This document shows, piece after piece, positions 1-64,000 of a stretch of DNA of 64,000 nucleotides. A program made the translations under genes and the position numbers. Source of the stretch: Streptomyces violaceoruber. Lineage in GTDB: Bacteria > Actinomycetota > Actinomycetes > Streptomycetales > Streptomycetaceae. The stretch covers positions 90,065-154,064 of the forward strand of contig JODI01000009.1 of the NCBI GenBank assembly GCA_000720805.1, in the 5' to 3' direction. Numbering within the stretch: position 1 is the first letter of the stretch; each line of letters starts with the position of its first letter. The notes under the pieces are model-generated. The model saw only the letters and a list, made by a program, of their open reading frames with translations. It was not told where the DNA came from and did not search any database.

Positions 1-511
1 GGTCGAGGCCCGTCGTGGGCTCGTCCAGGAAGAGGACGGACGGCCTCGCCACCAGGCAGGCCGCCAGGTCGAGGCGGCGCCGCATACCGCCCGAGTACGT
101 GCGCGCCGGGCGGTCGGCGGCACCGGTCAGCTCGAACCGGTCGAGCAACTCGGCGGCCCGAGCGCGCGCGGCACCCCGGCCCAGGTGGGTCAACGTGCCG
201 ATGAGGACGAGGTTCTCCCGTCCGGTGAGCATGTCGTCCACCGCCGCGTACTGTCCGGCGAGCCCGATGCGCCGCCGTACCTCGGCCGGTTGACGCACCA
301 CGTCGTAGCCGGCGACCCGGGCCCGGCCGCCGTCCGGTCGGAGCAGGGTCGAGAGCATTCTGACGGTGGTCGTCTTGCCCGCCCCGTTCGGACCGAGCAA
401 GCCGAGCACGGTTCCCGACGGCACCGCCAGGTCGACTCCGCCCAGCGCTTGCCGTCCCTCGTACCGCTTGCACAGGCCCTCGGCCTCGATCGCCCATTCC
501 ACCGTCGCCAC
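1..511 (-). CDS. ABC transporter ATP-binding protein, drug-export type (partial, 3' end outside window)
   Basis: The leftward frame gives a nucleotide-binding domain that couples ATP hydrolysis to export, most like the DrrA/antibiotic-resistance family. Visible motifs are Walker [11 protein letters not shown] near residue 40, the signature [10 protein letters not shown], and Walker [12 protein letters not shown] just before the edge. I chose the GTG at 511 because GGAGGA lies 6 nt upstream; the frame then reads [19 protein letters not shown], a normal N-terminus. It is the last visible gene of the TDO-to-MbtH unit, so export of the cluster product or self-resistance is the natural inference. 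The membrane subunit is expected just to the left. The substrate cannot be told from sequence. Confidence 0.9.
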
Positions 512-544
512 CGCTGCTCCTCCGCCCCGACTCGGCCGGGCTCG

Positions 545-766
545 TCAGGCGGCCGGAGCGTCGGCGGACGGGCCGCGCAGGCTGCGCGGGCGCAGGTCGG
601 TCCAGTGCTCCTCCACATACGCGAGCGCCTTGTCACGCGAGCTCTCGTCGAGGGCCACTGTCCAGCCTGCGGGGCGCTCCGCGAAGGCGGGCCACAGGGA
701 GTGCTGTCCCTCGTCGTTGACCAGCACGAGGAAGGTTCCGGCCGGGTCGTCAAAGGGGTTCGCCAC
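545..766 (-). CDS. MbtH-like protein (NRPS adenylation-domain chaperone)
   Basis: This 73-residue protein belongs to the MbtH family, small partners that bind adenylation domains and are often needed for their solubility or activity. Family marks seen are the N-terminal NPFDDP, the HSLWP segment, PAGWTV and the C-terminal W-x-DLRPRS. The GTG at 766 is chosen because it places NPFDD three residues from the start, as usual, with a GGAG-like site upstream; an in-frame ATG further upstream gives an atypical extension. It lies 142 nt downstream of the stand-alone adenylation gene and may serve that protein as well as the three A domains of the large synthetases. Confidence 0.93.
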
Positions 767-908
767 GTCACACACTCCAGGTCGTGTCGGTTTCGATCGC
801 CGGTGGTCGTCCACCGGACTCATCGAGGATCTCGACCTGCGCTGACGAAACGCTGACTGCTCACTGATGTGCGCAGCGTGCGGCCTGCGGGTGAGCGGCC
901 GCTCCCGT

Positions 909-2459
909 TCAGGCGACGCGCGACCTCGTCGCCGCGACGTCACGCTTGCCGTTGGCGTTCACGACGATCTCCGGCACGGTGTGCACGGCCTCCGGCACCA
1001 GGGCCGAGGGCAGCACCGTCGTGAGCGCGGAGCGGACGGCGTCGGCCAGGCCGTCGGTGCCGCCCGCGGCGACAGGCCGTACGAACAGCTCCAGCGTGTC
1101 GATCGGACCGCGCACGACGTCGAACACCGCGTCGGCGACGCCCGGCACGGACAGCACGTGATGGCGCAGTTCCCCCAGTTCGATCCGGTGACCGTTGACC
1201 TTCAACTGGTCGTCCGCGCGCCCGAGGTAGAGCAGCGTGCCGTCGGGCCGCAGCTCCACCGTGTCGCCCGTGCGGTAGGCACGCCCGGCCGCCCCGCCGA
1301 GCTCGGCCTCGTCGATGAACCGCTCGCCCGACGGTTGCGGGCCCAGGTAGCCGGCCGCGACCGCGCGTCCGGCGATGACCAGTTCGCCCGGGCTGCCCTG
1401 CCCCACCGGACGCAGTTGGTCGTCCACGACGTACGCCCGGGTGTTCCACGCGGGTCGGCCGATCGGCACGGTCGGCGTCGCGGGCAGCGTCGCACGGTCG
1501 AAGGAGAACGCACAGCAGCCGATGGTGGTCTCGGTCGGACCGTAGTGGTTGACGAGCCGAACCCCGTCCAGGCGGTCGCCCAGGGAGGCGATGAGCGCCG
1601 GGTCGAGGCCTTCGCCGCCGAACATCAGCAGCCGCGTCACCCGGTCGTAGCGGGGCGGCTGCGCGAGGACGTCGAAGAAGCGGGCGTGCGAGGGAGTCAT
1701 CTTCACGAACGTGTACTTCTCCGGGCGCTCGCCGAACAGCGTCTTCTGGTCCCACAGCCCGGCGACGGTCACGACGGTGCGGCCCTGCGAGAGCGGCAGC
1801 CACAGCGACGTCATCGCCAGGTCGAAGCCGAGGCTGCCGAACAGGGGGCTGCCGGTCCCCTCGGAGCCCACCAACTCGCCGCACCAGGAGACGTAGTTGG
1901 CGAGCGAGGCGTGCGGCACCCGGACGCCTTTGGGAATGCCGGTCGAGCCGGAGGTGAACACGACGTACGCGATGTCCTCCGGGCCCGGCAGGGTGGCGCT
2001 CCGGTCGGGGGCGTCGACGTCCGGCAGGGCTGCGATGTCGATGAACGGTATGGATCGGGCGGCCACCGCCTCGGTCGCGTCGGGTCCCGAGTGCAGCAGC
2101 GCGGTGGGAGTGGCGCCGGCGAGTACGGCGGCGGTGCGCTCGCCGGGGTGCTCCGGGTCGATGGGCACATAGGCCGCGCCGAGCGCCATCACCGCGAGGG
2201 CTCCCGCGACGGTGTCCGGGGTCCGCGCGGCGATGAGGGCCACCCGGTCCCCCGCGACGACGCCGGCCTCGTCCAGGGCGGCGGCCACGACGAGGGCCCG
2301 TCGCCACAACTCCCGGTAGGTGAGGGCGCCGTGGGCCGACCGCACCGCCACGGCGTCGGGCCGGGCCCGGACGTGCCGTACGACCATGTGGACGACGGAC
2401 GCCTCCGCGACCGCGCGCACCGCGCCGGACACCGAGCTGGGGTGGGGTACATGGACCAT
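909..2459 (-). CDS. stand-alone NRPS adenylation domain, predicted aspartate-activating
   Basis: A 516-residue amino acid adenylation enzyme with no carrier domain. Core motifs run in order: [16 protein letters not shown] (A3), [11 protein letters not shown] (A4), NHYGPTETT (A5), YRTGD (A7), [18 protein letters not shown] (A8) and NANGKRD with the A10 lysine. Aligned by eye to PheA, the ten specificity positions read D-L-T-K-M-G-H-I-G-K, one residue away from the classical Asp code DLTKVGHIGK, so L-Asp is the best guess. The ATG at 2459 has AGGAG 8 nt upstream; an earlier in-frame start adds 39 unconvincing residues. It has no carrier in cis and must load a T domain elsewhere. It sits between the PPTase and MbtH genes. 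Confidence 0.9.
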
Positions 2460-2579
2460 GGCGGGGACTCCTGCGTGCGGACGGGTCAAGGACAGCGGCG
2501 CGGACTTCCGGACGATCGCCAGCGTAGGAACACGCGGCCGCCCGGACCACGCTCTTAAGCCCCCGCCGAAACTCACCGG
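2460..2579 (-). promoter_or_regulatory. probable promoter region of the A-domain/MbtH/ABC unit
   Basis: A 120-nt gap in an otherwise overlapping leftward operon. It contains an A/T-rich core, TTAAGC at 2555-2560 followed by CCCCGCCGAAAC, resembling a motif upstream of the long leftward operon at 29281 (see findings). A Shine-Dalgarno AGGAG precedes the ATG at 2459. No clear -35/-10 pair was found, so promoter function is inferred from position and the shared motif. Confidence 0.35.
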
Positions 2580-3227
2580 TCAGCCGTCGAAGGCGACGGC
2601 CAGGAGAATCCCGTCCCTCGCGAGCCAGCGGCCGGTGAAATCACGCCGGTACGGGGCCAGGACGGCGGCCCGGAAGGTGTGTTCGGTCGGGTCGAACTCC
2701 ACCGACACGTCCCGGAAGGTCAGTTCGGTCCCGGTGTCCGGGAACCACGCCTTGTAGACCGCTTCCTTCGCGCAGAACAACAGCCGGTCCCAGCAGGCGA
2801 GTCGGGAGTACGACGCCTCCAGCGCCGCGAGCCGTTCGCGTTCCCCGGGTAGCGAGACCGTGCCGAGAACACCCTCGCTCAACGGGCGCCAGGGCTCCGC
2901 GTCCACGCCCAGTGCGCGCACGTCGTACTGCCGCGCCACGACGGCAGCCCGGTATCCCCGGCAGTGCGTCATGCTCCCCACCACGCCCTCGGGCCAGCGC
3001 GGCACCCCCCGCACGTCCGGTATCAGGGGCACGGGGACGTGGCCGAGCTCGGACAGGGCGCGGCGGGCGCAGTGCCGGACCGTGGTGAACTCGCGGCGTC
3101 GCCCCTCGCTCACCCCGGCGACCGCCGCCCGCTCCTCGGGGTACAGGGCGTCGTCCGCCGCGTCGGAGCGGGCCTCGGCCCCGGCGACGTAGGACGGCAA
3201 CAGCCGCTCGATCAACGACCGTTGCAC
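2580..3227 (-). CDS. 4'-phosphopantetheinyl transferase, Sfp/EntD type
   Basis: A 215-residue enzyme that transfers phosphopantetheine from CoA to the serine of carrier domains, activating the T/ACP domains of this cluster. Diagnostic motifs are GVDAEPW (Mg-binding Asp and Glu) and FCAKEAVYKAW (the WxxKEAxxK family motif), preceded by VGSMTHCRGYRA, the SxTH segment of EntD-like enzymes. The length is typical. The GTG at 3227 overlaps the end of the upstream formamidase gene by 16 nt, indicating translational coupling; no strong Shine-Dalgarno is seen. A dedicated PPTase inside the cluster fits the number of carriers: four in the synthetases plus the free ACP. Confidence 0.93.
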   Translation of the reverse strand: MQRSLIERLLPSYVAGAEARSDAADDALYPEERAAVAGVSEGRRREFTTVRHCARRALSELGHVPVPLIPDVRGVPRWPEGVVGSMTHCRGYRAAVVARQYDVRALGVDAEPWRPLSEGVLGTVSLPGERERLAALEASYSRLACWDRLLFCAKEAVYKAWFPDTGTELTFRDVSVEFDPTEHTFRAAVLAPYRRDFTGRWLARDGILLAVAFDG

Positions 3228-4063
3228 AGGATGCCCAGCACCGCGGCGCCCAGCACGGTGTCCGGGTCCGCGAGGTCGAAGGGCAGGTCGAAGTGGTGGC
3301 GTCCGGGTACGACGAGATCGGTCACCTCGGTGCCGCCCTCTCGGGCGGCACCGACGAACTGGTGGTGCTGGGCGGTGAACGCATCCGTCTCGTCCTCGCC
3401 CAGGGCGACGACGAGCCGGGGCAGCCGCGTGGGCATGCGGTGCAGCGGGCTGCAGTCGCGGGCCTCGTCGGCGTCCATGCCGAGGGCGTCGTTGACGTAG
3501 GTGTGCCGCAGGGGCTCCAGGTCGTAGACACCACTGATCAGCGTCGCGGAGGTGATCGTTCCGGAGGCGTGAAGGCCGTCGGCGTCGAGGAGTGCGCTCA
3601 CGACGAGGTGGGCCCCGGCGGAGTGACCGCCGAGGTGAACGGCCTGGGGTGCTATGGGCAGGGGGGACCGGCCGGTGCAGATGCGGCGCAGTGAGTCGCT
3701 GACGGCCGCGGTGATGGCACGCAGGCTGTGGCGTGGGGCCAGGCCGTAGCCGAGCGCTGCGAAGGAGATGCCGGCGGCCAGGAAGTCGCGTGCGGCGAAG
3801 GCTGCTTCGGACTTGCTGAGCTCCTGCCAGTAGCCACCGTGCACGAACACGAACAGCGGGGCGTGCGGGTCGGGCGCCGGAAACAGGTCGAGCCGCTGCT
3901 CGGGCAGGGGGCCGCAGGGGACGTCCAGGTGGACGGGGAGATCGGCGCGGGCGCGGGCGCTGTCAGTTGCGTACCGCGCGAGGTGGACGTCGAGGTCGGT
4001 GACGCGCGAGCTGGGCGAGTACTCCCGGTCGAGGCCGGTGCGCGCCGTGTCGGGCGCGGTCAC
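3212..4063 (-). CDS. kynurenine formamidase-like alpha/beta hydrolase
   Basis: A 283-residue alpha/beta hydrolase. The oxyanion-hole motif HGGYW near residue 110, the nucleophile segment GGHSAGAHL and a C-terminal GRHHFDLPF (catalytic His) match the KynB/arylformamidase group that hydrolyses N-formylkynurenine to kynurenine and formate. The GTG start at 4063 overlaps the TDO stop as GTGA. That coupling, and TDO making exactly this substrate, is the main support for the specific function; from sequence alone it could be another carboxylesterase. In the same frame the open reading frame extends upstream, but that stretch is antisense-frame noise over the TDO gene. Confidence 0.82.
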   Translation of the reverse strand: MTAPDTARTGLDREYSPSSRVTDLDVHLARYATDSARARADLPVHLDVPCGPLPEQRLDLFPAPDPHAPLFVFVHGGYWQELSKSEAAFAARDFLAAGISFAALGYGLAPRHSLRAITAAVSDSLRRICTGRSPLPIAPQAVHLGGHSAGAHLVVSALLDADGLHASGTITSATLISGVYDLEPLRHTYVNDALGMDADEARDCSPLHRMPTRLPRLVVALGEDETDAFTAQHHQFVGAAREGGTEVTDLVVPGRHHFDLPFDLADPDTVLGAAVLGILCNGR

Positions 4064-4752
4064 GGCAGTGGGGTCCAGACCTCGGGCAGCATCCGGCGCA
4101 GGGCGGCACGCCACAGATAACCGGCGCCCTCGGATCCCGCGGTGCCCACGGCCGTGCCGAGGAAGCGCTCGGCAAGCACGGCGTGCCGGGCTCGCCAGAC
4201 GGCCGCGGCGTCGTCGAACTCGAGGAGGGCGAGCCGCACCCGCTCGGCGGCCGCCCGGTCCGCGCACGTGTCGACGAAGTGCCGGTAGGCCTCTGTCACC
4301 GTCCGTTCCGCGAGCCGCGCTTCGAGCCGGGCGCGGTCTTCCTCGGTGAAGCCGCCCGTCGTCAGGTAGCGGGAGTCGCGCAGGCCGCAGAGGAACTCGA
4401 TCTCTCGGAACTGCGCGGACTGGAAACCGCTGGCGTCGCCCAGGGCGGCCCTGATGCCCTCGAACGCGGCCGGGGTCAACGTCGCGAGCCCGTCGAAGTG
4501 CCGGGTCAGCGTGGCCATCAGCCGCGGCAACGGGGCCGCCCTGCGCACGGCCTTGTCCGCGTCGCCCGTGTCCAGGGCCGCGCGTATCTCCTCCAGATGG
4601 CGCAGGGCGACGGCGAAGAGGATCTCGCAGGACTGGTGTGTGGCCAGGAAGAGGACGTGGTCCACATCGTCGTCGTGGACACGGGCGGTCCGCAACAGCT
4701 CGTCGAGCCGAAGCACTTGGCCGTAGGGCGGGGCGGCGGTCTCGGCAATCAC
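4060..4752 (-). CDS. tryptophan 2,3-dioxygenase
   Basis: A heme enzyme that oxidises L-tryptophan to N-formylkynurenine. Family marks are PPYGQVLRLDELL at the N-terminus, the distal-His segment FLATHQSCEILF, GFQSAQFREIEFL for substrate binding, and the C-terminal W-RARHAVLAERFLG with the heme-ligand His followed by GTAGSEGAGYL. At 230 residues from the GTG at 4752 (GAAGG 5 nt upstream) it is shorter than many family members (about 260-280), but all key blocks are present. It begins the leftward unit with the formamidase, giving Trp to kynurenine. No kynureninase or kynurenine 3-monooxygenase is visible, so kynurenine itself is a likely building block (inference). Confidence 0.9.
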   Translation of the reverse strand: MIAETAAPPYGQVLRLDELLRTARVHDDDVDHVLFLATHQSCEILFAVALRHLEEIRAALDTGDADKAVRRAAPLPRLMATLTRHFDGLATLTPAAFEGIRAALGDASGFQSAQFREIEFLCGLRDSRYLTTGGFTEEDRARLEARLAERTVTEAYRHFVDTCADRAAAERVRLALLEFDDAAAVWRARHAVLAERFLGTAVGTAGSEGAGYLWRAALRRMLPEVWTPLP

Positions 4753-5001
4753 GGGGGCCTTCTTCCTCGCGTACGGAAGCCGAAAAGGAGCGTCCCCGTG
4801 AGCGTGCCACTCGACGCCGGACGGATCACCGTGATCAAGCGGAGCCTTAAAAGGCCACCTCCGGCCCCACGTGAATTCTTCATCTCGCAGTGATGACACC
4901 GGCACTGTGCGCAGCGAGGCCGACTTCGCAGAATCTTCAACGGAGCAGCACACAGCACCACGAGGAACAGAACCACACACCACACCACCAAGGGATGAGA
5001 C
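4753..5001. promoter_or_regulatory. divergent intergenic region between TDO operon and precursor/YcaO operon
   Basis: About 250 nt with start codons pointing outward on both sides, so it must carry promoters for both units. CCTTAAAAGG lies at 4845-4854, about 93 nt from the TDO start, the same distance as the TTAAGC element from the A-domain start at 2459. The right side is unusually A/C-rich, with repeated ACCACACACC-like runs just before the GGGA Shine-Dalgarno at 5002. No convincing -35/-10 pair or operator was identified. Confidence 0.4.
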
Positions 5002-5190
5002 ATGAATCTGCTTTCCTCCGGCATTCAGCTGAATGCCGACGGCGCCGTTCCCGCCCGCCCGGCCCGGTCCGCCCTCGTGATCGAGGAGCTCGACTCGGTG
5101 GCGGACCACATGGTCGCGCTCTCCACGTTCTGCATCCAGGCCGAGAGCGCTGTCCCGGCCGCGCGGGGGGCTTGGCGGCTCGGCGCGTGA
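5002..5190 (+). CDS. putative ribosomal precursor peptide for the adjacent azoline cyclodehydratase
   Basis: A 62-residue peptide with GGGA 6 nt before its ATG; its TGA overlaps the cyclodehydratase GTG as GTGA, so the two are coupled. The N-terminal half, with LVIEELDSVADHMVAL, is acidic and leader-like. The C-terminal half contains STFCIQAES, one Cys plus nearby Ser/Thr that could be cyclised, and ends AARGAWRLGA with a single Trp. It has only one Cys, no Cys/Ser-rich core and no obvious cleavage site, so it does not match a thiopeptide or goadsporin precursor I know. A substrate or scaffold role is inferred from position and size. Confidence 0.6.
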   Translation: MNLLSSGIQLNADGAVPARPARSALVIEELDSVADHMVALSTFCIQAESAVPAARGAWRLGA

Positions 5191-7568
5191 CCCCTTCCGA
5201 CGTACGGAAGGACGGGGCCCCCGTGCTCGCTGCGGGCGACCGAGTCCTGGTGGGTTTCAAGAGCCACCTCCGCCCCACGGTCCTGCCGGACGACGCGACG
5301 TACCTGGTGTCGCGCCGCGGCGTCACGGCACTGCACGGTCACCCGGCGGAGGTCCTGGTGCCGCTCCTGGACGGTACGCGCAGCCCGCATGCCGTGCTGC
5401 GCGAGGCCGCCCCAGCGCTCGGCATCGAGGACGCCGAGGCGGCGCTGCGTGCCCTGGACGGTGCGGGTCTGCTGCGGTTCGACGTCCCCGAACCGCCGCA
5501 CACGGACCCGGCCGCCGAGGCGTACTGGGACCTGATCGGCCTGGACGGTGGCCGAGCCGCGGCCACCGTCGCGGGCGCCACCGTCGCGGTCGAGGCGCTG
5601 CCCGGAGTGGCGGCGGATCCCGTGGCGCTGGCCTGTCGCGCCGAGGGGATCACCATCTCCCCGCCCGGCACCGACGCCGACCTGTCCCTCGTCCTGTGCG
5701 ACGACTATCTGTCACCCCAACTCGCCGCGGTGGACGCGGCACACCGCGCCGCAGGGAAGCCCTGGCTGCTCGCGAAGCTGTGCGGGGCGGACCCGTGGGT
5801 CGGTCCGGTGTTCCAACCGGACAACGGCCCCTGCTGGCACTGCCTTTCCGTACGGCTGCGCGGGCACCGCCACTCGGAGGTGCCGGTGCAGCGGGCCCTC
5901 GGGCTCGACGGGCCGCTCCCTCGCCCCGTCGCGTCCCTGGCCGCAGGACGCTCTCTCGCCATCGGCATCGCCGTCCTGGAGACGACGAAGTGGCTGGCCG
6001 GGGTGCGCGATCCGGAGCAGGGCCACATCCGCACGATGGACACGGTCCGTCTGCACACCGCCTCGCACCCGGTGAGCCGACGCCCGCAGTGTCCCGAGTG
6101 CGGGGACGCGGATCTGGTGGCCCGGCGGGTGCACGCCCCGTTCCGGCCGGCAACACGACTCAAGGCCGTCCTCGTCGGCGGCGGCCACCGGGCGCTGACG
6201 GCACAGCAGATGCTCCGCACGTACGGTCATCTGGTGAATCCGGTGACCGGTGTCGTGAAGGAGATCAGGCAGGCGCCTGGCTGCCCGGACTTCGTCACCT
6301 CCTACGTCTCCGGTCACAACCTGGCGATGGGGCCCGCGACGCTCGCCGGACTGCGCTCCGGACTGCGCGCGCTCAGCGGCGGCAAGGGCCTGAACGAGAC
6401 GGAGGCCCGCGCCAGCGCCCTGTGCGAGGCGGTGGAGCGTTACAGCGGAACCCGGCACGGTGACGAGCCGGTGGTACGGGACTCCTACCGCGGCCTCGGC
6501 TCAGCGGCCGTGCACCCGAACGACTGCCAGCTGTACGCGGACCGGCAGTACGCCCAGCGGGAGCTCTGGAACGCGACCCACTCCCGGTTCCAGCACGTCA
6601 GCGCACCCTTCGACGAGACACTGCCCACCGACTGGACCCCCGTCTGGTCCCTGACCCACAACACCCGGCGCCTGTTGCCCACTTCGATGCTGTACTTCGC
6701 GGGCACGGGAACGGGCACGAGCACGGGAACGGGAACGGGAACGGGAACGGGAACACGGACGGGGCCGGCGACCGGCGTCGAGAACAACCACGACGGCCTG
6801 TGGGCCGACTCGAACGGCAACGCCGCCGGCAGCAGCCCCGAGGACGCCCTCCTGCAGGGCTTCCTCGAACTGGTCGAGCGGGACGCGGTCGCCCTGTGGT
6901 GGTACAATCGCACCCGCCAGCCCTCGGTGGACCTGGACGCCTTCGACGAGTCCTACGTGGAGCGGCTGCGCCACGGATACCGGAGCGTCCACCGGGAGAT
7001 CTGGGTCCTCGACCTGACCTCGGACTTGGGGATCCCCGTCATGGTGGCGCTCTCCCGCCGCCTCGACAAGCCGGCCCAGGACGTCATCTTCGGTTTCGGC
7101 GCCCACTTCGACCCGCGGACGGCGCTGCGGCGCGCGCTCACCGAGATGGGGCAACTGCTTCCCGCGGTGTCCGACGTCCTGCCCGACGGGTCCGGGTACC
7201 GGATCGACGATCCCGAGCCGACGCGCTGGTGGCGGCACGCAACGGTCGCCAACCAGCCCTATCTGAGGCCGGATCCGCAGGTGGCGCCGCGCGGCCCCGA
7301 CCACTGGCCGACCCCGCACCGTCCCGACCTCCTCGACGACGTGCACGCGATCACCGAGCTGGCCCGCGCCACCGGTCTGGAACTCCTGGTCCTCGACCAG
7401 CAGCGTCCCGACCTGGGCCTGCCCGTGGTGAAGGTGATCGTGCCGGGCCTGCGGCACTTCTGGGCCCGGTTCGCGCCCGGCCGCCTGTTCGACGTCCCGG
7501 TGGCGCTCGGTCGTCTCCAGGAGCCGACCACGTACGAGAAGCTGAACCCGACACCACTCTTCGTCTGA
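5187..7568 (+). CDS. fused azoline cyclodehydratase (leader-binding/E1-like domain + YcaO domain)
   Basis: A 793-residue fusion of the two TOMM cyclodehydratase halves. The N-terminal part holds a winged-helix-like leader-recognition segment, an E1-like domain and two CxxC pairs (CWHC near residue 218, CPEC near 306) likely to bind zinc. The C-terminal half is a YcaO ATP-dependent domain: SGGKGLNETEARASALCEAVERYSG, the acidic segment ending FLELVERDA, and a Pro-containing tail NPTPLFV. The enzyme should turn Cys/Ser/Thr of a peptide into azolines. No FMN dehydrogenase for azole formation is nearby. A TG-repeat insert sits inside the YcaO domain near residues 505-523. The GTG at 5187 is chosen for its overlap with the peptide gene. 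Confidence 0.88.
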   Translation: MTPSDVRKDGAPVLAAGDRVLVGFKSHLRPTVLPDDATYLVSRRGVTALHGHPAEVLVPLLDGTRSPHAVLREAAPALGIEDAEAALRALDGAGLLRFDVPEPPHTDPAAEAYWDLIGLDGGRAAATVAGATVAVEALPGVAADPVALACRAEGITISPPGTDADLSLVLCDDYLSPQLAAVDAAHRAAGKPWLLAKLCGADPWVGPVFQPDNGPCWHCLSVRLRGHRHSEVPVQRALGLDGPLPRPVASLAAGRSLAIGIAVLETTKWLAGVRDPEQGHIRTMDTVRLHTASHPVSRRPQCPECGDADLVARRVHAPFRPATRLKAVLVGGGHRALTAQQMLRTYGHLVNPVTGVVKEIRQAPGCPDFVTSYVSGHNLAMGPATLAGLRSGLRALSGGKGLNETEARASALCEAVERYSGTRHGDEPVVRDSYRGLGSAAVHPNDCQLYADRQYAQRELWNATHSRFQHVSAPFDETLPTDWTPVWSLTHNTRRLLPTSMLYFAGTGTGTSTGTGTGTGTGTRTGPATGVENNHDGLWADSNGNAAGSSPEDALLQGFLELVERDAVALWWYNRTRQPSVDLDAFDESYVERLRHGYRSVHREIWVLDLTSDLGIPVMVALSRRLDKPAQDVIFGFGAHFDPRTALRRALTEMGQLLPAVSDVLPDGSGYRIDDPEPTRWWRHATVANQPYLRPDPQVAPRGPDHWPTPHRPDLLDDVHAITELARATGLELLVLDQQRPDLGLPVVKVIVPGLRHFWARFAPGRLFDVPVALGRLQEPTTYEKLNPTPLFV
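6701..6754 (+). repeat. hexanucleotide microsatellite (GGGAAC-type) inside the YcaO gene
   Basis: Nine consecutive 6-nt units, five of them perfect GGGAAC (6725-6754), preceded by GGGCAC/GGGAAC/GGGCAC/GAGCAC variants. In frame it encodes alternating Thr-Gly. Because the unit is a multiple of three, copy-number change would lengthen a surface loop rather than shift the frame. Confidence 0.92.
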
Positions 7569-7593
7569 CAGCGGCGGAACATCCTCACGGCCG

Positions 7594-7636
7594 CCGAAGG
7601 TCCCGTACCCGCTACTGCCGGGCACGGGACCTTCGG
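7594..7636. terminator. bidirectional intrinsic terminator between convergent cyclodehydratase and NRPS units
   Basis: Perfect 13-bp inverted repeat, CCGAAGGTCCCGT (7594-7606) and ACGGGACCTTCGG (7624-7636), with further CCCG/CGGG pairing in the loop. It lies 25 nt after the YcaO stop and beyond the end of the NRPS on the other strand, where transcription from both sides must stop. No long T-run follows, as is common in Streptomyces. Confidence 0.85.
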
Positions 7637-7889
7637 CATCGAAGCAGAGCGGACGCCGGTCCGCGTCCGGTGAACAGCCGCTCCGCCCTGTCCGCGCGCC
7701 CGATCGCCAGGTCGGTGTGCCGAGCTTGGCGTACCGCTCCTGCGTCCCGTCCAGCTGCCGCGACTCCGCCGGAATGTCGCCGCCCGCCCAGGGCGGCAGC
7801 AGTACCGAGGAGTGCATCAGGATGCGCCGGGACGCGGCCCTGTCCGCTCCCCCGCCCACCGCCGCCGCGCCCGCGCCCGCCACTCGCAG
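7637..7889 (-). pseudogene. possible short or frameshifted remnant ORF downstream of the C-A-T-C NRPS
   Basis: About 250 nt between the terminator and the NRPS stop. On the minus strand a coding-like stretch with GC-rich third positions reads ILMHSSVLLPPWAGGD then ERYAKLG; near 7720 the coding-like pattern moves to another frame, reading HTDLAIGRADRAERLFTG, and stops in the terminator arm. A GTG follows the NRPS stop closely. I recognise no family. It may be a decayed tail gene of the operon, a small protein with a real or sequencing frameshift, or chance. Confidence 0.25.
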
Positions 7890-7895
7890 CAGCCG

Positions 7896-10800
7896 TCAGC
7901 GTTCCTTCGGCCCCGACAGGTCGATGTCGTGGACCGGGATGTCCGGGGTGGCGGCGGCCGTACGGAGCAGCCGCGTGAAGCGGGTGCAGAGGGCCTCGAC
8001 CGTGGGCCGGTCGAACAGCTCGGTCCGGTATTCGACCACACCGTCGAGTCCGCGGCAGGTGCCGTCGGCGTCCCGCCGCTCGAACAGGCCGAAGGTCAGG
8101 TCGAACCCGGCGGAACCCCTGCCGACCAGTTCCACCGTGGCGGACACGCCCGGTAGTTCCAGCCTCTCGGGGAGGGACGGTGTGAGAACCAGCATCACCT
8201 GGAACAAGGACCGGCCGAACACGGCCTGCCCGCTCGCCGCCCGCCGCCGCCCCTGCGCCTCCACGACCAGGTCGAAGGGCACATCCTGGTGGGCGAAGGC
8301 CGCCAGATCGGCCTGTGTGACCCGGCCGAGCAGCTCACGGAAGGTCGGCTCTCCCGAGGTGTCCGTGCGCAGTGCGAGCGTATTCACGAAGAAGCCGACG
8401 AGGCCGTCGAGCTCCGCGTCCGCGCGGTCGGAGACCGCTGTGCCGATCGGGATGTCCGTACCCGCGCCGAGGCGGGTGAGCAGCGCGGCCAGTCCGGCGT
8501 GCACCACCAGGAAGAGGCTGGCCTGCTCGTCCGCGGCCACCTCCAGGAGCCGCCCGTGCACGTCCGCGGGGACGGTGAAAGCGACCGTGTCACCGGCGGT
8601 GTGCGCCGGGCGCCCGGACGGCGCCCGCTCCGTACGGTCGGTGGGCAGCGGGATACGTTCCGGCAGGCCGGCCAAGGTCTTGTTCCAGTAGGCGAGCTGA
8701 CCGGCCCGCAGGGCGCTGGGCTCGCCGTCGGTGCCGAGCAGTTCACGCTGCCACAGGGTGAAGTCGGCGTACTGGGTGTGCAACGGCGACCAGTCAGGGG
8801 CATCACCGGTGACGCGGGCCCGGTACGCGGTGCCGAGGTCGTCCAGCAGCCGCGGCAGCGAGGCGCGGTCGCAGGCGATGTGGTGGAGCAGCACGAGCAA
8901 CGTCTGACTGCGTGAGGTCTCAGTGGTGAAAAGGACCGTACGCAGGGGGAGTTCGCTCTCCAGACGGAAGGGGCGGCAGGCCGCGGCGCTCACCGCGTCC
9001 GGCAGCTGGTCCGGGGCGACCGGTTCGACCGTGAGTGCCGGGCGCGCGGCCGTGACCGGCAGGATGTGCTGGACCGCCCGGCCGTCCCGCTGCCGGATGA
9101 GGGTGCGCAGGGTTTCGTGCCGGGCCGTGAGGTCGCCCAGGGCGGCACGGAGCGCTTCCTGGTCCAGCTCGCCGTCCCAGCGCAGCACCAGGGGAACGTT
9201 GTAGGTGCTGTCGGGGCCGGCCAGCTTGTGCAGGAACCAGAAGCGCCGTTGGCCGAAGGAGAGCGGGACCGGCTCGGCGCCCCGGTCCTCGGCCTGCGGA
9301 AGCAGGGGGACGGGCCGGGGCCCCGATGCCACGGAGGTGACGCCCGCATGATCCGTGTCGCCCAGATGGGCTGCGAGCGCGGCGACGGTCGGGTGGTCGA
9401 AGACGTCTCTGACGTCCAGCTCCGCTCGGGTGCCGAGGCCGGCTCGTCGCACCATGGCGACCAGCCGCGTCGCCCGCAGGCTGTCACCACCGAGGTCGAA
9501 GAAGTCGTCGTCGGCGCCCACCTGTTCCACGGCGAGCAGGTCGGCGTACAGCCCGGCCAGTTCGGTTTCCAGCGGCTTGTCCGGGGCGCGGGACGGCGTG
9601 TGCGCGCGGGCGTGGGGGGAAGGGAGCGCCGCCCTGTCCAGCTTCCCGTTGGGGGTGAGGGGCAGCCTGTCGAGCGGGACGAACAGGGACGGGACCAGAT
9701 GCGCCGGAAGCCTGCCACGCAGCCATGTGCGCAGCCGGGCGAGAGCCTGCCCGGGATCGTCCGCCGCCGTCTCCTGGGTGGGGACGACGTAGGCCACCAA
9801 CTGTGCGGCCCCGTGGGCTCCCTGATCGCCGTCCGCCCCGGCGCGGGCCGGACCGTGCGGAACACCGGAGCTCGCCAGCACGGCGCCGCCCGCCACGCCG
9901 GGGGCGTCCAGCAGCGCCGCCTCGACCTCGGCCGGTTCGATCCTGAAGCCACGGATCTTGACCTGGTTGTCCACCCTGCCGAGATACTCCAGTGAGCCGT
10001 CCTGACGGGCGCGTACGAGGTCGCCCGAGCGGTACAGCCGGGACCCGGCGGGGCCGAAGGGGTTGGCCACGAAGCGTTGCGCCGTCAACGCGGAACGGTG
10101 CAGATAGCCCCTCGCCACACCGGAACCCGCGACGTACAGCTCACCGGCCACCCCGGGAGGTACCGGGCGCAGCCGGTCGTCCAGGGTGTACAGCCGGGTG
10201 CCGGCAATGGCCTTGCCGATCGGGACGGCCCGCGCCGTACCGTGGCCGTGGTCCAGGTCGAGCCGGGTCGAGAGGACCGCGGTCTCGGTGATGCCGTACA
10301 TGTTGACCAGGACGGGCGCGGAGGCCTGGTGCCGCCCGTACCAGGAACGCAGGACGGCAGGGGAGAGCGCCTCCCCACAGAAGATGATCCAGCGCAGGGC
10401 CAGTTCCCGCCCCCGCTCCGGCTCTTCGGCGTCGGCCTGCTCCAGCGACCGGAAGGCGGAGGGCGTCTGATTGAGCACCGTCACACGTTCCCGCACCAGC
10501 AGGTCGAGAAAGGCGCCCGGGGAGCGGCTCACCTCGCGGGGGACGACCACCAGTCGGCCACCGTGCGCGAGGGCGCCCCACATCTCCCACACGGAGAAGT
10601 CGAAGGCGCAGGAGTGAAACATCGCCCAGGTGTCGTCGGGGCCGAAGCCGAACTCGGCGGCTCCCGCCTGCAACAGTGCCACCGGACCGCGGTGCGGGAC
10701 CACGACGCCCTTGGGGCGGCCGGTGGATCCGGAGGTGTAGATCACGTATGCGGCATGGTCGGGCGTCAGCGACCCCGTGCGGTCCGCGTCGGTCAGGTCT

Positions 10801-12659
10801 GCGTCGCTGTCCGTCGCATCGGCGTCCGTCAGGTCTGCGTCGCTGTCCGTCGCGTCGGCGTCGCTCGTCGCCGACGCGGTCGTGACCGCGGCGGCTCCCG
10901 TCGGGTCCGTCTCGGAGAGTACGCATACCGGCTGGGCGTCGGCGAGGATCCGCTCCGTGTGCTCCGGCGGCCATGCTGTGTCGAGCGGGAGGTAGGCCGC
11001 GCCGGTCTTGGACACCGCCAGGATCGCGGTGACCACGTCCACGGAGCGGGGAAGCAGGACGGCGACTGTGCGTTCGGGTCCTGCGCCGCGCCGGATCAGC
11101 GTCCTGGCCAGCCGATTGGCGCGCGAGTTGAGCTCGGCGTAGGTGAGCTGCCGGTCGCCGTGGCCGACCGCCGGGGCGTTCGGAGTGAGTGCGACCCAGT
11201 GTTCGAACAGCTCGGGGAGCGTACGGGGCGAGGGGGGTGCGGGTGTGCCGATGCCCGGTACGAGCAGCCTGCGTTCTTCCGGTGCCAGCAGATCCAGCTC
11301 TCCGACGGGGCGTCGGGGTTCGTCGATCAGCTGGTCGAGCAGGCGTACGCAGCGGTCGGCCTCGGCGGCGACCTCCTCGGGCTCGTACCGCCCGTCCTCG
11401 GCGTGCACCTCCACCATCAGGCCGGCCCGGCCGCGTTCCGGCCTGATCATGACGGAGAGGTCCTCCACCGCGCCGGTGTTGAGCTGTCTGAGGGTCATCG
11501 GCCGACCGGCGAAGCTGCGGCCGAAGCTGAAGGGGACGATGTTCGCGGTCAGTTGGTACGGCGCGTTCGCGGACCCGGTGAAGCCGAGGTCACGGCGGAG
11601 GTCCTCGTACCGATAGCGCTGGTGGTCGAGGGCGAGGGCGGTTGCCTCGCCGACGGTCCGGATCAGTTCGGCGGCCGGCCGGCGCAGGTCGACCGGTACC
11701 CGCAGCGGGAGCACGTTCGACGCCGCGCCGGTCACGGCGCCCGCCGTCTTGGCGGTGCGGCCGGCGACCGGGAACCCCACGACGACCTCATCTCCCCCGC
11801 CGGTGCGGGCATGGTCCAGCAGGACGGCGGAGGCGGTCGCCACCACCGTCCAGGGGACGTCGAGTGCGCGTGCGCGTGCGCGGAGGGCGGACACCCGGTC
11901 GTCGGGCATCCGGGACGCACAGCGCACCGGTGCCCCGCCGGTGAGGCCGATGCCTGTTCGGCCGGGTACGTCCCGGCCAGGTGCGGCGGACCGGAACGTG
12001 CCGGGCCGGACCGCTCCCGGCCAACCGGCCATCTGCGCCGTCCAGAACTCGCGGTCGGCTTCGAAGTCGGGTGTGGAGCGGTAGACCCGCTCGGCGTTGA
12101 GCAGGGTGTCCAACGGCACCTGGTGGCCGGGCTCCGGGGACTCGCCGCGCTCCAACGCCGCGTAGATGTCGCCGAGCCGTCGGGCGAACAGCGCCAGGCC
12201 GAAGCCGTCCACCACCAGGTGGTGGACGAGCAGATACCAGCAGACCCGGTCCTCGGAGAGGCGCAGGAACGCGGTCCTGAACGCCGGACCGTTCTCCAGG
12301 TCGAGAGGGCGGGGGATGTCCGCACGCATCCAGTCCAGCGCGGCGGCCATCGGTGCGGGTTCCCGCTGGAGGTCGACGACCGGTATGTGCCAGGCGGGGA
12401 GAGGACCGGCCCATTGCCGCGGCTCCCCGGCGGCCGTGACGGCGAACCGGGACCTGAACGGCTCGGTCTCCGTCACGGCGCACCGGAAGGCCGCCTCGTA
12501 CAGCTCCGGATCGAGATCTCCGGCGATCTCGAACGCACTCGCCAGTTGGTACCGGACCGGAGGCGCCAGCTGCTGCGCCATCCAGATCCCGTGCTGCGTC
12601 GTGGTGAGCGGCATCGACGGGTGATCCACCGCGTGCACCTGCTCCGGCTCGTTCCTCAC
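7896..12659 (-). CDS. nonribosomal peptide synthetase, C-A-T-C, predicted Thr-activating
   Basis: A 1587-residue NRPS. The first C domain (about 15-440) has intact HHLVVDG near residue 148. The A domain (about 480-1000) has [11 protein letters not shown] near 640 and specificity positions read by eye as D-F-W-N-I-C-M-V-L-K, close to the Thr code DFWNIGMVHK (differences at 301 and 331). The T domain has [11 protein letters not shown] near 1058. A second C domain (about 1120-1587) has HHIACDR near 1260. The protein ends in that unpaired C domain, so it must act on a carrier of another protein. A 36-bp in-frame tandem repeat lies between A2 and A3. The GTG at 12659 overlaps the previous stop as GTGA. 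It is the last gene of the long operon. Confidence 0.93.
10786..10857 (-). repeat. two-copy 36-bp in-frame tandem repeat in the NRPS A domain
   Basis: Two near-identical 36-nt units, for example GTCAGGTCT at 10792 and again at 10828, encoding the acidic pair [12 protein letters not shown] twice just before the A3 motif. The affected loop is variable in A domains, so catalysis is probably unaffected. Confidence 0.85.
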
Positions 12660-15600
12660 GGAGTGTTCACCGACCCCTTCTGTGGTGCCGTGGAGGCCCA
12701 CTGTTCGACGAGTACGCGGCCGACCTCGCCGAGCGCGGCGGGGCGTCCCATCTCCATGTGCGCGCAGTCGACCGGCAGGACCTCGAGCGACCCCTTGATC
12801 AGCGGCCGCCACAGGCCGAACGCGGTCTCGGGCGAGTGGTCCCGCGCGGTGAACATCACGGTGTTCCCGCCGAACGGGCGAGGCTCGTGCAGAGCGGCGA
12901 CCCGCGCGTTGTTGGTGAAGGTCCGGGCCAGCGCGGCGATCCGCCCCTCGTCGAACGAGGCCAGCAGTCCCCCCTGCGCACGGGTGATCTCCACGAATCG
13001 CGGATACGTCAGCGACTCGCCCGCCCACAGGGAGGGGTCGTGGCCGAAGAATTCCAGAAGCATCGACAGGACGTCCCGGCCGGCGAGCGAACCCGGCACG
13101 GCCTCGGCCGAGGCCGCGGCGTCGGCGACGTTCGCGCCCGCGGGGCGGGCATCCAGAATCGCCAGCGTCTCCACCGACTCGCCGCTCTCTTCCAGCTGCA
13201 CCGCCATCTCATGGGCGACCACCCCGCCGAAGGACCAGCCGAGGAGGTGGTAGGGGCCCGTGGGCTGGACGGACCTGACATGGTCCAGGTAGTCCGCCGC
13301 CATCTCCCGCAGGGACGCCGGCAGGACTTCGGGGCCGTCCAGGCCTCGGGCCTGCAGGCCGTACACCGGCCGGTCCGCGCCGAGCGGCGAGGTGAGTCCC
13401 GCGTAGCACCAGGAGAAGCCCGCCGCCGGGTGCACGCAGAACAGGGGCGCCTCGTCGCCCGACTCCCGCAGCGGCAACAGGACTCCGCTGCCGGCTTCGC
13501 CGGAGCTCTCCTGGATGTCCCGCCACCTTCTGCCCGCGGTGTCGTCGCCCGTCTCGGGCGAGAGGAAGGAACCGACGCTTCCGGCGGGCTCGGCGGACGC
13601 TTCGGCCGGCGCCGCAGTGGTCTCCATGTCGACCTCGAAGATGAGGTTCCGTGCGTTCGGCGGTTCCTCGGGAGCCACCTCGGTGGTGCTGTCCAGCCCG
13701 TCCAAGGCCGCTCGCCACCCGTCCTCCGCCTTCGTACGGTCCACGGCCTGCGGGCTCTTCGTACGGTCAGGCTCGCGCACGACCCGGGCCAGCGCTCCGA
13801 CCGTCTTGTGCTCGAAGATGTCCTGCGGTGTGAGGACAAGGCCCGCCCGACGCAGTCGGCTCAGCAGCTGGACCGACATCATGCTGTCGCCGCCGAGGTC
13901 GAAGAAGCTGACGTCCGTGGCGACTTCGGGGAGCCGGAGCACCTCGCGGAACGCTCGCGCCACCTGCTCCGTCCGCGCCGCGTCGGCGGTCATGGGGGCA
14001 CCTCCCAGGCGCCCAGGGCTGGGGGAAGGGCCGGCCTCCAGCAGCCGTACACCCGTCGGCTGCTTCTCGCGGTCGAGCTTGCCGCTGCCCATGCGCGGCA
14101 GCACGGAGGCGGCCTTCAGCTCGGCCGGGACCAGATGTGCCGGCAGCCGCTCGGCCGCCCAGTCCCGCAGCGCGTGGCGGCCGGGGACGCGGGCTCCCTC
14201 CGCGGGCACCAGGTAGGCCACGAGCCGGGCGTCGCCACTGGTCCCCTTCCGGACACAGGCCATGACCTCGGTGACGGCGGGGTGCCGGGCGAGTACCGCC
14301 TCCACCTCGCCGAGTTCGACGCGGAAGCCGTTGACCTTGACCTGGGCGTCCGCACGGCCGAGGAAGTCGAGCTGCCCGTCGGGGCGCAGGCGGGCCAGAT
14401 CACCGGTCCGGTACATCCGCTCGCCGGACGGGCCGAAGGGGTCGGCGACAAAACGCTCCGCGGTCAGCCCGGGCCGCCGCAGATATCCCCGGGCAAGACC
14501 GTCTCCCGCCAGGTACAACTCGCCCTGGCGGTCGGTCTCCACCTGACGGAGTGAGCCGTCGAGCACGTAGGCGCGTACGTGGCCCAGTGGCCGTCCGATG
14601 GGCGGTGCGCCCTCCGGCACGGGACCGTCGCCCGCCGAGGCGGTGGCATGGACGGTGGCCGCGGTGGCATGGACGGTGGCTTCGGTGGGCCCGTACACGT
14701 TGAGCACCCGGGTGCCGGGCATGATCTCCCGGATCCGCGCGGCGAGGGAGGCGGGAAGTGCCTCACCGGTCATCGAGAGCGTCCTGGCCGACACCTCGAG
14801 ACCGCCGGTCTCGATCAGCTTGGAGAACACCGAAGGGATGGCGCACAGCAGACCGCCCGACCAGCGCGGCGGGTCACCGTCGAGCAGCGACAGGAGATTG
14901 CCGACCACCTCGACGCTGCCGCCGCCCGCCAGCGCCGGGAAGATCTCGGCCACCGACACGTCGAAGCTGAAGGAGCTCGCCGCCAGCACGTGGGCCAACG
15001 ACTCGGCGCCGAACTCGGTTGCCGCCCAGTCCACCAGCGCGACCACACCGCGGTGCGGCACCACGACCCCCTTGGGCGCACCGGTGGAGCCCGAGGTGTA
15101 GATGACGTACGCGGGATGCGAGGGCCGCAGCGGCTCGGGGCGGTCCGCGTCGGACGGTGCCGTGGGTGAGAAGTGCTCCAACTCCCCCGCGATCGCGGGG
15201 TCGTCGAGCCGGATGGTCGTGGTCCACCGGCTCGCGACGTCCGCGAGGTGCGAGTCGATGACGGTGTCGGTGTCGGTGTCGGTCAGCACACACACCGGTT
15301 TGGCGTCCTCGACCATGAAGCGGAGCCGCTCGGCGGGGTAACCGGGGTCGAGCGGCAGGTACGCGGCGCCGGTCTTGAGTACCGCGAGCATCGCCACGAG
15401 TGTCCCGGCGCACCGAGGGAGGAGCAGCCCGACGACCGACTCCGGCCCCGCACCCCGGTCGAGCAGGAGCCGGGCCAGCCGGTTGGCACGCTCGTGGAGC
15501 TGCGCGTAGGTGAGCTTGTCGTCGGCACCGATGACGGCGACCGCGTCGCAGTGGCGTCGGGCGGCGTGCTCCAGCAGGCCGGTGAGCGTTCGGCGGGGTG

Positions 15601-16984
15601 CTCCGGAGGCCGTGCCGCTCGTCCGGGAACGAACGGCCGCCCGCTCCTCCGCCGCAGACAGGTCCAAGGTGCCCAGAGGGTGCCCCGGGCCGGCCACGAC
15701 CAGGGAGAGCAGACGCCCGAAACGTCTGGCGTGCGCGTCGAGTTCGGCGGCGGAATAGCGATCCGCCGCGCCGCTGAAAACGACCCGCAGCCGCTGGTCC
15801 ACGGGGTCGTCATCGAGTACGACACGTATGTCGTGGACCGGGTCGGGCACCAGGTCGTGGACCACCGCGGACAGTTCACCGAACCGCACGAGGGCCCCAG
15901 GGGTGCGGATGTCGGCGATCGGCCCGAACAGCCGGGGCCGACCGTCCGGCGCCCCGGCCTCGCGACACAACTCCCGGTGGCCCAGCCGCTGGTGCCTGAC
16001 CGCCGCGCGCGACTCCCGGGCGACCTCCTGGACGAGCTCGGCGAAGGTGGCGGCGGACCGGACCGTCAGCCGGAGCGGCACGATGTACTCGCTCGCGTCC
16101 GGGACACGCCTGCTCACCCGGCTCGGCCGGCCGTCCGTCGGCATGCCGATCACCACGTCCGTGGCGCCGCTCAGCCGGTGGGTGTAAGCCGCCACGGCGG
16201 CGGACAGCACCACCCGTGCCGGCACACATGCGTCACGGGCGGTGGCACGTACGCGTTCCGTGTCGGTGGTGCCGAGCGCCACCGGGCGGGAGTTCACCGG
16301 TGCCCGCAGCCCGTCGGTGTCCCGGGCCGGAGCGGACGCGAAGGTCACCGGCTCGGGCAGGTCGGGGAACCGTCGGCGCCAGTGGGCGCGATCGGCTTCC
16401 CGCGCGGCGGATCCGGAGTACCCGGCCGTTGCCGAGGCCAGTTGGGCCCGGGTGGCCAGCGCACCGTCGGCGGCCGAGCGGCCCTCGGCGAGCGCCGTGT
16501 ACACCTCGGAGACCCGACGGGTGATCAGCGCACAGCCGAAGCGGTCGACAACGGCCCGGTGGTGCATGTGGAACCAGTGGTGACGGTCCGGGCCGAGCCG
16601 CAGCAACGCCTGGGTGGACCAGGGCTGCCCGGTCTCCTCGCCGCCCCGCTCCAGCGCTGCGTGTGCCCACGCGTCGGCCGCGCCCCGCGGGTCCGCCTCC
16701 GTGCTCAGGTCCACCACCGGCAGCGGCAGACCGTCCGAGACCTCCAGGGCGGGCAGTCCGTCCGGACCCTCGCCGGCGCGGCGCACCCGCAGTGCTGCGG
16801 CCTCGGCCACGACCTGGGCGACCGCGTTGCCCAGCAGGGTGCGGTCCAGGTCTCCGTGGATCTCCACGAGCTGGGCGGTGTGGCCACTGGGGGCGGTGGG
16901 CCCGGAACCGGAGTGTCGTACGGCACGCCAGGCGTCCTGTCCGGCGGCGGACATGTCGGTGGGCGCGCCTTGGCGGTCAGCCAT
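12656..16984 (-). CDS. terminal nonribosomal peptide synthetase, C(degenerate)-A-T-TE
   Basis: A 1442-residue termination module. The N-terminal C domain aligns without gaps to active ones, but its motif reads HRAVVDR near residue 143: catalytic second His is Arg and the following Gly is Arg, so it is probably not catalytic. The A domain has [11 protein letters not shown] near 631 and positions read D-V-A-C-S-T-V-V-H-K, a code I cannot assign. The T domain has [11 protein letters not shown] near 1032. The type I thioesterase has GWSFGG near 1251, Asp in LDARP and His in CAHMEMG near 1406, a complete triad for release by hydrolysis or cyclisation. The ATG at 16984 has GGGGAGG upstream and overlaps the dehydrogenase stop by 8 nt. 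Confidence 0.92.
14641..14680 (-). repeat. 21-bp tandem duplication in the terminal NRPS A domain
   Basis: A 19-nt identical block occurs at 14641-14659 and 14662-14680 (period 21), encoding ATVHATA twice immediately after the A5 motif YGPTEATV. It keeps the frame and adds seven residues beside the substrate pocket region. Confidence 0.85.
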
Positions 16985-17924
16985 GGCCGGTTCCTCCCCG
17001 CGCGGCGAGGTGCTGTGGCGCGTACTGGTAGAAGCCACTGCCCGACTTGCGTCCCACCTTGCCTTCGGCGACGAGACGGGCCAGCAGGGGGCAGGGCCGG
17101 AAGCGGTCCTCGCCGGTGTGCCGGCGCAGCACCTCCAGCGAGTCGGCGATGGTGTCGAGACCGATGAGGTCGGCCGTGCGCAACGGCCCCATGGGGTGCC
17201 CGAAGCAGTCCTGGAAAACGCGGTCCACGGTCTCGGCGTCGGCGGTTCCCTCGCCCAGCACGGCGGCCGCCTCGTTGAGCGTCAGCATCAGTACCCGGTT
17301 CGTCACGAAGCCGGGGGCGTCACGCACCACGAGGGCGTGTTTTCCGACGCGGGTGAGGAAGCCTTCCGTGCGCTCCAGGGTGAGATCGCTGGTCTCCGGC
17401 GCGCGGATGACCTCCACCGCGTCCTTGAGCGGCGCCGGGTTCATGAAGTGGGTGCCGATGACCCGGTCGGGGCGGCCGGTGAAGGACCCGAGACGACTGA
17501 CCGGGATGCATGAGGTGTTGGACGCGAAGATCGCCTCGGGCCCGCAGATCCGGTCCAGCTCGCGAAGGATCCGCTCCTTGGTGTCCTCGTCCTCCCGGGC
17601 GCACTCCACCACCAGGAGAGCGGCCGCCATGTCGGCGAGCTCGGCGGACCAGGTCACGAGGGACTCGGCGCGGGCTGCGGGCGTGCCCGCCCGTGCCTGC
17701 CGCGACCCTCTGCGCAGCAGCGTGGCCGTCCTGATCCCGGCGTGGAGCCGGGCCGGTCCGGAGGCCAGCGCCCCGGGGTCGTTGTCGACGACGACCACGG
17801 GGTGGCCGGCTTCGGCGAAGCACTGCGCCACACCGATCCCCATCGTGCCCGCGCCGACGATGCCCACCAGTGACCCGGCCGGAACGGCCCGCGCGGTCTG
17901 TTGAACGTCTGTCTGATCGCCCAC
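16977..17924 (-). CDS. 3-hydroxyacyl-CoA dehydrogenase-family enzyme (FkbK-like, hydroxymalonyl-ACP pathway)
   Basis: A 315-residue NAD-dependent dehydrogenase. The N-terminal Rossmann fold has [15 protein letters not shown]; catalytic residues lie in [28 protein letters not shown] (His and Glu) and [11 protein letters not shown]. In methoxymalonyl-ACP pathways the FkbK/Asm13 type oxidises ACP-bound glyceryl to the semialdehyde, and the cluster has the matching FkbH, acyl-CoA dehydrogenase and ACP genes, which supports that role over fatty-acid degradation. The GTG at 17924 has AGGAG about 10 nt upstream. It sits between the PKS and the terminal NRPS, apart from the other three pathway genes, but on the same strand and closely spaced. 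Confidence 0.85.
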
Positions 17925-17956
17925 TGTTTCAGGTCTCCTTCGTCGGCCGAGCCGCG

Positions 17957-20900
17957 TCAGTCGGTGTGCGCGGGCCGTGCCGTGGCCGGCTTCGCAGGTG
18001 TGCTTGCGCTGGTCGTCGTGCGGAGGGGCCACAGGCTGGACAGCGGTGCACCAGGGGCGCGGGTGGCCGCACGCAGCAGCGCGAGCAGTCCGTCGAGGAG
18101 AGCCCGGGCACTCGACCGGTCGAAGAGCTCGGTGCGGTAGTCCAACGAGATGGACAGCTCGTCCCGCCCCGGCCCTTCGACGACGGACCAGGAGAGGTCC
18201 AGCTCGCTGCGGCCGGGCGGCAGCGTGAGCCGTCCCGCGTCCGTGTCGGGCCACCGCACGGGGGCCGCCTCCACCCCGGCCGCCGAGCCGAGGGTCGCCG
18301 GCAGCGCCTGGTAGGAGTACCCCACGTCGAACAGCGGTGCCCTGCCGGGCTCGTCGGGCAGTCCGGCCGCTTGCACGATGTCGGCGAACGGCACCTCCCG
18401 GTGCCGTTCCGCGCCGGTGACGGCGCGTCGTACCCGGTCGGTGAGCTTCTCGAAGGACGGGTCGTCGGCCAGGTCCAGACGCAGCGGCAGACTCCGCGCG
18501 AAGGGACCCACCCGAGCGCGGGCCGCCGAGAGGGGAAGCGTCGTGCCGGTCAGCCCGATGAGCGCCTCGTCCGCCTCCGTGTGCAGGGCGAGCAGGGCGG
18601 TGAGGGCCGCCAGCACGCTCTCCCTGGTCCCGGAACGGCCCACCACGTGGGCGAGGTCGTCGGGTACCCGGGAACCGAGAGTGGCGGTGGCGCGGGTTCC
18701 GTGGGCGGGCCGGGCCCGGTCCAACGGCGGCGCGCCATCGGCCAGTCCCGTCAGTGTCCTTGTCCAGTAGGCGAGTCGGTCCTCCCTCCGGGGGCCCGTC
18801 AAGGGCTCGGTGTGCTCGCCGGGCAGCGCGGGAAGCCGGGGCAACTCGGCCCGGCGTCCGTCCAGGCGGGCGCCGTACAGCGCGAGCAGGTCCCGGAAGA
18901 ACACCTCCGGCTGACCACCGTCGTAAGCCTGCCGGTGGGTGGTCACCAGCAGGAGGTGCTCGGCCGGGCCCGTCGTCGCGACGAGCGCGTGCAGCCGGCG
19001 ACCCGACGCCGGATCGAGTACGAGTGCGGCCTCGGCCTGCGCGATCTCCATGGCGGTGAACAAGGGCTCGCTCTCGCCGGAGACGTCCGCGGTGGTGAAG
19101 AAGCCGTCGCCGAGCAACGAGCGGTGCCCGACGACTTCGACGGTCCTGGCACGCAACACCTCGTGCCGCTCGGCCAGTTGCTCCAGCGCCGTGCGCAGAT
19201 CGGGGAGCTGCACCTCACCGCGCAGCTCGAGGCAGCTGACGACGGGCGTGGCGACCGGGACCACCGGGTCAGGCGGCGTGTCGGGCCGGTCCGCGACCGG
19301 CCCGGTCGACCGGGGAGGACCGCCGGGGAGGTCGCCGTAGCACGTGTCCTCATTGTCCGCGACGGCGTGCAGCAGTTCCATGAACGCCTCGGACATGGCG
19401 GAGATCGTGCCGGCGTCGAAGAGCTGCGTCGCGTACTCCATCATGACCACGATCTCGTCCTCGCCCGCCAGCTCGCCGACGACCATCGAGAGGTCGAACT
19501 TGGCGGTGCCGGGGGGCAGTCCGGGGAAATGCGGGATGATCTCCGGGTCGTGCGCCGGTCCGGTGACGACCTCGCCGAAGGCGGCGGCCGGTGGCAGCGT
19601 CTGGTGCACGTACATCACGTCGAAGAGCGGGTTACGGCTCGGGTCACGGTCGACCCCGACCCCGCGCACGACCTTGTCGAACGGGATCTCCTGGTGGTCG
19701 AGTGCGCCCAGCACCACCCCGCGCACCTGGCGCAGCAGCTCACGGAAGCTCGGGTCGCCCGACAGGTCCGAGCGCAGCGCGATCGTGTTGTTGAAGAAGC
19801 CGAGCAGATCCCACAGTTCGGGCCGGTTGCGACCGACGGTCGAGGTGCCGACGACGATGTCCCGCTGGCCCGACCAGCGTGCGAGCAGCACTTTGAGCGC
19901 GGTGAGCAGCACCATGAACAAAGTGGCCGTCTCCTGAGCACCCACCTCGCGCAGCCGCTGCACCAGTGCGCCCGGGATGGTGAACCCGTGGGTCGCGCCC
20001 GCGAAGTCCATCCGGCCGGGGCGCGGCCGGTCGGTGGGCAGCTCCAGCGCGGGCGGGTCGCTCAGCCGTTCGCGCCAGTAGCTCAGTTCGCCGTCGAGGC
20101 GGGAGCCGGCCACCAGCTCGCGCTGCCAACGCGCGTAGTCCGCGTACTGCACCGGCAGCGGCTCGACGTCGGGGGCACGGTTCTCCAGGCGGGCGGTGTA
20201 GAACTCCAGCAGCTCCTGCATGTGGATCTGCGGAGCCCAGCCGTCGTTCACCGCGTGGTGCATGCACCAGCAGACGATGTGGTCGTCATCGCCGATCCGC
20301 ACGACGGTCACCCGTACGAGCGGTTCGTCGGCGATGTCGAAGACCCAGCGCATGGCGGAGGTGACGACCGCACCCGCCGCGGTCTCCGGGTCGTCCTCGC
20401 CCGAGACATCCAGGTACGTGAAGAAGTCGCCCAGTTCGGGCCGGATCACCAGCTCGGGCCTGCCGTCGGCCTCGACGAAATTGGACCGCAGCACCTCGTG
20501 GCGCCCCGCCAGGTCCTCCCAGGCCAGCCTGAACTTCTCGGCGTCCAGGGGGCCGCGGTACCGGGAGGCGCCAGGGAGGTTGTAGAGCGTGGTCCTCGGG
20601 TCGAGCTGGTGGTGGAACCACATGCGCTCCTGCCCGTACGACAGCACCGGCTCGCCACCCGGGACGATCGGCGGCAACTCGGCTGCGGGCACCTCGGGGA
20701 CGAACGGGGCCGTCGGCGCGTCGGCGGCGCTCGGCGATTGGGGCCCGGGCGCGTGCGGCGCCCGGTCGTGAATGGCCTGTGCGAGCGAGCTGACGACGGG
20801 GTGGTCGTAGATGTCCGCCATCGTGAGCCGGACCCCGTGGTGCTCTCGTACCAGCGCCAGGAGCTGGAGAGCGATGACGGAGTTGCCGCCGATGGAGAAG

Positions 20901-23239
20901 TAGTCCGCGTCGGCCGGGACCGCATCCGCGTGCAGCAGCTCGACGAGGGTGTCCCGCAGCCAGTCCAGTACGGTCCCGGATGCGGTGGTCCGTTGCTCGC
21001 CGGGTGCGCGGACCGGTTCCTCGGCGGCGGGTGCGGGCACCGGAGCCGGAGCAGTGGACCGAGGGAGTTCTTCGTCGAAGGACAGCACCTCACCCAGTGG
21101 CCTGGCCCAGCAGCGAACGCCGGTGAACGGATGTCCCGGCAGCGGAACCCGGCCCGCCGACGGATGGACCCGCAGCACCGGCCAGTCCAGGCCGACGCCC
21201 TCCTCGTACAACCTGCCCAGCAGCTCCAGGACGGCGGCTTCGGCATCGGCGGCACCGGGCCGCAGACGGAGCACACGGGCGTCCGCGCGGCCGTGGAGGT
21301 GGACCGTCAACCGGTCGCTGATCTCGCCACGGGAGGCCAGCTCCACGAACACCACGGGGCCGTCGGAGAGCTGCTCGTCTGCCGCCGCGTGGAGCTGCTC
21401 CACCCGCAGCGGGTCGCCCGCCACCACCGGGTCCTGCCCGCCGTGTGCTCGCCGCAGCGCGGCGGTGTCCTCGGCGCTGAGATCACCCCGCAGATACCGG
21501 GCGGTGTAGCGGGAGATCCCCGAACTCATCAGCCCGTCCGGCGAGACGCCGGCCCGGACCAGCCGCTGGTAGGTCGCGAGCTGCCCGCCGACCATCGCGG
21601 CGCGGTCGGCCGGTACCGGCAGCTCGTCCGGCAGCTGGTCGCGCTGCTCGTAGGGTGTGGCGTCCGCGGAGAGCAGGAACACCACCCGAGGCGTGGCCAC
21701 GGAGTCGGTGGCGGCCTCCTCGAGCCGACGCCAGGTGACCTCGGCGGCCAGGCGTGCGGCGAGCTCAGAGGTGTCCCGGGCGACCACGGCCGCACGGTGG
21801 GGGTCGTGATCCCTTCCCTCGTTCAGCGTCCGCGCGACGTCGGCCAGCGGGTGGGCGGTGTGGCGCAGTTCGAGCGACAGCGCCTCGCACTGGGCGAGCA
21901 GGTCCGCCTGGCTGCGGGCGGACACCGCGATCAGCTGCGGGGCACCGACAGCGGGGCGTACCGGGGCGGTCACCGGGGGCTGCTCCACCACGCAGTGCGC
22001 GTTGACGCCGCCGAGGCTGAACGAGCTCACGCCCGCCCGGCGCGTCTCGTCGTCCCACTGCTCCAGCGAGGTGACGATTTCGAGGCGGGCACCTTCGAGG
22101 TCGACCTCGTCGGCGGGCTCCTCGAAGTGCAGCGAGGGATACAGCTCGCCGTGGCGCACGCTGAGCACCGCCTTGACCAGCCCGGCGATTCCCGCGGCGT
22201 GGTCCAGGTGCCCGATGTTGGTCTTGACCGAGCCCACCTTCACCGTACGGTCGCCGTCTGGACGGGCGAGGGCCAGACCCTCGGCCTCGACCGCGTCGCC
22301 GAGCCGGGTGCCCGAACCGTGTGTCTCGATGTATCCGGCGGTCGCCGGGTCCAGCGAGGCATTGCGCCACGCCTTTCGGATGGCCTGGGCCTGCGAGCGG
22401 GCACTGGGGGTGCTGATGGTCGCGGAGTGCCGGCCGTTGTGCACCACGGCGCTGCCGCGGATCACGGCGTGGATGAACGAGCCCTCCGCCACTGCCCGTT
22501 CCAGTGTGGTGAGGAGCACTACCCCGCCGCCCTCGCCGGCGCCCGCGCCGTCCGCGGCACGATCGAACGCGCGGGACCGGGCGGTGGGCGAGGCGATGCC
22601 GGGGAAGTCGGCCACCGTGGCCGCCGGCTGCACGATGTGGCGCAGGCTCACCCCGCCCACGACGGCGTAGTCCGCGTCGTCGTCGCCGAGTTCACGGCAT
22701 GCCTGGTGAACGGCGACGAGTGAGCCGTTGCAGCCGGTGTCCACGCCGTAGCAGGGGCCGGTGAAACCGAAGAGATGGGAGATCCTGGCGGGCAGGGCAC
22801 AGGGGATGTTTCCGCTCATGCCCAGGGTGCCGTGCTCGCGCACCAGAGGTGCGTAGCCGTTGCTCGGCGAGCTGAAGATCACCGCCGTCCGGCTGTCCCG
22901 GAGCCCGGACGGGGCGTATCCGGCGTTCTCCAGCGCCTCCTCGGTGAGCTGGAGTGCCAGCCGGTGCTGCGGGTCGGTCACCTCCGCCTCGCGACGGGAC
23001 ATCCCGAAGCGCTTGTGGTCGAAGAGGTCGATCCGCTCCAGGTAGCCCTGCTCCGGGTAGTCGTGCCGGGGATCGAGCCCTGTGCTCCGGATGCGTTCCG
23101 GCGGGATCGGGCGCACCGAGTCCGTCCCCGCCCGCAGGTTGGCCCGGAAGGCGGCGAGGGAATCCGCCTGCGGGAATCTCGTGGCGATGCCGATCACCGC
23201 GACGGCCGGTCTGCCGTGTGTCACGCCCGTGCCGCTCAT
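17957..23239 (-). CDS. hybrid PKS-NRPS: KS-(AT remnant)-T-C-C(degenerate)
   Basis: A 1760-residue protein. The KS has Cys in VDTGCNGSLVA (about 170) and His in ETHGSGT and KTNIGH. A normal post-KS linker is followed by a shortened AT-like segment in which the expected GHSxG site reads SSGIS near residue 571, so the active Ser is gone. The T domain has FSIGGNSVIALQL near 784. A first C domain has intact HHAVNDGW near 994; a second has HRQAYDG near 1435, with Arg for the catalytic His. There is no KR, DH, ER or TE. The extender unit must be loaded in trans, plausibly hydroxymalonyl from the FkbH set. The ATG at 23239 has GGAGAGG upstream, 22 nt after the A-T gene. Confidence 0.92.
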   Translation of the reverse strand: MSGTGVTHGRPAVAVIGIATRFPQADSLAAFRANLRAGTDSVRPIPPERIRSTGLDPRHDYPEQGYLERIDLFDHKRFGMSRREAEVTDPQHRLALQLTEEALENAGYAPSGLRDSRTAVIFSSPSNGYAPLVREHGTLGMSGNIPCALPARISHLFGFTGPCYGVDTGCNGSLVAVHQACRELGDDDADYAVVGGVSLRHIVQPAATVADFPGIASPTARSRAFDRAADGAGAGEGGGVVLLTTLERAVAEGSFIHAVIRGSAVVHNGRHSATISTPSARSQAQAIRKAWRNASLDPATAGYIETHGSGTRLGDAVEAEGLALARPDGDRTVKVGSVKTNIGHLDHAAGIAGLVKAVLSVRHGELYPSLHFEEPADEVDLEGARLEIVTSLEQWDDETRRAGVSSFSLGGVNAHCVVEQPPVTAPVRPAVGAPQLIAVSARSQADLLAQCEALSLELRHTAHPLADVARTLNEGRDHDPHRAAVVARDTSELAARLAAEVTWRRLEEAATDSVATPRVVFLLSADATPYEQRDQLPDELPVPADRAAMVGGQLATYQRLVRAGVSPDGLMSSGISRYTARYLRGDLSAEDTAALRRAHGGQDPVVAGDPLRVEQLHAAADEQLSDGPVVFVELASRGEISDRLTVHLHGRADARVLRLRPGAADAEAAVLELLGRLYEEGVGLDWPVLRVHPSAGRVPLPGHPFTGVRCWARPLGEVLSFDEELPRSTAPAPVPAPAAEEPVRAPGEQRTTASGTVLDWLRDTLVELLHADAVPADADYFSIGGNSVIALQLLALVREHHGVRLTMADIYDHPVVSSLAQAIHDRAPHAPGPQSPSAADAPTAPFVPEVPAAELPPIVPGGEPVLSYGQERMWFHHQLDPRTTLYNLPGASRYRGPLDAEKFRLAWEDLAGRHEVLRSNFVEADGRPELVIRPELGDFFTYLDVSGEDDPETAAGAVVTSAMRWVFDIADEPLVRVTVVRIGDDDHIVCWCMHHAVNDGWAPQIHMQELLEFYTARLENRAPDVEPLPVQYADYARWQRELVAGSRLDGELSYWRERLSDPPALELPTDRPRPGRMDFAGATHGFTIPGALVQRLREVGAQETATLFMVLLTALKVLLARWSGQRDIVVGTSTVGRNRPELWDLLGFFNNTIALRSDLSGDPSFRELLRQVRGVVLGALDHQEIPFDKVVRGVGVDRDPSRNPLFDVMYVHQTLPPAAAFGEVVTGPAHDPEIIPHFPGLPPGTAKFDLSMVVGELAGEDEIVVMMEYATQLFDAGTISAMSEAFMELLHAVADNEDTCYGDLPGGPPRSTGPVADRPDTPPDPVVPVATPVVSCLELRGEVQLPDLRTALEQLAERHEVLRARTVEVVGHRSLLGDGFFTTADVSGESEPLFTAMEIAQAEAALVLDPASGRRLHALVATTGPAEHLLLVTTHRQAYDGGQPEVFFRDLLALYGARLDGRRAELPRLPALPGEHTEPLTGPRREDRLAYWTRTLTGLADGAPPLDRARPAHGTRATATLGSRVPDDLAHVVGRSGTRESVLAALTALLALHTEADEALIGLTGTTLPLSAARARVGPFARSLPLRLDLADDPSFEKLTDRVRRAVTGAERHREVPFADIVQAAGLPDEPGRAPLFDVGYSYQALPATLGSAAGVEAAPVRWPDTDAGRLTLPPGRSELDLSWSVVEGPGRDELSISLDYRTELFDRSSARALLDGLLALLRAATRAPGAPLSSLWPLRTTTSASTPAKPATARPAHTD

Positions 23240-23261
23240 GTCACCTCTCCGTTCACGCCGG

Positions 23262-25157
23262 TCAGAGCTCGTATGTGGCCGGTGGGGCGTATTTCTCGCC
23301 CAGCGCGGGTTCGCCCAGGCGGTCGGCGATGCGCTGCGCCTGGGTGGCGATGGTGATGCAGTCGAACAGCTCGCCCACCCGCAGCGCCTCGGGCCATCGC
23401 TTGTCCAACCTGTCGTGCAGGTCGATGACCTTCATCGAACTCCCGCCGACGGCGAAGAAGTTGTCGTCCGGGCCCGAGCCGGAGTGCCCGAGGACCTCCG
23501 CCCAGATCCGTGCGACGGCGAGCCGGTGCCCGCTCCAGTCCCCGCCCGCGGTGCCGCCCGGGGCCTGCTGGTGAGTCGGGATCAGCCTGCGGAGCGCGGC
23601 CCGGTCCGCCTTGGTGCTGCGGTCGAGCGGCATGTGGTCGACCGGTATGAACAGGGCCGGTGTGGCCTGCTCCACCAGTCGGCCCCGACAGTGTTCGCGC
23701 AGCTTCGACGCGTCCGGCGGCCCGCTGCCGGGTGTCGGCAGTACGAAGGCGATCACCTGCGGCTCATCCTGCCCGGCACGTTCGCAGAGCACCACGGCCT
23801 GCTCCACGCCCGGATGGCGTTCCAGCACGCTCGCGATCTCGCCGAGTTCGATCCTCGTACCGCGGATCTTGGCCTGGTCGTCCGTTCTGCCGTGGTAGTG
23901 CAGCGCGCCCCGCTCGTCGACGCCGGCGATGTCCCCGGTGCGGTAGAGGCGCCCGCCCGGCCGCCCGTACGGGTCCGCGATGAATCGCTCGGCCGTCCGG
24001 GCCGGCTGGTTCGCGTAGCCGATGGCCACCAGGGAGCCGCCGACGTAGAGCTCGCCCCGCTCACCGGCCGGGACTTCACGCAACCGCTCGTCCAGTACCA
24101 GGGTCCGCACTCCCGGCCAGGGCCGCCCGATGGGGACACGGTCCCGGGCCGGGTCCGGATCGGTCTCCACCGTGCAGGCGATGGTCGTCTCGGTGGGCCC
24201 GTACTCGTTGACGATCGGCGTCCGTGGCAGTCGCTCGTGGTGTGCGCCCACCAGTTGGGGGGTGCACACCTCACCCCCCACGACCACCAGACGCAGCGTG
24301 TCCGGCAGGCCACCGGGATCCTGGAGCACCGCCCGGTAGTAGGAGGGAATGTTGAACAGGTGTGTCACACGGTGTTCCCTGGCCAGCCGGACGAACTCCG
24401 CCACTCGCACGAGCTGTCGGGGATCGGGCAGCACCAGCGTGTGACCGCCGGTGAGCGACCAGAACATTCCGCCGAGAATTCCGTCGAAGGACAGCCGCAA
24501 CGCGATCAGGAAGACAGAGTGCTCGGTGCCGTACACCGGCCCCCGGCAGTTGATGGACGCCGCGAGCTGGCCCCGGCTGACCAGCACGCCTTTCGGCACA
24601 CCGGTGGACCCCGAGGTGTAGGCCACGTAGGCGGGGCTCTGCTCCGGGACCGGTGGGTACGGGTCGGTGGGCAGCTCCTGGCCCGCCTCGACGAGTCGCG
24701 TCAGCGGGAGGTCCGCCGCGTCCACGACCGTCGGCGGCGCGGGCATCGCCGCGAGCGCGGAAACCGGTACGGCGTCGCCACCCTCGCTCAGCACCACCGC
24801 GCAGTCGACATCCCGGCACAGCGCCTCGAACCTCCCCACGGGCAGGTCCGGTTCCAGGACCGCCCAGGTGGCACCGGTGCGCAGTGCGGCGAGCATGGCC
24901 ACCACGGACAGGGCGCTCTGCTGCGTCCGGACACAGACGACCCGTCCCGGCCGCAGACCGTGCTGCCACAGCAGCCGCGCGAGACCGGCCGTGGCGTGGT
25001 CGAGCTCGCGGTAGGTCAACGAGACCCCGCCGATGACGAGCGCGGTCGCCTCGGGCGTCGCGACCACCTGGCTTCGGAAGGCGGCCCAAACGGGCCGTAC
25101 CTCCGACGGGGTCTGCGCGGGAACGAATGCACCGGTGCCACCGGGATGCCGGGTCAT
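23262..25157 (-). CDS. NRPS A-T didomain, possible loading module
   Basis: A 631-residue protein with an A domain (about 25-520) and T domain (Ser in FFAVGGSSMKV near 570), but no C domain and no TE. Motifs include YTSGSTGVPKG near 178, NEYGPTETT and YRTGD; the A10 lysine is in STKADR rather than the usual NGK. Specificity positions by eye are D-G-G-F-V-G-E-I-A-K, unlike codes I remember; Asp235 is kept, so an alpha-amino acid is likely. With no C domain and a position just upstream of the KS gene, a starter role feeding the KS is the simplest reading. The ATG at 25157 overlaps the FkbH-like stop as ATGA. Confidence 0.9.
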   Translation of the reverse strand: MTRHPGGTGAFVPAQTPSEVRPVWAAFRSQVVATPEATALVIGGVSLTYRELDHATAGLARLLWQHGLRPGRVVCVRTQQSALSVVAMLAALRTGATWAVLEPDLPVGRFEALCRDVDCAVVLSEGGDAVPVSALAAMPAPPTVVDAADLPLTRLVEAGQELPTDPYPPVPEQSPAYVAYTSGSTGVPKGVLVSRGQLAASINCRGPVYGTEHSVFLIALRLSFDGILGGMFWSLTGGHTLVLPDPRQLVRVAEFVRLAREHRVTHLFNIPSYYRAVLQDPGGLPDTLRLVVVGGEVCTPQLVGAHHERLPRTPIVNEYGPTETTIACTVETDPDPARDRVPIGRPWPGVRTLVLDERLREVPAGERGELYVGGSLVAIGYANQPARTAERFIADPYGRPGGRLYRTGDIAGVDERGALHYHGRTDDQAKIRGTRIELGEIASVLERHPGVEQAVVLCERAGQDEPQVIAFVLPTPGSGPPDASKLREHCRGRLVEQATPALFIPVDHMPLDRSTKADRAALRRLIPTHQQAPGGTAGGDWSGHRLAVARIWAEVLGHSGSGPDDNFFAVGGSSMKVIDLHDRLDKRWPEALRVGELFDCITIATQAQRIADRLGEPALGEKYAPPATYEL

Positions 25158-26230
25158 GGCAGCCTCGCTTCCTGTGCGGGTCGTGCCGCACCGACGATCA
25201 CGCGTGTGTGGCCGGGGGCCTTGGGCAGCGGGCGCTCCGGGTCCACGGCAAGCACGAGGCGGTCCCCGTCGGTGGCCGTCGCCTCGTAGCCGGCGAAGCG
25301 CATGGTGACCAGCAGATTCCGGTTGGCCTCGGTCAGGGTGAAGTGCGCGACAGGGCGTCGGCCGTCCGCCAGGGCCTGCTGGACCAGATGGTGCAGCAGC
25401 ACGCTTCCGGCACCGCGCGAGGCGACCCGGCAGGACATCAGCATCAGCCGCAGGACCGAGTCCCGCCCGACGAGTTCGGTGACGGACAGGCCGATGATCC
25501 CGTAGTCACCGAAGCGGTCCCGGAGCGTGGCCAGCCGCACCTGGTGATCCGGGGAAGCGCTCAACCGGCGCAGTTCGTCGATGCCGTAGGTCAACCCCGT
25601 GCTGTTGAGCTGATGAGTGCGGACGGTCAGCTCGCTCGCCCGGGACAGGTCCTCCTCGGTGGCCGGGCGCAGTTCCATGACGAGGCCGAGCGAGTCGAGG
25701 AACGCCTGACGCCCTTCGGCGAACTCCTCTTCGGCCTCCCGGCGTTGCCACTCGGCCTGGTAGAGCCGGCGTCGCCCGGTGGCCTCCGCGGTGATGCGCT
25801 CGGGGCGGAAGTCCCGGAACTGCGGCAGCTGTCCGACCTCCGCCGCCGGGTAGCAGCGGACCATGGGGAGTTCGCTTTCGACCTCCGCCCGCTCCACCGG
25901 GTCGTTGTCGACGAACGCGATGGTGTCCAGACCGATGTTGAGGGCCTGCGCGATCCGGCGCACCGCAGCCGACTTGGCGCCCCAGCCCACCTGCACCGCG
26001 CAGAACCAGTCGGCCAGCCGGCGCTCCGTCAGATGACGTTGGGTGACACTGCGTTCGCCACGGCCGGCGGCGGCATGCAGGATGCCGCGACGGTCCAGCT
26101 CGGCCAGGGTCTCCAGCGCCACGGGGAAGGGCGCGGGATCATCGCCCTCCAGCACCACTCCGTTCCACAGAGTGTCGTCCAGGTCCCACACGAGGCACTT
26201 GACGGTGGGAGCGCCCGTTGCCGCCGTCAC
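25154..26230 (-). CDS. FkbH-like HAD/GNAT enzyme (glyceryl-ACP formation)
   Basis: A 358-residue protein of the FkbH family, which dephosphorylates 1,3-bisphosphoglycerate and loads the glyceryl group onto an ACP. The N-terminal HAD domain shows LVWDLDDTLWNGV and IAFVDNDPVERAEV. The C-terminal half is the GNAT-like part, with THQLNSTGLTY and SCRVASRGAGSVLL. Length is typical. The GTG at 26230 overlaps the acyl-CoA dehydrogenase stop as GTGA, and its own stop overlaps the A-T gene. Some FkbH homologues feed tetronate formation with a KSIII; here the extra acyl-CoA and hydroxyacyl dehydrogenases favour hydroxymalonyl-ACP. Confidence 0.9.
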   Translation of the reverse strand: MTAATGAPTVKCLVWDLDDTLWNGVVLEGDDPAPFPVALETLAELDRRGILHAAAGRGERSVTQRHLTERRLADWFCAVQVGWGAKSAAVRRIAQALNIGLDTIAFVDNDPVERAEVESELPMVRCYPAAEVGQLPQFRDFRPERITAEATGRRRLYQAEWQRREAEEEFAEGRQAFLDSLGLVMELRPATEEDLSRASELTVRTHQLNSTGLTYGIDELRRLSASPDHQVRLATLRDRFGDYGIIGLSVTELVGRDSVLRLMLMSCRVASRGAGSVLLHHLVQQALADGRRPVAHFTLTEANRNLLVTMRFAGYEATATDGDRLVLAVDPERPLPKAPGHTRVIVGAARPAQEARLP

Positions 26231-27456
26231 GACGCGCCTTCGGGAAGACGGGGCCCGACGGGGCGGTCCCTGCCGTGCGCGGCATCGCCGAAGCGACGTA
26301 ACAACCGTTCGGCTATGTGAAGTTCGGACACTTGCTGTGCTCCTTCGATGATCTCCATGACCTTGGCGTCCCGGAAGTGACGGCCCGCCCTGCTGTCGGG
26401 CGCGCAGCCGGCCGAGCCGAGTACTTGGACGGCGTCGCGGCTTGCCGTCGCCGCCGCGGAAGCCGCCGCGTACTTGGCCATGAGCGTCTCGGGCACCCCG
26501 TGCCCAGGGCCCGAAGCCCGTGCCTCCGCGGCCCTGCGGGCGAGCTCGCGGGCCCCGGCGGCGTCCACCGCTGCTCTGGCCAGCAGCGAACGGACCAACT
26601 GGTGGTCGCCCAGGGGGGTGTCGCCCTGTCGGCGGACCGCTGCGTGGGTGGCGGCATCCTCGACGCACGCCTCCGCCATGCCCACGCATCCCCAGGCGAC
26701 CGTGAAGCGGCCGTGGTCGAGCGCGGTCCCGATGACATGGGAGAGACCCAGACCGGGAGGGGCGATCAGCTGACGCCGGGGCACCCTGACGCCGTCGAAG
26801 GACAGATGGGCGATCCGGGCGGCCCGCATGCCGAGTTGGCCGTTCACCGGCTCCCGCTCGACACCGGCACGGTCCGCGTCCACGAGCACGGCGGCCGGCC
26901 TTCCCTCGTACTTGCCGAGCACCAGGAACACGTCGGCGACCGCGCCGTAGGTGATCCACCTCTTGTGGCCGCTCACGACCAGTTCCTGACGGTCCGACCG
27001 GCCCGACGCCTCGATACGGGTCTCCACCGAGCCCAGCGCGCTGCCGGCGGCCCGCTCGGTCGCCGCGAAGCCGGCGGTCAGCTCGCCGCCGGCCAGCCGG
27101 GGCAGCCAGTCGTCCCGCTGCTCCGCCGTTCCCCACCGCAGCACCGCCGCCGCGACCATGCCCTGTACGGTCAGCAGCCCGCGCAGGGCGCTGCACTCAC
27201 CGCCGATCCGCGCGGTGATCTCCCCGAGCGTGAGTGGATCGAGGCCCGCACCCCCGTATCGCTCGGGAAGGTCAGCGGCGAGCAGTCCCGACCCGGCGAA
27301 CTCCTCACGCACCGAATCGGGCAGTCCGCCGTCCTGGTCCCAACGGGAGGCGCAGGCACGTGCGTTGGCCGCCAGGTCGTCCGCCACCCTGGACAAGGCC
27401 AGGGGCGGCGACTTTGCCGTGGCGGCGTCGGAGCCGCTGTCAGGCACCCTCGGCAT
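26227..27456 (-). CDS. acyl-CoA dehydrogenase-family protein (FkbI-like)
   Basis: A 409-residue flavoprotein with acyl-CoA dehydrogenase marks: ADLPERYGGAGLDPL, GFAATERAAGS, HKRWITYG and a C-terminal AVQVLGSAGCAPDSRAGRHF followed by MEIIEGAQQV. In methoxymalonyl clusters the FkbI/Asm16 protein oxidises the ACP-bound aldehyde stage to the malonyl oxidation level. The ATG at 27456 is chosen for GGGAG 7 nt upstream; it overlaps the ACP stop by 17 nt. Catalytic-base assignment by eye is uncertain. Its place between ACP and FkbH-like genes supports the assigned pathway. Confidence 0.87.
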   Translation of the reverse strand: MPRVPDSGSDAATAKSPPLALSRVADDLAANARACASRWDQDGGLPDSVREEFAGSGLLAADLPERYGGAGLDPLTLGEITARIGGECSALRGLLTVQGMVAAAVLRWGTAEQRDDWLPRLAGGELTAGFAATERAAGSALGSVETRIEASGRSDRQELVVSGHKRWITYGAVADVFLVLGKYEGRPAAVLVDADRAGVEREPVNGQLGMRAARIAHLSFDGVRVPRRQLIAPPGLGLSHVIGTALDHGRFTVAWGCVGMAEACVEDAATHAAVRRQGDTPLGDHQLVRSLLARAAVDAAGARELARRAAEARASGPGHGVPETLMAKYAAASAAATASRDAVQVLGSAGCAPDSRAGRHFRDAKVMEIIEGAQQVSELHIAERLLRRFGDAAHGRDRPVGPRLPEGAS

Positions 27457-27712
27457 GCGCCACTCCCCGGTCGGGCGCATCGGTCTTGCGCCGGACGAAC
27501 TCCGTGATGCGGTGGGCGGTCCTGAAGCTGTCCAGATCCAGGTCCTCGACCTCGACGGTGAGGGCGAAGCGGCTCTCGACGAAGGTCACCAGCTCCAGCG
27601 CGAACAGTGAGTCGGCGAGGCCCTGAGCGAAGTAGTCGTCGTCCGGCTCGACCTGCCGTCGAAGCGCCGCGCTCAGAAAGTCGGTGATCTGCTCGGTGAT
27701 GTTGTCGTTCAT
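27440..27712 (-). CDS. discrete acyl carrier protein (FkbJ-like)
   Basis: A 90-residue ACP. The phosphopantetheine site is LADSLFALELVTFVE (Ser in DSL), followed by a helix typical of small carriers. The ATG at 27712 has GGAGGA upstream and overlaps the KSIII-like stop as ATGA. It is the likely carrier on which the C3 unit is built by the FkbH-like, dehydrogenase and acyl-CoA dehydrogenase enzymes before transfer to the AT-defective PKS module. The C-terminal tail RRKTDAPDRGVAHAEGA is hydrophilic and probably disordered. Confidence 0.92.
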   Translation of the reverse strand: MNDNITEQITDFLSAALRRQVEPDDDYFAQGLADSLFALELVTFVESRFALTVEVEDLDLDSFRTAHRITEFVRRKTDAPDRGVAHAEGA

Positions 27713-28722
27713 GCCACGTCCTCCTGTGGACCTGTCTCGACCAGCAGCAGACTCCAGGCGGCCACCGGGCTGACGTTGATCAGGACCGCGAGGTCACCAG
27801 GGGCCAGTTCCTCGCGGTCGAGTGCGGTGCGGAGATTGAGGAAGACATCGTTGGGACCGAGGTGTCCGTACTTCCGCAGGTTCTGCCGGCACGCCGGCAG
27901 CAGTTCGAGGTCCAGGGAGTCCTCGAGGAAGGTGAAACTCCCGGCGGACAGGTTCTGGCTGACGAAACCGCCGACGTCCCCGCGGCCGATTCCGTTGCGC
28001 CGCAGCAAGTCGTCCAGCATCGAGGAGAGGCGGTTGCGCGTCTCCATGGCCAGGCGGAAGGAGTAGGTGCTGGGCTCCGTGCACTGTTCGCGCCACTGAG
28101 CGGTGGGGCGGTCCCGGTAGTCGACGTGGAAGAGGTCCCAGTAGCGCCCGTCGGTCAGCTGCGCGATGTCACGTATCCGTATCCGCCCGCTGCGGGAGAG
28201 CAGCAACGCCTGCCCGCCGTCGCCGTTCACCGTGACGGGGTGGCGGTAGCGCAGGGCGGCGGCCGGCTTGCTGCCATGCACGACCAGGACGTCGTCCAGG
28301 GCAGGGTCCGCGGCCAGCATTCCGCGGGCCGTCAGCAAAGCCGGGGAGATCGAGACACAGCCGAGCCCGCCCACCGAGAAGGTGAGGGCGTTGTCGGCGC
28401 CGAGCCGCTGCTGGAGCTGAGTCACCTCGGAGCTGAGGAACGTCTCCTGGACCCGCGACTCCACCATCACCAGGGCGCCCAGGTCCCGGGCGTCAAGCCC
28501 CGCCTGTTCGAGGGCCCGGCGCGCGGCGCGCTCCGCGAGAGTGACAGAACTCAGCCGGTCGTCGGCCCGGATCGTGTCGATGCCCAGAGCGTCGCGGGTG
28601 GCGCGCTCGGTCTCGTCGAGCGTCCGTACATCGGTGATCGGCAGAGTGTGCTCGGGCAGATACCAGGCGGCGCTGCGGATGGCGACGGGTGCTGCGCCGT
28701 ACTGGAGGGCCTGCTGGGGCAC
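27709..28722 (-). CDS. ketoacyl-ACP synthase III-like enzyme, possibly an acyltransferase
   Basis: A 337-residue thiolase-fold protein of the KSIII/FabH superfamily. The nucleophile Cys lies in SVGGLGCVSISPAL. The region where FabH has its PHQAN motif reads GGFVSQNLSAGSF, with no His, and the C-terminal Asn block reads LINVSPVAAWSL. It may therefore not perform normal decarboxylative condensation; KSIII homologues such as CerJ act as acyltransferases. Here it could move the hydroxymalonyl unit from the free ACP to the PKS carrier, replacing the dead AT (inference). The GTG at 28722 (GAGGGA upstream) gives a normal N-terminus, AIRSAAWYLPEHTLP; an in-frame ATG at 29139 would add 139 odd residues. 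Confidence 0.8.
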   Translation of the reverse strand: MPQQALQYGAAPVAIRSAAWYLPEHTLPITDVRTLDETERATRDALGIDTIRADDRLSSVTLAERAARRALEQAGLDARDLGALVMVESRVQETFLSSEVTQLQQRLGADNALTFSVGGLGCVSISPALLTARGMLAADPALDDVLVVHGSKPAAALRYRHPVTVNGDGGQALLLSRSGRIRIRDIAQLTDGRYWDLFHVDYRDRPTAQWREQCTEPSTYSFRLAMETRNRLSSMLDDLLRRNGIGRGDVGGFVSQNLSAGSFTFLEDSLDLELLPACRQNLRKYGHLGPNDVFLNLRTALDREELAPGDLAVLINVSPVAAWSLLLVETGPQEDVA

Positions 28723-29738
28723 GGTCGTTCCCTCTCGTCCGAGGCAGGATGGCCGGCCGAACGCCGCGGCCAGGACGTCGGCGCCCGCCTGCCGGTGCGG
28801 CGGGGCAACCGGCACGTGCGGCACGGCTCCCGACAGGGGCCACCGCGGTCTCCGGGCCGGCCGGCGGACTCGTGCCCGCCGCGACCTGCTGCCGCGTCCC
28901 CGGAGCACCGAGGGGCAGCCCGTACTGGTTCGGACCGGCACACGGACCGCGGAGTACTCGGCGCACTCGAACTGGCCCCTGCGCACGGAGGACGCGGCTC
29001 CCGCCGTGCTCCCAGGGCCGCCCGGAGGGCCGCTCCGGCCTCCTCCGCGCCCAGTGTGCCGCCGTGATCGGGGCTGCCCCATCGGCGCTCGATCACCCAG
29101 GGGCGGGCCCGTCGTACCGGCCTGTTTCTGTTCGGACATGCTCTTGCCTCCGTGCTGGTGCGACCTGCGCATCGGGAAGACCGGACGCCTGCTGGTGGGG
29201 CCACATGCTCGAGAACGAGAACGAGAGTCGAATGCCCTCGGTCCTCAGCCTGCCGTCGGGGCCGTATGGCCGCCATGTCTTTAAGCGGGCGGCAAATACG
29301 CTAGGTGGCCGGGCATGTTCGCGGGCACGGAGGAGCCGCGGGTGCCGTGCGCGGGAGCGCTCCCCAACTGCCGCGCCTCGCCTGCCACGCGCCACTCACG
29401 AAGAGCAACTCCTTGGCAATGGGGCGCGGTCCGCCCTGACGATGCCGGTCTCGACGTCATGGGTGCGGGTCCAGCAGCCACCCATCGCGGGGGCAGCGGG
29501 GAGCCGGTCGTCCGGCAGTGTCCGGACGAGCGCCTCGCGGATGAGCGGCCCGATCGCCCGGCTGCGCCGGCTGGTCCGGTTCTTCCTGGCCAAAACAGCA
29601 GGTGGACATCTGTCACCCGGTAGCGGCGATCCTCCGACGGACGCAGTGATACCGGCAGCTCCGCAAGGCCAAATCAAACGTGGGCGGACTGCCGCCCCGC
29701 CCTCGAAGCCGCCGTCGAGGCGGCACGGGAACGACGAA
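28723..29738. other. long leader/intergenic region upstream of the main biosynthetic operon
   Basis: About 1 kb between the KSIII-like start and the ychF terminator. A minus-strand ATG at 29139 has a strong site (GGAGG, 7 nt spacing) and begins MSEQKQAGTTGPPLG, in frame with the KSIII-like gene, but beyond some 15 codons the translation is Arg/Pro/Gly-rich and unconvincing; another frame (VIERRWGSPDHGGTLGAEEA) also looks partly coding. It may be a leader ORF, a decayed gene or noise. TTAAGC at 29281-29286 is the likely promoter-proximal element. No other gene is supported between 29300 and 29738. Confidence 0.4.
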
Positions 29739-29768
29739 GGGGCCGAGCTCATCAGAGCGCTCGGCCCC
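29739..29768 (-). terminator. intrinsic terminator of ychF
   Basis: Perfect 10-bp stem GGGGCCGAGC / GCTCGGCCCC with a 10-nt loop, 47 nt past the ychF stop on the minus strand. The short pyrimidine tract TTCGTCGTTCC follows in the leftward direction. Confidence 0.8.
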
Positions 29769-29815
29769 CGAACCCGCACGCCAAGCGAACGCTTTAACGT
29801 GCGGTAATCAAGTGA

Positions 29816-30904
<1,089 letters not shown>

Positions 30905-31125
30905 GGTGCGACTTCCCGGAGTGAGAGGGCTGGCGTGAGAGGACGGGACCGGGGTCTGTCGGACAGGCCCCTGAGGAGAGGCTCCCGGGAACAGGCCCTG
31001 GGCCGATCCACCAGTCTACGGCGTGCCCACGCCCGCTTCGGCGACGTCTCGAACGCTTGGCCAAGGTCCCGTCGACGGCGTGTCTGAGGAGCGATTTGGC
31101 ACATTAGCCGACCTAAGTTGGTCCA

Positions 31126-31749
31126 GTGGAGCAACACAGGACGCGCCCCCGGCAGTACGGACCGCGACGCGGCACGACCCCTCCCCTGCCCCCGCAGGCC
31201 GCACGGGGGGCGAACGGCCGCTCGGCGCGGCCCGGCAGATCCGGTTCTGCGGGTGGTGCGGGCCGGGAGGGTGCGGGCCGGGGCGGTGCGGTGCCGGCGC
31301 GTCGTCCGGCGGCGGTACGGCCGTCCGGACCGCCGCCGGTCCAGGCCCTGCGGCGGATGCCCAACCCCCGGCTCACGGGGCTCGGCGGCGGACTGTTCTG
31401 CGGGACGCTGATGTTCCTGTTCGGCTGCGTCGACGACCTGCTCTTCGGGTCCTCGCTGACGGTGTACGGCTTCCTTTTCCTCCCCGTGTGCACCCTGACC
31501 GCCCTCTGGATCCGCCGGGTCGATCTGGTGACCGTGCCGATCGTGGTGCCGATCGCCTTCGCCGTGGGGCTGCTTCCGGTGGCCGAGAGCGGCAGCGGAC
31601 TCGGAGACCGGCTGATGGGCCTCTTCACCGCCCTCGCGACCCAGGCGGGGTGGCTCTACGGCGGGACTTTGATCGCCGGCCTGATCGCGACGGTACGGAA
31701 GATCCGCCTGATGGCCCGCCGGTCCGCCCGGAACCGGCCGCCCGCGTGA
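31126..31749 (+). CDS. DUF6542-type membrane protein
   Basis: A 207-residue protein. The first 85 residues are basic and Pro/Gly/Arg-rich, probably disordered and cytoplasmic. The rest forms about four hydrophobic segments: GGGLFCGTLMFLFGCVDDLL, VYGFLFLPVCTLTALWI, VTVPIVVPIAFAVGLLPV and GWLYGGTLIAGLIATV. It resembles the streptomycete DUF6542 family, whose function is unknown. The GTG at 31126 lies 6 nt after a -10-like TAAGTT (31114-31119), consistent with a leaderless transcript. It is divergent from ychF. Confidence 0.75.
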   Translation: MEQHRTRPRQYGPRRGTTPPLPPQAARGANGRSARPGRSGSAGGAGREGAGRGGAVPARRPAAVRPSGPPPVQALRRMPNPRLTGLGGGLFCGTLMFLFGCVDDLLFGSSLTVYGFLFLPVCTLTALWIRRVDLVTVPIVVPIAFAVGLLPVAESGSGLGDRLMGLFTALATQAGWLYGGTLIAGLIATVRKIRLMARRSARNRPPA

Positions 31750-31953
31750 CCCGTTCCGGGCCGTAACCCGTTCCCGGGCCGTAACACGTTCCGGCCGGGG
31801 CTCCGGGCTCCCCGCCCCGGCCGCCACCCACCGCCCGGCCCGCCGACCCGCTCGACCGGCCCGGGCGGGCTCGACCCCCCAGGTGGGCGGGCTGTGGCGG
31901 GCTGTCGGCACGACGCCCCGGGAAGAGTTACGCCGTCGGGCCACGCCGCCGGG

Positions 31954-32697
31954 TCAGGACTTCGCCGCCCTCATCGCGGCCCCCACGATCCCCGCGTTGT
32001 TCTGCAGCTGCGCCGGGACGATCTCCGCCTGGATGCCCTCGATGTAGTGGAGGAACTTCTCGGACTTGCGGCTGACACCGCCGCCGACGATGAACAGCTC
32101 GGGCGAGAACAGCATCTCGACGTGGGCGAGGTACTTCTGGACGCGGTGGGCCCAGTGCTCCCACGTCAGGTCCTCGTCCTCCTTGGCCTTGCTGGAGGCG
32201 CGCTTCTCGGCGTCGTGGCCGTGCAGTTCGAGGTGGCCCAGTTCGGTGTTGGGGACGAGGACGCCGTCGACGAAGAGGGCGCTGCCGATGCCGGTGCCGA
32301 AGGTGAGCAGGATGACCGTGCCCCGGCGGCCCCGGCCCGCTCCGAAGTTCATCTCGGCGACGCCCGCCGCGTCCGCGTCGTTGACCACCGTCACCGGCAG
32401 GCCGCCCAGGCGCTCGCTGAACAGGGCGCGCGCGTCCGTGTCGATCCAGCTCTTGTCGACGTTGGCCGCGGTACGGATATGGGATCCGTCGGTGACCACG
32501 CCCGGGAAGGTGAGGCCGACCGGCCCCGTCCAGCCGTGGTGCTCGACGACCTGCCGCACGCCGTCGGCCACCCCGTCGGGGGTCGCCGGGTGCGGAGTCA
32601 GCACCTTGAAGCGCTCCTGGGCGAGGTCGCCCCTGTCAAGGTCCACAGGGGCGCCCTTGATCCCGGATCCGCCGATGTCCACGCCGAAGATCTGCAT
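31954..32697 (-). CDS. ppgK: polyphosphate glucokinase, ROK family
   Basis: A 247-residue ROK-family sugar kinase that phosphorylates glucose using polyphosphate and/or ATP. Features are the N-terminal phosphate-binding [13 protein letters not shown], the catalytic [29 protein letters not shown] and the Glu/His segment [17 protein letters not shown]. The lysine-rich stretch after the last motif is characteristic of PpgK rather than GlkA. The ATG at 32697 is 6 nt from TAACGT on the minus strand, so it may be leaderless. It lies 29 nt downstream of ispH on the same strand. Confidence 0.93.
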
Positions 32698-32726
32698 GGC
32701 CCTACGTTACGACGAACGACTGACAG

Positions 32727-33755
32727 TCACTCGGCCGAGGCACCTTCCGGGCCGGACGACGAGCCGGCGCCGCCGCGCTGGGCCACCAGCGCCGCCGCCT
32801 CCTCGCGCAGGTCGCGGCGGAGTTCCTTCGGAAGTGAGAAGGTGATGGACTCCTCGGCCGCCTTGACCAGTTCGACGTCGCCGTAGCCGCGCTCGCCGAG
32901 CCACTCGAGGACCTCCTCGACGAGCACCTCCGGGACGGAGGCGCCGGAGGTGACGCCCACCGTCGTCACGCCCTCCAGCCAGGCCTCGTCGATCTCGCTC
33001 GCGAAGTCCACCAGGTACGCCTCGCGGGAGCCGGCCAGCTTGGCGACCTCGACGAGTCGCTTGGAGTTGGAGGAGTTGCGGGAGCCGACGACGATCACCA
33101 ACTCGGCCTCCGCGCCCATCTGCTTCACCGCGAGCTGACGGTTCTGCGTGGCGTAGCAGATGTCGTCGCTGGGCGGGGAGATCAGCTGCGGGAACTTCTC
33201 CTTGAGGGCGTCGACGGTCTCCATGGTCTCGTCGACGGAGAGGGTGGTCTGGGAGAGCCAGACGACCTTGGAGGGGTCACGGACCTCCACCTTGTCGACG
33301 TCACCGGGGCCGTCGACGAGGGTGATGTGGTCGGGGGCCTCGCCGGAGGTGCCGATGACCTCTTCGTGGCCCTCGTGCCCGATCAGGAGGATGTCGTAGT
33401 CCTCGCCCGCGAAGCGGACGGCTTCCTTGTGGACCTTGGTGACCAGCGGGCAGGTGGCGTCGATGGTGGCGAGGCGGCCGCGCTCGGCCTCCTCGTGGAC
33501 GACGGGGGCCACGCCGTGCGCCGAGAACATGACGATGTTCCCCGGGGGGACCTCCTCCGTCCGTTCGACGAAGATGGCGCCCTTCTTCTCCAGGGTCCGC
33601 ACGACGTACTTGTTGTGGACGATCTCGTGCCGGACGTACACCGGAGCGCCGTACTGCTCCAGGGCTTTCTCGACGGCGATCACCGCGCGGTCCACGCCCG
33701 CGCAGTAGCCACGGGGGGCGGCGAGCAGGACACGGCGGCCAGGAGAAGCAGTCAT
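32727..33755 (-). CDS. ispH: 4-hydroxy-3-methylbut-2-enyl diphosphate reductase
   Basis: Last enzyme of the MEP isoprenoid pathway, an Fe-S protein reducing HMBPP to IPP and DMAPP (342 residues). The three cluster cysteines are in [25 protein letters not shown] and [13 protein letters not shown] C-terminal region preceded by [11 protein letters not shown]. Other marks are [10 protein letters not shown] and [14 protein letters not shown]. The ATG at 33755 is 7 nt from TACGAT on the minus strand; an ATG at 33764 is a possible alternative start. A glutamate- and serine-rich tail ([11 protein letters not shown]) extends the C-terminus. It is divergent from xseA, with the two starts 85 nt apart. 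Confidence 0.95.
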
Positions 33756-33839
33756 GCGTCCCATCGTAAGGCCGCGTTCGGCGGGCCGGAGATCGCCTGT
33801 GCGCGGGGCGTTGTCGGACCCGGCCGTTACGCTCGCGGC

Positions 33840-35048
33840 ATGGCTCTCAACACGTCCGCGGAAACCCCTCTGCCCGTCGGTGAGGTGTCGCGGCTCATCG
33901 GCGGGTGGATCGACCGGCTCGGGGCCGTGTGGGTCGAGGGGCAGATCACCCAGCTGTCGCGGCGGCCCGGCGCGGGCGTCGTGTTCCTGACCCTGCGTGA
34001 CCCGTCGTACGACATCTCCGTGAGCGTCACCTGTTATCGCCAGGTGTTCGACGCCGTGGCGGACGTGGTGAGCGAGGGTGCCCGGGTCGTCGTTCTGGCG
34101 AAGCCCGAGTGGTACGCGCCGCGGGGGCAACTGTCGCTGCGGGCCGCCGAGATAAGGCCCGTCGGCGTCGGGGAGCTCCTCGCTCGGCTCGAGCAGCTGA
34201 AGAAGTCCCTTGCCGCGGAGGGGCTGTTCGCGGCCGAGCGGAAGAAACCACTGCCCTTCCTGCCCCAGCTCGTCGGGCTGGTCTGCGGGCGGGCCTCGGC
34301 CGCCGAGCGGGACGTCCTGGAGAACGCCCGGCACCGCTGGCCGGCCGTCCGCTTCGAGGTGCGCAACGTCGCCGTGCAGGGCGTGCACGCCGTGCCGCAG
34401 GTCGTGCAGGCCGTGAAGGAGCTCGACGCGCTCGACGACGTGGACGTCATCATCGTCGCCCGTGGGGGTGGCAGCGTGGAGGACCTGCTGCCGTTCTCCG
34501 ACGAGCAGTTGATCAGGACGGTCGCCCAGTGCCGTACGCCGGTGGTGTCCGCCATCGGGCACGAGCCGGACAATCCGCTCCTCGACCACGTGGCCGACCT
34601 GCGCGCCTCGACCCCGACGGACGCGGCCAAGAAGGTCGTACCGGACGTGGGCGAGGAGTACGAGCGGGTGCGGCTGCTGCGGAACAGGGCCCGGCGCTGT
34701 GTCGAGGCGTTCATCGAGCGGGAGGAGCGCGGACTCGCCCATGCGCTCGCCCGGCCGTCGATGGAGGACCCGCACCGGATGATCGACGAGCGGGCCGACC
34801 AGGTGGCCTCGCTGATCGACCGGGGCCGCCGCACCCTGGGGCATCTCCTCGACCGCGCCGACTCGGAGCTGACGCACACGCACGCACGCGTGGTGGGTCT
34901 CTCCCCCGCCGCGACCCTCAAGCGGGGGTACGCCGTGCTGCAGAAGACCGACGGGCATGTGGTCCGCGGTCCGGACGAGGTCACGGGGGACGAGGTGCTG
35001 CGCGCGCGGGTGGCCGAGGGCGAGTTCGTGGTCCGTGTCGATGCATAG
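33840..35048 (+). CDS. xseA: exodeoxyribonuclease VII large subunit
   Basis: A 402-residue catalytic subunit of ExoVII, which degrades single-stranded DNA. It has the N-terminal OB fold ([24 protein letters not shown]), the catalytic-core block [50 protein letters not shown], a long coiled-coil region rich in Arg/Glu and the C-terminal [15 protein letters not shown]. The ATG at 33840 is 6 nt after TACGCT (33828-33833), suggesting a leaderless transcript. It is followed after 9 nt by the small subunit gene. Confidence 0.97.
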
Positions 35049-35057
35049 GGTGGGCGG

Positions 35058-35354
35058 ATGACCGGCAAGGTGGAGGAGACGGCCGCGGTGACCGAGGGTC
35101 TCGGGTACGAGCAGGCGCGGGACGAGCTGATCGACGTCGTTCGGCGGCTGGAGGCGGGCGGTACGACGCTGGAGGAGTCCCTCGCCCTGTGGGAGCGCGG
35201 CGAGGAACTGGCCAAGGTGTGCCGACGCTGGCTCGAAGGGGCGCGGGCACGGCTGGACGCGGCCCTGGCCGAGGAGGAGGGCGACGGCCGGGACCCGGAC
35301 GGCAAGGGCGGCGACGACGGCAAGGCGGACCGCTACGCCGGGGGCGACGCGTAG
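35058..35354 (+). CDS. xseB: exodeoxyribonuclease VII small subunit
   Basis: A 98-residue partner of XseA. The conserved core is [35 protein letters not shown], followed by a helical segment; the C-terminal 30 residues are Gly/Asp-rich and probably unstructured. It starts 9 nt after xseA, so the two are one transcription unit. Confidence 0.95.
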
Positions 35355-35427
35355 GGCCCTTCTGATGGATCTCCGCGGCGTCCCGGCGACCGGGGCTGTG
35401 AAGCAGATCACCACGGCCCGCCTTTTG

Positions 35428-35456
35428 TTGAAGGTTGAACTTCACTGGCGTACGGT
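35428..35456 (+). promoter_or_regulatory. promoter with overlapping inverted repeat upstream of the nitroreductase gene
   Basis: TTGAAG (35428-35433) and TACGGT (35451-35456) separated by 17 nt form a good housekeeping-type promoter. The -35 overlaps an inverted repeat, TGAAG-N6-CTTCA (35429-35444), a plausible repressor site. The gene starts 62 nt downstream with AGAAGG as ribosome-binding site. Confidence 0.6.
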
Positions 35457-35517
35457 CGGAGACGTCAACCGGTCCGGCGTCCCCGGATCCGACGTACCTC
35501 TCCGAGAAGGTTCACGT

Positions 35518-36108
35518 ATGTCTCTCGTCCTTGACCCCGCCGCGCAGGACCTGCTCTTCCGTGAGGCCCGCACCGCGAACACCTTCACCGACGAGCCGGT
35601 GACCGATGAGCAGGTGCAGGCCATCTACGACCTGGTCAAGTACGGCCCGACGGCCTTCAACCAGAGCCCGCTGCGCATCACCCTGGTCCGCTCCGCCGAG
35701 GCCCGTGAGCGCCTGGTCCAGCACATGGCCGAGGGCAACCAGCCCAAGACCGCCACCGCCCCGCTGGTCGCGATCCTCTCCGCGGACAACGAGTTCCACG
35801 AGGAGCTGCCGACGCTGTTCCCGCACTTCCCGCAGGCCAAGGACCTCTTCTTCGGCGAGCGCTCGGCCCGCGAGGGCGCGGCCACGCTGAACGCCGCCCT
35901 GCAGGCCGCGTACTTCATCATCGGCGTCCGTGCCGCGGGCCTCGCCGCCGGACCGATGACCGGTCTGGACTTCGAGGGCGTCCGCAAGGAGTTCCTTGAC
36001 GACGACCACACCCCGCTGATGGTCGTCAACATCGGCAAGCCGGGCGACGACGCCTGGTTCCCGCGCTCCCCGCGACTGGCGTACGACGAGGTCGTCACCA
36101 CAGTCTGA
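35518..36108 (+). CDS. nitroreductase-family protein (malonic semialdehyde reductase RutE-like)
   Basis: A 196-residue FMN-dependent oxidoreductase. The N-terminal block LLFREARTANTFTDEPVTDEQ, YGPTAFNQSPLRITLV (FMN-binding, RutE/HadB-like), FFGERSAREGAATLNAALQAAYFIIGVRAAGLAAGPMTG and LMVVNIGKPGDDAWFPRSPRLAYDEV match the malonic semialdehyde reductase/nitroreductase group; the true substrate in this organism is unknown. The ATG at 35518 follows AGAAGG. It is a single-gene unit with its own promoter and a strong terminator. Confidence 0.88.
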   Translation: MSLVLDPAAQDLLFREARTANTFTDEPVTDEQVQAIYDLVKYGPTAFNQSPLRITLVRSAEARERLVQHMAEGNQPKTATAPLVAILSADNEFHEELPTLFPHFPQAKDLFFGERSAREGAATLNAALQAAYFIIGVRAAGLAAGPMTGLDFEGVRKEFLDDDHTPLMVVNIGKPGDDAWFPRSPRLAYDEVVTTV

Positions 36109-36122
36109 GCGCCCCCATGCGA

Positions 36123-36152
36123 GAGGCCCCCGGTACCGACACCGGGGGCCTC
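36123..36152 (+). terminator. intrinsic terminator of the nitroreductase gene
   Basis: Perfect 12-bp stem GAGGCCCCCGGT / ACCGGGGGCCTC with a 6-nt loop, 14 nt past the stop, followed by TTCTTGTCC. Confidence 0.92.
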
Positions 36153-36201
36153 TTCTTGTCCTCCGCTTGGTTGTCCTCCGCGACTGTCCCGCAACGGCGG
36201 C

Positions 36202-36723
36202 TCAGGCCATCTTCAGCGCCTCGGCCATCTGGGTCAGCCGGGCGAACGAGCCCGTGCCGGCCACCACCGTCGTCGCGCCCTTCTCGGTGAGCACCAGGGC
36301 GTCGTAGCGGCCGCCGGTGTAGCGGGTCCACGTCCGGCCGTCGATCTTCTGGGTGGTCTTCGTCTCCTTGCCGCCCTGGCTGGCCGCGTCGATGAACGTC
36401 GACGGCTTCTGAGTCGACTGCTCGATCTGCACGTACTCACCGTCAGGAGCGTGGAAACCGAGGTGCCAGGCGTCGAACTGGTCACCCCGGAAGCGGACGG
36501 ACGTCGCCTTCCAGCTGCCGGACAGACCCTCGGGCGCGGCCACCGGGTAGGGCGCGGCGCGGCGCGCCGTGAGCAACTCGACGCGGTAGTCGACCTTCGG
36601 GAGGTCCGGAGTGGAGTCGTCGTGCGGGATGAAGATGTAGATGACCGCCGCCGCGATCCCGATCAGGCCCAGGGAGAGGATCATGTCCCTGACCGTCTTC
36701 TGCTTGCCGTTCGAACCTGCCAC
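36202..36723 (-). CDS. DUF4245 membrane-anchored protein
   Basis: A 173-residue protein with one N-terminal transmembrane segment ([20 protein letters not shown], about residues 14-33) and an extracytoplasmic domain matching the actinobacterial DUF4245 family of unknown function. Conserved-looking blocks are [26 protein letters not shown] and [21 protein letters not shown]. The start is GTG at 36723. It is divergent from glpX, as commonly seen in actinobacteria. Confidence 0.82.
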
Positions 36724-36849
36724 GCCCCTATCGTCGCAGGTGCCCTGGTCCGCTCATCCGTGGGGCCCCCTGCTCATTTTGTCCACCTGACGATAGAGTC
36801 GGGCTCATACCCTCATCCGGCCGTCGTCGTATCAGAAAGGTGCGCTCCG

Positions 36850-37884
36850 ATGACCGAGCATCATCATCTGCCGTCCGAGCTCGAAGTTCCTTCCGAGGCT
36901 CCCGACCGCAACCTCGCTCTGGAGCTCGTCCGGGTCACCGAAGCCGCGGCCATGGCCGCGGGCCGCTGGGTCGGGCGTGGTGACAAGAACGGCGCCGACG
37001 GTGCCGCGGTGCGCGCCATGCGGACCCTCGTCCACACCGTCTCGATGAACGGCGTCGTCGTCATCGGAGAGGGCGAGAAGGACGAGGCTCCGATGCTCTT
37101 CAATGGCGAGCGCGTCGGCGACGGGACCGGACCGGAGTGCGACATCGCCGTCGACCCGATCGACGGGACCACCCTGACCGCCAAGGGCATGACCAACGCC
37201 ATCGCCGTGCTGGCCGCCGCCGACCGCGGGTCGATGTTCGACCCGTCCGCCGTCTTCTACATGGACAAGCTGGTCACCGGGCCCGAGGCCGCCGACTTCG
37301 TGGACATCGACGCCCCGGTGTCGGTGAACATCCGCCGGGTGGCCAAGGCCAAGCGGTCCACGCCGGAGGACGTGACCGTGGTCATCCTGGACCGGCCGCG
37401 CCACGAGGGCCTCATCGACGAGATCCGGGACACCGGCGCGCGCATCAAGCTGATCTCCGACGGTGACGTGGCCGGTTCGATCCTGGCGCTGCGCGAGGGC
37501 ACCGGCGTCGATCTGCTGCTCGGCATCGGCGGTACGCCGGAGGGCATCATCTCGGCCTGTGCGGTGAAGTGCCTGGGCGGGACCATCCAGGGCAAGCTGT
37601 GGCCGAAGGACGACGAGGAGCGGCAGCGGGCGATCGACGCGGGGCACGACCTGGACCGGGTACTGATGACCGACGACCTGGTGTCCGGGGAGAACGTGTT
37701 CTTCGTCGCCACCGGCATCACCGACGGTGAGTTGCTTCGGGGCGTGCGATACCGCTCGGAGACCGCGACGACCGACTCCATCGTGATGCGGTCGAAGTCC
37801 GGGACCGTGCGGAGGATCGACTCCGAGCACCGGCTCAGCAAGCTGCGGGCGTACAGCGCGATCGACTTCGACCGGGCGAAGTAG
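36850..37884 (+). CDS. glpX: fructose-1,6-bisphosphatase class II
   Basis: A 344-residue Mg/Mn-dependent phosphatase of gluconeogenesis. It shows [41 protein letters not shown] (metal-binding Asp and the DGTT motif), [14 protein letters not shown] and [20 protein letters not shown], all typical of GlpX. The ATG at 36850 follows AAAGGTG. It is probably the only FBPase of the organism, as in other Streptomyces (family knowledge). Confidence 0.97.
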
Positions 37885-37936
37885 CCACGGGCGGGAGCCC
37901 ATTGCGTTCGCCGAGAATTCCGTACGCCGAAAAGAG

Positions 37937-37964
37937 GGGCGCCCCCGGTGCGGTGGGGGCGCCC
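37937..37964. terminator. bidirectional terminator between glpX and the WhiB-like gene
   Basis: Perfect 10-bp stem GGGCGCCCCC / GGGGGCGCCC with an 8-nt loop, 53 nt past the glpX stop and 22 nt past the convergent WhiB-like stop. TTCC follows on the plus strand. Confidence 0.88.
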
Positions 37965-37985
37965 TTCCGGCGGGTCTGACGCGGC

Positions 37986-38363
37986 TCAGCCCGCGGCCGC
38001 TATGCGGTCGGCCGGCCTTGCCGCCTTCTTGAGTTCCAGCTCGCGGCGACGGCGCCTGGCCAGGACCACGCGGCGTTCGGCGGCGGTGAGCCCGCCCCAG
38101 ACGCCGTACGGTTCCGGTTGCAGGAGCGCGTGCTCGCGGCACTCGACCATGACGGGACAGCGGCCGCAGACCCGCTTCGCGGCCTCCTCGCGGGAGAGAC
38201 GGGCGGCGGTGGGTTCCTTGGACGGGGCGAAGAACAGGCCGGCCTCGTCGCGCCGGCACACCGCCTCGGTGTGCCAGGGTGCGTCTTGGTCCCTGTCCCG
38301 CACTGGCACCCGCTGGGCCGGAACGGCAGCTACCTGCACGGACGAATGCGGCGGTTGCAGCAC
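37986..38363 (-). CDS. WhiB-family Fe-S transcription regulator
   Basis: A 125-residue Wbl protein. The four cluster cysteines are in AVCRRDEAGLFF and RVCGRCPVMVEC; the turn motif is YGVWGGLTAAERR, followed by a basic AT-hook-like tail RRRRRELELKKAARP for DNA contact. These proteins hold a 4Fe-4S cluster and usually bind the primary sigma factor. The start is GTG at 38363 with GGAG 7 nt upstream. Which Wbl paralogue it is cannot be settled from the sequence alone. Confidence 0.93.
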   Translation of the reverse strand: MLQPPHSSVQVAAVPAQRVPVRDRDQDAPWHTEAVCRRDEAGLFFAPSKEPTAARLSREEAAKRVCGRCPVMVECREHALLQPEPYGVWGGLTAAERRVVLARRRRRELELKKAARPADRIAAAG

Positions 38364-38537
38364 GGTCTACTCCTGACGACGGCTTCGCGAGCGAGAGACG
38401 ATGCAGCAAGGCCTACCCGCTGTGCGCGCGCCTATGCACTGAGTTCCCAACCGCTGGACTCCGGGTGCTTGCGGGTACCAGGACGCCCGGGCGCCGGGCA
38501 CTGTCCACCGCTTTCCGCGAAGCCGGATTCACAACCG

Positions 38538-39245
38538 TCAACGGTCCAGATGCTTGCGCAAACCCTTGTCGACCTTGTGCTGAACCCGTTCGAGAATGTC
38601 CGCGACGAGCTTGCCGCGCTTCGGTCTGCCCTCGATGCTGCCGAGCACCGCCCAGCCGTCCACGTAGACGACGGGGGCCTCCGGATCGCCCGAGTCGAGG
38701 TTGTCCACCTCGAAGCTGCCGAGGACCCCGCCGCCGGTACCGCGCAGCGAGACGTTCTCCGGGACGCGCACGTCCACGCTGCCGAAGACCGAGAACGCCT
38801 TGATCACGACCTGCTGGTACTCGAAGATCGCCTCACTGAGGTCGATCTCGACGCTGCCGAAGACCGCGTACGCGTGGATACGACGGCCGGCGCGCCGGCG
38901 GCCCTTGCGGACGGCGGCACTGAAGACCGCGACCACGTTGTCGTCCGGGTCGTGCGGGAGGGTGTCCGTGGGCCGGTTGGGGGCCGGGGTGTGGGCGGGG
39001 GCGGACCGGCGCTGATGGGCGGCGGGCAGATCCCGTATGAAGACCTCCAGTTCGCCCACCGTCTTCGCGTTCAGCACCCCCTCGACGCGCTCCGCGTGCT
39101 CGTCGGCGGTCAGGCGCCCCTCGGCGAGGGCCTCGCGCAGGATGTCGGCGATGCGGTCGCGCTCCGCGTCCGAGGCGCGCAGGTCGCCGGGGCGCGGGGC
39201 GGAGGTGTCCTGCGCCCGCGGTTCGGTGTGCTTCTGAAGGTCCAC
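38538..39245 (-). CDS. DUF1707 (SHOCT-like) protein with LiaF-type C-terminal domain
   Basis: A 235-residue soluble protein. The N-terminal DUF1707 domain is LRASDAERDRIADILREALAEGRLTADEHAERV; the C-terminal half, with repeated AVFGSVEIDL, SVFGSVDVRVPE and AVLGSIEGRP, is the cell-wall-active-antibiotic-response (LiaF-like) beta fold. There is no membrane segment. Function is unknown; LiaF-like domains take part in envelope-stress signalling. The GTG at 39245 is 6 nt from TACGCT on the minus strand, pointing to a leaderless transcript. Confidence 0.85.
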   Translation of the reverse strand: MDLQKHTEPRAQDTSAPRPGDLRASDAERDRIADILREALAEGRLTADEHAERVEGVLNAKTVGELEVFIRDLPAAHQRRSAPAHTPAPNRPTDTLPHDPDDNVVAVFSAAVRKGRRRAGRRIHAYAVFGSVEIDLSEAIFEYQQVVIKAFSVFGSVDVRVPENVSLRGTGGGVLGSFEVDNLDSGDPEAPVVYVDGWAVLGSIEGRPKRGKLVADILERVQHKVDKGLRKHLDR

Positions 39246-39409
39246 GGCAGCAGCGTACCGAAACGCGATAGATCGCGACCAGGCCTGTGGACAACCTTGC
39301 CCCGGCGTATGAGGACTACCTCACAGGCTGGCCGTCTCCGGCAGGTTCTACGCTGGTGGGCGCCCGCCGACGGAGGCGGGTGCCGTCCGTCGAGAAGGAA
39401 TGGGCTGAG

Positions 39410-41074
39410 ATGCCTGAGTTCGCGTACACCGATCTGCTCCCCATGGGAGAGGACGCCACCCCCTACCGGCTGGTGACCTCCGAGGGTGTCTCCACCTTCG
39501 AGGCCGACGGGCGGACCTTCCTCAAGGTGGAGCCTCAGGCGCTGCGCAAGCTCGCCGAGGAGGCCATCCACGACATCCAGCACTATCTGCGCCCGGCCCA
39601 CCTGGCCCAGCTCCGCCGCATCATCGACGACCCCGAGGCGTCGAGCAACGACAAGTTCGTCGCCCTCGACCTGCTGAAGAACGCGAACATCGCGGCCGCG
39701 GGCGTGCTGCCGATGTGCCAGGACACCGGCACGGCGATCGTCATGGGCAAGCGCGGGCAGAACGTCCTCACCGAAGGTGAGGACGAGAAGGCCCTGTCCC
39801 GCGGCATCTACGACGCCTACCTGAACCTCAACCTGCGCTACTCGCAGATGGCTCCGCTCACCATGTGGGAGGAGAAGAACACCGGCTCCAACCTCCCGGC
39901 GCAGATCGAGCTGTACGCGACCGACGGCGGCGCCTACAAGTTCCTGTTCATGGCGAAGGGCGGCGGCTCGGCCAACAAGTCGTTCCTCTACCAGGAGACG
40001 AAGGCGGTCCTGAACGAGGCCTCCATGATGAAGTTCCTGGAGGAGAAGATCCGTTCGCTGGGTACGGCCGCCTGTCCGCCGTACCACCTGGCGATCGTCG
40101 TCGGCGGTACGAGCGCCGAGTACGCCCTGAAGACCGCGAAGTACGCCTCCGCGCACTACCTGGACGAGATCCCGGCCGAGGGCTCCGAGCTGGGCCACGG
40201 CTTCCGGGACAAGGAACTGGAGGAGAAGGTCTTCGAGCTGACGCAGAAGATCGGGATCGGCGCGCAGTTCGGCGGCAAGTACTTCTGCCACGACGTCCGC
40301 GTGGTCCGCCTTCCCCGCCACGGCGCCTCCTGCCCCGTCGCCATCGCCGTCTCCTGCTCCGCGGACCGCCAGGCCGTCGCGAAGATCACCGCCGAGGGCG
40401 TCTTCCTGGAGCAGTTGGAGACCGACCCGGCACGGTTCCTGCCGGAGACGACGGACGAGCACCTCGAAGAGGGCGACGTCGTCAAGGTCGACCTGAACCA
40501 GCCGATGGACGACATCCTCGCCGAGCTGACCAAGTACCCGGTGAAGACGAGGCTTTCACTCACCGGTCCGCTGGTCGTGGCCCGTGACATCGCGCACGCC
40601 AAGATCAAGGAGCGGCTGGACGCGGGTGAGGAGATGCCGCAGTATCTGAAGGACCACCCGGTGTACTACGCCGGCCCGGCCAAGACCCCGGAGGGGTACG
40701 CGTCCGGTTCCTTCGGGCCGACGACGGCCGGCCGCATGGACTCCTACGTCGAGCAGTTCCAGGCGGCGGGCGGCTCCAAGGTGATGCTCGCCAAGGGCAA
40801 CCGCAGCAAGCAGGTCACCGACGCGTGCCACACGCACGGGGGCTTCTACCTGGGCTCGATCGGCGGCCCGGCGGCTCGGCTCGCCCAGGACTGCATCAAG
40901 AAGGTCGAGGTCGTCGAGTACGAGGAACTCGGCATGGAGGCCGTCTGGAAGATCGAGGTCGAGGACTTCCCCGCGTTCATCGTGGTCGACGACAAGGGCA
41001 GCGACTTCTTCCAGGATCCCGCCCCCCAGCCGACGTTCACCTCGATCCCGGTACGGGGCCCGGGCCTGGGCTGA
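39410..41074 (+). CDS. fumarate hydratase class I
   Basis: A 554-residue single-chain 4Fe-4S fumarase of the TCA cycle (fumarate to L-malate). The N-terminal alpha part contains [36 protein letters not shown] and [25 protein letters not shown]; the beta part contains [35 protein letters not shown] and [30 protein letters not shown]. The ATG at 39410 is chosen because an upstream ATG closes at once. A second, class II fumarase lies 2.8 kb downstream. Confidence 0.96.
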
Positions 41075-41094
41075 CCCGGCAGCGGCACCCGTGG

Positions 41095-41122
41095 AGAGCC
41101 CCTGGCGTGTGCCGGGGGCTCT
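41095..41122 (+). terminator. intrinsic terminator of class I fumarase
   Basis: 12-bp stem AGAGCCCCTGGC / GCCGGGGGCTCT with one wobble and a 4-nt loop, 20 nt past the stop, followed by GTCGTTTTCC. Confidence 0.88.
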
Positions 41123-41159
41123 GTCGTTTTCCTCGGCACCCGTGAACCAGGAGCGGCCC

Positions 41160-42305
41160 TTACGGGCCTGGGTGGGGCCGCGCTCCGGTCGGCGCCGAGG
41201 CGGCGGCACCATCGTCCTGTGCCGCAGCTCCTCGTGGCAGGGCGACGCGACCCGGAGCAGGCAGTGGCTCCCTGCCCGTTGCCCTCAGACGGCGTGCCAG
41301 CCATCGTCGTGCCGGCGTCTCGAACCTGTCCGTCAGGACAAGGCCCCCCGCCAGCAGGGTGGCCATGAAAACGAATCCGCCCCATGGGGCAAAGGCTTCC
41401 AAATGCTGTCCGGAGAACTGCAGGACGACAGCGTAAAGAAGGGCTGCCAGCGGGCGATGCAGCACGTACACGCAGTAGGACGCCTTGCCCAACGATTCGT
41501 ACACGCGTTGAGTGCCGGATCGTGGCTCGCTCCTCGCACCGAGCACGACGACGAGCGGGAACACAAACAGTACAGACAGGAGCTGCCCGATCAGACCAGG
41601 CCTGAAGAATGCCATAACCGGCAGTACAGCCATCAAGACCAGCGGCGGAATCCGGGGGGTACGCAACGTGTCCCGCAGGCGGTAGATCAATAGGCCGGCG
41701 GCGAAGGAGTAGCCCACCCTGGCGAGCCCTCCGGGAAAGTCGGCCCACGTCAGACCCAAAGCAGCGGTGTGCCAGTGCATCAACGACCATGAATACAATC
41801 CGCCGCACCCCACAACCGTAGCGGCAAGGACTCTGAGGGACTGGAGCGGGCGCCAGAAGACCGCCCACACCAGATTCGCCATGAGTTCGAAGAAGATGGT
41901 CCACATCGGCCCGTTGAAGGGAAAGGCGTGCGTCAACGGTGCGGGCAGCATGAACACCGCAAAGGGAAGCGCGATGAGCAGCTCCCTCCAGGTCCACGCC
42001 ACCGTGGGTGAGTCGTACAGAATGCACATCGCCTGGTGGACAATCCCCAGGAGGAGCCCCATGGCGTAGAGCGGATACAGTCGCACCCAGCGCCGGCGAA
42101 GGAAAGCCAGAGGGGTCATCCCCTGACGGAAACGATCCTCATAGGCATGAGCAAGCACAAAGCCACTGAGTACGAAGAAAAGATCGACAGCAAAGCCCAG
42201 GAATCCCGGCACCAATCCGAACAGTCGCGGGGAATGCAGGGCTACGATGCACAAGGCCGCAACACCGCGAATGCCGTGAAGTGTCCGATAATTCTTGACG
42301 TGCAT
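41160..42305 (-). CDS. acyltransferase 3 family membrane protein (OafA/YrhL-like)
   Basis: A 381-residue integral membrane acyltransferase with about ten hydrophobic segments. Family marks are the N-terminal LHGIRGVAALCIVALHS (His of the active-site region), DLFFVLSGFVLAHAYEDRF, the basic loop FLRRRWVRLYPLYAMGLL and FNGPMWTIFFELMANLVWAVF. Such enzymes O-acylate cell-surface sugars or small molecules; the substrate is unknown. The C-terminal 45 residues are hydrophilic. The ATG at 42305 has GGAG about 10 nt upstream. Codon use is clearly less GC-rich than its neighbours, suggesting transfer from outside the core genome. Confidence 0.88.
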   Translation of the reverse strand: MHVKNYRTLHGIRGVAALCIVALHSPRLFGLVPGFLGFAVDLFFVLSGFVLAHAYEDRFRQGMTPLAFLRRRWVRLYPLYAMGLLLGIVHQAMCILYDSPTVAWTWRELLIALPFAVFMLPAPLTHAFPFNGPMWTIFFELMANLVWAVFWRPLQSLRVLAATVVGCGGLYSWSLMHWHTAALGLTWADFPGGLARVGYSFAAGLLIYRLRDTLRTPRIPPLVLMAVLPVMAFFRPGLIGQLLSVLFVFPLVVVLGARSEPRSGTQRVYESLGKASYCVYVLHRPLAALLYAVVLQFSGQHLEAFAPWGGFVFMATLLAGGLVLTDRFETPARRWLARRLRATGREPLPAPGRVALPRGAAAQDDGAAASAPTGARPHPGP

Positions 42306-42624
42306 CGGCGGGCTGCTCCTCGGGGCAAAATGAATTGATGCGCTCGCTCTATGTGAGGCCGGTGGTCACTTTAGCCTCGAGCAGGACTTTCTGGCTGCAG
42401 CCGGCCGCGCGAGGCGGGGTTTTTCTTGAATCACCGATGAAGTGCCCAGGATCGGCTCGCTGAGGTATTTCGGAGTGACCGTTGATCGGGTGATCGTGGC
42501 GTGTGCGCACCAAAGGAGCGGCCGAGCCGTCGAGCCGTCGAGCCGTCGAAGGGAGGTGCTCGGAGCCCCGACTCGCCGGCACAGGCGCCTCGCGGCCGGG
42601 TCGGATGGGCGTGACACCATGACG
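42306..42624. other. gene-free, lower-GC spacer upstream of the acyltransferase
   Basis: About 320 nt with no supported gene. It has a lower GC stretch including GGGGTTTTTCTTG near 42416-42428 and a three-copy tandem repeat GAGCCGTC (42524-42548). It likely contains the acyltransferase promoter, but none could be pinpointed. Composition like the neighbouring acyltransferase suggests both arrived together. Confidence 0.5.
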
Positions 42625-42659
42625 GACGCCCGCCCCTGATTGGCGCAGGGGCGGGCGTC
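42625..42659 (-). terminator. intrinsic terminator of the sigma factor/membrane protein operon
   Basis: Near-perfect 14-bp stem GACGCCCGCCCCTG / CAGGGGCGGGCGTC, about 24 nt past the stop of the leftward membrane-protein gene. Confidence 0.88.
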
Positions 42660-42682
42660 GTATCGGGATCAGGGCAGGCGGG

Positions 42683-43183
42683 TCAGCCCGCGCAGACCGT
42701 GAAGCTGACTGTGTCGCCCTTCGTGACGGTCTTCGGGGCGTGCGGGGTCACCTCGATCACCGAACCCGGCTTGCAGCCCTTGACGGCCTTCTTGGTGACG
42801 GTGCCGAGCTTCGTCTGCGTCTTCAGGAGCAGCGGCTTGGCCAGCACCATGTCATAGCCCGAGAAGTCGATCGGGACGGTGCCGCCGTCGGAGAAACCGA
42901 ACAGCATGGTGGTGGCGTCGCTCTCGGCGGCCGTGCTGCTCGCCGCCGGCTTCGAGTCGCCGCCGGCGACCGAGGTGGCCAGGGCCGTTCCCCCGCCCGC
43001 CGCGATGAGGGCGGCGGCGACGGCGGCGATGCCGACGGTGCGGCGGCGCCGGGTGCGGCGCACGATCGTCGGCGCGTCGAAGTCGGGCGCCTCGGCGGAG
43101 TTCGCGAATCGGTTCATGGCGTTCATCAGTTCCTCTTCGAAGGGTGTGCAGCCGGAAGGCCGTGCGTCGTCGTACGAGGTCAT
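42683..43183 (-). CDS. small membrane protein co-expressed with sigma factor (possible anti-sigma-like partner)
   Basis: A 166-residue protein with a 48-residue cytoplasmic N-terminus, one transmembrane segment (TVGIAAVAAALIAAGGGTALA), and an extracytoplasmic domain that ends in a PASTA-like stretch, LGTVTKKAVKGCKPGSVIEV. Two cysteines near the C-terminus could form a disulfide. The ATG at 43183 overlaps the sigma-factor stop as ATGA, so the two are coupled. Single-pass proteins in this position are often anti-sigma factors or sensors, but no zinc-anti-sigma HxxxCxxC motif is present, so the role is inferred only. Confidence 0.75.
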   Translation of the reverse strand: MTSYDDARPSGCTPFEEELMNAMNRFANSAEAPDFDAPTIVRRTRRRRTVGIAAVAAALIAAGGGTALATSVAGGDSKPAASSTAAESDATTMLFGFSDGGTVPIDFSGYDMVLAKPLLLKTQTKLGTVTKKAVKGCKPGSVIEVTPHAPKTVTKGDTVSFTVCAG

Positions 43184-43743
43184 CGGATTCCTTCCGTGTG
43201 CTGCCGTGGTGAAGGGTCGGAGAGTGCGGGGAACTGGCTTCTGAGTTTCTCGATCCCCCGGGCGAGCTGGGAGCGCACCGTGCTCTGCGAGATGTCCAGG
43301 TCGGCCGCGATCTCGGTGTCCGAGAGGTCGTGGAAGTACCGCAGCACCACGACCGTCCGCATCCGCATGGGCAGTTGCTGCAGTGCGCGCACCAACTGGT
43401 CCCTGCTGTCGACCTGTCCGTACTCGTCGCCGGGAGCGGCCCGGTCGGGGCCGTCCGCCTGCGGAACCGTACGGCGGAAGCGGCGCCAGCGATCGTTGGC
43501 GAGGTTCACCATGATCCGCCGCACGTAGGCGTCCGGGGCGTCCTTGTCGGAGATCGTGCGCCACTTGCGGCAGGCCCGTTCCAGGGTCTCCTGGACCAGG
43601 TCCTCGGCGGAGTCGCGGTTCCCCGTCAGGACGAGCGCGCCCCGGAACAGCGCGACCGACCGGGCGGCGACGAAACCGTGGAAGTCCGTGCCGTGGAAGT
43701 CGTCCCTGCCATGGAAATCCGCGCCGTGGAAGTCCGTCTCCAC
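43180..43743 (-). CDS. SigE-family (ECF-type) RNA polymerase sigma-70 factor
   Basis: A 187-residue sigma factor. Region 2 covers [32 protein letters not shown]; region 4 is [47 protein letters not shown] with its helix-turn-helix. It matches the actinobacterial SigE-70 family. The N-terminus carries four DFHG repeats ([23 protein letters not shown]), which I have not seen described and which may bind metal. The start is GTG at 43743 with AAGGAGG upstream. It forms an operon with the following membrane protein gene. Confidence 0.93.
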
Positions 43744-43889
43744 ACGCTCCTCCTTCCTGTCACCCCTCCTCGACGTGGAAGCCGGGCGTTCTGCTGCACG
43801 GCCGCTCTGAGACCTGGGTCACACGACGAATGACACCCGGGCGGCCCACCGTCCGGAACATCCCCGGCGTCCCGTTCGCTGTACTGGGC

Positions 43890-45275
43890 ATGAGCGAATA
43901 CCGCATCGAGCACGACTCCATGGGCGAGGTCCGGGTCCCTGTCGACGCCAAGTGGCGGGCGCAGACGCAGCGGGCCGTGGAGAACTTCCCGATCTCCGGA
44001 CAGCGCATCGAACGCGCCCACATCGAGGCGCTGGCGCGCATCAAGGGCGCCGCGGCGAAGGTGAACGCCGGCCTCGGTGTGCTCGACAAGGACATCGCCG
44101 ACGCGATTCAGGAGGCGGCGGCCGAAGTCACCGAGGGGCAGTGGGACGAGCACTTCCCGGTGGACGTGTTCCAGACCGGGTCCGGGACGTCGTCCAATAT
44201 GAACACGAACGAGGTCATCGCCACCCTCGCCAGCGAGCGGCTGGGGCGGCCCGTGCACCCCAACGACCACGTCAACGCCTCGCAGTCGTCCAACGACGTC
44301 TTCCCCTCCTCCATCCACATCGCCGCCACCGCCGCGGTGACCAGGGATCTCATCCCCGCCCTCGACCACCTGGCCGGCTCACTGGAGCGCAAGGCCGAGG
44401 AGTTCGCCGATGTCGTGAAGTCGGGGCGGACTCACCTCATGGACGCCACTCCGGTGACCCTGGGGCAGGAGTTCGGCGGGTACGCGGCGCAGGTCCGGTA
44501 CGGCGTCGAGCGGCTGAACGCCTCGCTCCCCCGGCTCGCCGAGCTGCCCCTCGGCGGGACGGCCGTGGGTACCGGCATCAACACCCCGCCCGGCTTCTCC
44601 GCCGCCGTCATCGAGGAGGTCGCCCGCGCCACCGGGCTGCCGCTGACCGAGGCCCGCGACCACTTCGAGGCGCAGGGCGCGCGGGACGGGATCGTGGAGA
44701 CCAGCGGGCAGCTGCGGACCATCGCCGTCGGACTGACGAAGATCGCGAACGATCTGCGGTGGATGTCCTCCGGCCCCCGGACCGGGCTCGCCGAGATCAG
44801 CCTTCCCGACCTCCAGCCCGGTTCCTCGATCATGCCGGGCAAGGTCAACCCGGTGATCCCGGAGGCCGTGCTCATGGTCGCCGCGCAGGTCGTCGGCAAC
44901 GACGCCACCGTCGCCACGGCCGGCGCCGCGGGCAACTTCGAACTCAACGTCATGCTGCCGGTCATCGCCAAGAACGTGCTGGAGTCGGTCCGGCTGCTCG
45001 CCCACGTCTCCCGGCTGCTCGCCGACCGGACCGTCGACGGGATCGTCGCCCACCGCGACCGGGCCCGGGAGTACGCCGAGTCGTCGCCGTCCGTGGTGAC
45101 GCCGCTCAACAAGTACATCGGGTACGAGGAGGCCGCCAAGGTCGCCAAGAAGGCGATGGCCGAGCGGAAGACCATCCGACAGGTCGTCGTCGAGAGCGGG
45201 TACGTCGAGCGCGGCGACCTGACGGAGCAGCAGCTCGACGAGGCCCTGGATGTCCTGCGGATGACGCACCCGTAA
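43890..45275 (+). CDS. fumC: fumarate hydratase class II
   Basis: A 461-residue non-Fe-S fumarase of the fumarase/aspartase superfamily. Marks are [62 protein letters not shown] and the signature [11 protein letters not shown]. It catalyses fumarate to malate in the TCA cycle and is oxygen-stable. The ATG at 43890 gives the usual N-terminus [15 protein letters not shown]; the earlier ATG at 43830 adds residues not expected for the family. Confidence 0.97.
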
Positions 45276-45358
45276 CGGCCGGCGACGCCGTCACGGTCCG
45301 CGTGTGAACCGTGACGCGCGCCGCAGCGTCGTATGCCTATGGCACCTAATATCTGTGC

Positions 45359-46054
45359 ATGGCAGACGGTGGAGCGGTGAGAGCCGAAGTGGACGCGGGC
45401 GGACCGGCGGTGTACTGGGCGCCCGGGAGCCAGATCCTGTGGCGTTACCGGGAGAACGGTGGCACGCGCTTCCATATCGCGCGCCCCGTGACGGTCGTAC
45501 GCGACGACAGCGAGCTGCTCGCCGTGTGGATGGCACCGGGCACCGAGTGTGTGAAGCCGGTGCTGGCGGACGGCACGCCGGTACACGTCGAGCCGCTGGA
45601 GAGCCGCTACACCAAGCCGCGCTCCGTGACCCGCGGCCGCTGGTTCGGGACGGGGGTGCTGAAGCTGGCGCGGCCCGGTGAGCCGTGGTCCGTGTGGCTG
45701 TTCTGGGAGCCGGGCTGGCAGTTCAAGAACTGGTACGTGAACCTGGAGGAGCCGCTGACGCGCTGGGCGGGCGGGGTCGACTCCGAGGACCACTTCCTCG
45801 ACATCACCGTGGACCCGGACCGCAGCTGGCAGTGGCGGGACGAGGACGAGTTCACGCAGGCCCAGCGGGACGGGCTGATGAGCCCTCAACAGGCACGAAA
45901 GGTGCGGGAAGCCGGTCAGTCGGCGGTGCGGGTGATCCGCGCCTGGGGGCCGCCGTTCTCGGACGGCTGGCAGCACTGGCGGCCCGATCCGTCCTGGTCC
46001 GTTCCCTCCCTGCCGCCGGACTGGGACCGTACTCCCGCGCATCTGTCCTCATGA
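45359..46054 (+). CDS. DUF402 family protein
   Basis: A 231-residue soluble protein with a DUF402 beta-barrel: ILWRYRENGGTRFHIARPVTVVRDD, WFGTGVLKLARPGEPWSVWLFW, FKNWYVNLEEPLTRW and DHFLDITVDPDRSWQWRDEDEF. Some characterised DUF402 proteins are nucleoside di/triphosphate phosphatases; that function is only a family-level guess here. A -10-like TAATAT (45347-45352) lies 6 nt before the ATG at 45359, a clear leaderless-type start. Confidence 0.85.
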   Translation: MADGGAVRAEVDAGGPAVYWAPGSQILWRYRENGGTRFHIARPVTVVRDDSELLAVWMAPGTECVKPVLADGTPVHVEPLESRYTKPRSVTRGRWFGTGVLKLARPGEPWSVWLFWEPGWQFKNWYVNLEEPLTRWAGGVDSEDHFLDITVDPDRSWQWRDEDEFTQAQRDGLMSPQQARKVREAGQSAVRVIRAWGPPFSDGWQHWRPDPSWSVPSLPPDWDRTPAHLSS

Positions 46055-46170
46055 GACCCTTGATGCGCCCCCGGGCGAGAAACGTAGGATCGTCCTCCGC
46101 AAGGGCGCGCAGTGGCAACCACCGGAGCTTGCGCTGGGCTTGACCGATCGTCAGCGAGGGGCGGCAGGAC

Positions 46171-46362
46171 GTGAGCGAGGGGTACGAAGGCAACGCCGGT
46201 ACCGCCGGTAAGGGCGGGGCACGGTCCGCCGGTGCCACAGGAACAGCCTCTGACCACGCGGGAAATCCGTTCCTGGGACACGTATTCCGGGTATCGGGTC
46301 TTCGGCGGGACCAACTGCGCACCCGGCGCACGGGCTCTGACGGACGGATTCGACACGCGTGA
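46171..46362 (+). CDS. possible small ORF coupled to the SpoIIE-type phosphatase gene
   Basis: A GTG at 46171 with GGGGCGGCAGG upstream opens a 63-codon frame whose TGA overlaps the phosphatase GTG as GTGA. The product VSEGYEGNAGTAGKGG... is Gly/Arg-rich with no recognised domain. The overlap and ribosome-binding site are suggestive, but it may only be an untranslated leader. Confidence 0.3.
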   Translation: MSEGYEGNAGTAGKGGARSAGATGTASDHAGNPFLGHVFRVSGLRRDQLRTRRTGSDGRIRHA

Positions 46363-48494
46363 CGGAGCAGCCGACCTTCGAACGCCCCCAGGCGGGCGTC
46401 GACCCCGCGGACGGCCGCGGGGCGCTTCTGCGTACCTCGACGCCGTCGAACCCGCACAGCGCGGACACGCCGTCGCACACGCCCGGCGCGGGCGCCCTGC
46501 CGGCCCAGGCGCGCGCGGGCGAGACCCCGCCCTCCGGATCCGGCACGACGACGCCCACACCCGGCGCGACGACGCCCGGTACGACGACATCGAGCGGCAT
46601 GGACCACGATTCCGCAGGCCCCGGCGGCCCCGAGCACTCCCAGCCCGCCGCCACCGAGCCCGACACACACCGCCCGCGGCCCGTTCCGGAGGGCATCCCC
46701 CTGCAGCCGAGGTCGGAGTCCACCGACGTGTCGGACGGCCAGGAGCGCCGGAGCGGGCAGGTCCTGCCACCCGGCCGGCCCACACCGATGCGGCGGGACG
46801 GGGACCGGCTGCGCTTCGTGGGCGCCGCGACCCGGCGGATCGCCCGCGGTCTCGACCTCGACGAGATCGTGATGGGGCTGTGCCGGGCCACCGTGCCGAC
46901 GTTCTCGGACGCGATCCTGGTCTATCTGCGTGACCCGCTGCCGGTGGGCGACGAGCGCCCCGTCGGCCCCCTGGTGCTGCGGCTGCGCCGGACCGACCGG
47001 ATCCCGCAGGAGCGGGACCTGGAGGACGGAATCCTGCCGGTGCCCGTGCCGGATCCTTCCGAACTGGGCGCGATCGGCACGGAACTGTGCGAGGTACAGC
47101 CCGGCAGCGCGCTCGCCGAGGTACTGCGCGGCGTGCGCCCGGTCTTCACGGACACCCCCGCCGCCCGCGCCGCCCTGCCCGAACTCCTCGGTGACGGCGA
47201 CGAGTTCGCCGTACCCACCGGGCAGCGCGCGATCCTCGCCCCGCTGCGCGGCCGGCGCCGGGTGATCGGTGCCGCGCTGTTCCTGCGCCGCCCGGACCGG
47301 ATCCCCTTCGACCCCGACGATCTGCTGGTCGCGGCCCAGCTCGCCACGCACAGCGCGCTCGGCATCGACAAGGCCGTGCTGTACGGCCGTGAGGCGTACA
47401 TCGCCGACGAACTCCAGCGCACCATGCTGCCGGAGACGCTGCCGCGGCCCACGGGCGTACGGCTGGCGTCCCGTTATCTGCCCGCCGCGGAGACCGCGCG
47501 GGTCGGCGGCGACTGGTACGACGCGATCCCCCTGCCCGGCAGCCGGGTCGCCCTGGTCGTCGGTGACGTCATGGGCCACTCGATGACCAGCGCGGCCATC
47601 ATGGGCCAGCTGCGCACGACGGCCCAGACGCTCGCCGGGCTCGATCTGCCCCCGCAGGAGGTCCTGCACCACCTCGACGAACAGGCCCAGCGCCTGGGCA
47701 CCGACCGCATGGCGACCTGCCTGTACGCCGTCTACGACCCGGTCTCGCACCGCATCACCATCGCCAACGCCGGCCATCCCCCGCCCGTCCTGCTGCACCT
47801 GGGCGGCCGGGCCGAGGTGCTGCGGGTGCCGCCGGGGGCGCCGATCGGTGTCGGAGGCGTCGACTTCGAGGCCGTGGAGCTGGACGCCCCCGCCGGAGCG
47901 ACCCTGCTCCTGTACACCGACGGGCTGGTCGAGTCGCGCCTGCGGGACGTGTGGACCGGCATAGAGCAGCTGCGCGAGAAGCTCGCCGCGACCGCGCAGC
48001 TGACCGGCCCCGACCATCCGCCGCCCCTGGAAGCCCTGTGCGACGAGGTGCTGGACATGCTCGGCCCGGGCGACCGGGACGACGACATCGCGCTGCTCGC
48101 CGCCCGCTTCGACGGGATCGCGCCGAGCGACGTGGCCTACTGGTACCTGGAGCCGGAGGAGATGGCCCCCGGCCGGGCCCGCCGACTGGCCCGTCGCGCG
48201 CTGTCCCGCTGGGACATGGAAGAGCTCAGCGACTCGGTGGAGCTGCTGGTCAGCGAGGTCGTGACGAACGCGGTCCGGTACGCGACCCGGCCGATCACGC
48301 TCCGGCTGCTGCGGACGGACGTGCTGCGCTGCGAGGTCGGGGACGACGTCCCTCAGCTGCCGCGACTGCGGCAGGCCCGTGCCACGGACGAGGGCGGGCG
48401 CGGGCTGTATCTCGTGAACAGGCTGGCCAGGCGGTGGGGAGCGACTCGGCTGAGTACCGGGAAGGTGGTCTGGTTCGAGCTGAACCGGAGCTGA
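46359..48494 (+). CDS. SpoIIE-family serine phosphatase with GAF-like and HATPase anti-sigma-type domains
   Basis: A 711-residue regulator. The first 145 residues are Pro/Thr-rich and disordered. A GAF-like domain (about 150-330) is followed by a PP2C/SpoIIE domain: ELQRTMLPETLPRPTGVRLASRYLPA, VGGDWYDAIPL (metal-binding Asp), VVGDVMGHSMTSAAIMGQLR, ANAGHPPPVLL, LLYTDGLVE and DRDDDIALLAARF. A C-terminal HATPase (RsbW-like) carries SELLVSEVVTNAVRYA and GGRGLYLVNRLARRWG. The combination typically dephosphorylates an anti-anti-sigma protein and/or phosphorylates one, controlling stress sigma factors in Streptomyces (family knowledge). The GTG at 46359 is coupled to the small ORF upstream. Confidence 0.92.
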   Translation: MTEQPTFERPQAGVDPADGRGALLRTSTPSNPHSADTPSHTPGAGALPAQARAGETPPSGSGTTTPTPGATTPGTTTSSGMDHDSAGPGGPEHSQPAATEPDTHRPRPVPEGIPLQPRSESTDVSDGQERRSGQVLPPGRPTPMRRDGDRLRFVGAATRRIARGLDLDEIVMGLCRATVPTFSDAILVYLRDPLPVGDERPVGPLVLRLRRTDRIPQERDLEDGILPVPVPDPSELGAIGTELCEVQPGSALAEVLRGVRPVFTDTPAARAALPELLGDGDEFAVPTGQRAILAPLRGRRRVIGAALFLRRPDRIPFDPDDLLVAAQLATHSALGIDKAVLYGREAYIADELQRTMLPETLPRPTGVRLASRYLPAAETARVGGDWYDAIPLPGSRVALVVGDVMGHSMTSAAIMGQLRTTAQTLAGLDLPPQEVLHHLDEQAQRLGTDRMATCLYAVYDPVSHRITIANAGHPPPVLLHLGGRAEVLRVPPGAPIGVGGVDFEAVELDAPAGATLLLYTDGLVESRLRDVWTGIEQLREKLAATAQLTGPDHPPPLEALCDEVLDMLGPGDRDDDIALLAARFDGIAPSDVAYWYLEPEEMAPGRARRLARRALSRWDMEELSDSVELLVSEVVTNAVRYATRPITLRLLRTDVLRCEVGDDVPQLPRLRQARATDEGGRGLYLVNRLARRWGATRLSTGKVVWFELNRS

Positions 48495-48525
48495 GCACAG
48501 CCCCCTCGCCTCGGGGACACGTCAA

Positions 48526-48551
48526 GGGCGCCCGGTGGTATCCGGGCGCCC
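48526..48551. terminator. bidirectional terminator between SpoIIE-type phosphatase and penicillin-binding protein genes
   Basis: Perfect 10-bp stem GGGCGCCCGG / CCGGGCGCCC with a 6-nt loop, 32 nt past the phosphatase stop and facing the convergent PBP stop at 48583. CTTTCGTTTCC follows on the plus strand. Confidence 0.88.
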
Positions 48552-48582
48552 CTTTCGTTTCCTCGGACCGGCTGTCGGCCGG

Positions 48583-50952
48583 CTATTGACCGTCAAGCGG
48601 GTCCGGCGGGGTCTCCGAACTGGTGGCGCCGCCCTGCGGCGGGGTCGTCACCGGAATGGACGGCGGCGGCGGGCTGCTCGGGGTGTTCGACGGGGAATGC
48701 GACGCGGGGGGCGAGGAGGGCGGGGGCGCCGACGAGGTGGGCGGCTCCGACGTCGGGGGCTCCGTGGACGGCTCCTCCGACGGGGGCTGGGTCGGGGTAT
48801 GGGAGACCGTCGGCGACTTGGTCGGCTTGACCGCCGCGCCCTGGGTGGTGTCGAGGTCGAACTTGCTGTTCTTCGCCGACACGCCGAACGTGTAGGCCGC
48901 CCAGATCTTCGCCGGGAAGCCACCGCCGTTGACGCGTTCCTCGCCGCCGGCGCCGTACATCTTGGCGTGCGCGCGGGTCTTCTCGTCCTCGCCGAAAAGA
49001 CCGACGGAGGTGACCAGGTCGGGCGTGTACCCGGTGAACCAGGCCGACTTGTTGTCGTCGGAGGTGCCGGTCTTGCCGGCCACCTGCTGGCCGTCGCGCG
49101 CGGAGTTGTCCGCCACCGAGGCGCTGGCCGTACCGTCGTCGACCACGCCGGTCAGCACCGAGGTGACCGTGTCGGCGGTCTCCTGGGTGATGACCTGGTC
49201 GCCGATCGGGTCGGGCATCGGCACCGAGCGGTTGGACTGCTCGGCCTCCTTGATGATGCTCGGCGTGACCTGCTTGCCGTGGTTGTCGAGGGTGGCGTAG
49301 ACGCCGGCCATCTGCAGGGGGCTGGCGCCCATGGTGCCCAGGGTCAGCGCGGGCACCGGCTTCATGCCGTCGGTGTCCATGCCGAGCTGGCCGGCCACCT
49401 TGAGCACGTTGTCCATGCCGACGTCCACGCCCAACTGCGCGAAGACGGAGTTGATGGACTGGTTCATCGCCGTCTGCACGGTGACGTCGCCGTAGTTGTG
49501 GTCGTCCTCGTTCTCGGGGGCGAACCCGACCTTGGTGCCGTTGTCCACGACCGGACGCTTGCTGGTGCCGTCGTAGATCGTGTTCGCGGTGATCGGCTTG
49601 CCGGACTGGGTCTCCGCGCCCTCGTCCAGGGCGGCGGCCAGGATCACCGGCTTGAAGGTCGACGCGGGCTGGTAGTCCGTCCGGGTCGCGTTGCTGGTGA
49701 AGTGCTTGAAGTAGTCCACACCGCCGTACAGGGCGACGATCTTCCCCGTCTTGGGGTCGACCGAGACCGCGCCGGCCTGGATGTTCTTGTCGACCTTGCG
49801 CTTCTTCGGGTCCAGCTTGCTGGTCAGCTGCGACTTGACGGACTTCTCCAGCTGGAGCTGCTTCTTCTTGTCGATGTTCAAGGTGATGGTCCAGCCCTGG
49901 CCGACGACTTCGGCCTCGGCCTGGGACTGGGTGATGCCCTGCTGCTTCACCAGCTGCGCTGCGACCTGCTTGTTGGCGAGGTCGACCAGATAGCCCTTCT
50001 GGCCCTCCAGGCCGGCGGTGGGCTTCGGCTCCTTCGGCACCGGGAACTTCATGGCGTCGCGCTCGCCCTTGTCCAGCCAGTTCTCCTCGACCATGTTGTC
50101 CAGGACGTAGTTCCAGCGGGCCCGCACCAGCCGCTTGCCGGTGTCGGACGCCACCGCCCAGTCGTACTGGCTCGGCGCCTGCAGGAGGGCCGCGAGGTAC
50201 GCGCCCTGCTCCACCTTGAGCCTGTCGGCGTCGACGCCGTAGTAGGCCTGCGCGGCGGCCTGGATGCCGTAGGCGTCGCGGCCGAAGTAGCTGGTGTTGA
50301 TGTAGCCGGCGAGGATCTCGTCCTTGGAGTTCTGGCGGTCCACCTTCAGGGAGATGACCATCTCCTTGAGCTTGCGGGTGACCGTCTGCTCCTGGCTGAG
50401 GTAGTAGTTCTTGACGTACTGCTGGGTGATCGTCGAACCGCCCTGCGCGCCCCGGCCCCTGAGGGTGTTGTACAGACCGCGGGCCGTGCCCCTGAGGTCG
50501 ATGCCGTTGTCGTGGTAGAAGGACTTGTTCTCGGCGGCGACGAAGGTGTGCTGGACACCCTTGGGCACCTTGGACAGGTCCACGATCTCCCGGTTGACCT
50601 TGCCGGCGCGGGCGAGGACGGTGCCGTCGCTGTACTTGTAGACGTTGCTCTGGCGCTGTGCGGCCTGCGCCGCCGCGTTGCCGTTGGGGACGGGCACCAT
50701 GATGTACAGCACGATGAAGGCGCCGATACCGAGCATGCAGAGGCCGAAGAAGGTGCCGAGCACCTTCTTCCAGGTGAACAGCCTGCGTATGCCGCTCTTC
50801 CCGTTGCCCTTCTTCGCGCCCTTGCCCTTGGCCGCCCGGCGGGCCGCCGCACGGCCGCCGCCGACGCCCTCGGCCGGTGTCGCGGTCGAGCGTGTGGGCG
50901 CCGCGCGGTGGCCGCCGCGCTGTCGCGCTCGTCTCTCTTCCGCTCGTCCCAT
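48583..50952 (-). CDS. class A penicillin-binding protein (glycosyltransferase 51 + transpeptidase)
   Basis: A 789-residue bifunctional peptidoglycan synthase. A basic cytoplasmic N-terminus is followed by one membrane anchor (VLGTFFGLCMLGIGAFIVLYIM, about 65-87). The GT51 domain has AAENKSFYHDNGID and GAQGGSTITQQYVKNYYL. The transpeptidase domain has STFK near 431, SIN in MNQSINSVFAQLG, and KTGT near 624. The C-terminal 85 residues form a Pro/Ser/Thr tail, probably crossing the wall outside the cell. Length and order match PonA/PBP1 of Streptomyces. The ATG at 50952 lies 255 nt from the divergent SPFH gene. Confidence 0.96.
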   Translation of the reverse strand: MGRAEERRARQRGGHRAAPTRSTATPAEGVGGGRAAARRAAKGKGAKKGNGKSGIRRLFTWKKVLGTFFGLCMLGIGAFIVLYIMVPVPNGNAAAQAAQRQSNVYKYSDGTVLARAGKVNREIVDLSKVPKGVQHTFVAAENKSFYHDNGIDLRGTARGLYNTLRGRGAQGGSTITQQYVKNYYLSQEQTVTRKLKEMVISLKVDRQNSKDEILAGYINTSYFGRDAYGIQAAAQAYYGVDADRLKVEQGAYLAALLQAPSQYDWAVASDTGKRLVRARWNYVLDNMVEENWLDKGERDAMKFPVPKEPKPTAGLEGQKGYLVDLANKQVAAQLVKQQGITQSQAEAEVVGQGWTITLNIDKKKQLQLEKSVKSQLTSKLDPKKRKVDKNIQAGAVSVDPKTGKIVALYGGVDYFKHFTSNATRTDYQPASTFKPVILAAALDEGAETQSGKPITANTIYDGTSKRPVVDNGTKVGFAPENEDDHNYGDVTVQTAMNQSINSVFAQLGVDVGMDNVLKVAGQLGMDTDGMKPVPALTLGTMGASPLQMAGVYATLDNHGKQVTPSIIKEAEQSNRSVPMPDPIGDQVITQETADTVTSVLTGVVDDGTASASVADNSARDGQQVAGKTGTSDDNKSAWFTGYTPDLVTSVGLFGEDEKTRAHAKMYGAGGEERVNGGGFPAKIWAAYTFGVSAKNSKFDLDTTQGAAVKPTKSPTVSHTPTQPPSEEPSTEPPTSEPPTSSAPPPSSPPASHSPSNTPSSPPPPSIPVTTPPQGGATSSETPPDPLDGQ

Positions 50953-51136
50953 GGGTCCGCTCGCTCCGCTTCGTTCTCTGCTGTCACACAGACGGGTGGC
51001 TCAGATCAGCTCAGAAAGCTAACACCGCCTGCTGTGACAAAGGGCTCTCGATCCCGCCTTTTGCGGACGTGACAATCAGCACCCGTCCCAACGGAACCGA
51101 CGTTCGAAACGGCTTGAGGGTTGCCGCGACGGGGTA

Positions 51137-51150
51137 AAGTGATATCACTT
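51137..51150. promoter_or_regulatory. perfect 14-bp palindrome upstream of the SPFH gene, likely operator
   Basis: AAGTGATATCACTT is a perfect palindrome 58 nt before the SPFH start, followed by an A/T-rich AGCTATAGCC that could be part of a promoter. In a very GC-rich genome a 14-bp AT-rich palindrome is conspicuous. A GntR- or ArsR-like regulator is possible; the small DNA-binding-like protein encoded downstream is another candidate. Confidence 0.6.
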
Positions 51151-51207
51151 AGCTATAGCCGTATCCGACCAGACACGGACGAACGCACGAGAACCGGGGG
51201 GACTTCG

Positions 51208-52182
51208 ATGTCCGCGAACACGCCCACGAACGACTCGGCACCGACCACCGAAAGCACCACGACCGCCCAAGCCGCCGACCTCCCCGCCATGCCCCCGCCC
51301 CGCGTGCGGGAGTTCGCCGCGCACAGCATCGGCGGCGGACTCGCGCTGCTGCTGGGCCTGCTCGGACTGCTGATCGGCGTCGGGATGGTCGTGACCGCCA
51401 CCACGGTCGCCGCGACCGGCGCCAAGGCCGCCCTGATCGTCGGCGGTGTCCTGATAGGTCTGGCCGCGTTCGTCGCGATGTGCGGACTGAACATGGTGGC
51501 GCCGGGCGAGGCCCGGGTCGTCCAGCTCTTCGGGCGCTACCGGGGCACGATCCGCGAGGACGGGCTGCGCTGGGTGAACCCGCTCACCTCCCGCGAGAAG
51601 ATCTCCACCCGGGTCCGCAACCACGAGACCGCGGTCCTCAAGGTCAACGACGCCTACGGCAACCCGATTGAGCTGGCAGCGGTCGTGGTGTGGAAGGTGG
51701 AGGACACCGCCCAGGCCAGCTTCGAGGTGGACGACTTCCTGGAGTTCGTCGCCACCCAGACCGAGGCGGCCGTACGGCACATCGCCATCGAGTACCCGTA
51801 CGACGCCCACGACGAGGACGGGCTCTCACTGCGCGGCAACGCCGAGGAAATCACCGAGAAGCTCGCCGTCGAACTGCACGCGCGCGTGGAGGCGGCCGGC
51901 GTGCAGATCATCGAGTCGCGCTTCACGCACCTCGCGTACGCGCCCGAGATCGCCTCGGCGATGCTCCAGCGGCAGCAGGCCGGCGCGGTCGTCGCGGCCC
52001 GGCGGCAGATCGTGGACGGCGCGGTGGGGATGGTCGAGGCGGCGCTGGCCCGGATCACCGAGCAGGGCATCGTCGAACTGGACGAGGAACGAAAGGCGGC
52101 GATGGTGTCCAACCTGATGGTGGTGCTGTGCGGCGACCGGGCCCCGCAGCCGGTACTGAACACGGGGACGCTGTACCAGTGA
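51208..52182 (+). CDS. SPFH (stomatin/flotillin-like) membrane protein
   Basis: A 324-residue protein with a disordered 40-residue N-terminus, a long hydrophobic hairpin (GGGLALLLGLLGLLIGVGMV to AALIVGGVLIGLAAFVAMCG) and an SPFH/band-7 domain: GLNMVAPGEARVVQLFGRYRGTIREDGLRWVNPL, TRVRNHETAVLKVND, IELAAVVVWKVEDTAQASFEVDDF and ESRFTHLAYAPEIASAMLQRQQAGAVVAARR. Such proteins organise membrane microdomains. The ATG at 51208 has GGGGGG upstream. A coupled small gene follows (GTGA overlap). Confidence 0.93.
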   Translation: MSANTPTNDSAPTTESTTTAQAADLPAMPPPRVREFAAHSIGGGLALLLGLLGLLIGVGMVVTATTVAATGAKAALIVGGVLIGLAAFVAMCGLNMVAPGEARVVQLFGRYRGTIREDGLRWVNPLTSREKISTRVRNHETAVLKVNDAYGNPIELAAVVVWKVEDTAQASFEVDDFLEFVATQTEAAVRHIAIEYPYDAHDEDGLSLRGNAEEITEKLAVELHARVEAAGVQIIESRFTHLAYAPEIASAMLQRQQAGAVVAARRQIVDGAVGMVEAALARITEQGIVELDEERKAAMVSNLMVVLCGDRAPQPVLNTGTLYQ

Positions 52183-52433
52183 CGGAGTCCGGCGAGGGGC
52201 CCACGCCCCGGCGGCGGCCGCAGCAGCGCAAGCAGGTGCTGCTGCGGCTGGACCCGCTGGTGTACGAGGCGCTGGCCCGGTGGGCCGGGGACGAGCTGCG
52301 CTCGGCCAACGCCCAGATCGAGTTCCTGTTGCGCAGGGCGCTGGCCGAGTCCGGCCGGCTGCCCGGCGAGGCCAGGCCGATCCCGCGTCGAGGTCGGCCG
52401 CCCGGGAGCTCCGGGCCTGTCGCAGAACCGTGA
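52179..52433 (+). CDS. small ribbon-helix-helix/Arc-like protein coupled to SPFH gene
   Basis: An 84-residue basic protein whose GTG overlaps the SPFH stop as GTGA. The segment QVLLRLDPLVYEALARWAGDELRSANAQIEFLLRRALAE looks like an Arc/ribbon-helix-helix DNA-binding unit (beta strand, two helices), flanked by basic, Pro-rich ends. It may autoregulate the operon through the palindrome at 51137, or bind the SPFH protein. No toxin partner is visible. Confidence 0.75.
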   Translation: MTESGEGPTPRRRPQQRKQVLLRLDPLVYEALARWAGDELRSANAQIEFLLRRALAESGRLPGEARPIPRRGRPPGSSGPVAEP

Positions 52434-52485
52434 CAATCGGCTCCCACCTGCGCGACCGCACGCCCCGCCATGATCACAGCACTCC

Positions 52486-52520
52486 CCGTATACATACGGG
52501 GTATACACCGTATGTAGAGT
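52486..52520. promoter_or_regulatory. PadR autoregulatory operator/promoter
   Basis: CCGTAT-AC-ATACGG (52486-52499) is a dyad, followed by GTATAC (52501-52506) and a CCGTATGTA half-site that overlaps a -10-like TAGAGT (52515-52520) 7 nt from the PadR ATG. PadR regulators usually bind such ATAC/GTAT dyads and repress themselves plus a linked transporter. Confidence 0.65.
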
Positions 52521-52527
52521 CCCTCCC

Positions 52528-53052
52528 ATGTCCATCGGTCACACTCTCCTGGGACTCCTGGAGTCCGGCCCGCGTCATGGCTACGACCTGAAGCGCGCCT
52601 TCGACGAGAAGTTCGGTCACGACCGGCCGCTGCACTACGGCCAGGTCTACTCGACGATGTCCCGCCTGCTGAAGAACGGGCTCGTCGAGGTCGAGGGCAT
52701 CGAGCCCGGCGACGGGCCCGAGCGCAAGCGGTACGCGATCACCGAGGCCGGGATCACCGACGTGGAGCGGTGGCTGGCGACGCCGGAGAAGCCCGAGCCG
52801 TATCTGCAGTCGACGCTGTACACGAAGGTGGTCCTCGCGCTGCTGACGCGGCGCGACGCGGCCGACATCCTCGACACCCAGCGTGCCGAACACCTGCGCA
52901 TGATGCGGATCCTGACCGACCGCAAGCGCAAGGGCGATCTCGCCGATCAGCTGATCTGCGACCACGCGCTGTTCCATCTGGAGGCGGACTTGCGCTGGCT
53001 GGAACTGACGGCCGCACGGCTCGACAAGCTCGCCGAGGCGGTGGCCGAGTGA
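52528..53052 (+). CDS. PadR-family transcriptional regulator
   Basis: A 174-residue repressor. The winged helix is SIGHTLLGLLESGPRHGYDLKRAF followed by HYGQVYSTMSRLLKNGLVEVEGIEPGDGPERKRYAITEAG; the C-terminal helices for dimerisation run from residue 85 on. Members sense toxic small molecules and derepress an export system. It is the first gene of a three-gene operon with an ABC ATPase and an FtsX-like permease, whose starts overlap its end as GTGA and ATGA, so it most likely regulates that exporter. Confidence 0.95.
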   Translation: MSIGHTLLGLLESGPRHGYDLKRAFDEKFGHDRPLHYGQVYSTMSRLLKNGLVEVEGIEPGDGPERKRYAITEAGITDVERWLATPEKPEPYLQSTLYTKVVLALLTRRDAADILDTQRAEHLRMMRILTDRKRKGDLADQLICDHALFHLEADLRWLELTAARLDKLAEAVAE

Positions 53053-53738
53053 CGCATCCCGCTGGTTCCCTGCTCGTGGCCGACGACCTGCGCAAGGCGT
53101 ACGGCCCGACCCTCGCGCTCGACGGCGCCGAGTTCTCCGTCCACCCCGGCGAGGTGGTCGCCGTGATGGGCCCGTCCGGGTCCGGGAAGTCGACGCTGCT
53201 GCACTGTCTCGCCGGGATCGTGACGCCCGACTCGGGCTCGATCACGTACAACGGGCACGAGATGGCCACCATGAACGACGCCCAGCGCAGTGCCCTCAGG
53301 CGCACCGAGTTCGGGTTCGTGTTCCAGTTCGGGCAGCTGGTGCCCGAGTTGACCTGCGTCGAGAACGTCGCCCTCCCGCTGCGGCTGAACGGGACGCCCC
53401 GCAAGGAGGCCGAGCGGACCGCGCTGACGTGGATGGAGCGGCTGGAGGTCGACGACCTGCGCAAGAAGCGGCCCGGGGAGGTCTCCGGCGGGCAGGGGCA
53501 GCGGGTCGCCGTGGCCCGGTCGCTGGTCACCAGCCCGCGCGTGCTGTTCGCCGACGAGCCGACCGGCGCACTGGACTCGCTCAACGGCGAGCGCGTGATG
53601 GACCTGCTCACGGACGCAGCCCGGTCCACCAACGCGGCCGTCGTCCTGGTCACGCACGAGGCGCGGGTGGCCGCCTACTCCGACCGCGAGATCGTCGTAC
53701 GGGACGGGAAGTCCCGGGACATGGAGCGGGCCATATGA
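53049..53738 (+). CDS. ABC transporter ATPase (MacB/LolD type)
   Basis: A 229-residue nucleotide-binding subunit. Motifs are MGPSGSGKSTLLHCLAG (Walker A), the Q-loop VFQFGQL, the signature VSGGQGQRVAVARSL and LFADEPTGALDS (Walker B and D-loop), with the H-loop VLVTHEARVA. The sequence is of the type that pairs with FtsX-like permeases. The GTG at 53049 overlaps PadR; the stop overlaps the permease start as ATGA. Export or extraction of peptide antibiotics or lipids is the family role; the substrate is unknown. Confidence 0.95.
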   Translation: MTHPAGSLLVADDLRKAYGPTLALDGAEFSVHPGEVVAVMGPSGSGKSTLLHCLAGIVTPDSGSITYNGHEMATMNDAQRSALRRTEFGFVFQFGQLVPELTCVENVALPLRLNGTPRKEAERTALTWMERLEVDDLRKKRPGEVSGGQGQRVAVARSLVTSPRVLFADEPTGALDSLNGERVMDLLTDAARSTNAAVVLVTHEARVAAYSDREIVVRDGKSRDMERAI

Positions 53739-56092
53739 GCGTGCGGCAGTGGTGGCGAGACCTCGCCATGGGGGTCAGGTTCGCCTTCGCCGGCGGGCGC
53801 GAGGGATGGATCCGGGCGCTGCTGACGGCCGTCGGGGTCGGGCTGGGGGTGGCGCTGCTGCTGCTGACGACCGCGCTGCCGAACGCGCTGGCGGTACGGC
53901 ACGACCGGGAGGCCGCGCGCAACGACCTCAACTACGGCGACACCGATACGAAGGTACCCAGGTCGGACCACTCGCTACTGGTCGCGCAGGTCGACACCAC
54001 CTTCCGCGACAAGGACGTCCGGGGGCGGGACCTGACGCCGGAGGGGCCGCGGGCGCCGCTGCCGCCCGGTCTGGAGAAGTTCCCGGCGAAGGGCGAGATG
54101 GTGGTCTCCCCCGCGCTGAAGAAACTTCTGGAGTCCGGCTCCGGCAGGTTGCTGCGGGAGCGGTTGCCGCAGCGGATCGTCGGCACGATCGGTGAGAGCG
54201 GGCTGGTCGGCTCGGCGGAACTCGCCTTCTACCGTGGCGGTGTGGGCCTCGCCGAGCACCTCGACAACGGCGGGGCTGCCCGGATCGAAAAATTCGGGGA
54301 GCTGAACCAGACCCCCGAGCGGTCCGACCCGGTGCTGATCCTGCTGATCCTGGTCGTCTTCGTGGTGCTGCTGATGCCGGTGGCCGTGTTCATCGCCGCG
54401 GCCGTGCGCTTCGGCGGCGAGCGGCGTGACCGACGGCTGGCGGCCCTCAGGCTGGTGGGCTCCGACAGCCGTTCGACCCGCCGGATCGCGGCCGGCGAGG
54501 CGCTCGCGGGCTCGGTGCTGGGACTGTTCTTCGGCGCCGGTTTCTTCCTGATAGGACGTCAGGCGGCCGGATCCGTCGAGGTGTTCGACATCAGCGTGTA
54601 CCCGGACTACCTCAACCCGTCCCCCGCACTCGCCCTGCTGGTCGGCCTCGCCGTCCCGGCGGCCGCCGTACTGGTGACGCTGTTCGCGCTGCGCGGAGTG
54701 GTGATCGAGCCGCTCGGCGTGGTGCGTACCGCGAAACCGGCGCGCCGCCGGCTGTGGTGGCGGCTGCTGCTGCCGTTGGGCGGACTCGGGATGCTCTTCC
54801 CCATGGTGGGCCAGGGCCGAGGCGACGGCGACTTCAACCAGTACCTGGTCGTCGGTGGTGTGATGCTGCTGCTGGTCGGGGTGACCGCGCTGCTGCCGTG
54901 GATCGTCGAGGCGGTCGTCGGGCGCCTCGGCCGGGGTGGCGTGGCCTGGCAACTGGCTGTGCGCAGGCTCCAGTTGAGCAGCGGTACGGCGGCCCGCATG
55001 GTCAACGGCATCGCGGTCGCGGTGGCCGGGGCGATCGCGCTGCAGATGCTGTTCGCCGGTGTGGAGAAGGACTACACGAAGAACACCGGCTACGACGTCA
55101 CACAGGCGGGGATGGCGATGACGGTGCCCGCCGGCACCATGCCGCTGGACCGGGCCGCCGAGAGGTTCCGGCGGACCGACGGCGTGCGCCAGGTCTCCGC
55201 CTATGCCGAGGGGTACGTCGGCGAGCGGCGCAAGAACCCGGAGTTCACCGTCCAGGTGACCGTCGGGGACTGCGCGTCACTGCGAAAGGCGTTCCGGCTG
55301 CCCTCCTGCCGGGACGGAGACGCCTTCACCGCGGACGGCGGCAGTGCCGACAGCGGCCATCGCGACACCACCACCCCGAAGCTGGCCAAGGCCGGACGCA
55401 CCCTGTACTTCGACCCGTCCTGGGACGACGTCCCGAAGGCCGCGGAGGTCCCCTGGGTGGTGCCGTCGGGGCTGAAGCGGGCGCGGTCCCTGCCGTACCC
55501 GACCGGTGAGCTCCGGGGCGGCTTCCTGATCACCCCCAAGGCGCTGTCGGCCACGGCCCTCCCGACGCTGGCCGGGCAGCTCTACCTGATGCTCGACGAG
55601 TCCGTGCCGGACGCACAGGACCTGGTGCGGAACACGGCGGCGACGATCGATCCGCTGACCGCCCCCACCGTCTGGCAGTCCGTCGAGCGGTCCGACCGGT
55701 ACACCGCCATCCGTACGGGCCTGTTCGTCGGCGCCGCGTGTGTGCTGGCCCTGATCGGGGCGAGCCTGCTGGTGTCGCAGCTGGAGCAACTGCGCGAGCG
55801 CAAGCGGCTGTTGTCGGCGCTGGTCGCCTTCGGCACCCGGCGGCGCACGCTCAGCCTGTCGGTGCTGTGGCAGACGGCGATCCCGATCGCGCTGGGACTG
55901 GTGCTGGCGTCGACGGTGGGGCTCACGCTGGGCGCGGTACTGCTGCGGATGACGGACACCACCGTGCGCGTGGACTGGCCGAGCGTGCTGTCCATGACCG
56001 GCGTGGGCGCGGCGGTCGTCCTGGTGGTGACGCTGTTCAGCCTCCCGCCCCTGCTGCGGCTGATGCGGCCGGACGGGCTGCGGACGGAGTAG
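53735..56092 (+). CDS. FtsX-like ABC permease
   Basis: A 785-residue permease of the MacB/FtsX class with about ten membrane segments: one at the N-terminus (ALLTAVGVGLGVALLLLTTALP), three before residue 330, a central cluster near 340-420 and three at the C-terminus. Two extracytoplasmic domains (about 60-190 and 450-650) lie between. It forms the exporter with the preceding ATPase. It has two FtsX cores, so a single polypeptide may supply both permease halves. Confidence 0.93.
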   Translation: MSVRQWWRDLAMGVRFAFAGGREGWIRALLTAVGVGLGVALLLLTTALPNALAVRHDREAARNDLNYGDTDTKVPRSDHSLLVAQVDTTFRDKDVRGRDLTPEGPRAPLPPGLEKFPAKGEMVVSPALKKLLESGSGRLLRERLPQRIVGTIGESGLVGSAELAFYRGGVGLAEHLDNGGAARIEKFGELNQTPERSDPVLILLILVVFVVLLMPVAVFIAAAVRFGGERRDRRLAALRLVGSDSRSTRRIAAGEALAGSVLGLFFGAGFFLIGRQAAGSVEVFDISVYPDYLNPSPALALLVGLAVPAAAVLVTLFALRGVVIEPLGVVRTAKPARRRLWWRLLLPLGGLGMLFPMVGQGRGDGDFNQYLVVGGVMLLLVGVTALLPWIVEAVVGRLGRGGVAWQLAVRRLQLSSGTAARMVNGIAVAVAGAIALQMLFAGVEKDYTKNTGYDVTQAGMAMTVPAGTMPLDRAAERFRRTDGVRQVSAYAEGYVGERRKNPEFTVQVTVGDCASLRKAFRLPSCRDGDAFTADGGSADSGHRDTTTPKLAKAGRTLYFDPSWDDVPKAAEVPWVVPSGLKRARSLPYPTGELRGGFLITPKALSATALPTLAGQLYLMLDESVPDAQDLVRNTAATIDPLTAPTVWQSVERSDRYTAIRTGLFVGAACVLALIGASLLVSQLEQLRERKRLLSALVAFGTRRRTLSLSVLWQTAIPIALGLVLASTVGLTLGAVLLRMTDTTVRVDWPSVLSMTGVGAAVVLVVTLFSLPPLLRLMRPDGLRTE

Positions 56093-56104
56093 CACGGCGG
56101 CACC

Positions 56105-56131
56105 GGGCCCCTCTCCTCGCGGGAGGGGCCC
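56105..56131 (+). terminator. intrinsic terminator of the PadR-ABC operon
   Basis: Perfect 9-bp stem GGGCCCCTC / GAGGGGCCC with a 9-nt loop, 12 nt past the permease stop. No T-run follows. Confidence 0.8.
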
Positions 56132-56196
56132 TCGCCGCAACGGGGCCGGTGTTGGCCGTGACCGTCCCAGGGGCCGCACCCCCAGGGCCCAGGGCC

Positions 56197-57537
56197 CTAG
56201 TGCTCGGGAGGGTCCTCCGGCGGCTCCACCGGCGCCGAATCCATGGCCGTGGCCCCGTGCGGTCGTGGGGAGTGTTTCAGGGCCGTCTCGTGGGAGTACG
56301 ACCGTAGGTAGCCCACCACCGTGTTGGTGACCGCCACCAGCGGGACCGCCACCACCGCGCCGCCGATCCCGGCGATCATTCCGCCGGCCGCGACGGACAG
56401 GACGACCGCCAGCGGGTGCACCCGGACCGCCCGGCCCAGGATGAACGGCTGCAGGATGTGGCCCTCGATCTGCTGGACGGCCAGGACCACCACCAACACC
56501 ATGACCGCCGTGAACACGCCCTGCGTCACCAGCGCGACCACGACCGCCAGCGCGCCGGAGACGACCGCGCCGACGAGCGGGATGAAGGCGAACAGGAAGA
56601 TGAAGACGGCGAGCGGGACGGCCATGGGGACGTCGAGGAAGAAGATGCCCAGGCCGATGAAGATCGCGTCGATCAACGCCACTATCACCGTGCCGCGGAC
56701 GTACGCGGTCAGCGTCCGCCACGCCCTCGGGCCGGCGCCCGCGACGCCCGGCCGGGCCGCCGCCGGGACCAGCTTCAGCGTCCACTCCCAGATGCGCCGG
56801 CCGTCGTAGAGAAGGAACAGCGTCGAGAAGGCCGCCAGCAGGATCCCGGTCAGCGCCTCGACGACGACCGTGACGCCCTCGAGACCCGCCGAGGTGATCT
56901 GGTCGGTGTTCGCGCCGACCGCGTTGCGCAGGTTCTCGGCGATGTCGTTGATCTGCTTGTCGGTGACGTGGAAGGGGCTGTTGAGCAGCCACTTGCGCAA
57001 CTCGTCGATGCCGTCCTGGAGCTGGTCGGAGAGGTTGTCGATGTTCTCCATGACCTGCCAGGTCACGAACCAGCCGATCAGCCCCATGACGACGAACCCG
57101 AGGATCACGGTCAGGGCGGTGGCCGGCCCGCGCGGGACACCGAGCCGCCTCAGCCGTGCCACCGTGGGCTGCAGGATCGCCGTGATCAGCAGCGCCGCCA
57201 CGAACGCCAGCACCACCAGCTGTACGGCGCTGATGACCCGCATGAGGACCCAGAGCGTGCCCGCCAGCACCAGCAGCCGCCAGCCGGCCTCGGCCGCGAC
57301 CCGCATTCCCCATGGCACGGCCTGCGCGGGATCCGGCCGGGTGGCGACGACGACGGCCGTGTGGTCCTGGTCCGGTGGGTTGTGGTCATGGATGAGCAGC
57401 AGGCCGTCGTCGGCGTACGCGGCGCCTTCGGACTCTGCGTCCTCCCGTTCCGCCCGCGCGCGACGCTCGCTCAACCGCTCACCGATGTCGGTCAGTCCGG
57501 CGCCGATCCGACCGAGCCACCCTGGCACTCGCGACAT
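56197..57537 (-). CDS. AI-2E transporter (PerM) family membrane protein
   Basis: A 446-residue permease-like protein with a charged 100-residue N-terminus and about eight membrane segments, including LLVLAGTLWVLMRVISAVQLVVLAF, VILGFVVMGLIGWFVTW and GGMIAGIGGAVVAVPLVAVT. The family-typical block ALIDAIFIGLGIFFLDVPMAVPLAVFIFLFAFIPLVGAVVSG is present. The family includes the TqsA exporter and Na/H antiporters; the substrate here is unknown. The ATG at 57537 has GAGGA 7 nt upstream. The C-terminal tail is Pro/Glu-rich. Confidence 0.9.
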   Translation of the reverse strand: MSRVPGWLGRIGAGLTDIGERLSERRARAEREDAESEGAAYADDGLLLIHDHNPPDQDHTAVVVATRPDPAQAVPWGMRVAAEAGWRLLVLAGTLWVLMRVISAVQLVVLAFVAALLITAILQPTVARLRRLGVPRGPATALTVILGFVVMGLIGWFVTWQVMENIDNLSDQLQDGIDELRKWLLNSPFHVTDKQINDIAENLRNAVGANTDQITSAGLEGVTVVVEALTGILLAAFSTLFLLYDGRRIWEWTLKLVPAAARPGVAGAGPRAWRTLTAYVRGTVIVALIDAIFIGLGIFFLDVPMAVPLAVFIFLFAFIPLVGAVVSGALAVVVALVTQGVFTAVMVLVVVLAVQQIEGHILQPFILGRAVRVHPLAVVLSVAAGGMIAGIGGAVVAVPLVAVTNTVVGYLRSYSHETALKHSPRPHGATAMDSAPVEPPEDPPEH

Positions 57538-57618
57538 GATCCGTCCTCTTCCCCCGTCTCCCCCCACCACTCCCCCCTGGCCTCCTGGAAGTCGTTCCGT
57601 CAGACGCTACATGGCAAC

Positions 57619-57647
57619 AGCCCCTCCCCCTAGGACGGGGAGGGGCT
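57619..57647 (-). terminator. intrinsic terminator of the transglycosylase-like gene
   Basis: Perfect 11-bp stem AGCCCCTCCCC / GGGGAGGGGCT with a 7-nt loop, 27 nt past the stop of the leftward secreted-protein gene and upstream of the AI-2E-family start. Confidence 0.85.
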
Positions 57648-57673
57648 GTGCGGGGTTGAGTGCGGCGGCCGGC

Positions 57674-58378
57674 TCAGTAGTTGCCGTTGACCTGCCAGTA
57701 CGACCAGGCGTCGCACGGGCTGCCGTAGCGCTCGTTCATGTACTTGAGGCCCCACTTGATCTGGGTGGCCGGGTTGGTCTGCCAGTCGGCGCCGACGGAG
57801 GACATCTTGCCTCCGGGCAGTGCCTGGACGAGACCGTATGCGCCGGAGGAGGGGTTGACGGCCCGGTAGTTCCAGGAGGACTCGTGGTCCACGATGTTGC
57901 TGAAGCACCCGAACTGGGCGCTGCCCACGATCGAGCGCGCCATGTCCTGGACCTCCGCGATGGTGTACGAGCTCTTCGCGGGGAAGGAGGCGGACGAGGA
58001 CGAGGAGCTCGCCGCCTTGGCGGCCTTGGCCTTGGCCTCGGCGAGTTCCTTGGCGGCCTGCTCCGCCTTCTCGGCGGCGTCCTTCTTCTGCTGCGCGGTC
58101 TTCGCGGCTTCCTTGCGGGCCGCTTCCTCCGCGACCTTCCTGGCGCTCGCGTCCGCGGCGATGGCCTGGGTGTCGGCCTGCTGCGTGAGGAACGACGCGG
58201 TCTGCACCTGCGCCTGCTGCCCTGCGGGGATGTCCGCCAGGAGCGTCGAGTCGGCTGCCGTCGCCTCCGCGTCGTGGGGCTGCGCGGTGCTGCCCGAGGC
58301 AACTCCGACGACGCTACCGACAGCGGTGACCGCCGTGGCCGAGGCCACTGCGAATCCCCGGACCGAGATCGGGCTCAC
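57674..58378 (-). CDS. secreted lytic transglycosylase-like protein (SLT fold)
   Basis: A 234-residue exported protein. The GTG at 58378 has GGAAGGA about 6 nt upstream and gives a typical signal peptide (SVRGFAVASATAVTAVGSVVGVASG). A long Ala/Lys/Glu coiled-coil region (about 75-125) and a Ser-rich hinge precede a C-terminal SLT-like domain with the catalytic Glu in IVDHESSWNYRAVNPSSGAYGLVQALPGGKM and a Cys pair in FGCF and SPCD. Such proteins cleave peptidoglycan glycan strands during growth or spore germination. An ATG at 58396 is a weaker alternative start. Confidence 0.9.
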   Translation of the reverse strand: MSPISVRGFAVASATAVTAVGSVVGVASGSTAQPHDAEATAADSTLLADIPAGQQAQVQTASFLTQQADTQAIAADASARKVAEEAARKEAAKTAQQKKDAAEKAEQAAKELAEAKAKAAKAASSSSSSASFPAKSSYTIAEVQDMARSIVGSAQFGCFSNIVDHESSWNYRAVNPSSGAYGLVQALPGGKMSSVGADWQTNPATQIKWGLKYMNERYGSPCDAWSYWQVNGNY

Positions 58379-58717
58379 ACGGTTTCCTTCCAGCATCGCC
58401 CGCTTCGGTGACCCTGGCGGACGCAATCGTGCCCCTGGCACTGGCCTCCCAACTACGGGGTCACGGGAGGCGCGGGCCCGGTGGGCAACTCCCTTGCGGG
58501 GAGAGCCGTGTGAAGACTCGGGCGGCATACGACAACGCTATGGAGTTGGGTGGTGTTTCCGTGGTGCCGTACCGCTGGGGGTACAGATGTGTCGTATGCG
58601 GGGCCTGACAGGAGTGAGACTCTGCCGTAACCCGACGCCGCAAGGCAATTCTCAGTTGCGTGTGAAAGCTCACATCCCGTTTGGCCCTGGGGATTCTGAG
58701 AAAGCTCCACGCGCGAA
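58379..58717. other. long 5' region of the transglycosylase-like gene
   Basis: About 340 nt without a supported gene, the untranslated leader and promoter of the leftward transglycosylase-like gene. Cell-wall hydrolase genes of Streptomyces often have a c-di-AMP (ydaO-type) riboswitch here; I looked for its conserved GGGGGAACCC-type block and did not find it by eye. Confidence 0.4.
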
Positions 58718-58759
58718 GGCGCCGCCCGGCTAGGCTCATTGCCTTTTCCGGACGGCGCC
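58718..58759 (-). terminator. intrinsic terminator of phoH
   Basis: 12-bp stem GGCGCCGCCCGG / CCGGACGGCGCC (one mispair) with an 18-nt loop, 38 nt past the phoH stop on the minus strand. Confidence 0.8.
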
Positions 58760-58796
58760 AACCACCGCGTAACCGACCCCTATGGGACCGCTTCTC

Positions 58797-60122
58797 TCAG
58801 ACGTGCCCGTCTTCGAGCATTTCGGTCACAAGGGCCGCGATCTGGGACCTCTCGGACCTGGTCAGCGTGACGTGTGCGAAGAGCGGATGGCCCTTCAGTT
58901 TCTCGACCACGGCGACCACTCCGTCGTACCGGCCGACCCGCAGATTGTCCCGCTGGGCCACGTCATGGGTGAGAACCACCCTTGAATTCGCGCCGATCCG
59001 GGACAGAACGGTCAGCAGGACGTTCCGCTCCAGTGACTGCGCCTCATCCACGATCACGAACGCGTCGTGCAGGGAGCGCCCGCGGATGTGGGTGAGGGGC
59101 AGGACTTCGAGCATGCCCCGTGCGGTGACCTCCTCGATGACCTCGCGGCTGGTGACCGCGGACAGCGTGTCGAAGACCGCCTGCGCCCAGGGGCTCATCT
59201 TCTCGGACTCGGATCCCGGCAGATAGCCGAGTTCCTGCCCGCCCACCGCGTACAGCGGCCGGAAGACCATCACCTTCTTGTGCTGACGGCGCTCCAGGAC
59301 CGCCTCCAGCCCCGCGCACAGTGCCAGCGCCGACTTGCCGGTGCCGGCCCGGCCGCCCATCGACACGATCCCGATGTCCGGGTCGAGGAGCAGATCCAGC
59401 GCGATGCGCTGCTCCGCGCTGCGGCCCTTGATGCCGAACACCTCACGATCCCCGCGCACCACCCGGACGTTGCCCTCGGGCGTGACCCGGCCGAGGGCCT
59501 TGCCGCGCTCCGACTGGATCATCAGCCCGGTGTGCACCGGCATCTCGGCGGCCTCGGGCACATGGACGTGCCCCTCCTCGAAGAGGATGTCCACCTGTTC
59601 GCCGGGCAGGGTCAGTTCGGACATTCCGGTCCAGCCGGAGGAGTCCGTGATGGCGAGTTCGGCGCGGTACTCCTCGGCGAGGAGCCCGACCGAGGACGCC
59701 TTGATCCTGAGCGGGAGGTCCTTCGACACGACGGTGACGTCGAACCCCTCGGCCTGCAGGTTGCGGGCGACCGCGAGGATGCGGGAGTCGTTGTCCCCCA
59801 GGCGGTAGCCGCTGGGCAGCACGCTGGGGTCCGAGTGGTTGAGCTCGACACGGACGGTCCCGCCGAGTTCCCCGATCGGGATGGGGGCGTCGAGGCGACC
59901 GTGCCGGACCCGGAACTCGTCCAGCAGGCGCAGGGCCTGCCGGGCGAAGTAGCCCAGTTCGGGGTGATGCCGCTTGGCCTCCAGTTCCGTGACCACGACG
60001 ATCGGCAGCACTACTTCATGCTCGTCGAAGCGGTTCAGGGCGTGCGGGTCGGCCAGCAGGACGCTGGTGTCGAGAACATAAGTGCGCCGGTCGGGCTTAT
60101 GGCGCTTTGTGCTGGTCACCAC
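58797..60122 (-). CDS. PhoH family protein with N-terminal PIN domain (PhoH2 type)
   Basis: A 441-residue PIN-PhoH fusion. The PIN nuclease domain is [27 protein letters not shown] with acidic residues in ELEAKRHH and [11 protein letters not shown]; the PhoH P-loop ATPase has [18 protein letters not shown] and [12 protein letters not shown] (Walker B). Such PhoH2 proteins are sequence-specific RNA helicase/ribonucleases. The tandem GTG codons at 60122 and 60119 cannot be separated by sequence; the family N-terminus [17 protein letters not shown] favours them over upstream starts. Confidence 0.93.
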
Positions 60123-60490
60123 GGAAGGACGTACCCCCTCGGATGAGGTCGGGGAGCGACGGAGTGGAGCTGGACCGGTCGTCGGCCGCGATGCACGGGC
60201 CGGGGACCGGCCCTCCACTGCTTCGTCCGCGCTGAGACCGCACGGTCGGGCTGGTGCAAAGGGCCTCCCGGGCGGACGGCCCCGTGCCGCCCGCTGAGAT
60301 CCGACACCCGTGGTTCGGGCGTCGGCCTGCTTGGCTTATGCCCTCGAACATGCGGTGCCATGCAGACACCTATGGCGGCGCGCTGGTGAACTCCTTGTTA
60401 CTTCCGTCCCCAAAGGGGGTACCGGGAAGGATTTTCCGGTGGCTGTCCGGTGGTTGCCCCGGTGCCGCGACAGGCGTGTGTTCAGCCTGT
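60123..60490. other. intergenic region between phoH and the cis-prenyltransferase gene
   Basis: About 370 nt on the leftward strand between uppS stop and phoH start. It probably holds the phoH promoter and leader. AACAAGGAG near 60394 resembles a ribosome-binding site but no convincing ORF follows. No terminator hairpin or riboswitch was recognised. Confidence 0.4.
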
Positions 60491-61264
60491 TCAGCCGCCG
60501 TAGCGCCGGTGCCGGGCCGCGTAGTCACGCAGGGCCCGGAGGAAGTCGACCTTGCGGAAGGCCGGCCAGAAAACCTCACAGAAGTAGTACTCCGAATGAG
60601 CCGTCTGCCACAGCATGAACCCGGACAGACGCTGCTCGCCGCTCGTACGGATGACCAGGTCCGGGTCGGGCTGGTCGCCGGTGTACAGGTGACGGCCGAT
60701 CGTCTCGATGTCGACGGACTCGGCGAGCGCCTCCATCGAGGTGCCCTTGTCGGCGGCGTCCATGATCATCGAACGGACCGCGTCGGCGATCTCCTGGCGG
60801 CCGCCGTAGCCGATTGCGACGTTGACCAGTATCCCGTCGGTCTCGGCGGTGGTCTCCTCGGCCTCTTTGATGGCCCGCTGCATGCCCTGCGGCAGGAGGT
60901 CCAGCGCGCCGACGTGATGCACGCGCCAGCGGCCGTCGGCGGCCAGGGAACGGACGACGTCCTCGATGATGCCGAAGAGCGGGACGAGCTCCTCCTGCGG
61001 CCGGTCGAAGTTGTCCGTGGAGAACAGCCAGAGAGTGACGACCTCGACGTCCGCCTCGGTGCACCAGCCGAGGAATTCCTCGATCTTGTCGGCACCGGCG
61101 CGGTGACCCTGGGCGGTGGTGGAACCGGCGGCCTTGGCCCAGCGCCGGTTGCCGTCCATGACGACGCCGATGTGCTTGGGCACCTGGGCGTGGTCCAGGT
61201 GACCTTCCACCCGGCGCGCGTACAGCCTGACGAGCAGGCCGCGCAGTGTGTCGCGCAGGTTCAC
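60491..61264 (-). CDS. uppS: isoprenyl transferase (undecaprenyl/decaprenyl diphosphate synthase type)
   Basis: A 257-residue cis-prenyltransferase making the lipid carrier for cell wall synthesis. It has HIGVVMDGNRRWAKAAG (catalytic Asp and RRW), the GHRAGADKI, TLWLFSTDNFDRP, VNVAIGYGGRQEIADAVR and DLVIRTSGEQRLSGFMLWQTAHSEYYFCEVFWPAF motifs. The GTG at 61264 has GGAGGGG upstream. The open frame extends far upstream but that part is noise. Whether it makes C55 or a shorter product cannot be told from sequence. Confidence 0.95.
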   Translation of the reverse strand: MNLRDTLRGLLVRLYARRVEGHLDHAQVPKHIGVVMDGNRRWAKAAGSTTAQGHRAGADKIEEFLGWCTEADVEVVTLWLFSTDNFDRPQEELVPLFGIIEDVVRSLAADGRWRVHHVGALDLLPQGMQRAIKEAEETTAETDGILVNVAIGYGGRQEIADAVRSMIMDAADKGTSMEALAESVDIETIGRHLYTGDQPDPDLVIRTSGEQRLSGFMLWQTAHSEYYFCEVFWPAFRKVDFLRALRDYAARHRRYGG

Positions 61265-61474
61265 TTGATTGTCAGCCCCTCCGTGCGGATGCGGTCCCCG
61301 CGTGGCGAAGGTTACCGCGCTGTCCAGCTTGGCGGTGCGGGTGGGTTGTCGGCGCCTCCTGGCCGCCGACCAGGCCCCGACTTGGGGAGTGCGCCTCTTC
61401 GTTGGCGGCCGTCGGCCCGGTTGTGGCTGGTCACGCCCGGGCGGCGGAGCCGCTACGAGTACCCCCCGTGGCAC

Positions 61475-61515
61475 AAAAAAACGGGCCGGTCCGTGGGGGG
61501 GAGACGGACCGGCCC
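61475..61515 (-). terminator. canonical leftward intrinsic terminator without an obvious gene
   Basis: Perfect 12-bp stem GGGCCGGTCCGT (61483-61494) / ACGGACCGGCCC (61504-61515) with a 9-nt loop; on the minus strand the stem is followed by G/C and seven T. It sits 219 nt upstream of the uppS start. Confidence 0.9.
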
Positions 61516-61996
61516 GAGGGGGGGTTTCCACCATAACCCTTCGTAAGTGATGCTGCGCGCATCGGCGTGCCACAACTACTCTCCGGAGTCGGACGGCGAC
61601 GCCGAGATGGTGGACCGGAGGCCCTTTCGTGGCTGGTGTGTGGCCGAATCGTGGCGGAGACCGGGGGATCCCGGGGAGGACCCCGGGGAATATCCGAAGG
61701 GAAGGGTTCCCTCCAGTGGGTGACGGACACGGGATCGCCGGCTTGACGCCGAGCGAGGAACGCGGCACCGCGCAGCCCCCTCCGCTGCACGGCACCGACC
61801 CGCGCAGCTTTGCTCACGCGAATTACCTTGGTCCGAACTTACGTGACGCACGGAGAGGATGCGAGTCACCTGCGATAACGATGTGGAAACCCGGTGAAGC
61901 CATGGAAATGCGGGCAGAACACGGGGAGTGACCTCTCTCTGGCGTCCTGTCCAGGTGACAGCGGCGAAGAGGACAGGATCTGACCTCGTCCGCTTC

Positions 61997-62002
61997 TAGC
62001 GT
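61997..62002 (+). promoter_or_regulatory. -10 hexamer for leaderless winged-helix gene
   Basis: TAGCGT lies exactly 6 nt before the ATG at 62009 and there is no Shine-Dalgarno, the arrangement of leaderless Streptomyces mRNAs. Confidence 0.55.
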
Positions 62003-62008
62003 CGGCCC

Positions 62009-63160
62009 ATGACCGTGAGAATCACATGGGAGCAGGCAAGCGCGCGGCGGCTGGAACGGCAGTTCCTGGCCAATCCCGCCCAGAGCGGTACGGCCGTCGC
62101 CGAGGTGGTGGGTGCGATGCTCGCCGCCCATGCGCAGGTGCTGTCGGCCGCGGAGGTGTCGGTGGGGGTACGGGCGGCCGGGACGACCCGGGTGGACGTA
62201 CGGGCCGCACTCTGGGAGAACCGCTCGCTGGTGAAGACGCACGGTCCGCGCGGGACCGTGCACCTGCTGGCCTCGCGTGAACTGCCGCTGTGGTGCGCCG
62301 CGCTGACGGCCGTTCCCTCCGGCGCGAGTCCCTTCGCGGCCGGGGTGCGGGTCACCGAGGAGCAGGCCGGGCAGATCGTGGCGGCGATCGGGGACGCCCT
62401 CGACGGGGTGTGCCTGACCATCGACGAGCTGAGCGAGGAGGTCGTCGCCCGCACCGGCCCGTGGGCGGGCGATCGGGTGATGCCGGCCTTCCAGGACCTG
62501 TGGCCGCGCTGGCGTCAGGTGCTGCACCGGGCGGGCCAGTCTGGCGCCCTCTGCTTCGGCCCGAACCGGGGCCGCAAGGTGACCTGCACCCGCCCACCGC
62601 ACTTCGTCCCGCTCCCGCCGCAGGAGGCGGTGCGCGCACTCGTACGCCGGTATCTGCACGCCTACGGGCCGTCGACCCCGGCGTACTTCGCCAAGTGGCT
62701 GGCGGCGCCGACCGGTTGGGCGAGCCGGCTGTTCGGCGAGCTGAGCGGGACCGGGGACATCGAGGAGGTCGTCTTCGAGGGTGCCCCGGCGTGGGTGGCG
62801 GCCGGCGACACCGTCTTTCCCCAGGAGCGGGTCCGCGGGGTGCGGTTGCTGCCGTATTTCGACGCGTACGGGATCGCCGTACAGCCGCGTGAGCTGCTCT
62901 TCCCGGGTGACGCGTACCGGCGGGCGCTGGCGGGCGGGCAGGCCGGGAACTATCCGGTGCTGCTGGTCGATGGGGTGGTGGCCGGAGTCTGGCACCAGCG
63001 GCGCCAGGGGCGGCGTACGACCGTCACGGTGGAGCCCCTGGGGCGTCTGACGGCACGCCAGGAGCGGGAGCTGGGCGAACAGGCGCAGCGGGTGGGCAAC
63101 GTACTGGAGGCACGGGCCGAACTAGTGATCGGGACGGTCGCGGCGGGACCACACGCGTAG
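62009..63160 (+). CDS. winged-helix DNA-binding domain protein (AlkZ-like family)
   Basis: A 383-residue protein of the winged helix DNA-binding (HTH_42) family related to AlkZ/YcaQ DNA glycosylases. Blocks recognised are ITWEQASARRLERQFLANP, VVGAMLAAHAQVLSAAEVSVGVRAAG, LVKTHGPRGTVHLLASRELPLW, YGPSTPAYFAKWLA and LLPYFDAYGIAVQPRELLFP. AlkZ proteins unhook DNA crosslinks and protect azinomycin producers, but the catalytic residues of that group are not confirmed here, so a DNA-repair role is only possible. The ATG at 62009 is likely leaderless. Confidence 0.8.
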   Translation: MTVRITWEQASARRLERQFLANPAQSGTAVAEVVGAMLAAHAQVLSAAEVSVGVRAAGTTRVDVRAALWENRSLVKTHGPRGTVHLLASRELPLWCAALTAVPSGASPFAAGVRVTEEQAGQIVAAIGDALDGVCLTIDELSEEVVARTGPWAGDRVMPAFQDLWPRWRQVLHRAGQSGALCFGPNRGRKVTCTRPPHFVPLPPQEAVRALVRRYLHAYGPSTPAYFAKWLAAPTGWASRLFGELSGTGDIEEVVFEGAPAWVAAGDTVFPQERVRGVRLLPYFDAYGIAVQPRELLFPGDAYRRALAGGQAGNYPVLLVDGVVAGVWHQRRQGRRTTVTVEPLGRLTARQERELGEQAQRVGNVLEARAELVIGTVAAGPHA

Positions 63161-63199
63161 GTCCAGCGGCTCGGTGCAGGCCGGGCTCAGCGGTTTGGT

Positions 63200-64000
63200 T
63201 CAGTGGTCAGGCGCACTGCCCGGCCTGCGGGCCTCGAAGAGGTGGCGGGTGCTGTGGGCGACGAAGGGGCCCTTTGCCTCGATCTGTTCGTGGAGTGAGC
63301 GGAGTCGGGGCTCGTACGCCTCGACGGTGAAGCCGGGGACCATCCAGACCACCTTGCGCAGGAAGTGGACGACGGCCGCGATGTCGTGGAACTCCATGCG
63401 GAGCCGCTCGGCGCGCAGGTCGACGATCTCCAGGCCGGCCGCCTCCGCTCCGGCGCGTTCCCGGTCGGGGTGGCGGTCGCTGCGGGACTGGTCCGGCTGG
63501 GGGCCGAGGAAGTACTCGACGAGTTCGAAGACGCTGGCGGGGCCGACGTGCTGGGCGAAGTACGTGCCGCCGGGCTGCAGCACCCGGGCGATCTCCGGCC
63601 AGTCGGGGCGGACGGGATGGCGGCTGACGACCAGGTCGAAGGCCGCGTCCGCGAAGGGCAGGGGCGCGTCCTGCGTTGTCGCGACGACGGCGACGCCGCG
63701 CGGGCGGAGCAGGGCGGTGGCCTTGGCGGCGTTCGGCGGCCAGACCTCCGTGGCGACGGTGAGGACGGGCGCCTGGGGTGCCGCGGTGCCGAGGGCGAAG
63801 TCCAGGACCTCGCCTCCCCCGGTGTGGATGTCGAGCGCGGCGGTCGCGCCGGCCAGCCGCCCGGCCATCGACCGGGCATACCCCCAAGAGGGCCGCGCCT
63901 CGGTGGCCCGCCCCTCGAACCAGGAGAAGTCCCAGCCCTCGGTGGGGACGGCGGCGCCTTCGGCGACGAGGTCCTCGAAGGTACGGGGGCCGGGGTGGGT
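63200..64000 (-). CDS. class I SAM-dependent methyltransferase (partial, 5' end outside window)
   Basis: A leftward gene that enters from the right edge; the frame is open to 64000. Motif I is degenerate-looking (ALDIHTGGGEVLDFAL), followed by ATEVWPPNAAKATALL, DAAFDLVVSRHPV and ARVLQPGGTYFAQHVGPASV, the post-motif pattern of UbiE/Methyltransf_11 proteins. A trailing VWMVPGFTVEAYEPRLRSLHEQIEAKGPFV is a common tail. Upstream residues THPGPRTFEDLVAEGAAVPTEGWDFSWFEGRATE precede a possible internal ATG at 63868, so the true start is outside the window. Confidence 0.87.
   Translation of the reverse strand, partial: THPGPRTFEDLVAEGAAVPTEGWDFSWFEGRATEARPSWGYARSMAGRLAGATAALDIHTGGGEVLDFALGTAAPQAPVLTVATEVWPPNAAKATALLRPRGVAVVATTQDAPLPFADAAFDLVVSRHPVRPDWPEIARVLQPGGTYFAQHVGPASVFELVEYFLGPQPDQSRSDRHPDRERAGAEAAGLEIVDLRAERLRMEFHDIAAVVHFLRKVVWMVPGFTVEAYEPRLRSLHEQIEAKGPFVAHSTRHLFEARRPGSAPDH

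Follow-up and report, generated by a model that had tools for sequence, protein, structure and literature searches.

The NRPS lipopeptide cluster of taromycin pairs a tryptophan halogenase with a tryptophan 2,3-dioxygenase (TDO), and the assembly lines of taromycin and gausemycin build long cyclic lipopeptides. The gausemycin cluster, also of an NRPS lipopeptide, carries its halogenase and TDO as ORF9 and ORF10, according to part of the published account (PMC12471526). In zwittermicin biosynthesis an ACP-bound hydroxymalonyl extender feeds an NRPS-PKS line, where ZmaA has an active acyltransferase (AT; motif GYSFG) that recognises hydroxymalonyl-ACP, as sections of PMC4207774 describe. ChlB3 (chlorothricin) and CerJ (cervimycin) are KSIII-fold enzymes, of which CerJ transfers malonyl and ChlB3 places an acyl group on an ACP; passages of PMC9573744 have them acting on sugars or starter ACPs and give the ChlB3 triad as Cys113, His296 and Asp301. 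Among YcaO enzymes, the cyanobactin-type TruD, LynD and MusD fuse leader binding to cyclodehydration. A cyclodehydratase has also been proposed within the NRPS-PKS clusters of conglobatin (CongE) and oxazolomycin (OzmP), and passages of PMC4504003 class both as ATP pyrophosphohydrolases of the N type, with no relation to YcaO.

Here we describe a locus that resembles several of these systems, in a window of 64,000 nucleotides (the whole stretch analysed) from a Streptomyces genome assigned to the species S. cellulosae (G000). Its first 29 kb had been predicted to hold either one pathway joining an azoline peptide to an NRPS-PKS chain or two neighbouring pathways. Every element named in the original prediction is found in the sequence, and the stretch is the meeting point of three gene sets, A, B and C, and not one pathway. 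We consider it probable that the whole is best explained by this junction, by an inversion that produced it and by loading of g37, whose AT is dead, by the KSIII-like protein g42. The features are as follows (positions in the window).

-436..511, minus strand: ABC transporter ATPase g26, set A (start at 511, end outside the window)
545..766, minus strand: MbtH-like protein g27, set A
909..2459, minus strand: stand-alone adenylation enzyme g28, set A
2580..3227, minus strand: phosphopantetheinyl transferase g29, set A
3212..4063, minus strand: kynurenine-formamidase-like hydrolase g30, set A
4060..4752, minus strand: tryptophan 2,3-dioxygenase-like protein g31, set A
5002..5190, plus strand: 62-aa precursor-like ORF g32, set B (by synteny)
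5223..7568, plus strand: fused leader-binding and YcaO cyclodehydratase g33, set B
7896..12659, minus strand: NRPS C-A-T-C g34, set C
12656..16984, minus strand: NRPS C-A-T-TE g35, set C
16977..17924, minus strand: 3-hydroxyacyl-CoA dehydrogenase (HCDH) g36 of the hydroxymalonyl cassette
17957..23239, minus strand: PKS-NRPS KS-(vestigial AT)-T-C-C g37, set C
20945..21802, minus strand: vestigial AT region of g37 (residues 480-765 as modelled)
23262..25067, minus strand: A-T protein g38, which would begin the line
25154..26230, minus strand: FkbH-like protein g39
26227..27447, minus strand: acyl-CoA dehydrogenase g40
27440..27712, minus strand: discrete ACP g41
27709..28722, minus strand: FabH/KSIII-like protein g42, proposed acyltransferase acting in trans on g37

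In a comparison of two strains from the species, dN/dS is at most 0.67 in 30 of the 31 genes g12-g42, so that these genes are more than chance ORFs. No product of this cluster was found among the matches listed in searches of mostly open-access papers.

Two assembly lines, sets A and C

Set A is the right end of a cluster of about 50 kb that lies mostly to the left of the window, where a three-module NRPS, g12, is encoded together with tryptophan genes, type II acyl genes and a tryptophan halogenase; g12 is read as approximately C-A-T-E-C-A-T-C-(A)-T-TE, with E from a weak match. The nearest PDB entry to the halogenase g20 is 5lv9 (1057 bits), followed by the tryptophan 6-halogenase 5hy5 (928 bits). 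Together with a flavin reductase, TDO and formamidase this makes the halo-kynurenine gene set complete, if g30 is what we take it to be: its assignment as the formamidase follows from position and motifs, and its best NCBIfam match, a lipase model, is below cut-off. The TDO g31 passes the Pfam cut-off (108.3 bits against 34.9) and falls below that of the NCBIfam TDO model (139.7 against 390.7). Set A shares the combination of halogenase and TDO with an NRPS with gausemycin and taromycin, and differs from them in the three modules of g12 and the type II acyl genes beside it.

In the proposed pathway tryptophan would be made and halogenated within the cluster, TDO and formamidase would open halo-tryptophan to halo-kynurenine, and module 2 of g12 would build this into the acylated peptide that we predict as the product. 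Nine pocket residues of this module are identical in G000 and in the related genome G199, both of which have a cluster TDO, while a different set is common to G295-G298, four genomes without a cluster TDO whose only TDO matches (30-34% identity) lie on other contigs. The pocket positions, anchored on GrsA, served for comparing genomes only, and no substrate is named from them. The predicted kynurenine supply stands; it is best assigned to module 2 of g12, outside the window, rather than to the listed NRPS-PKS proteins. We also propose that g28 serves in trans the third A domain of g12, which is degenerate; an exception is G297, which has the degenerate domain and no g28 at the cut-off.

Set C carries the genes of a hydroxymalonyl-ACP cassette (FkbH, ACP, acyl-CoA dehydrogenase and HCDH); as predicted, no O-methyltransferase is found among the Pfam matches of window proteins g26-g42. 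The A-T protein g38 would start the line, the cassette would make hydroxymalonyl-ACP, g42 would collect the hydroxymalonyl unit from ACP g41 and pass it via Cys122 to the g37 T domain, the KS of g37 would extend the aminoacyl chain by this unit and the NRPS proteins would then finish the chain. This resembles the hydroxymalonyl-ACP supply of the zwittermicin line; unlike ZmaA, g37 has a vestigial AT without a GYSFG-type motif. The longer g34 and g35 of G021 and G280 suggested that set C had been truncated by the YcaO junction, an idea rejected on finding the same short g34 in G295-G298 with no YcaO beside it.

Sets A and C may act together, and 'separate' may be too strong a word for them. Both are present in 6/6 short-C genomes examined (G000, G177 and G295-G298), and to this extent the predicted union in one cluster survives, though not for the YcaO set B. 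They adjoin in G295 and G296, and in G036 their homologues sit in one cluster, where halogenase, tryptophan genes, KSIII, KS and NRPS genes follow one another in a single run and the 80 kb read contain one TE. In G000, G296 and G295 the short set C lacks an MbtH gene of its own, and the long one of G021 and G280 has such a gene (called by length and a blast match to g27). These observations favour a reading in which A and C yield a single molecule, or two acting together, the halogenated acyl-tripeptide of g12 being joined to the NRPS-PKS product through the unpaired end C domains of g37 and g34. Against it stand the TE in A and the TE in short C, the different contigs of A and C in G298, and genomes that have one set without the other: G199 carries f34-f47 and g12-g31 in the same order (56-90% identity), followed by YcaO, and has no g34-g42, and the stretches read in G021 and G280 hold set C without matches to g20-g33 apart from ABC and MbtH genes. 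We give this reading a little less than an even chance.

A vestigial acyltransferase and a KSIII-like protein

Judged from its sequence, the AT of g37 is dead and shrunken, and the same appears to hold across its family. Neither this dead AT nor the likely role of the FabH-like gene was part of the prediction. GHSxG is absent from 50/50 KS proteins seen in 60 loci with a FabH-like (KSIII) gene, a count that looked for GHSxG only; GYSxG was not seen at the corresponding place in the KS-protein alignment. The gap from KS to T is 186-391 aa in the 48 KS proteins where a T domain was seen, and PF00698 matches 0/51 members scanned, the window's protein being entered as its KS only. The KS Cys-His-His is invariant (51/51). 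Foldseek gave no match to the vestigial AT at E 0.001 or better (best 5.8e-3), and the 50 VIA-align matches listed are PKS or FAS entries. As in trans-AT PKSs, then, the KS module is without an active cis AT, but no discrete FabD-like AT (PF00698) for the cluster lies on contig C9; the three PF00698 places in the genome are on C6, C12 and C25.

The protein g42 has a Cys-His-Asp triad within a KSIII fold, as expected of a KSIII-type acyltransferase. Its cysteine (C122) is kept in 61/61 family members, and its histidine and aspartate (H287 and D292) in 60/60 with sequence there. The best Foldseek match of its model is ChlB3 (E 1.1e-23), with which, as with CerJ, it shares fold, triad and His-x4-Asp spacing at about 21% identity; unlike either, it accompanies a type I KS-T module whose AT is dead. 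We propose that g42 loads the extender unit in trans onto g37. More broadly, there is in our judgement an even chance that in one lineage of NRPS-PKS modules from actinobacteria a KSIII-type acyltransferase has taken the place of the cis AT: the AT would persist as a shrunken, dead scaffold, and the FabH-like protein would carry malonyl-type extenders, here hydroxymalonyl, from an ACP to the T domain. A KSIII in the role of extender-unit loader is not described among the matches listed in searches of the open-access literature.

That the KSIII follows the dead AT and not the hydroxymalonyl genes is indicated by 12/50 KS loci in which no homologue of g36, g39, g40 or g41 lies within the locus of about 21 kb, and the hydroxymalonyl genes were rejected on this ground as the reason for the KSIII. 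Locus L117 has, of the hydroxymalonyl genes, the ACP alone.

Alternatively, g42 could make an ester or prime a starter, with FabD or another enzyme loading g37, which is how CerJ and ChlB3 would lead one to read it, given the sugars and starter ACPs reported in passages of PMC9573744. No KS was evident in 10/60 KSIII loci. When the ten genomes concerned were searched with KS plus AT remnant, five of them gave six KS places between them and the remaining five gave none at 1e-100; at L131 and L137, two loci of these last five, the KSIII stands beside NRPS genes with no KS, so that a different role for the family is possible. In G000 there is also a further AT-less KS-T on contig C64, and g42 is the genome's only KSIII match of the family at 1e-30; such a module can thus be loaded by something else, FabD perhaps. 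Against a starter or ester role stand the AT-dead KS proteins of the KSIII loci (50/50) and the KSIII kept in the 12 loci without hydroxymalonyl genes; we hold it to be possible, at somewhat under even odds.

Set B and its place beside set C

On sequence grounds set B is a separate RiPP locus of predicted azoline type, common in the genus. The fused architecture of g33 is that of TruD, LynD and MusD, its three best PDB matches; set B differs from these in the LVIExL-like stretch of its precursor ORFs and in the kinase and response-regulator genes close by in most loci. A role for the YcaO as an in-line cyclodehydratase like CongE was ruled out, since CongE belongs to another family. We hold g32 to be real because a short syntenic ORF precedes the YcaO gene in 17/19 loci, with an LVIExL-like stretch in 15 of the 17; g32 has no match among the Pfam and NCBIfam models, and its 3 non-synonymous and 0 synonymous changes between two strains are too few to judge.

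Fused YcaO relatives occur in 82/295 genomes of the genus and the FabH-like marker of set C in 18/295; the two share a genome in 8 cases, against 5.0 expected by chance, and are located together only in the two genomes of the S. cellulosae species. Set C is present without YcaO in at least six species (G021, G280, G295, G296, G297 and G299), and in G298 YcaO is on another contig. The YcaO and NRPS-PKS sets thus each occur without the other across the genus, and the predicted alternative of neighbouring pathways proves the better one.

A histidine kinase of one family is present in 17/18 sampled YcaO loci of other species. The homologue here (63%) is found beyond A as seen from YcaO, at C9:38294-39535, in a block with the response regulator, f27 and SARP that is inverted relative to G199. 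In G295 and G296, g34 is followed by the tryptophan genes of A, with no YcaO there, and the orientation of A relative to C is opposite to that in G000. An inversion of about 58 kb has apparently split B from its kinase, response regulator and SARP and placed it next to C, with borders put near C9:39.5 kb and C9:97.7 kb, a case built on synteny from few genomes. With so few genomes, the adjacency of YcaO and C might instead reflect an insertion of C or a move of the kinase block; at the left inversion end four genes, f30-f33, for which the inversion does not account, lie between kinase and A in G000. The opposite orientations of A and C and the inverted position of the kinase block beyond A make it unlikely.

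A single pathway for all three sets, coupling a YcaO azoline peptide to the NRPS-PKS chain, is very improbable despite the close packing of the genes and the adjacency of A and B in two species (G000/G177 and G199), since G295-G297 and G299 have C with no YcaO match, G213 has part of A (TDO, formamidase and g28-g24) with no YcaO match, in other species B comes with a kinase and a regulator of its own, and B lies beside C in a single species only.

Implications

The inversion by which we explain the meeting of B and C makes this locus a warning that a hybrid RiPP-NRPS-PKS cluster called from a single window can be an inversion junction. It further provides a natural pair for comparison, NRPS modules whose cluster has a TDO and NRPS modules whose cluster lacks one. 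If g42 does act as proposed, a FabH-type extender loader would be a solution different from cis ATs and FabD-like trans ATs, and a family of 345 proteins (E <= 1e-20) would thereby gain a function; among the 120 of 345 matches listed, the names, where present, are generic, such as 3-oxoacyl-ACP synthase.

Cluster borders and the halogenated-tryptophan genes

A codon-usage script supplied the gene calls, and the proteins were identified by Pfam, NCBIfam and PDB sequence searches; negative coordinates lie left of the window, and a position on contig C9 is the window coordinate plus 90064. By these means every unit listed in the original prediction was found in the window. The genome (G000) comprises 10.5 Mb in 350 contigs, and the window, C9:90065-154064, ends where C9 ends. 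Core genes, ychF, xseA, glpX and fumarases among them, occupy the window beyond 29.8 kb (10 proteins there were scanned in one search), and because they start there the cluster's right border falls at about 28.7-29.8 kb. On the left the border is well outside the window. Set A (g12-g31 and f34-f47), a halogenated-tryptophan peptide cluster, extends in that direction.

Features of set A on contig C9, left of the window
Class II DAHP synthase, chorismate-binding and glutamine-amidotransferase proteins
TrpD-type and TrpC-type enzymes
TauD-type and P450-type oxygenases; thioesterase
NRPS g12, 3767 aa
Two KS-like proteins, ACP, SDR and DsbA-like protein
SARP and LysR regulators
Tryptophan halogenase g20, flavin reductase and ABC transporter

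Within the window set A goes on with the MbtH, A, PPTase, formamidase and TDO genes. The solved structures closest to g20 are 5lv9 (1057 bits), a thermophilic Trp halogenase, and 5hy5 (928 bits), a Trp-6-halogenase. For the gausemycin cluster it is proposed that chlorokynurenine arises via a halogenase and a TDO, both of which set A shares with that cluster (PMC12471526). At loci L089 and L090 a TDO-like gene adjoins a halogenase with 71-72% identity to g20. TDO-like genes 62-63% identical to the TDO g31 also lie in stretches without a halogenase match (L086, L087 and L088, in G156, G037 and G271), where they may put kynurenine to a different use. In S. shenzhenensis (G295, contig C2, about 14300-18900) set A holds a second ACP/HCDH/ACDH/KSIII-like group, its g42-like member at 34% identity and its g36-like member at 46%, as though set A there had its own unusual extender unit.

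The YcaO pair and its neighbours

The fused YcaO cyclodehydratase g33, which forms set B with the precursor ORF g32, matches TruD, LynD and MusD in the PDB sequence search and is the sole YcaO protein in the genome. Its relatives at E <= 1e-30 occur in 82 of 295 genomes of the genus, a count that includes G000 and G177, a second strain of the species. A short ORF stands upstream of the fusion in 17 of the 19 loci examined (L031, L033-L050), and 15 of these 17 ORFs have in common, as judged by eye, an LVIExL-like stretch. The kinase family (by Pfam) is found near YcaO in 17 of 18 other-species loci, the response-regulator family in 15. Near the fusion at L049 (G038) there are three similar 52-55-aa ORFs in tandem, possibly multiple precursor peptides.

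Genome G199 carries the entire set A, order kept, at 56-90% identity, and lacks g34-g42; its order runs A, precursor, YcaO, kinase, regulator, f27, SARP. In G000 the kinase, at 63% identity to its G199 counterpart, lies with the response regulator, f27 (208 aa) and SARP f26 at C9:35977-39535, inverted and on the far side of set A. Set against the G199 order, this displaced block points to an inverted stretch of about 58 kb holding set A and the YcaO pair. Such an event would have turned the end of A that faced set C (the NRPS-PKS genes g34-g42) away, YcaO taking its place beside C. This fits the gene order in G295 and G296, where set A genes f38/f40-f44 directly follow g34, the place that YcaO has in the window, and where the orientation of A relative to C is opposite to that in G000. 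The inversion does not account for f30-f33 at the left end of the stretch. These genes (G000:C9:39715-44790), which separate set A from the displaced kinase block, are another regulator/kinase pair, an MMPL-like gene of transporter size, and f33. Within set A of G295/G296 there are homologues of f32 and f33 at 59-71%.

The order g42-g34 is kept in G021 and G280, where the set C NRPS genes g35 and g34 are longer, an MbtH-size gene matching g27 accompanies set C, and no YcaO was found. The short form occurs in G295, S. adelaidensis (G296), S. piniterrae (G297) and Streptomyces sp. cf386 (G298), with g34 identity of 90-93% and one TAA inside the G298 match. No YcaO match was obtained in G295, G296, G297 and G299, and a single one in G298, on another contig; G213 has the TDO end of set A and no YcaO match anywhere in its genome. 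The YcaO part of the union originally predicted as one cluster is a positional accident. Sets A and C were both found in all six short-C genomes examined, adjoining in G295 and G296. In G297 the parts read put them about 60 kb apart, and in G298 they lie on separate contigs; they may yield one joint product or two co-inherited products. Between the two strains of the species dN/dS is at most 0.67 in 30 of the 31 genes g12-g42 (YcaO 0.14, g42 0.19, g37 0.26, g34 0.28), and by this measure none of the three sets looks decayed, leaving aside the precursor ORF, which has too few changes to judge.

Predicted substrates of the NRPS g12

Set A is present in G295-G298 in the parts read, and no TDO close to g31 was found there, the best matches having 30-34% identity and lying on other contigs. 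The nine pocket positions of g12 module 2, placed via assumed anchor positions, are D-A-F-A-V-T-G-V-G in G000 and G199, and G295, G296, G297 and G298 have D-A-W-G-A-A-G-V-S there. The simplest reading is that the module would take halo-kynurenine in the former and halo-tryptophan in the latter. Compared with G295 and G298, the genomes G000, G199, G296 and G297 have a third g12 A domain shorter by about 180-280 residues. The stand-alone A protein g28 was found in G000, G177, G199, G213 and G296, with no match at 1e-120 in G295, G297 and G298; from this distribution and the short domain, g28 is probably the trans-acting partner of that module, G297 being the exception.

KSIII-like proteins and dead acyltransferases

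The FabH/KSIII-like protein g42 is the proposed trans acyltransferase for g37, a KS-vestigial AT-T-C-C protein. Cys122, His287 and Asp292 are invariant among family members with sequence at those positions; FabH's other His, at what we take to be its place in the alignment, is not conserved. The predicted model of g42 (mean pLDDT 90.5) has ChlB3 as its top structural match, with FabH-type and related enzymes next and CerJ at rank 43. Since ChlB3 and FabH-type enzymes score nearly equally, the modelled fold alone cannot choose between acyltransferase and condensing enzyme, and the triad is more informative. In PMC9573744 the ChlB3 triad is Cys113-His296-Asp301, and CerJ, which moves malonyl, has the same active site.

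Of 60 loci with a g42 relative, a KS protein was seen in 50, all of them AT-dead; 12 of these 50 retain KSIII without homologues of the hydroxymalonyl genes. No KS was seen at the other ten, several of which are short contigs. When those ten genomes were searched for KS with an AT remnant, five of them yielded six KS places in all, with G[HY]SxG absent from the sequence available at each, and the other five had no KS match at 1e-100. At L131 and L137 homologues of g42 adjoin NRPS genes with no KS seen, and a second role of this family is possible. The 21-kb locus L109 (S. cacaoi) has KSIII, ACDH, FkbH and HCDH genes and no NRPS or KS; its genome has a KS without G[HY]SxG on another contig (L179).

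Two other modular KS proteins of G000 have GHSMG ATs, and on contig C64 (L183:4804-10293) an A-T protein is followed by a KS-T-reductase protein without an AT; no second g42 relative was found in this genome at 1e-30. Judged from the KSIII loci and from G000 itself, KSIII appears to accompany AT-dead modules, yet not all AT-less modules have one, the C64 protein being a case in point. Dead ATs paired with a KSIII-type acyltransferase merit experiment.
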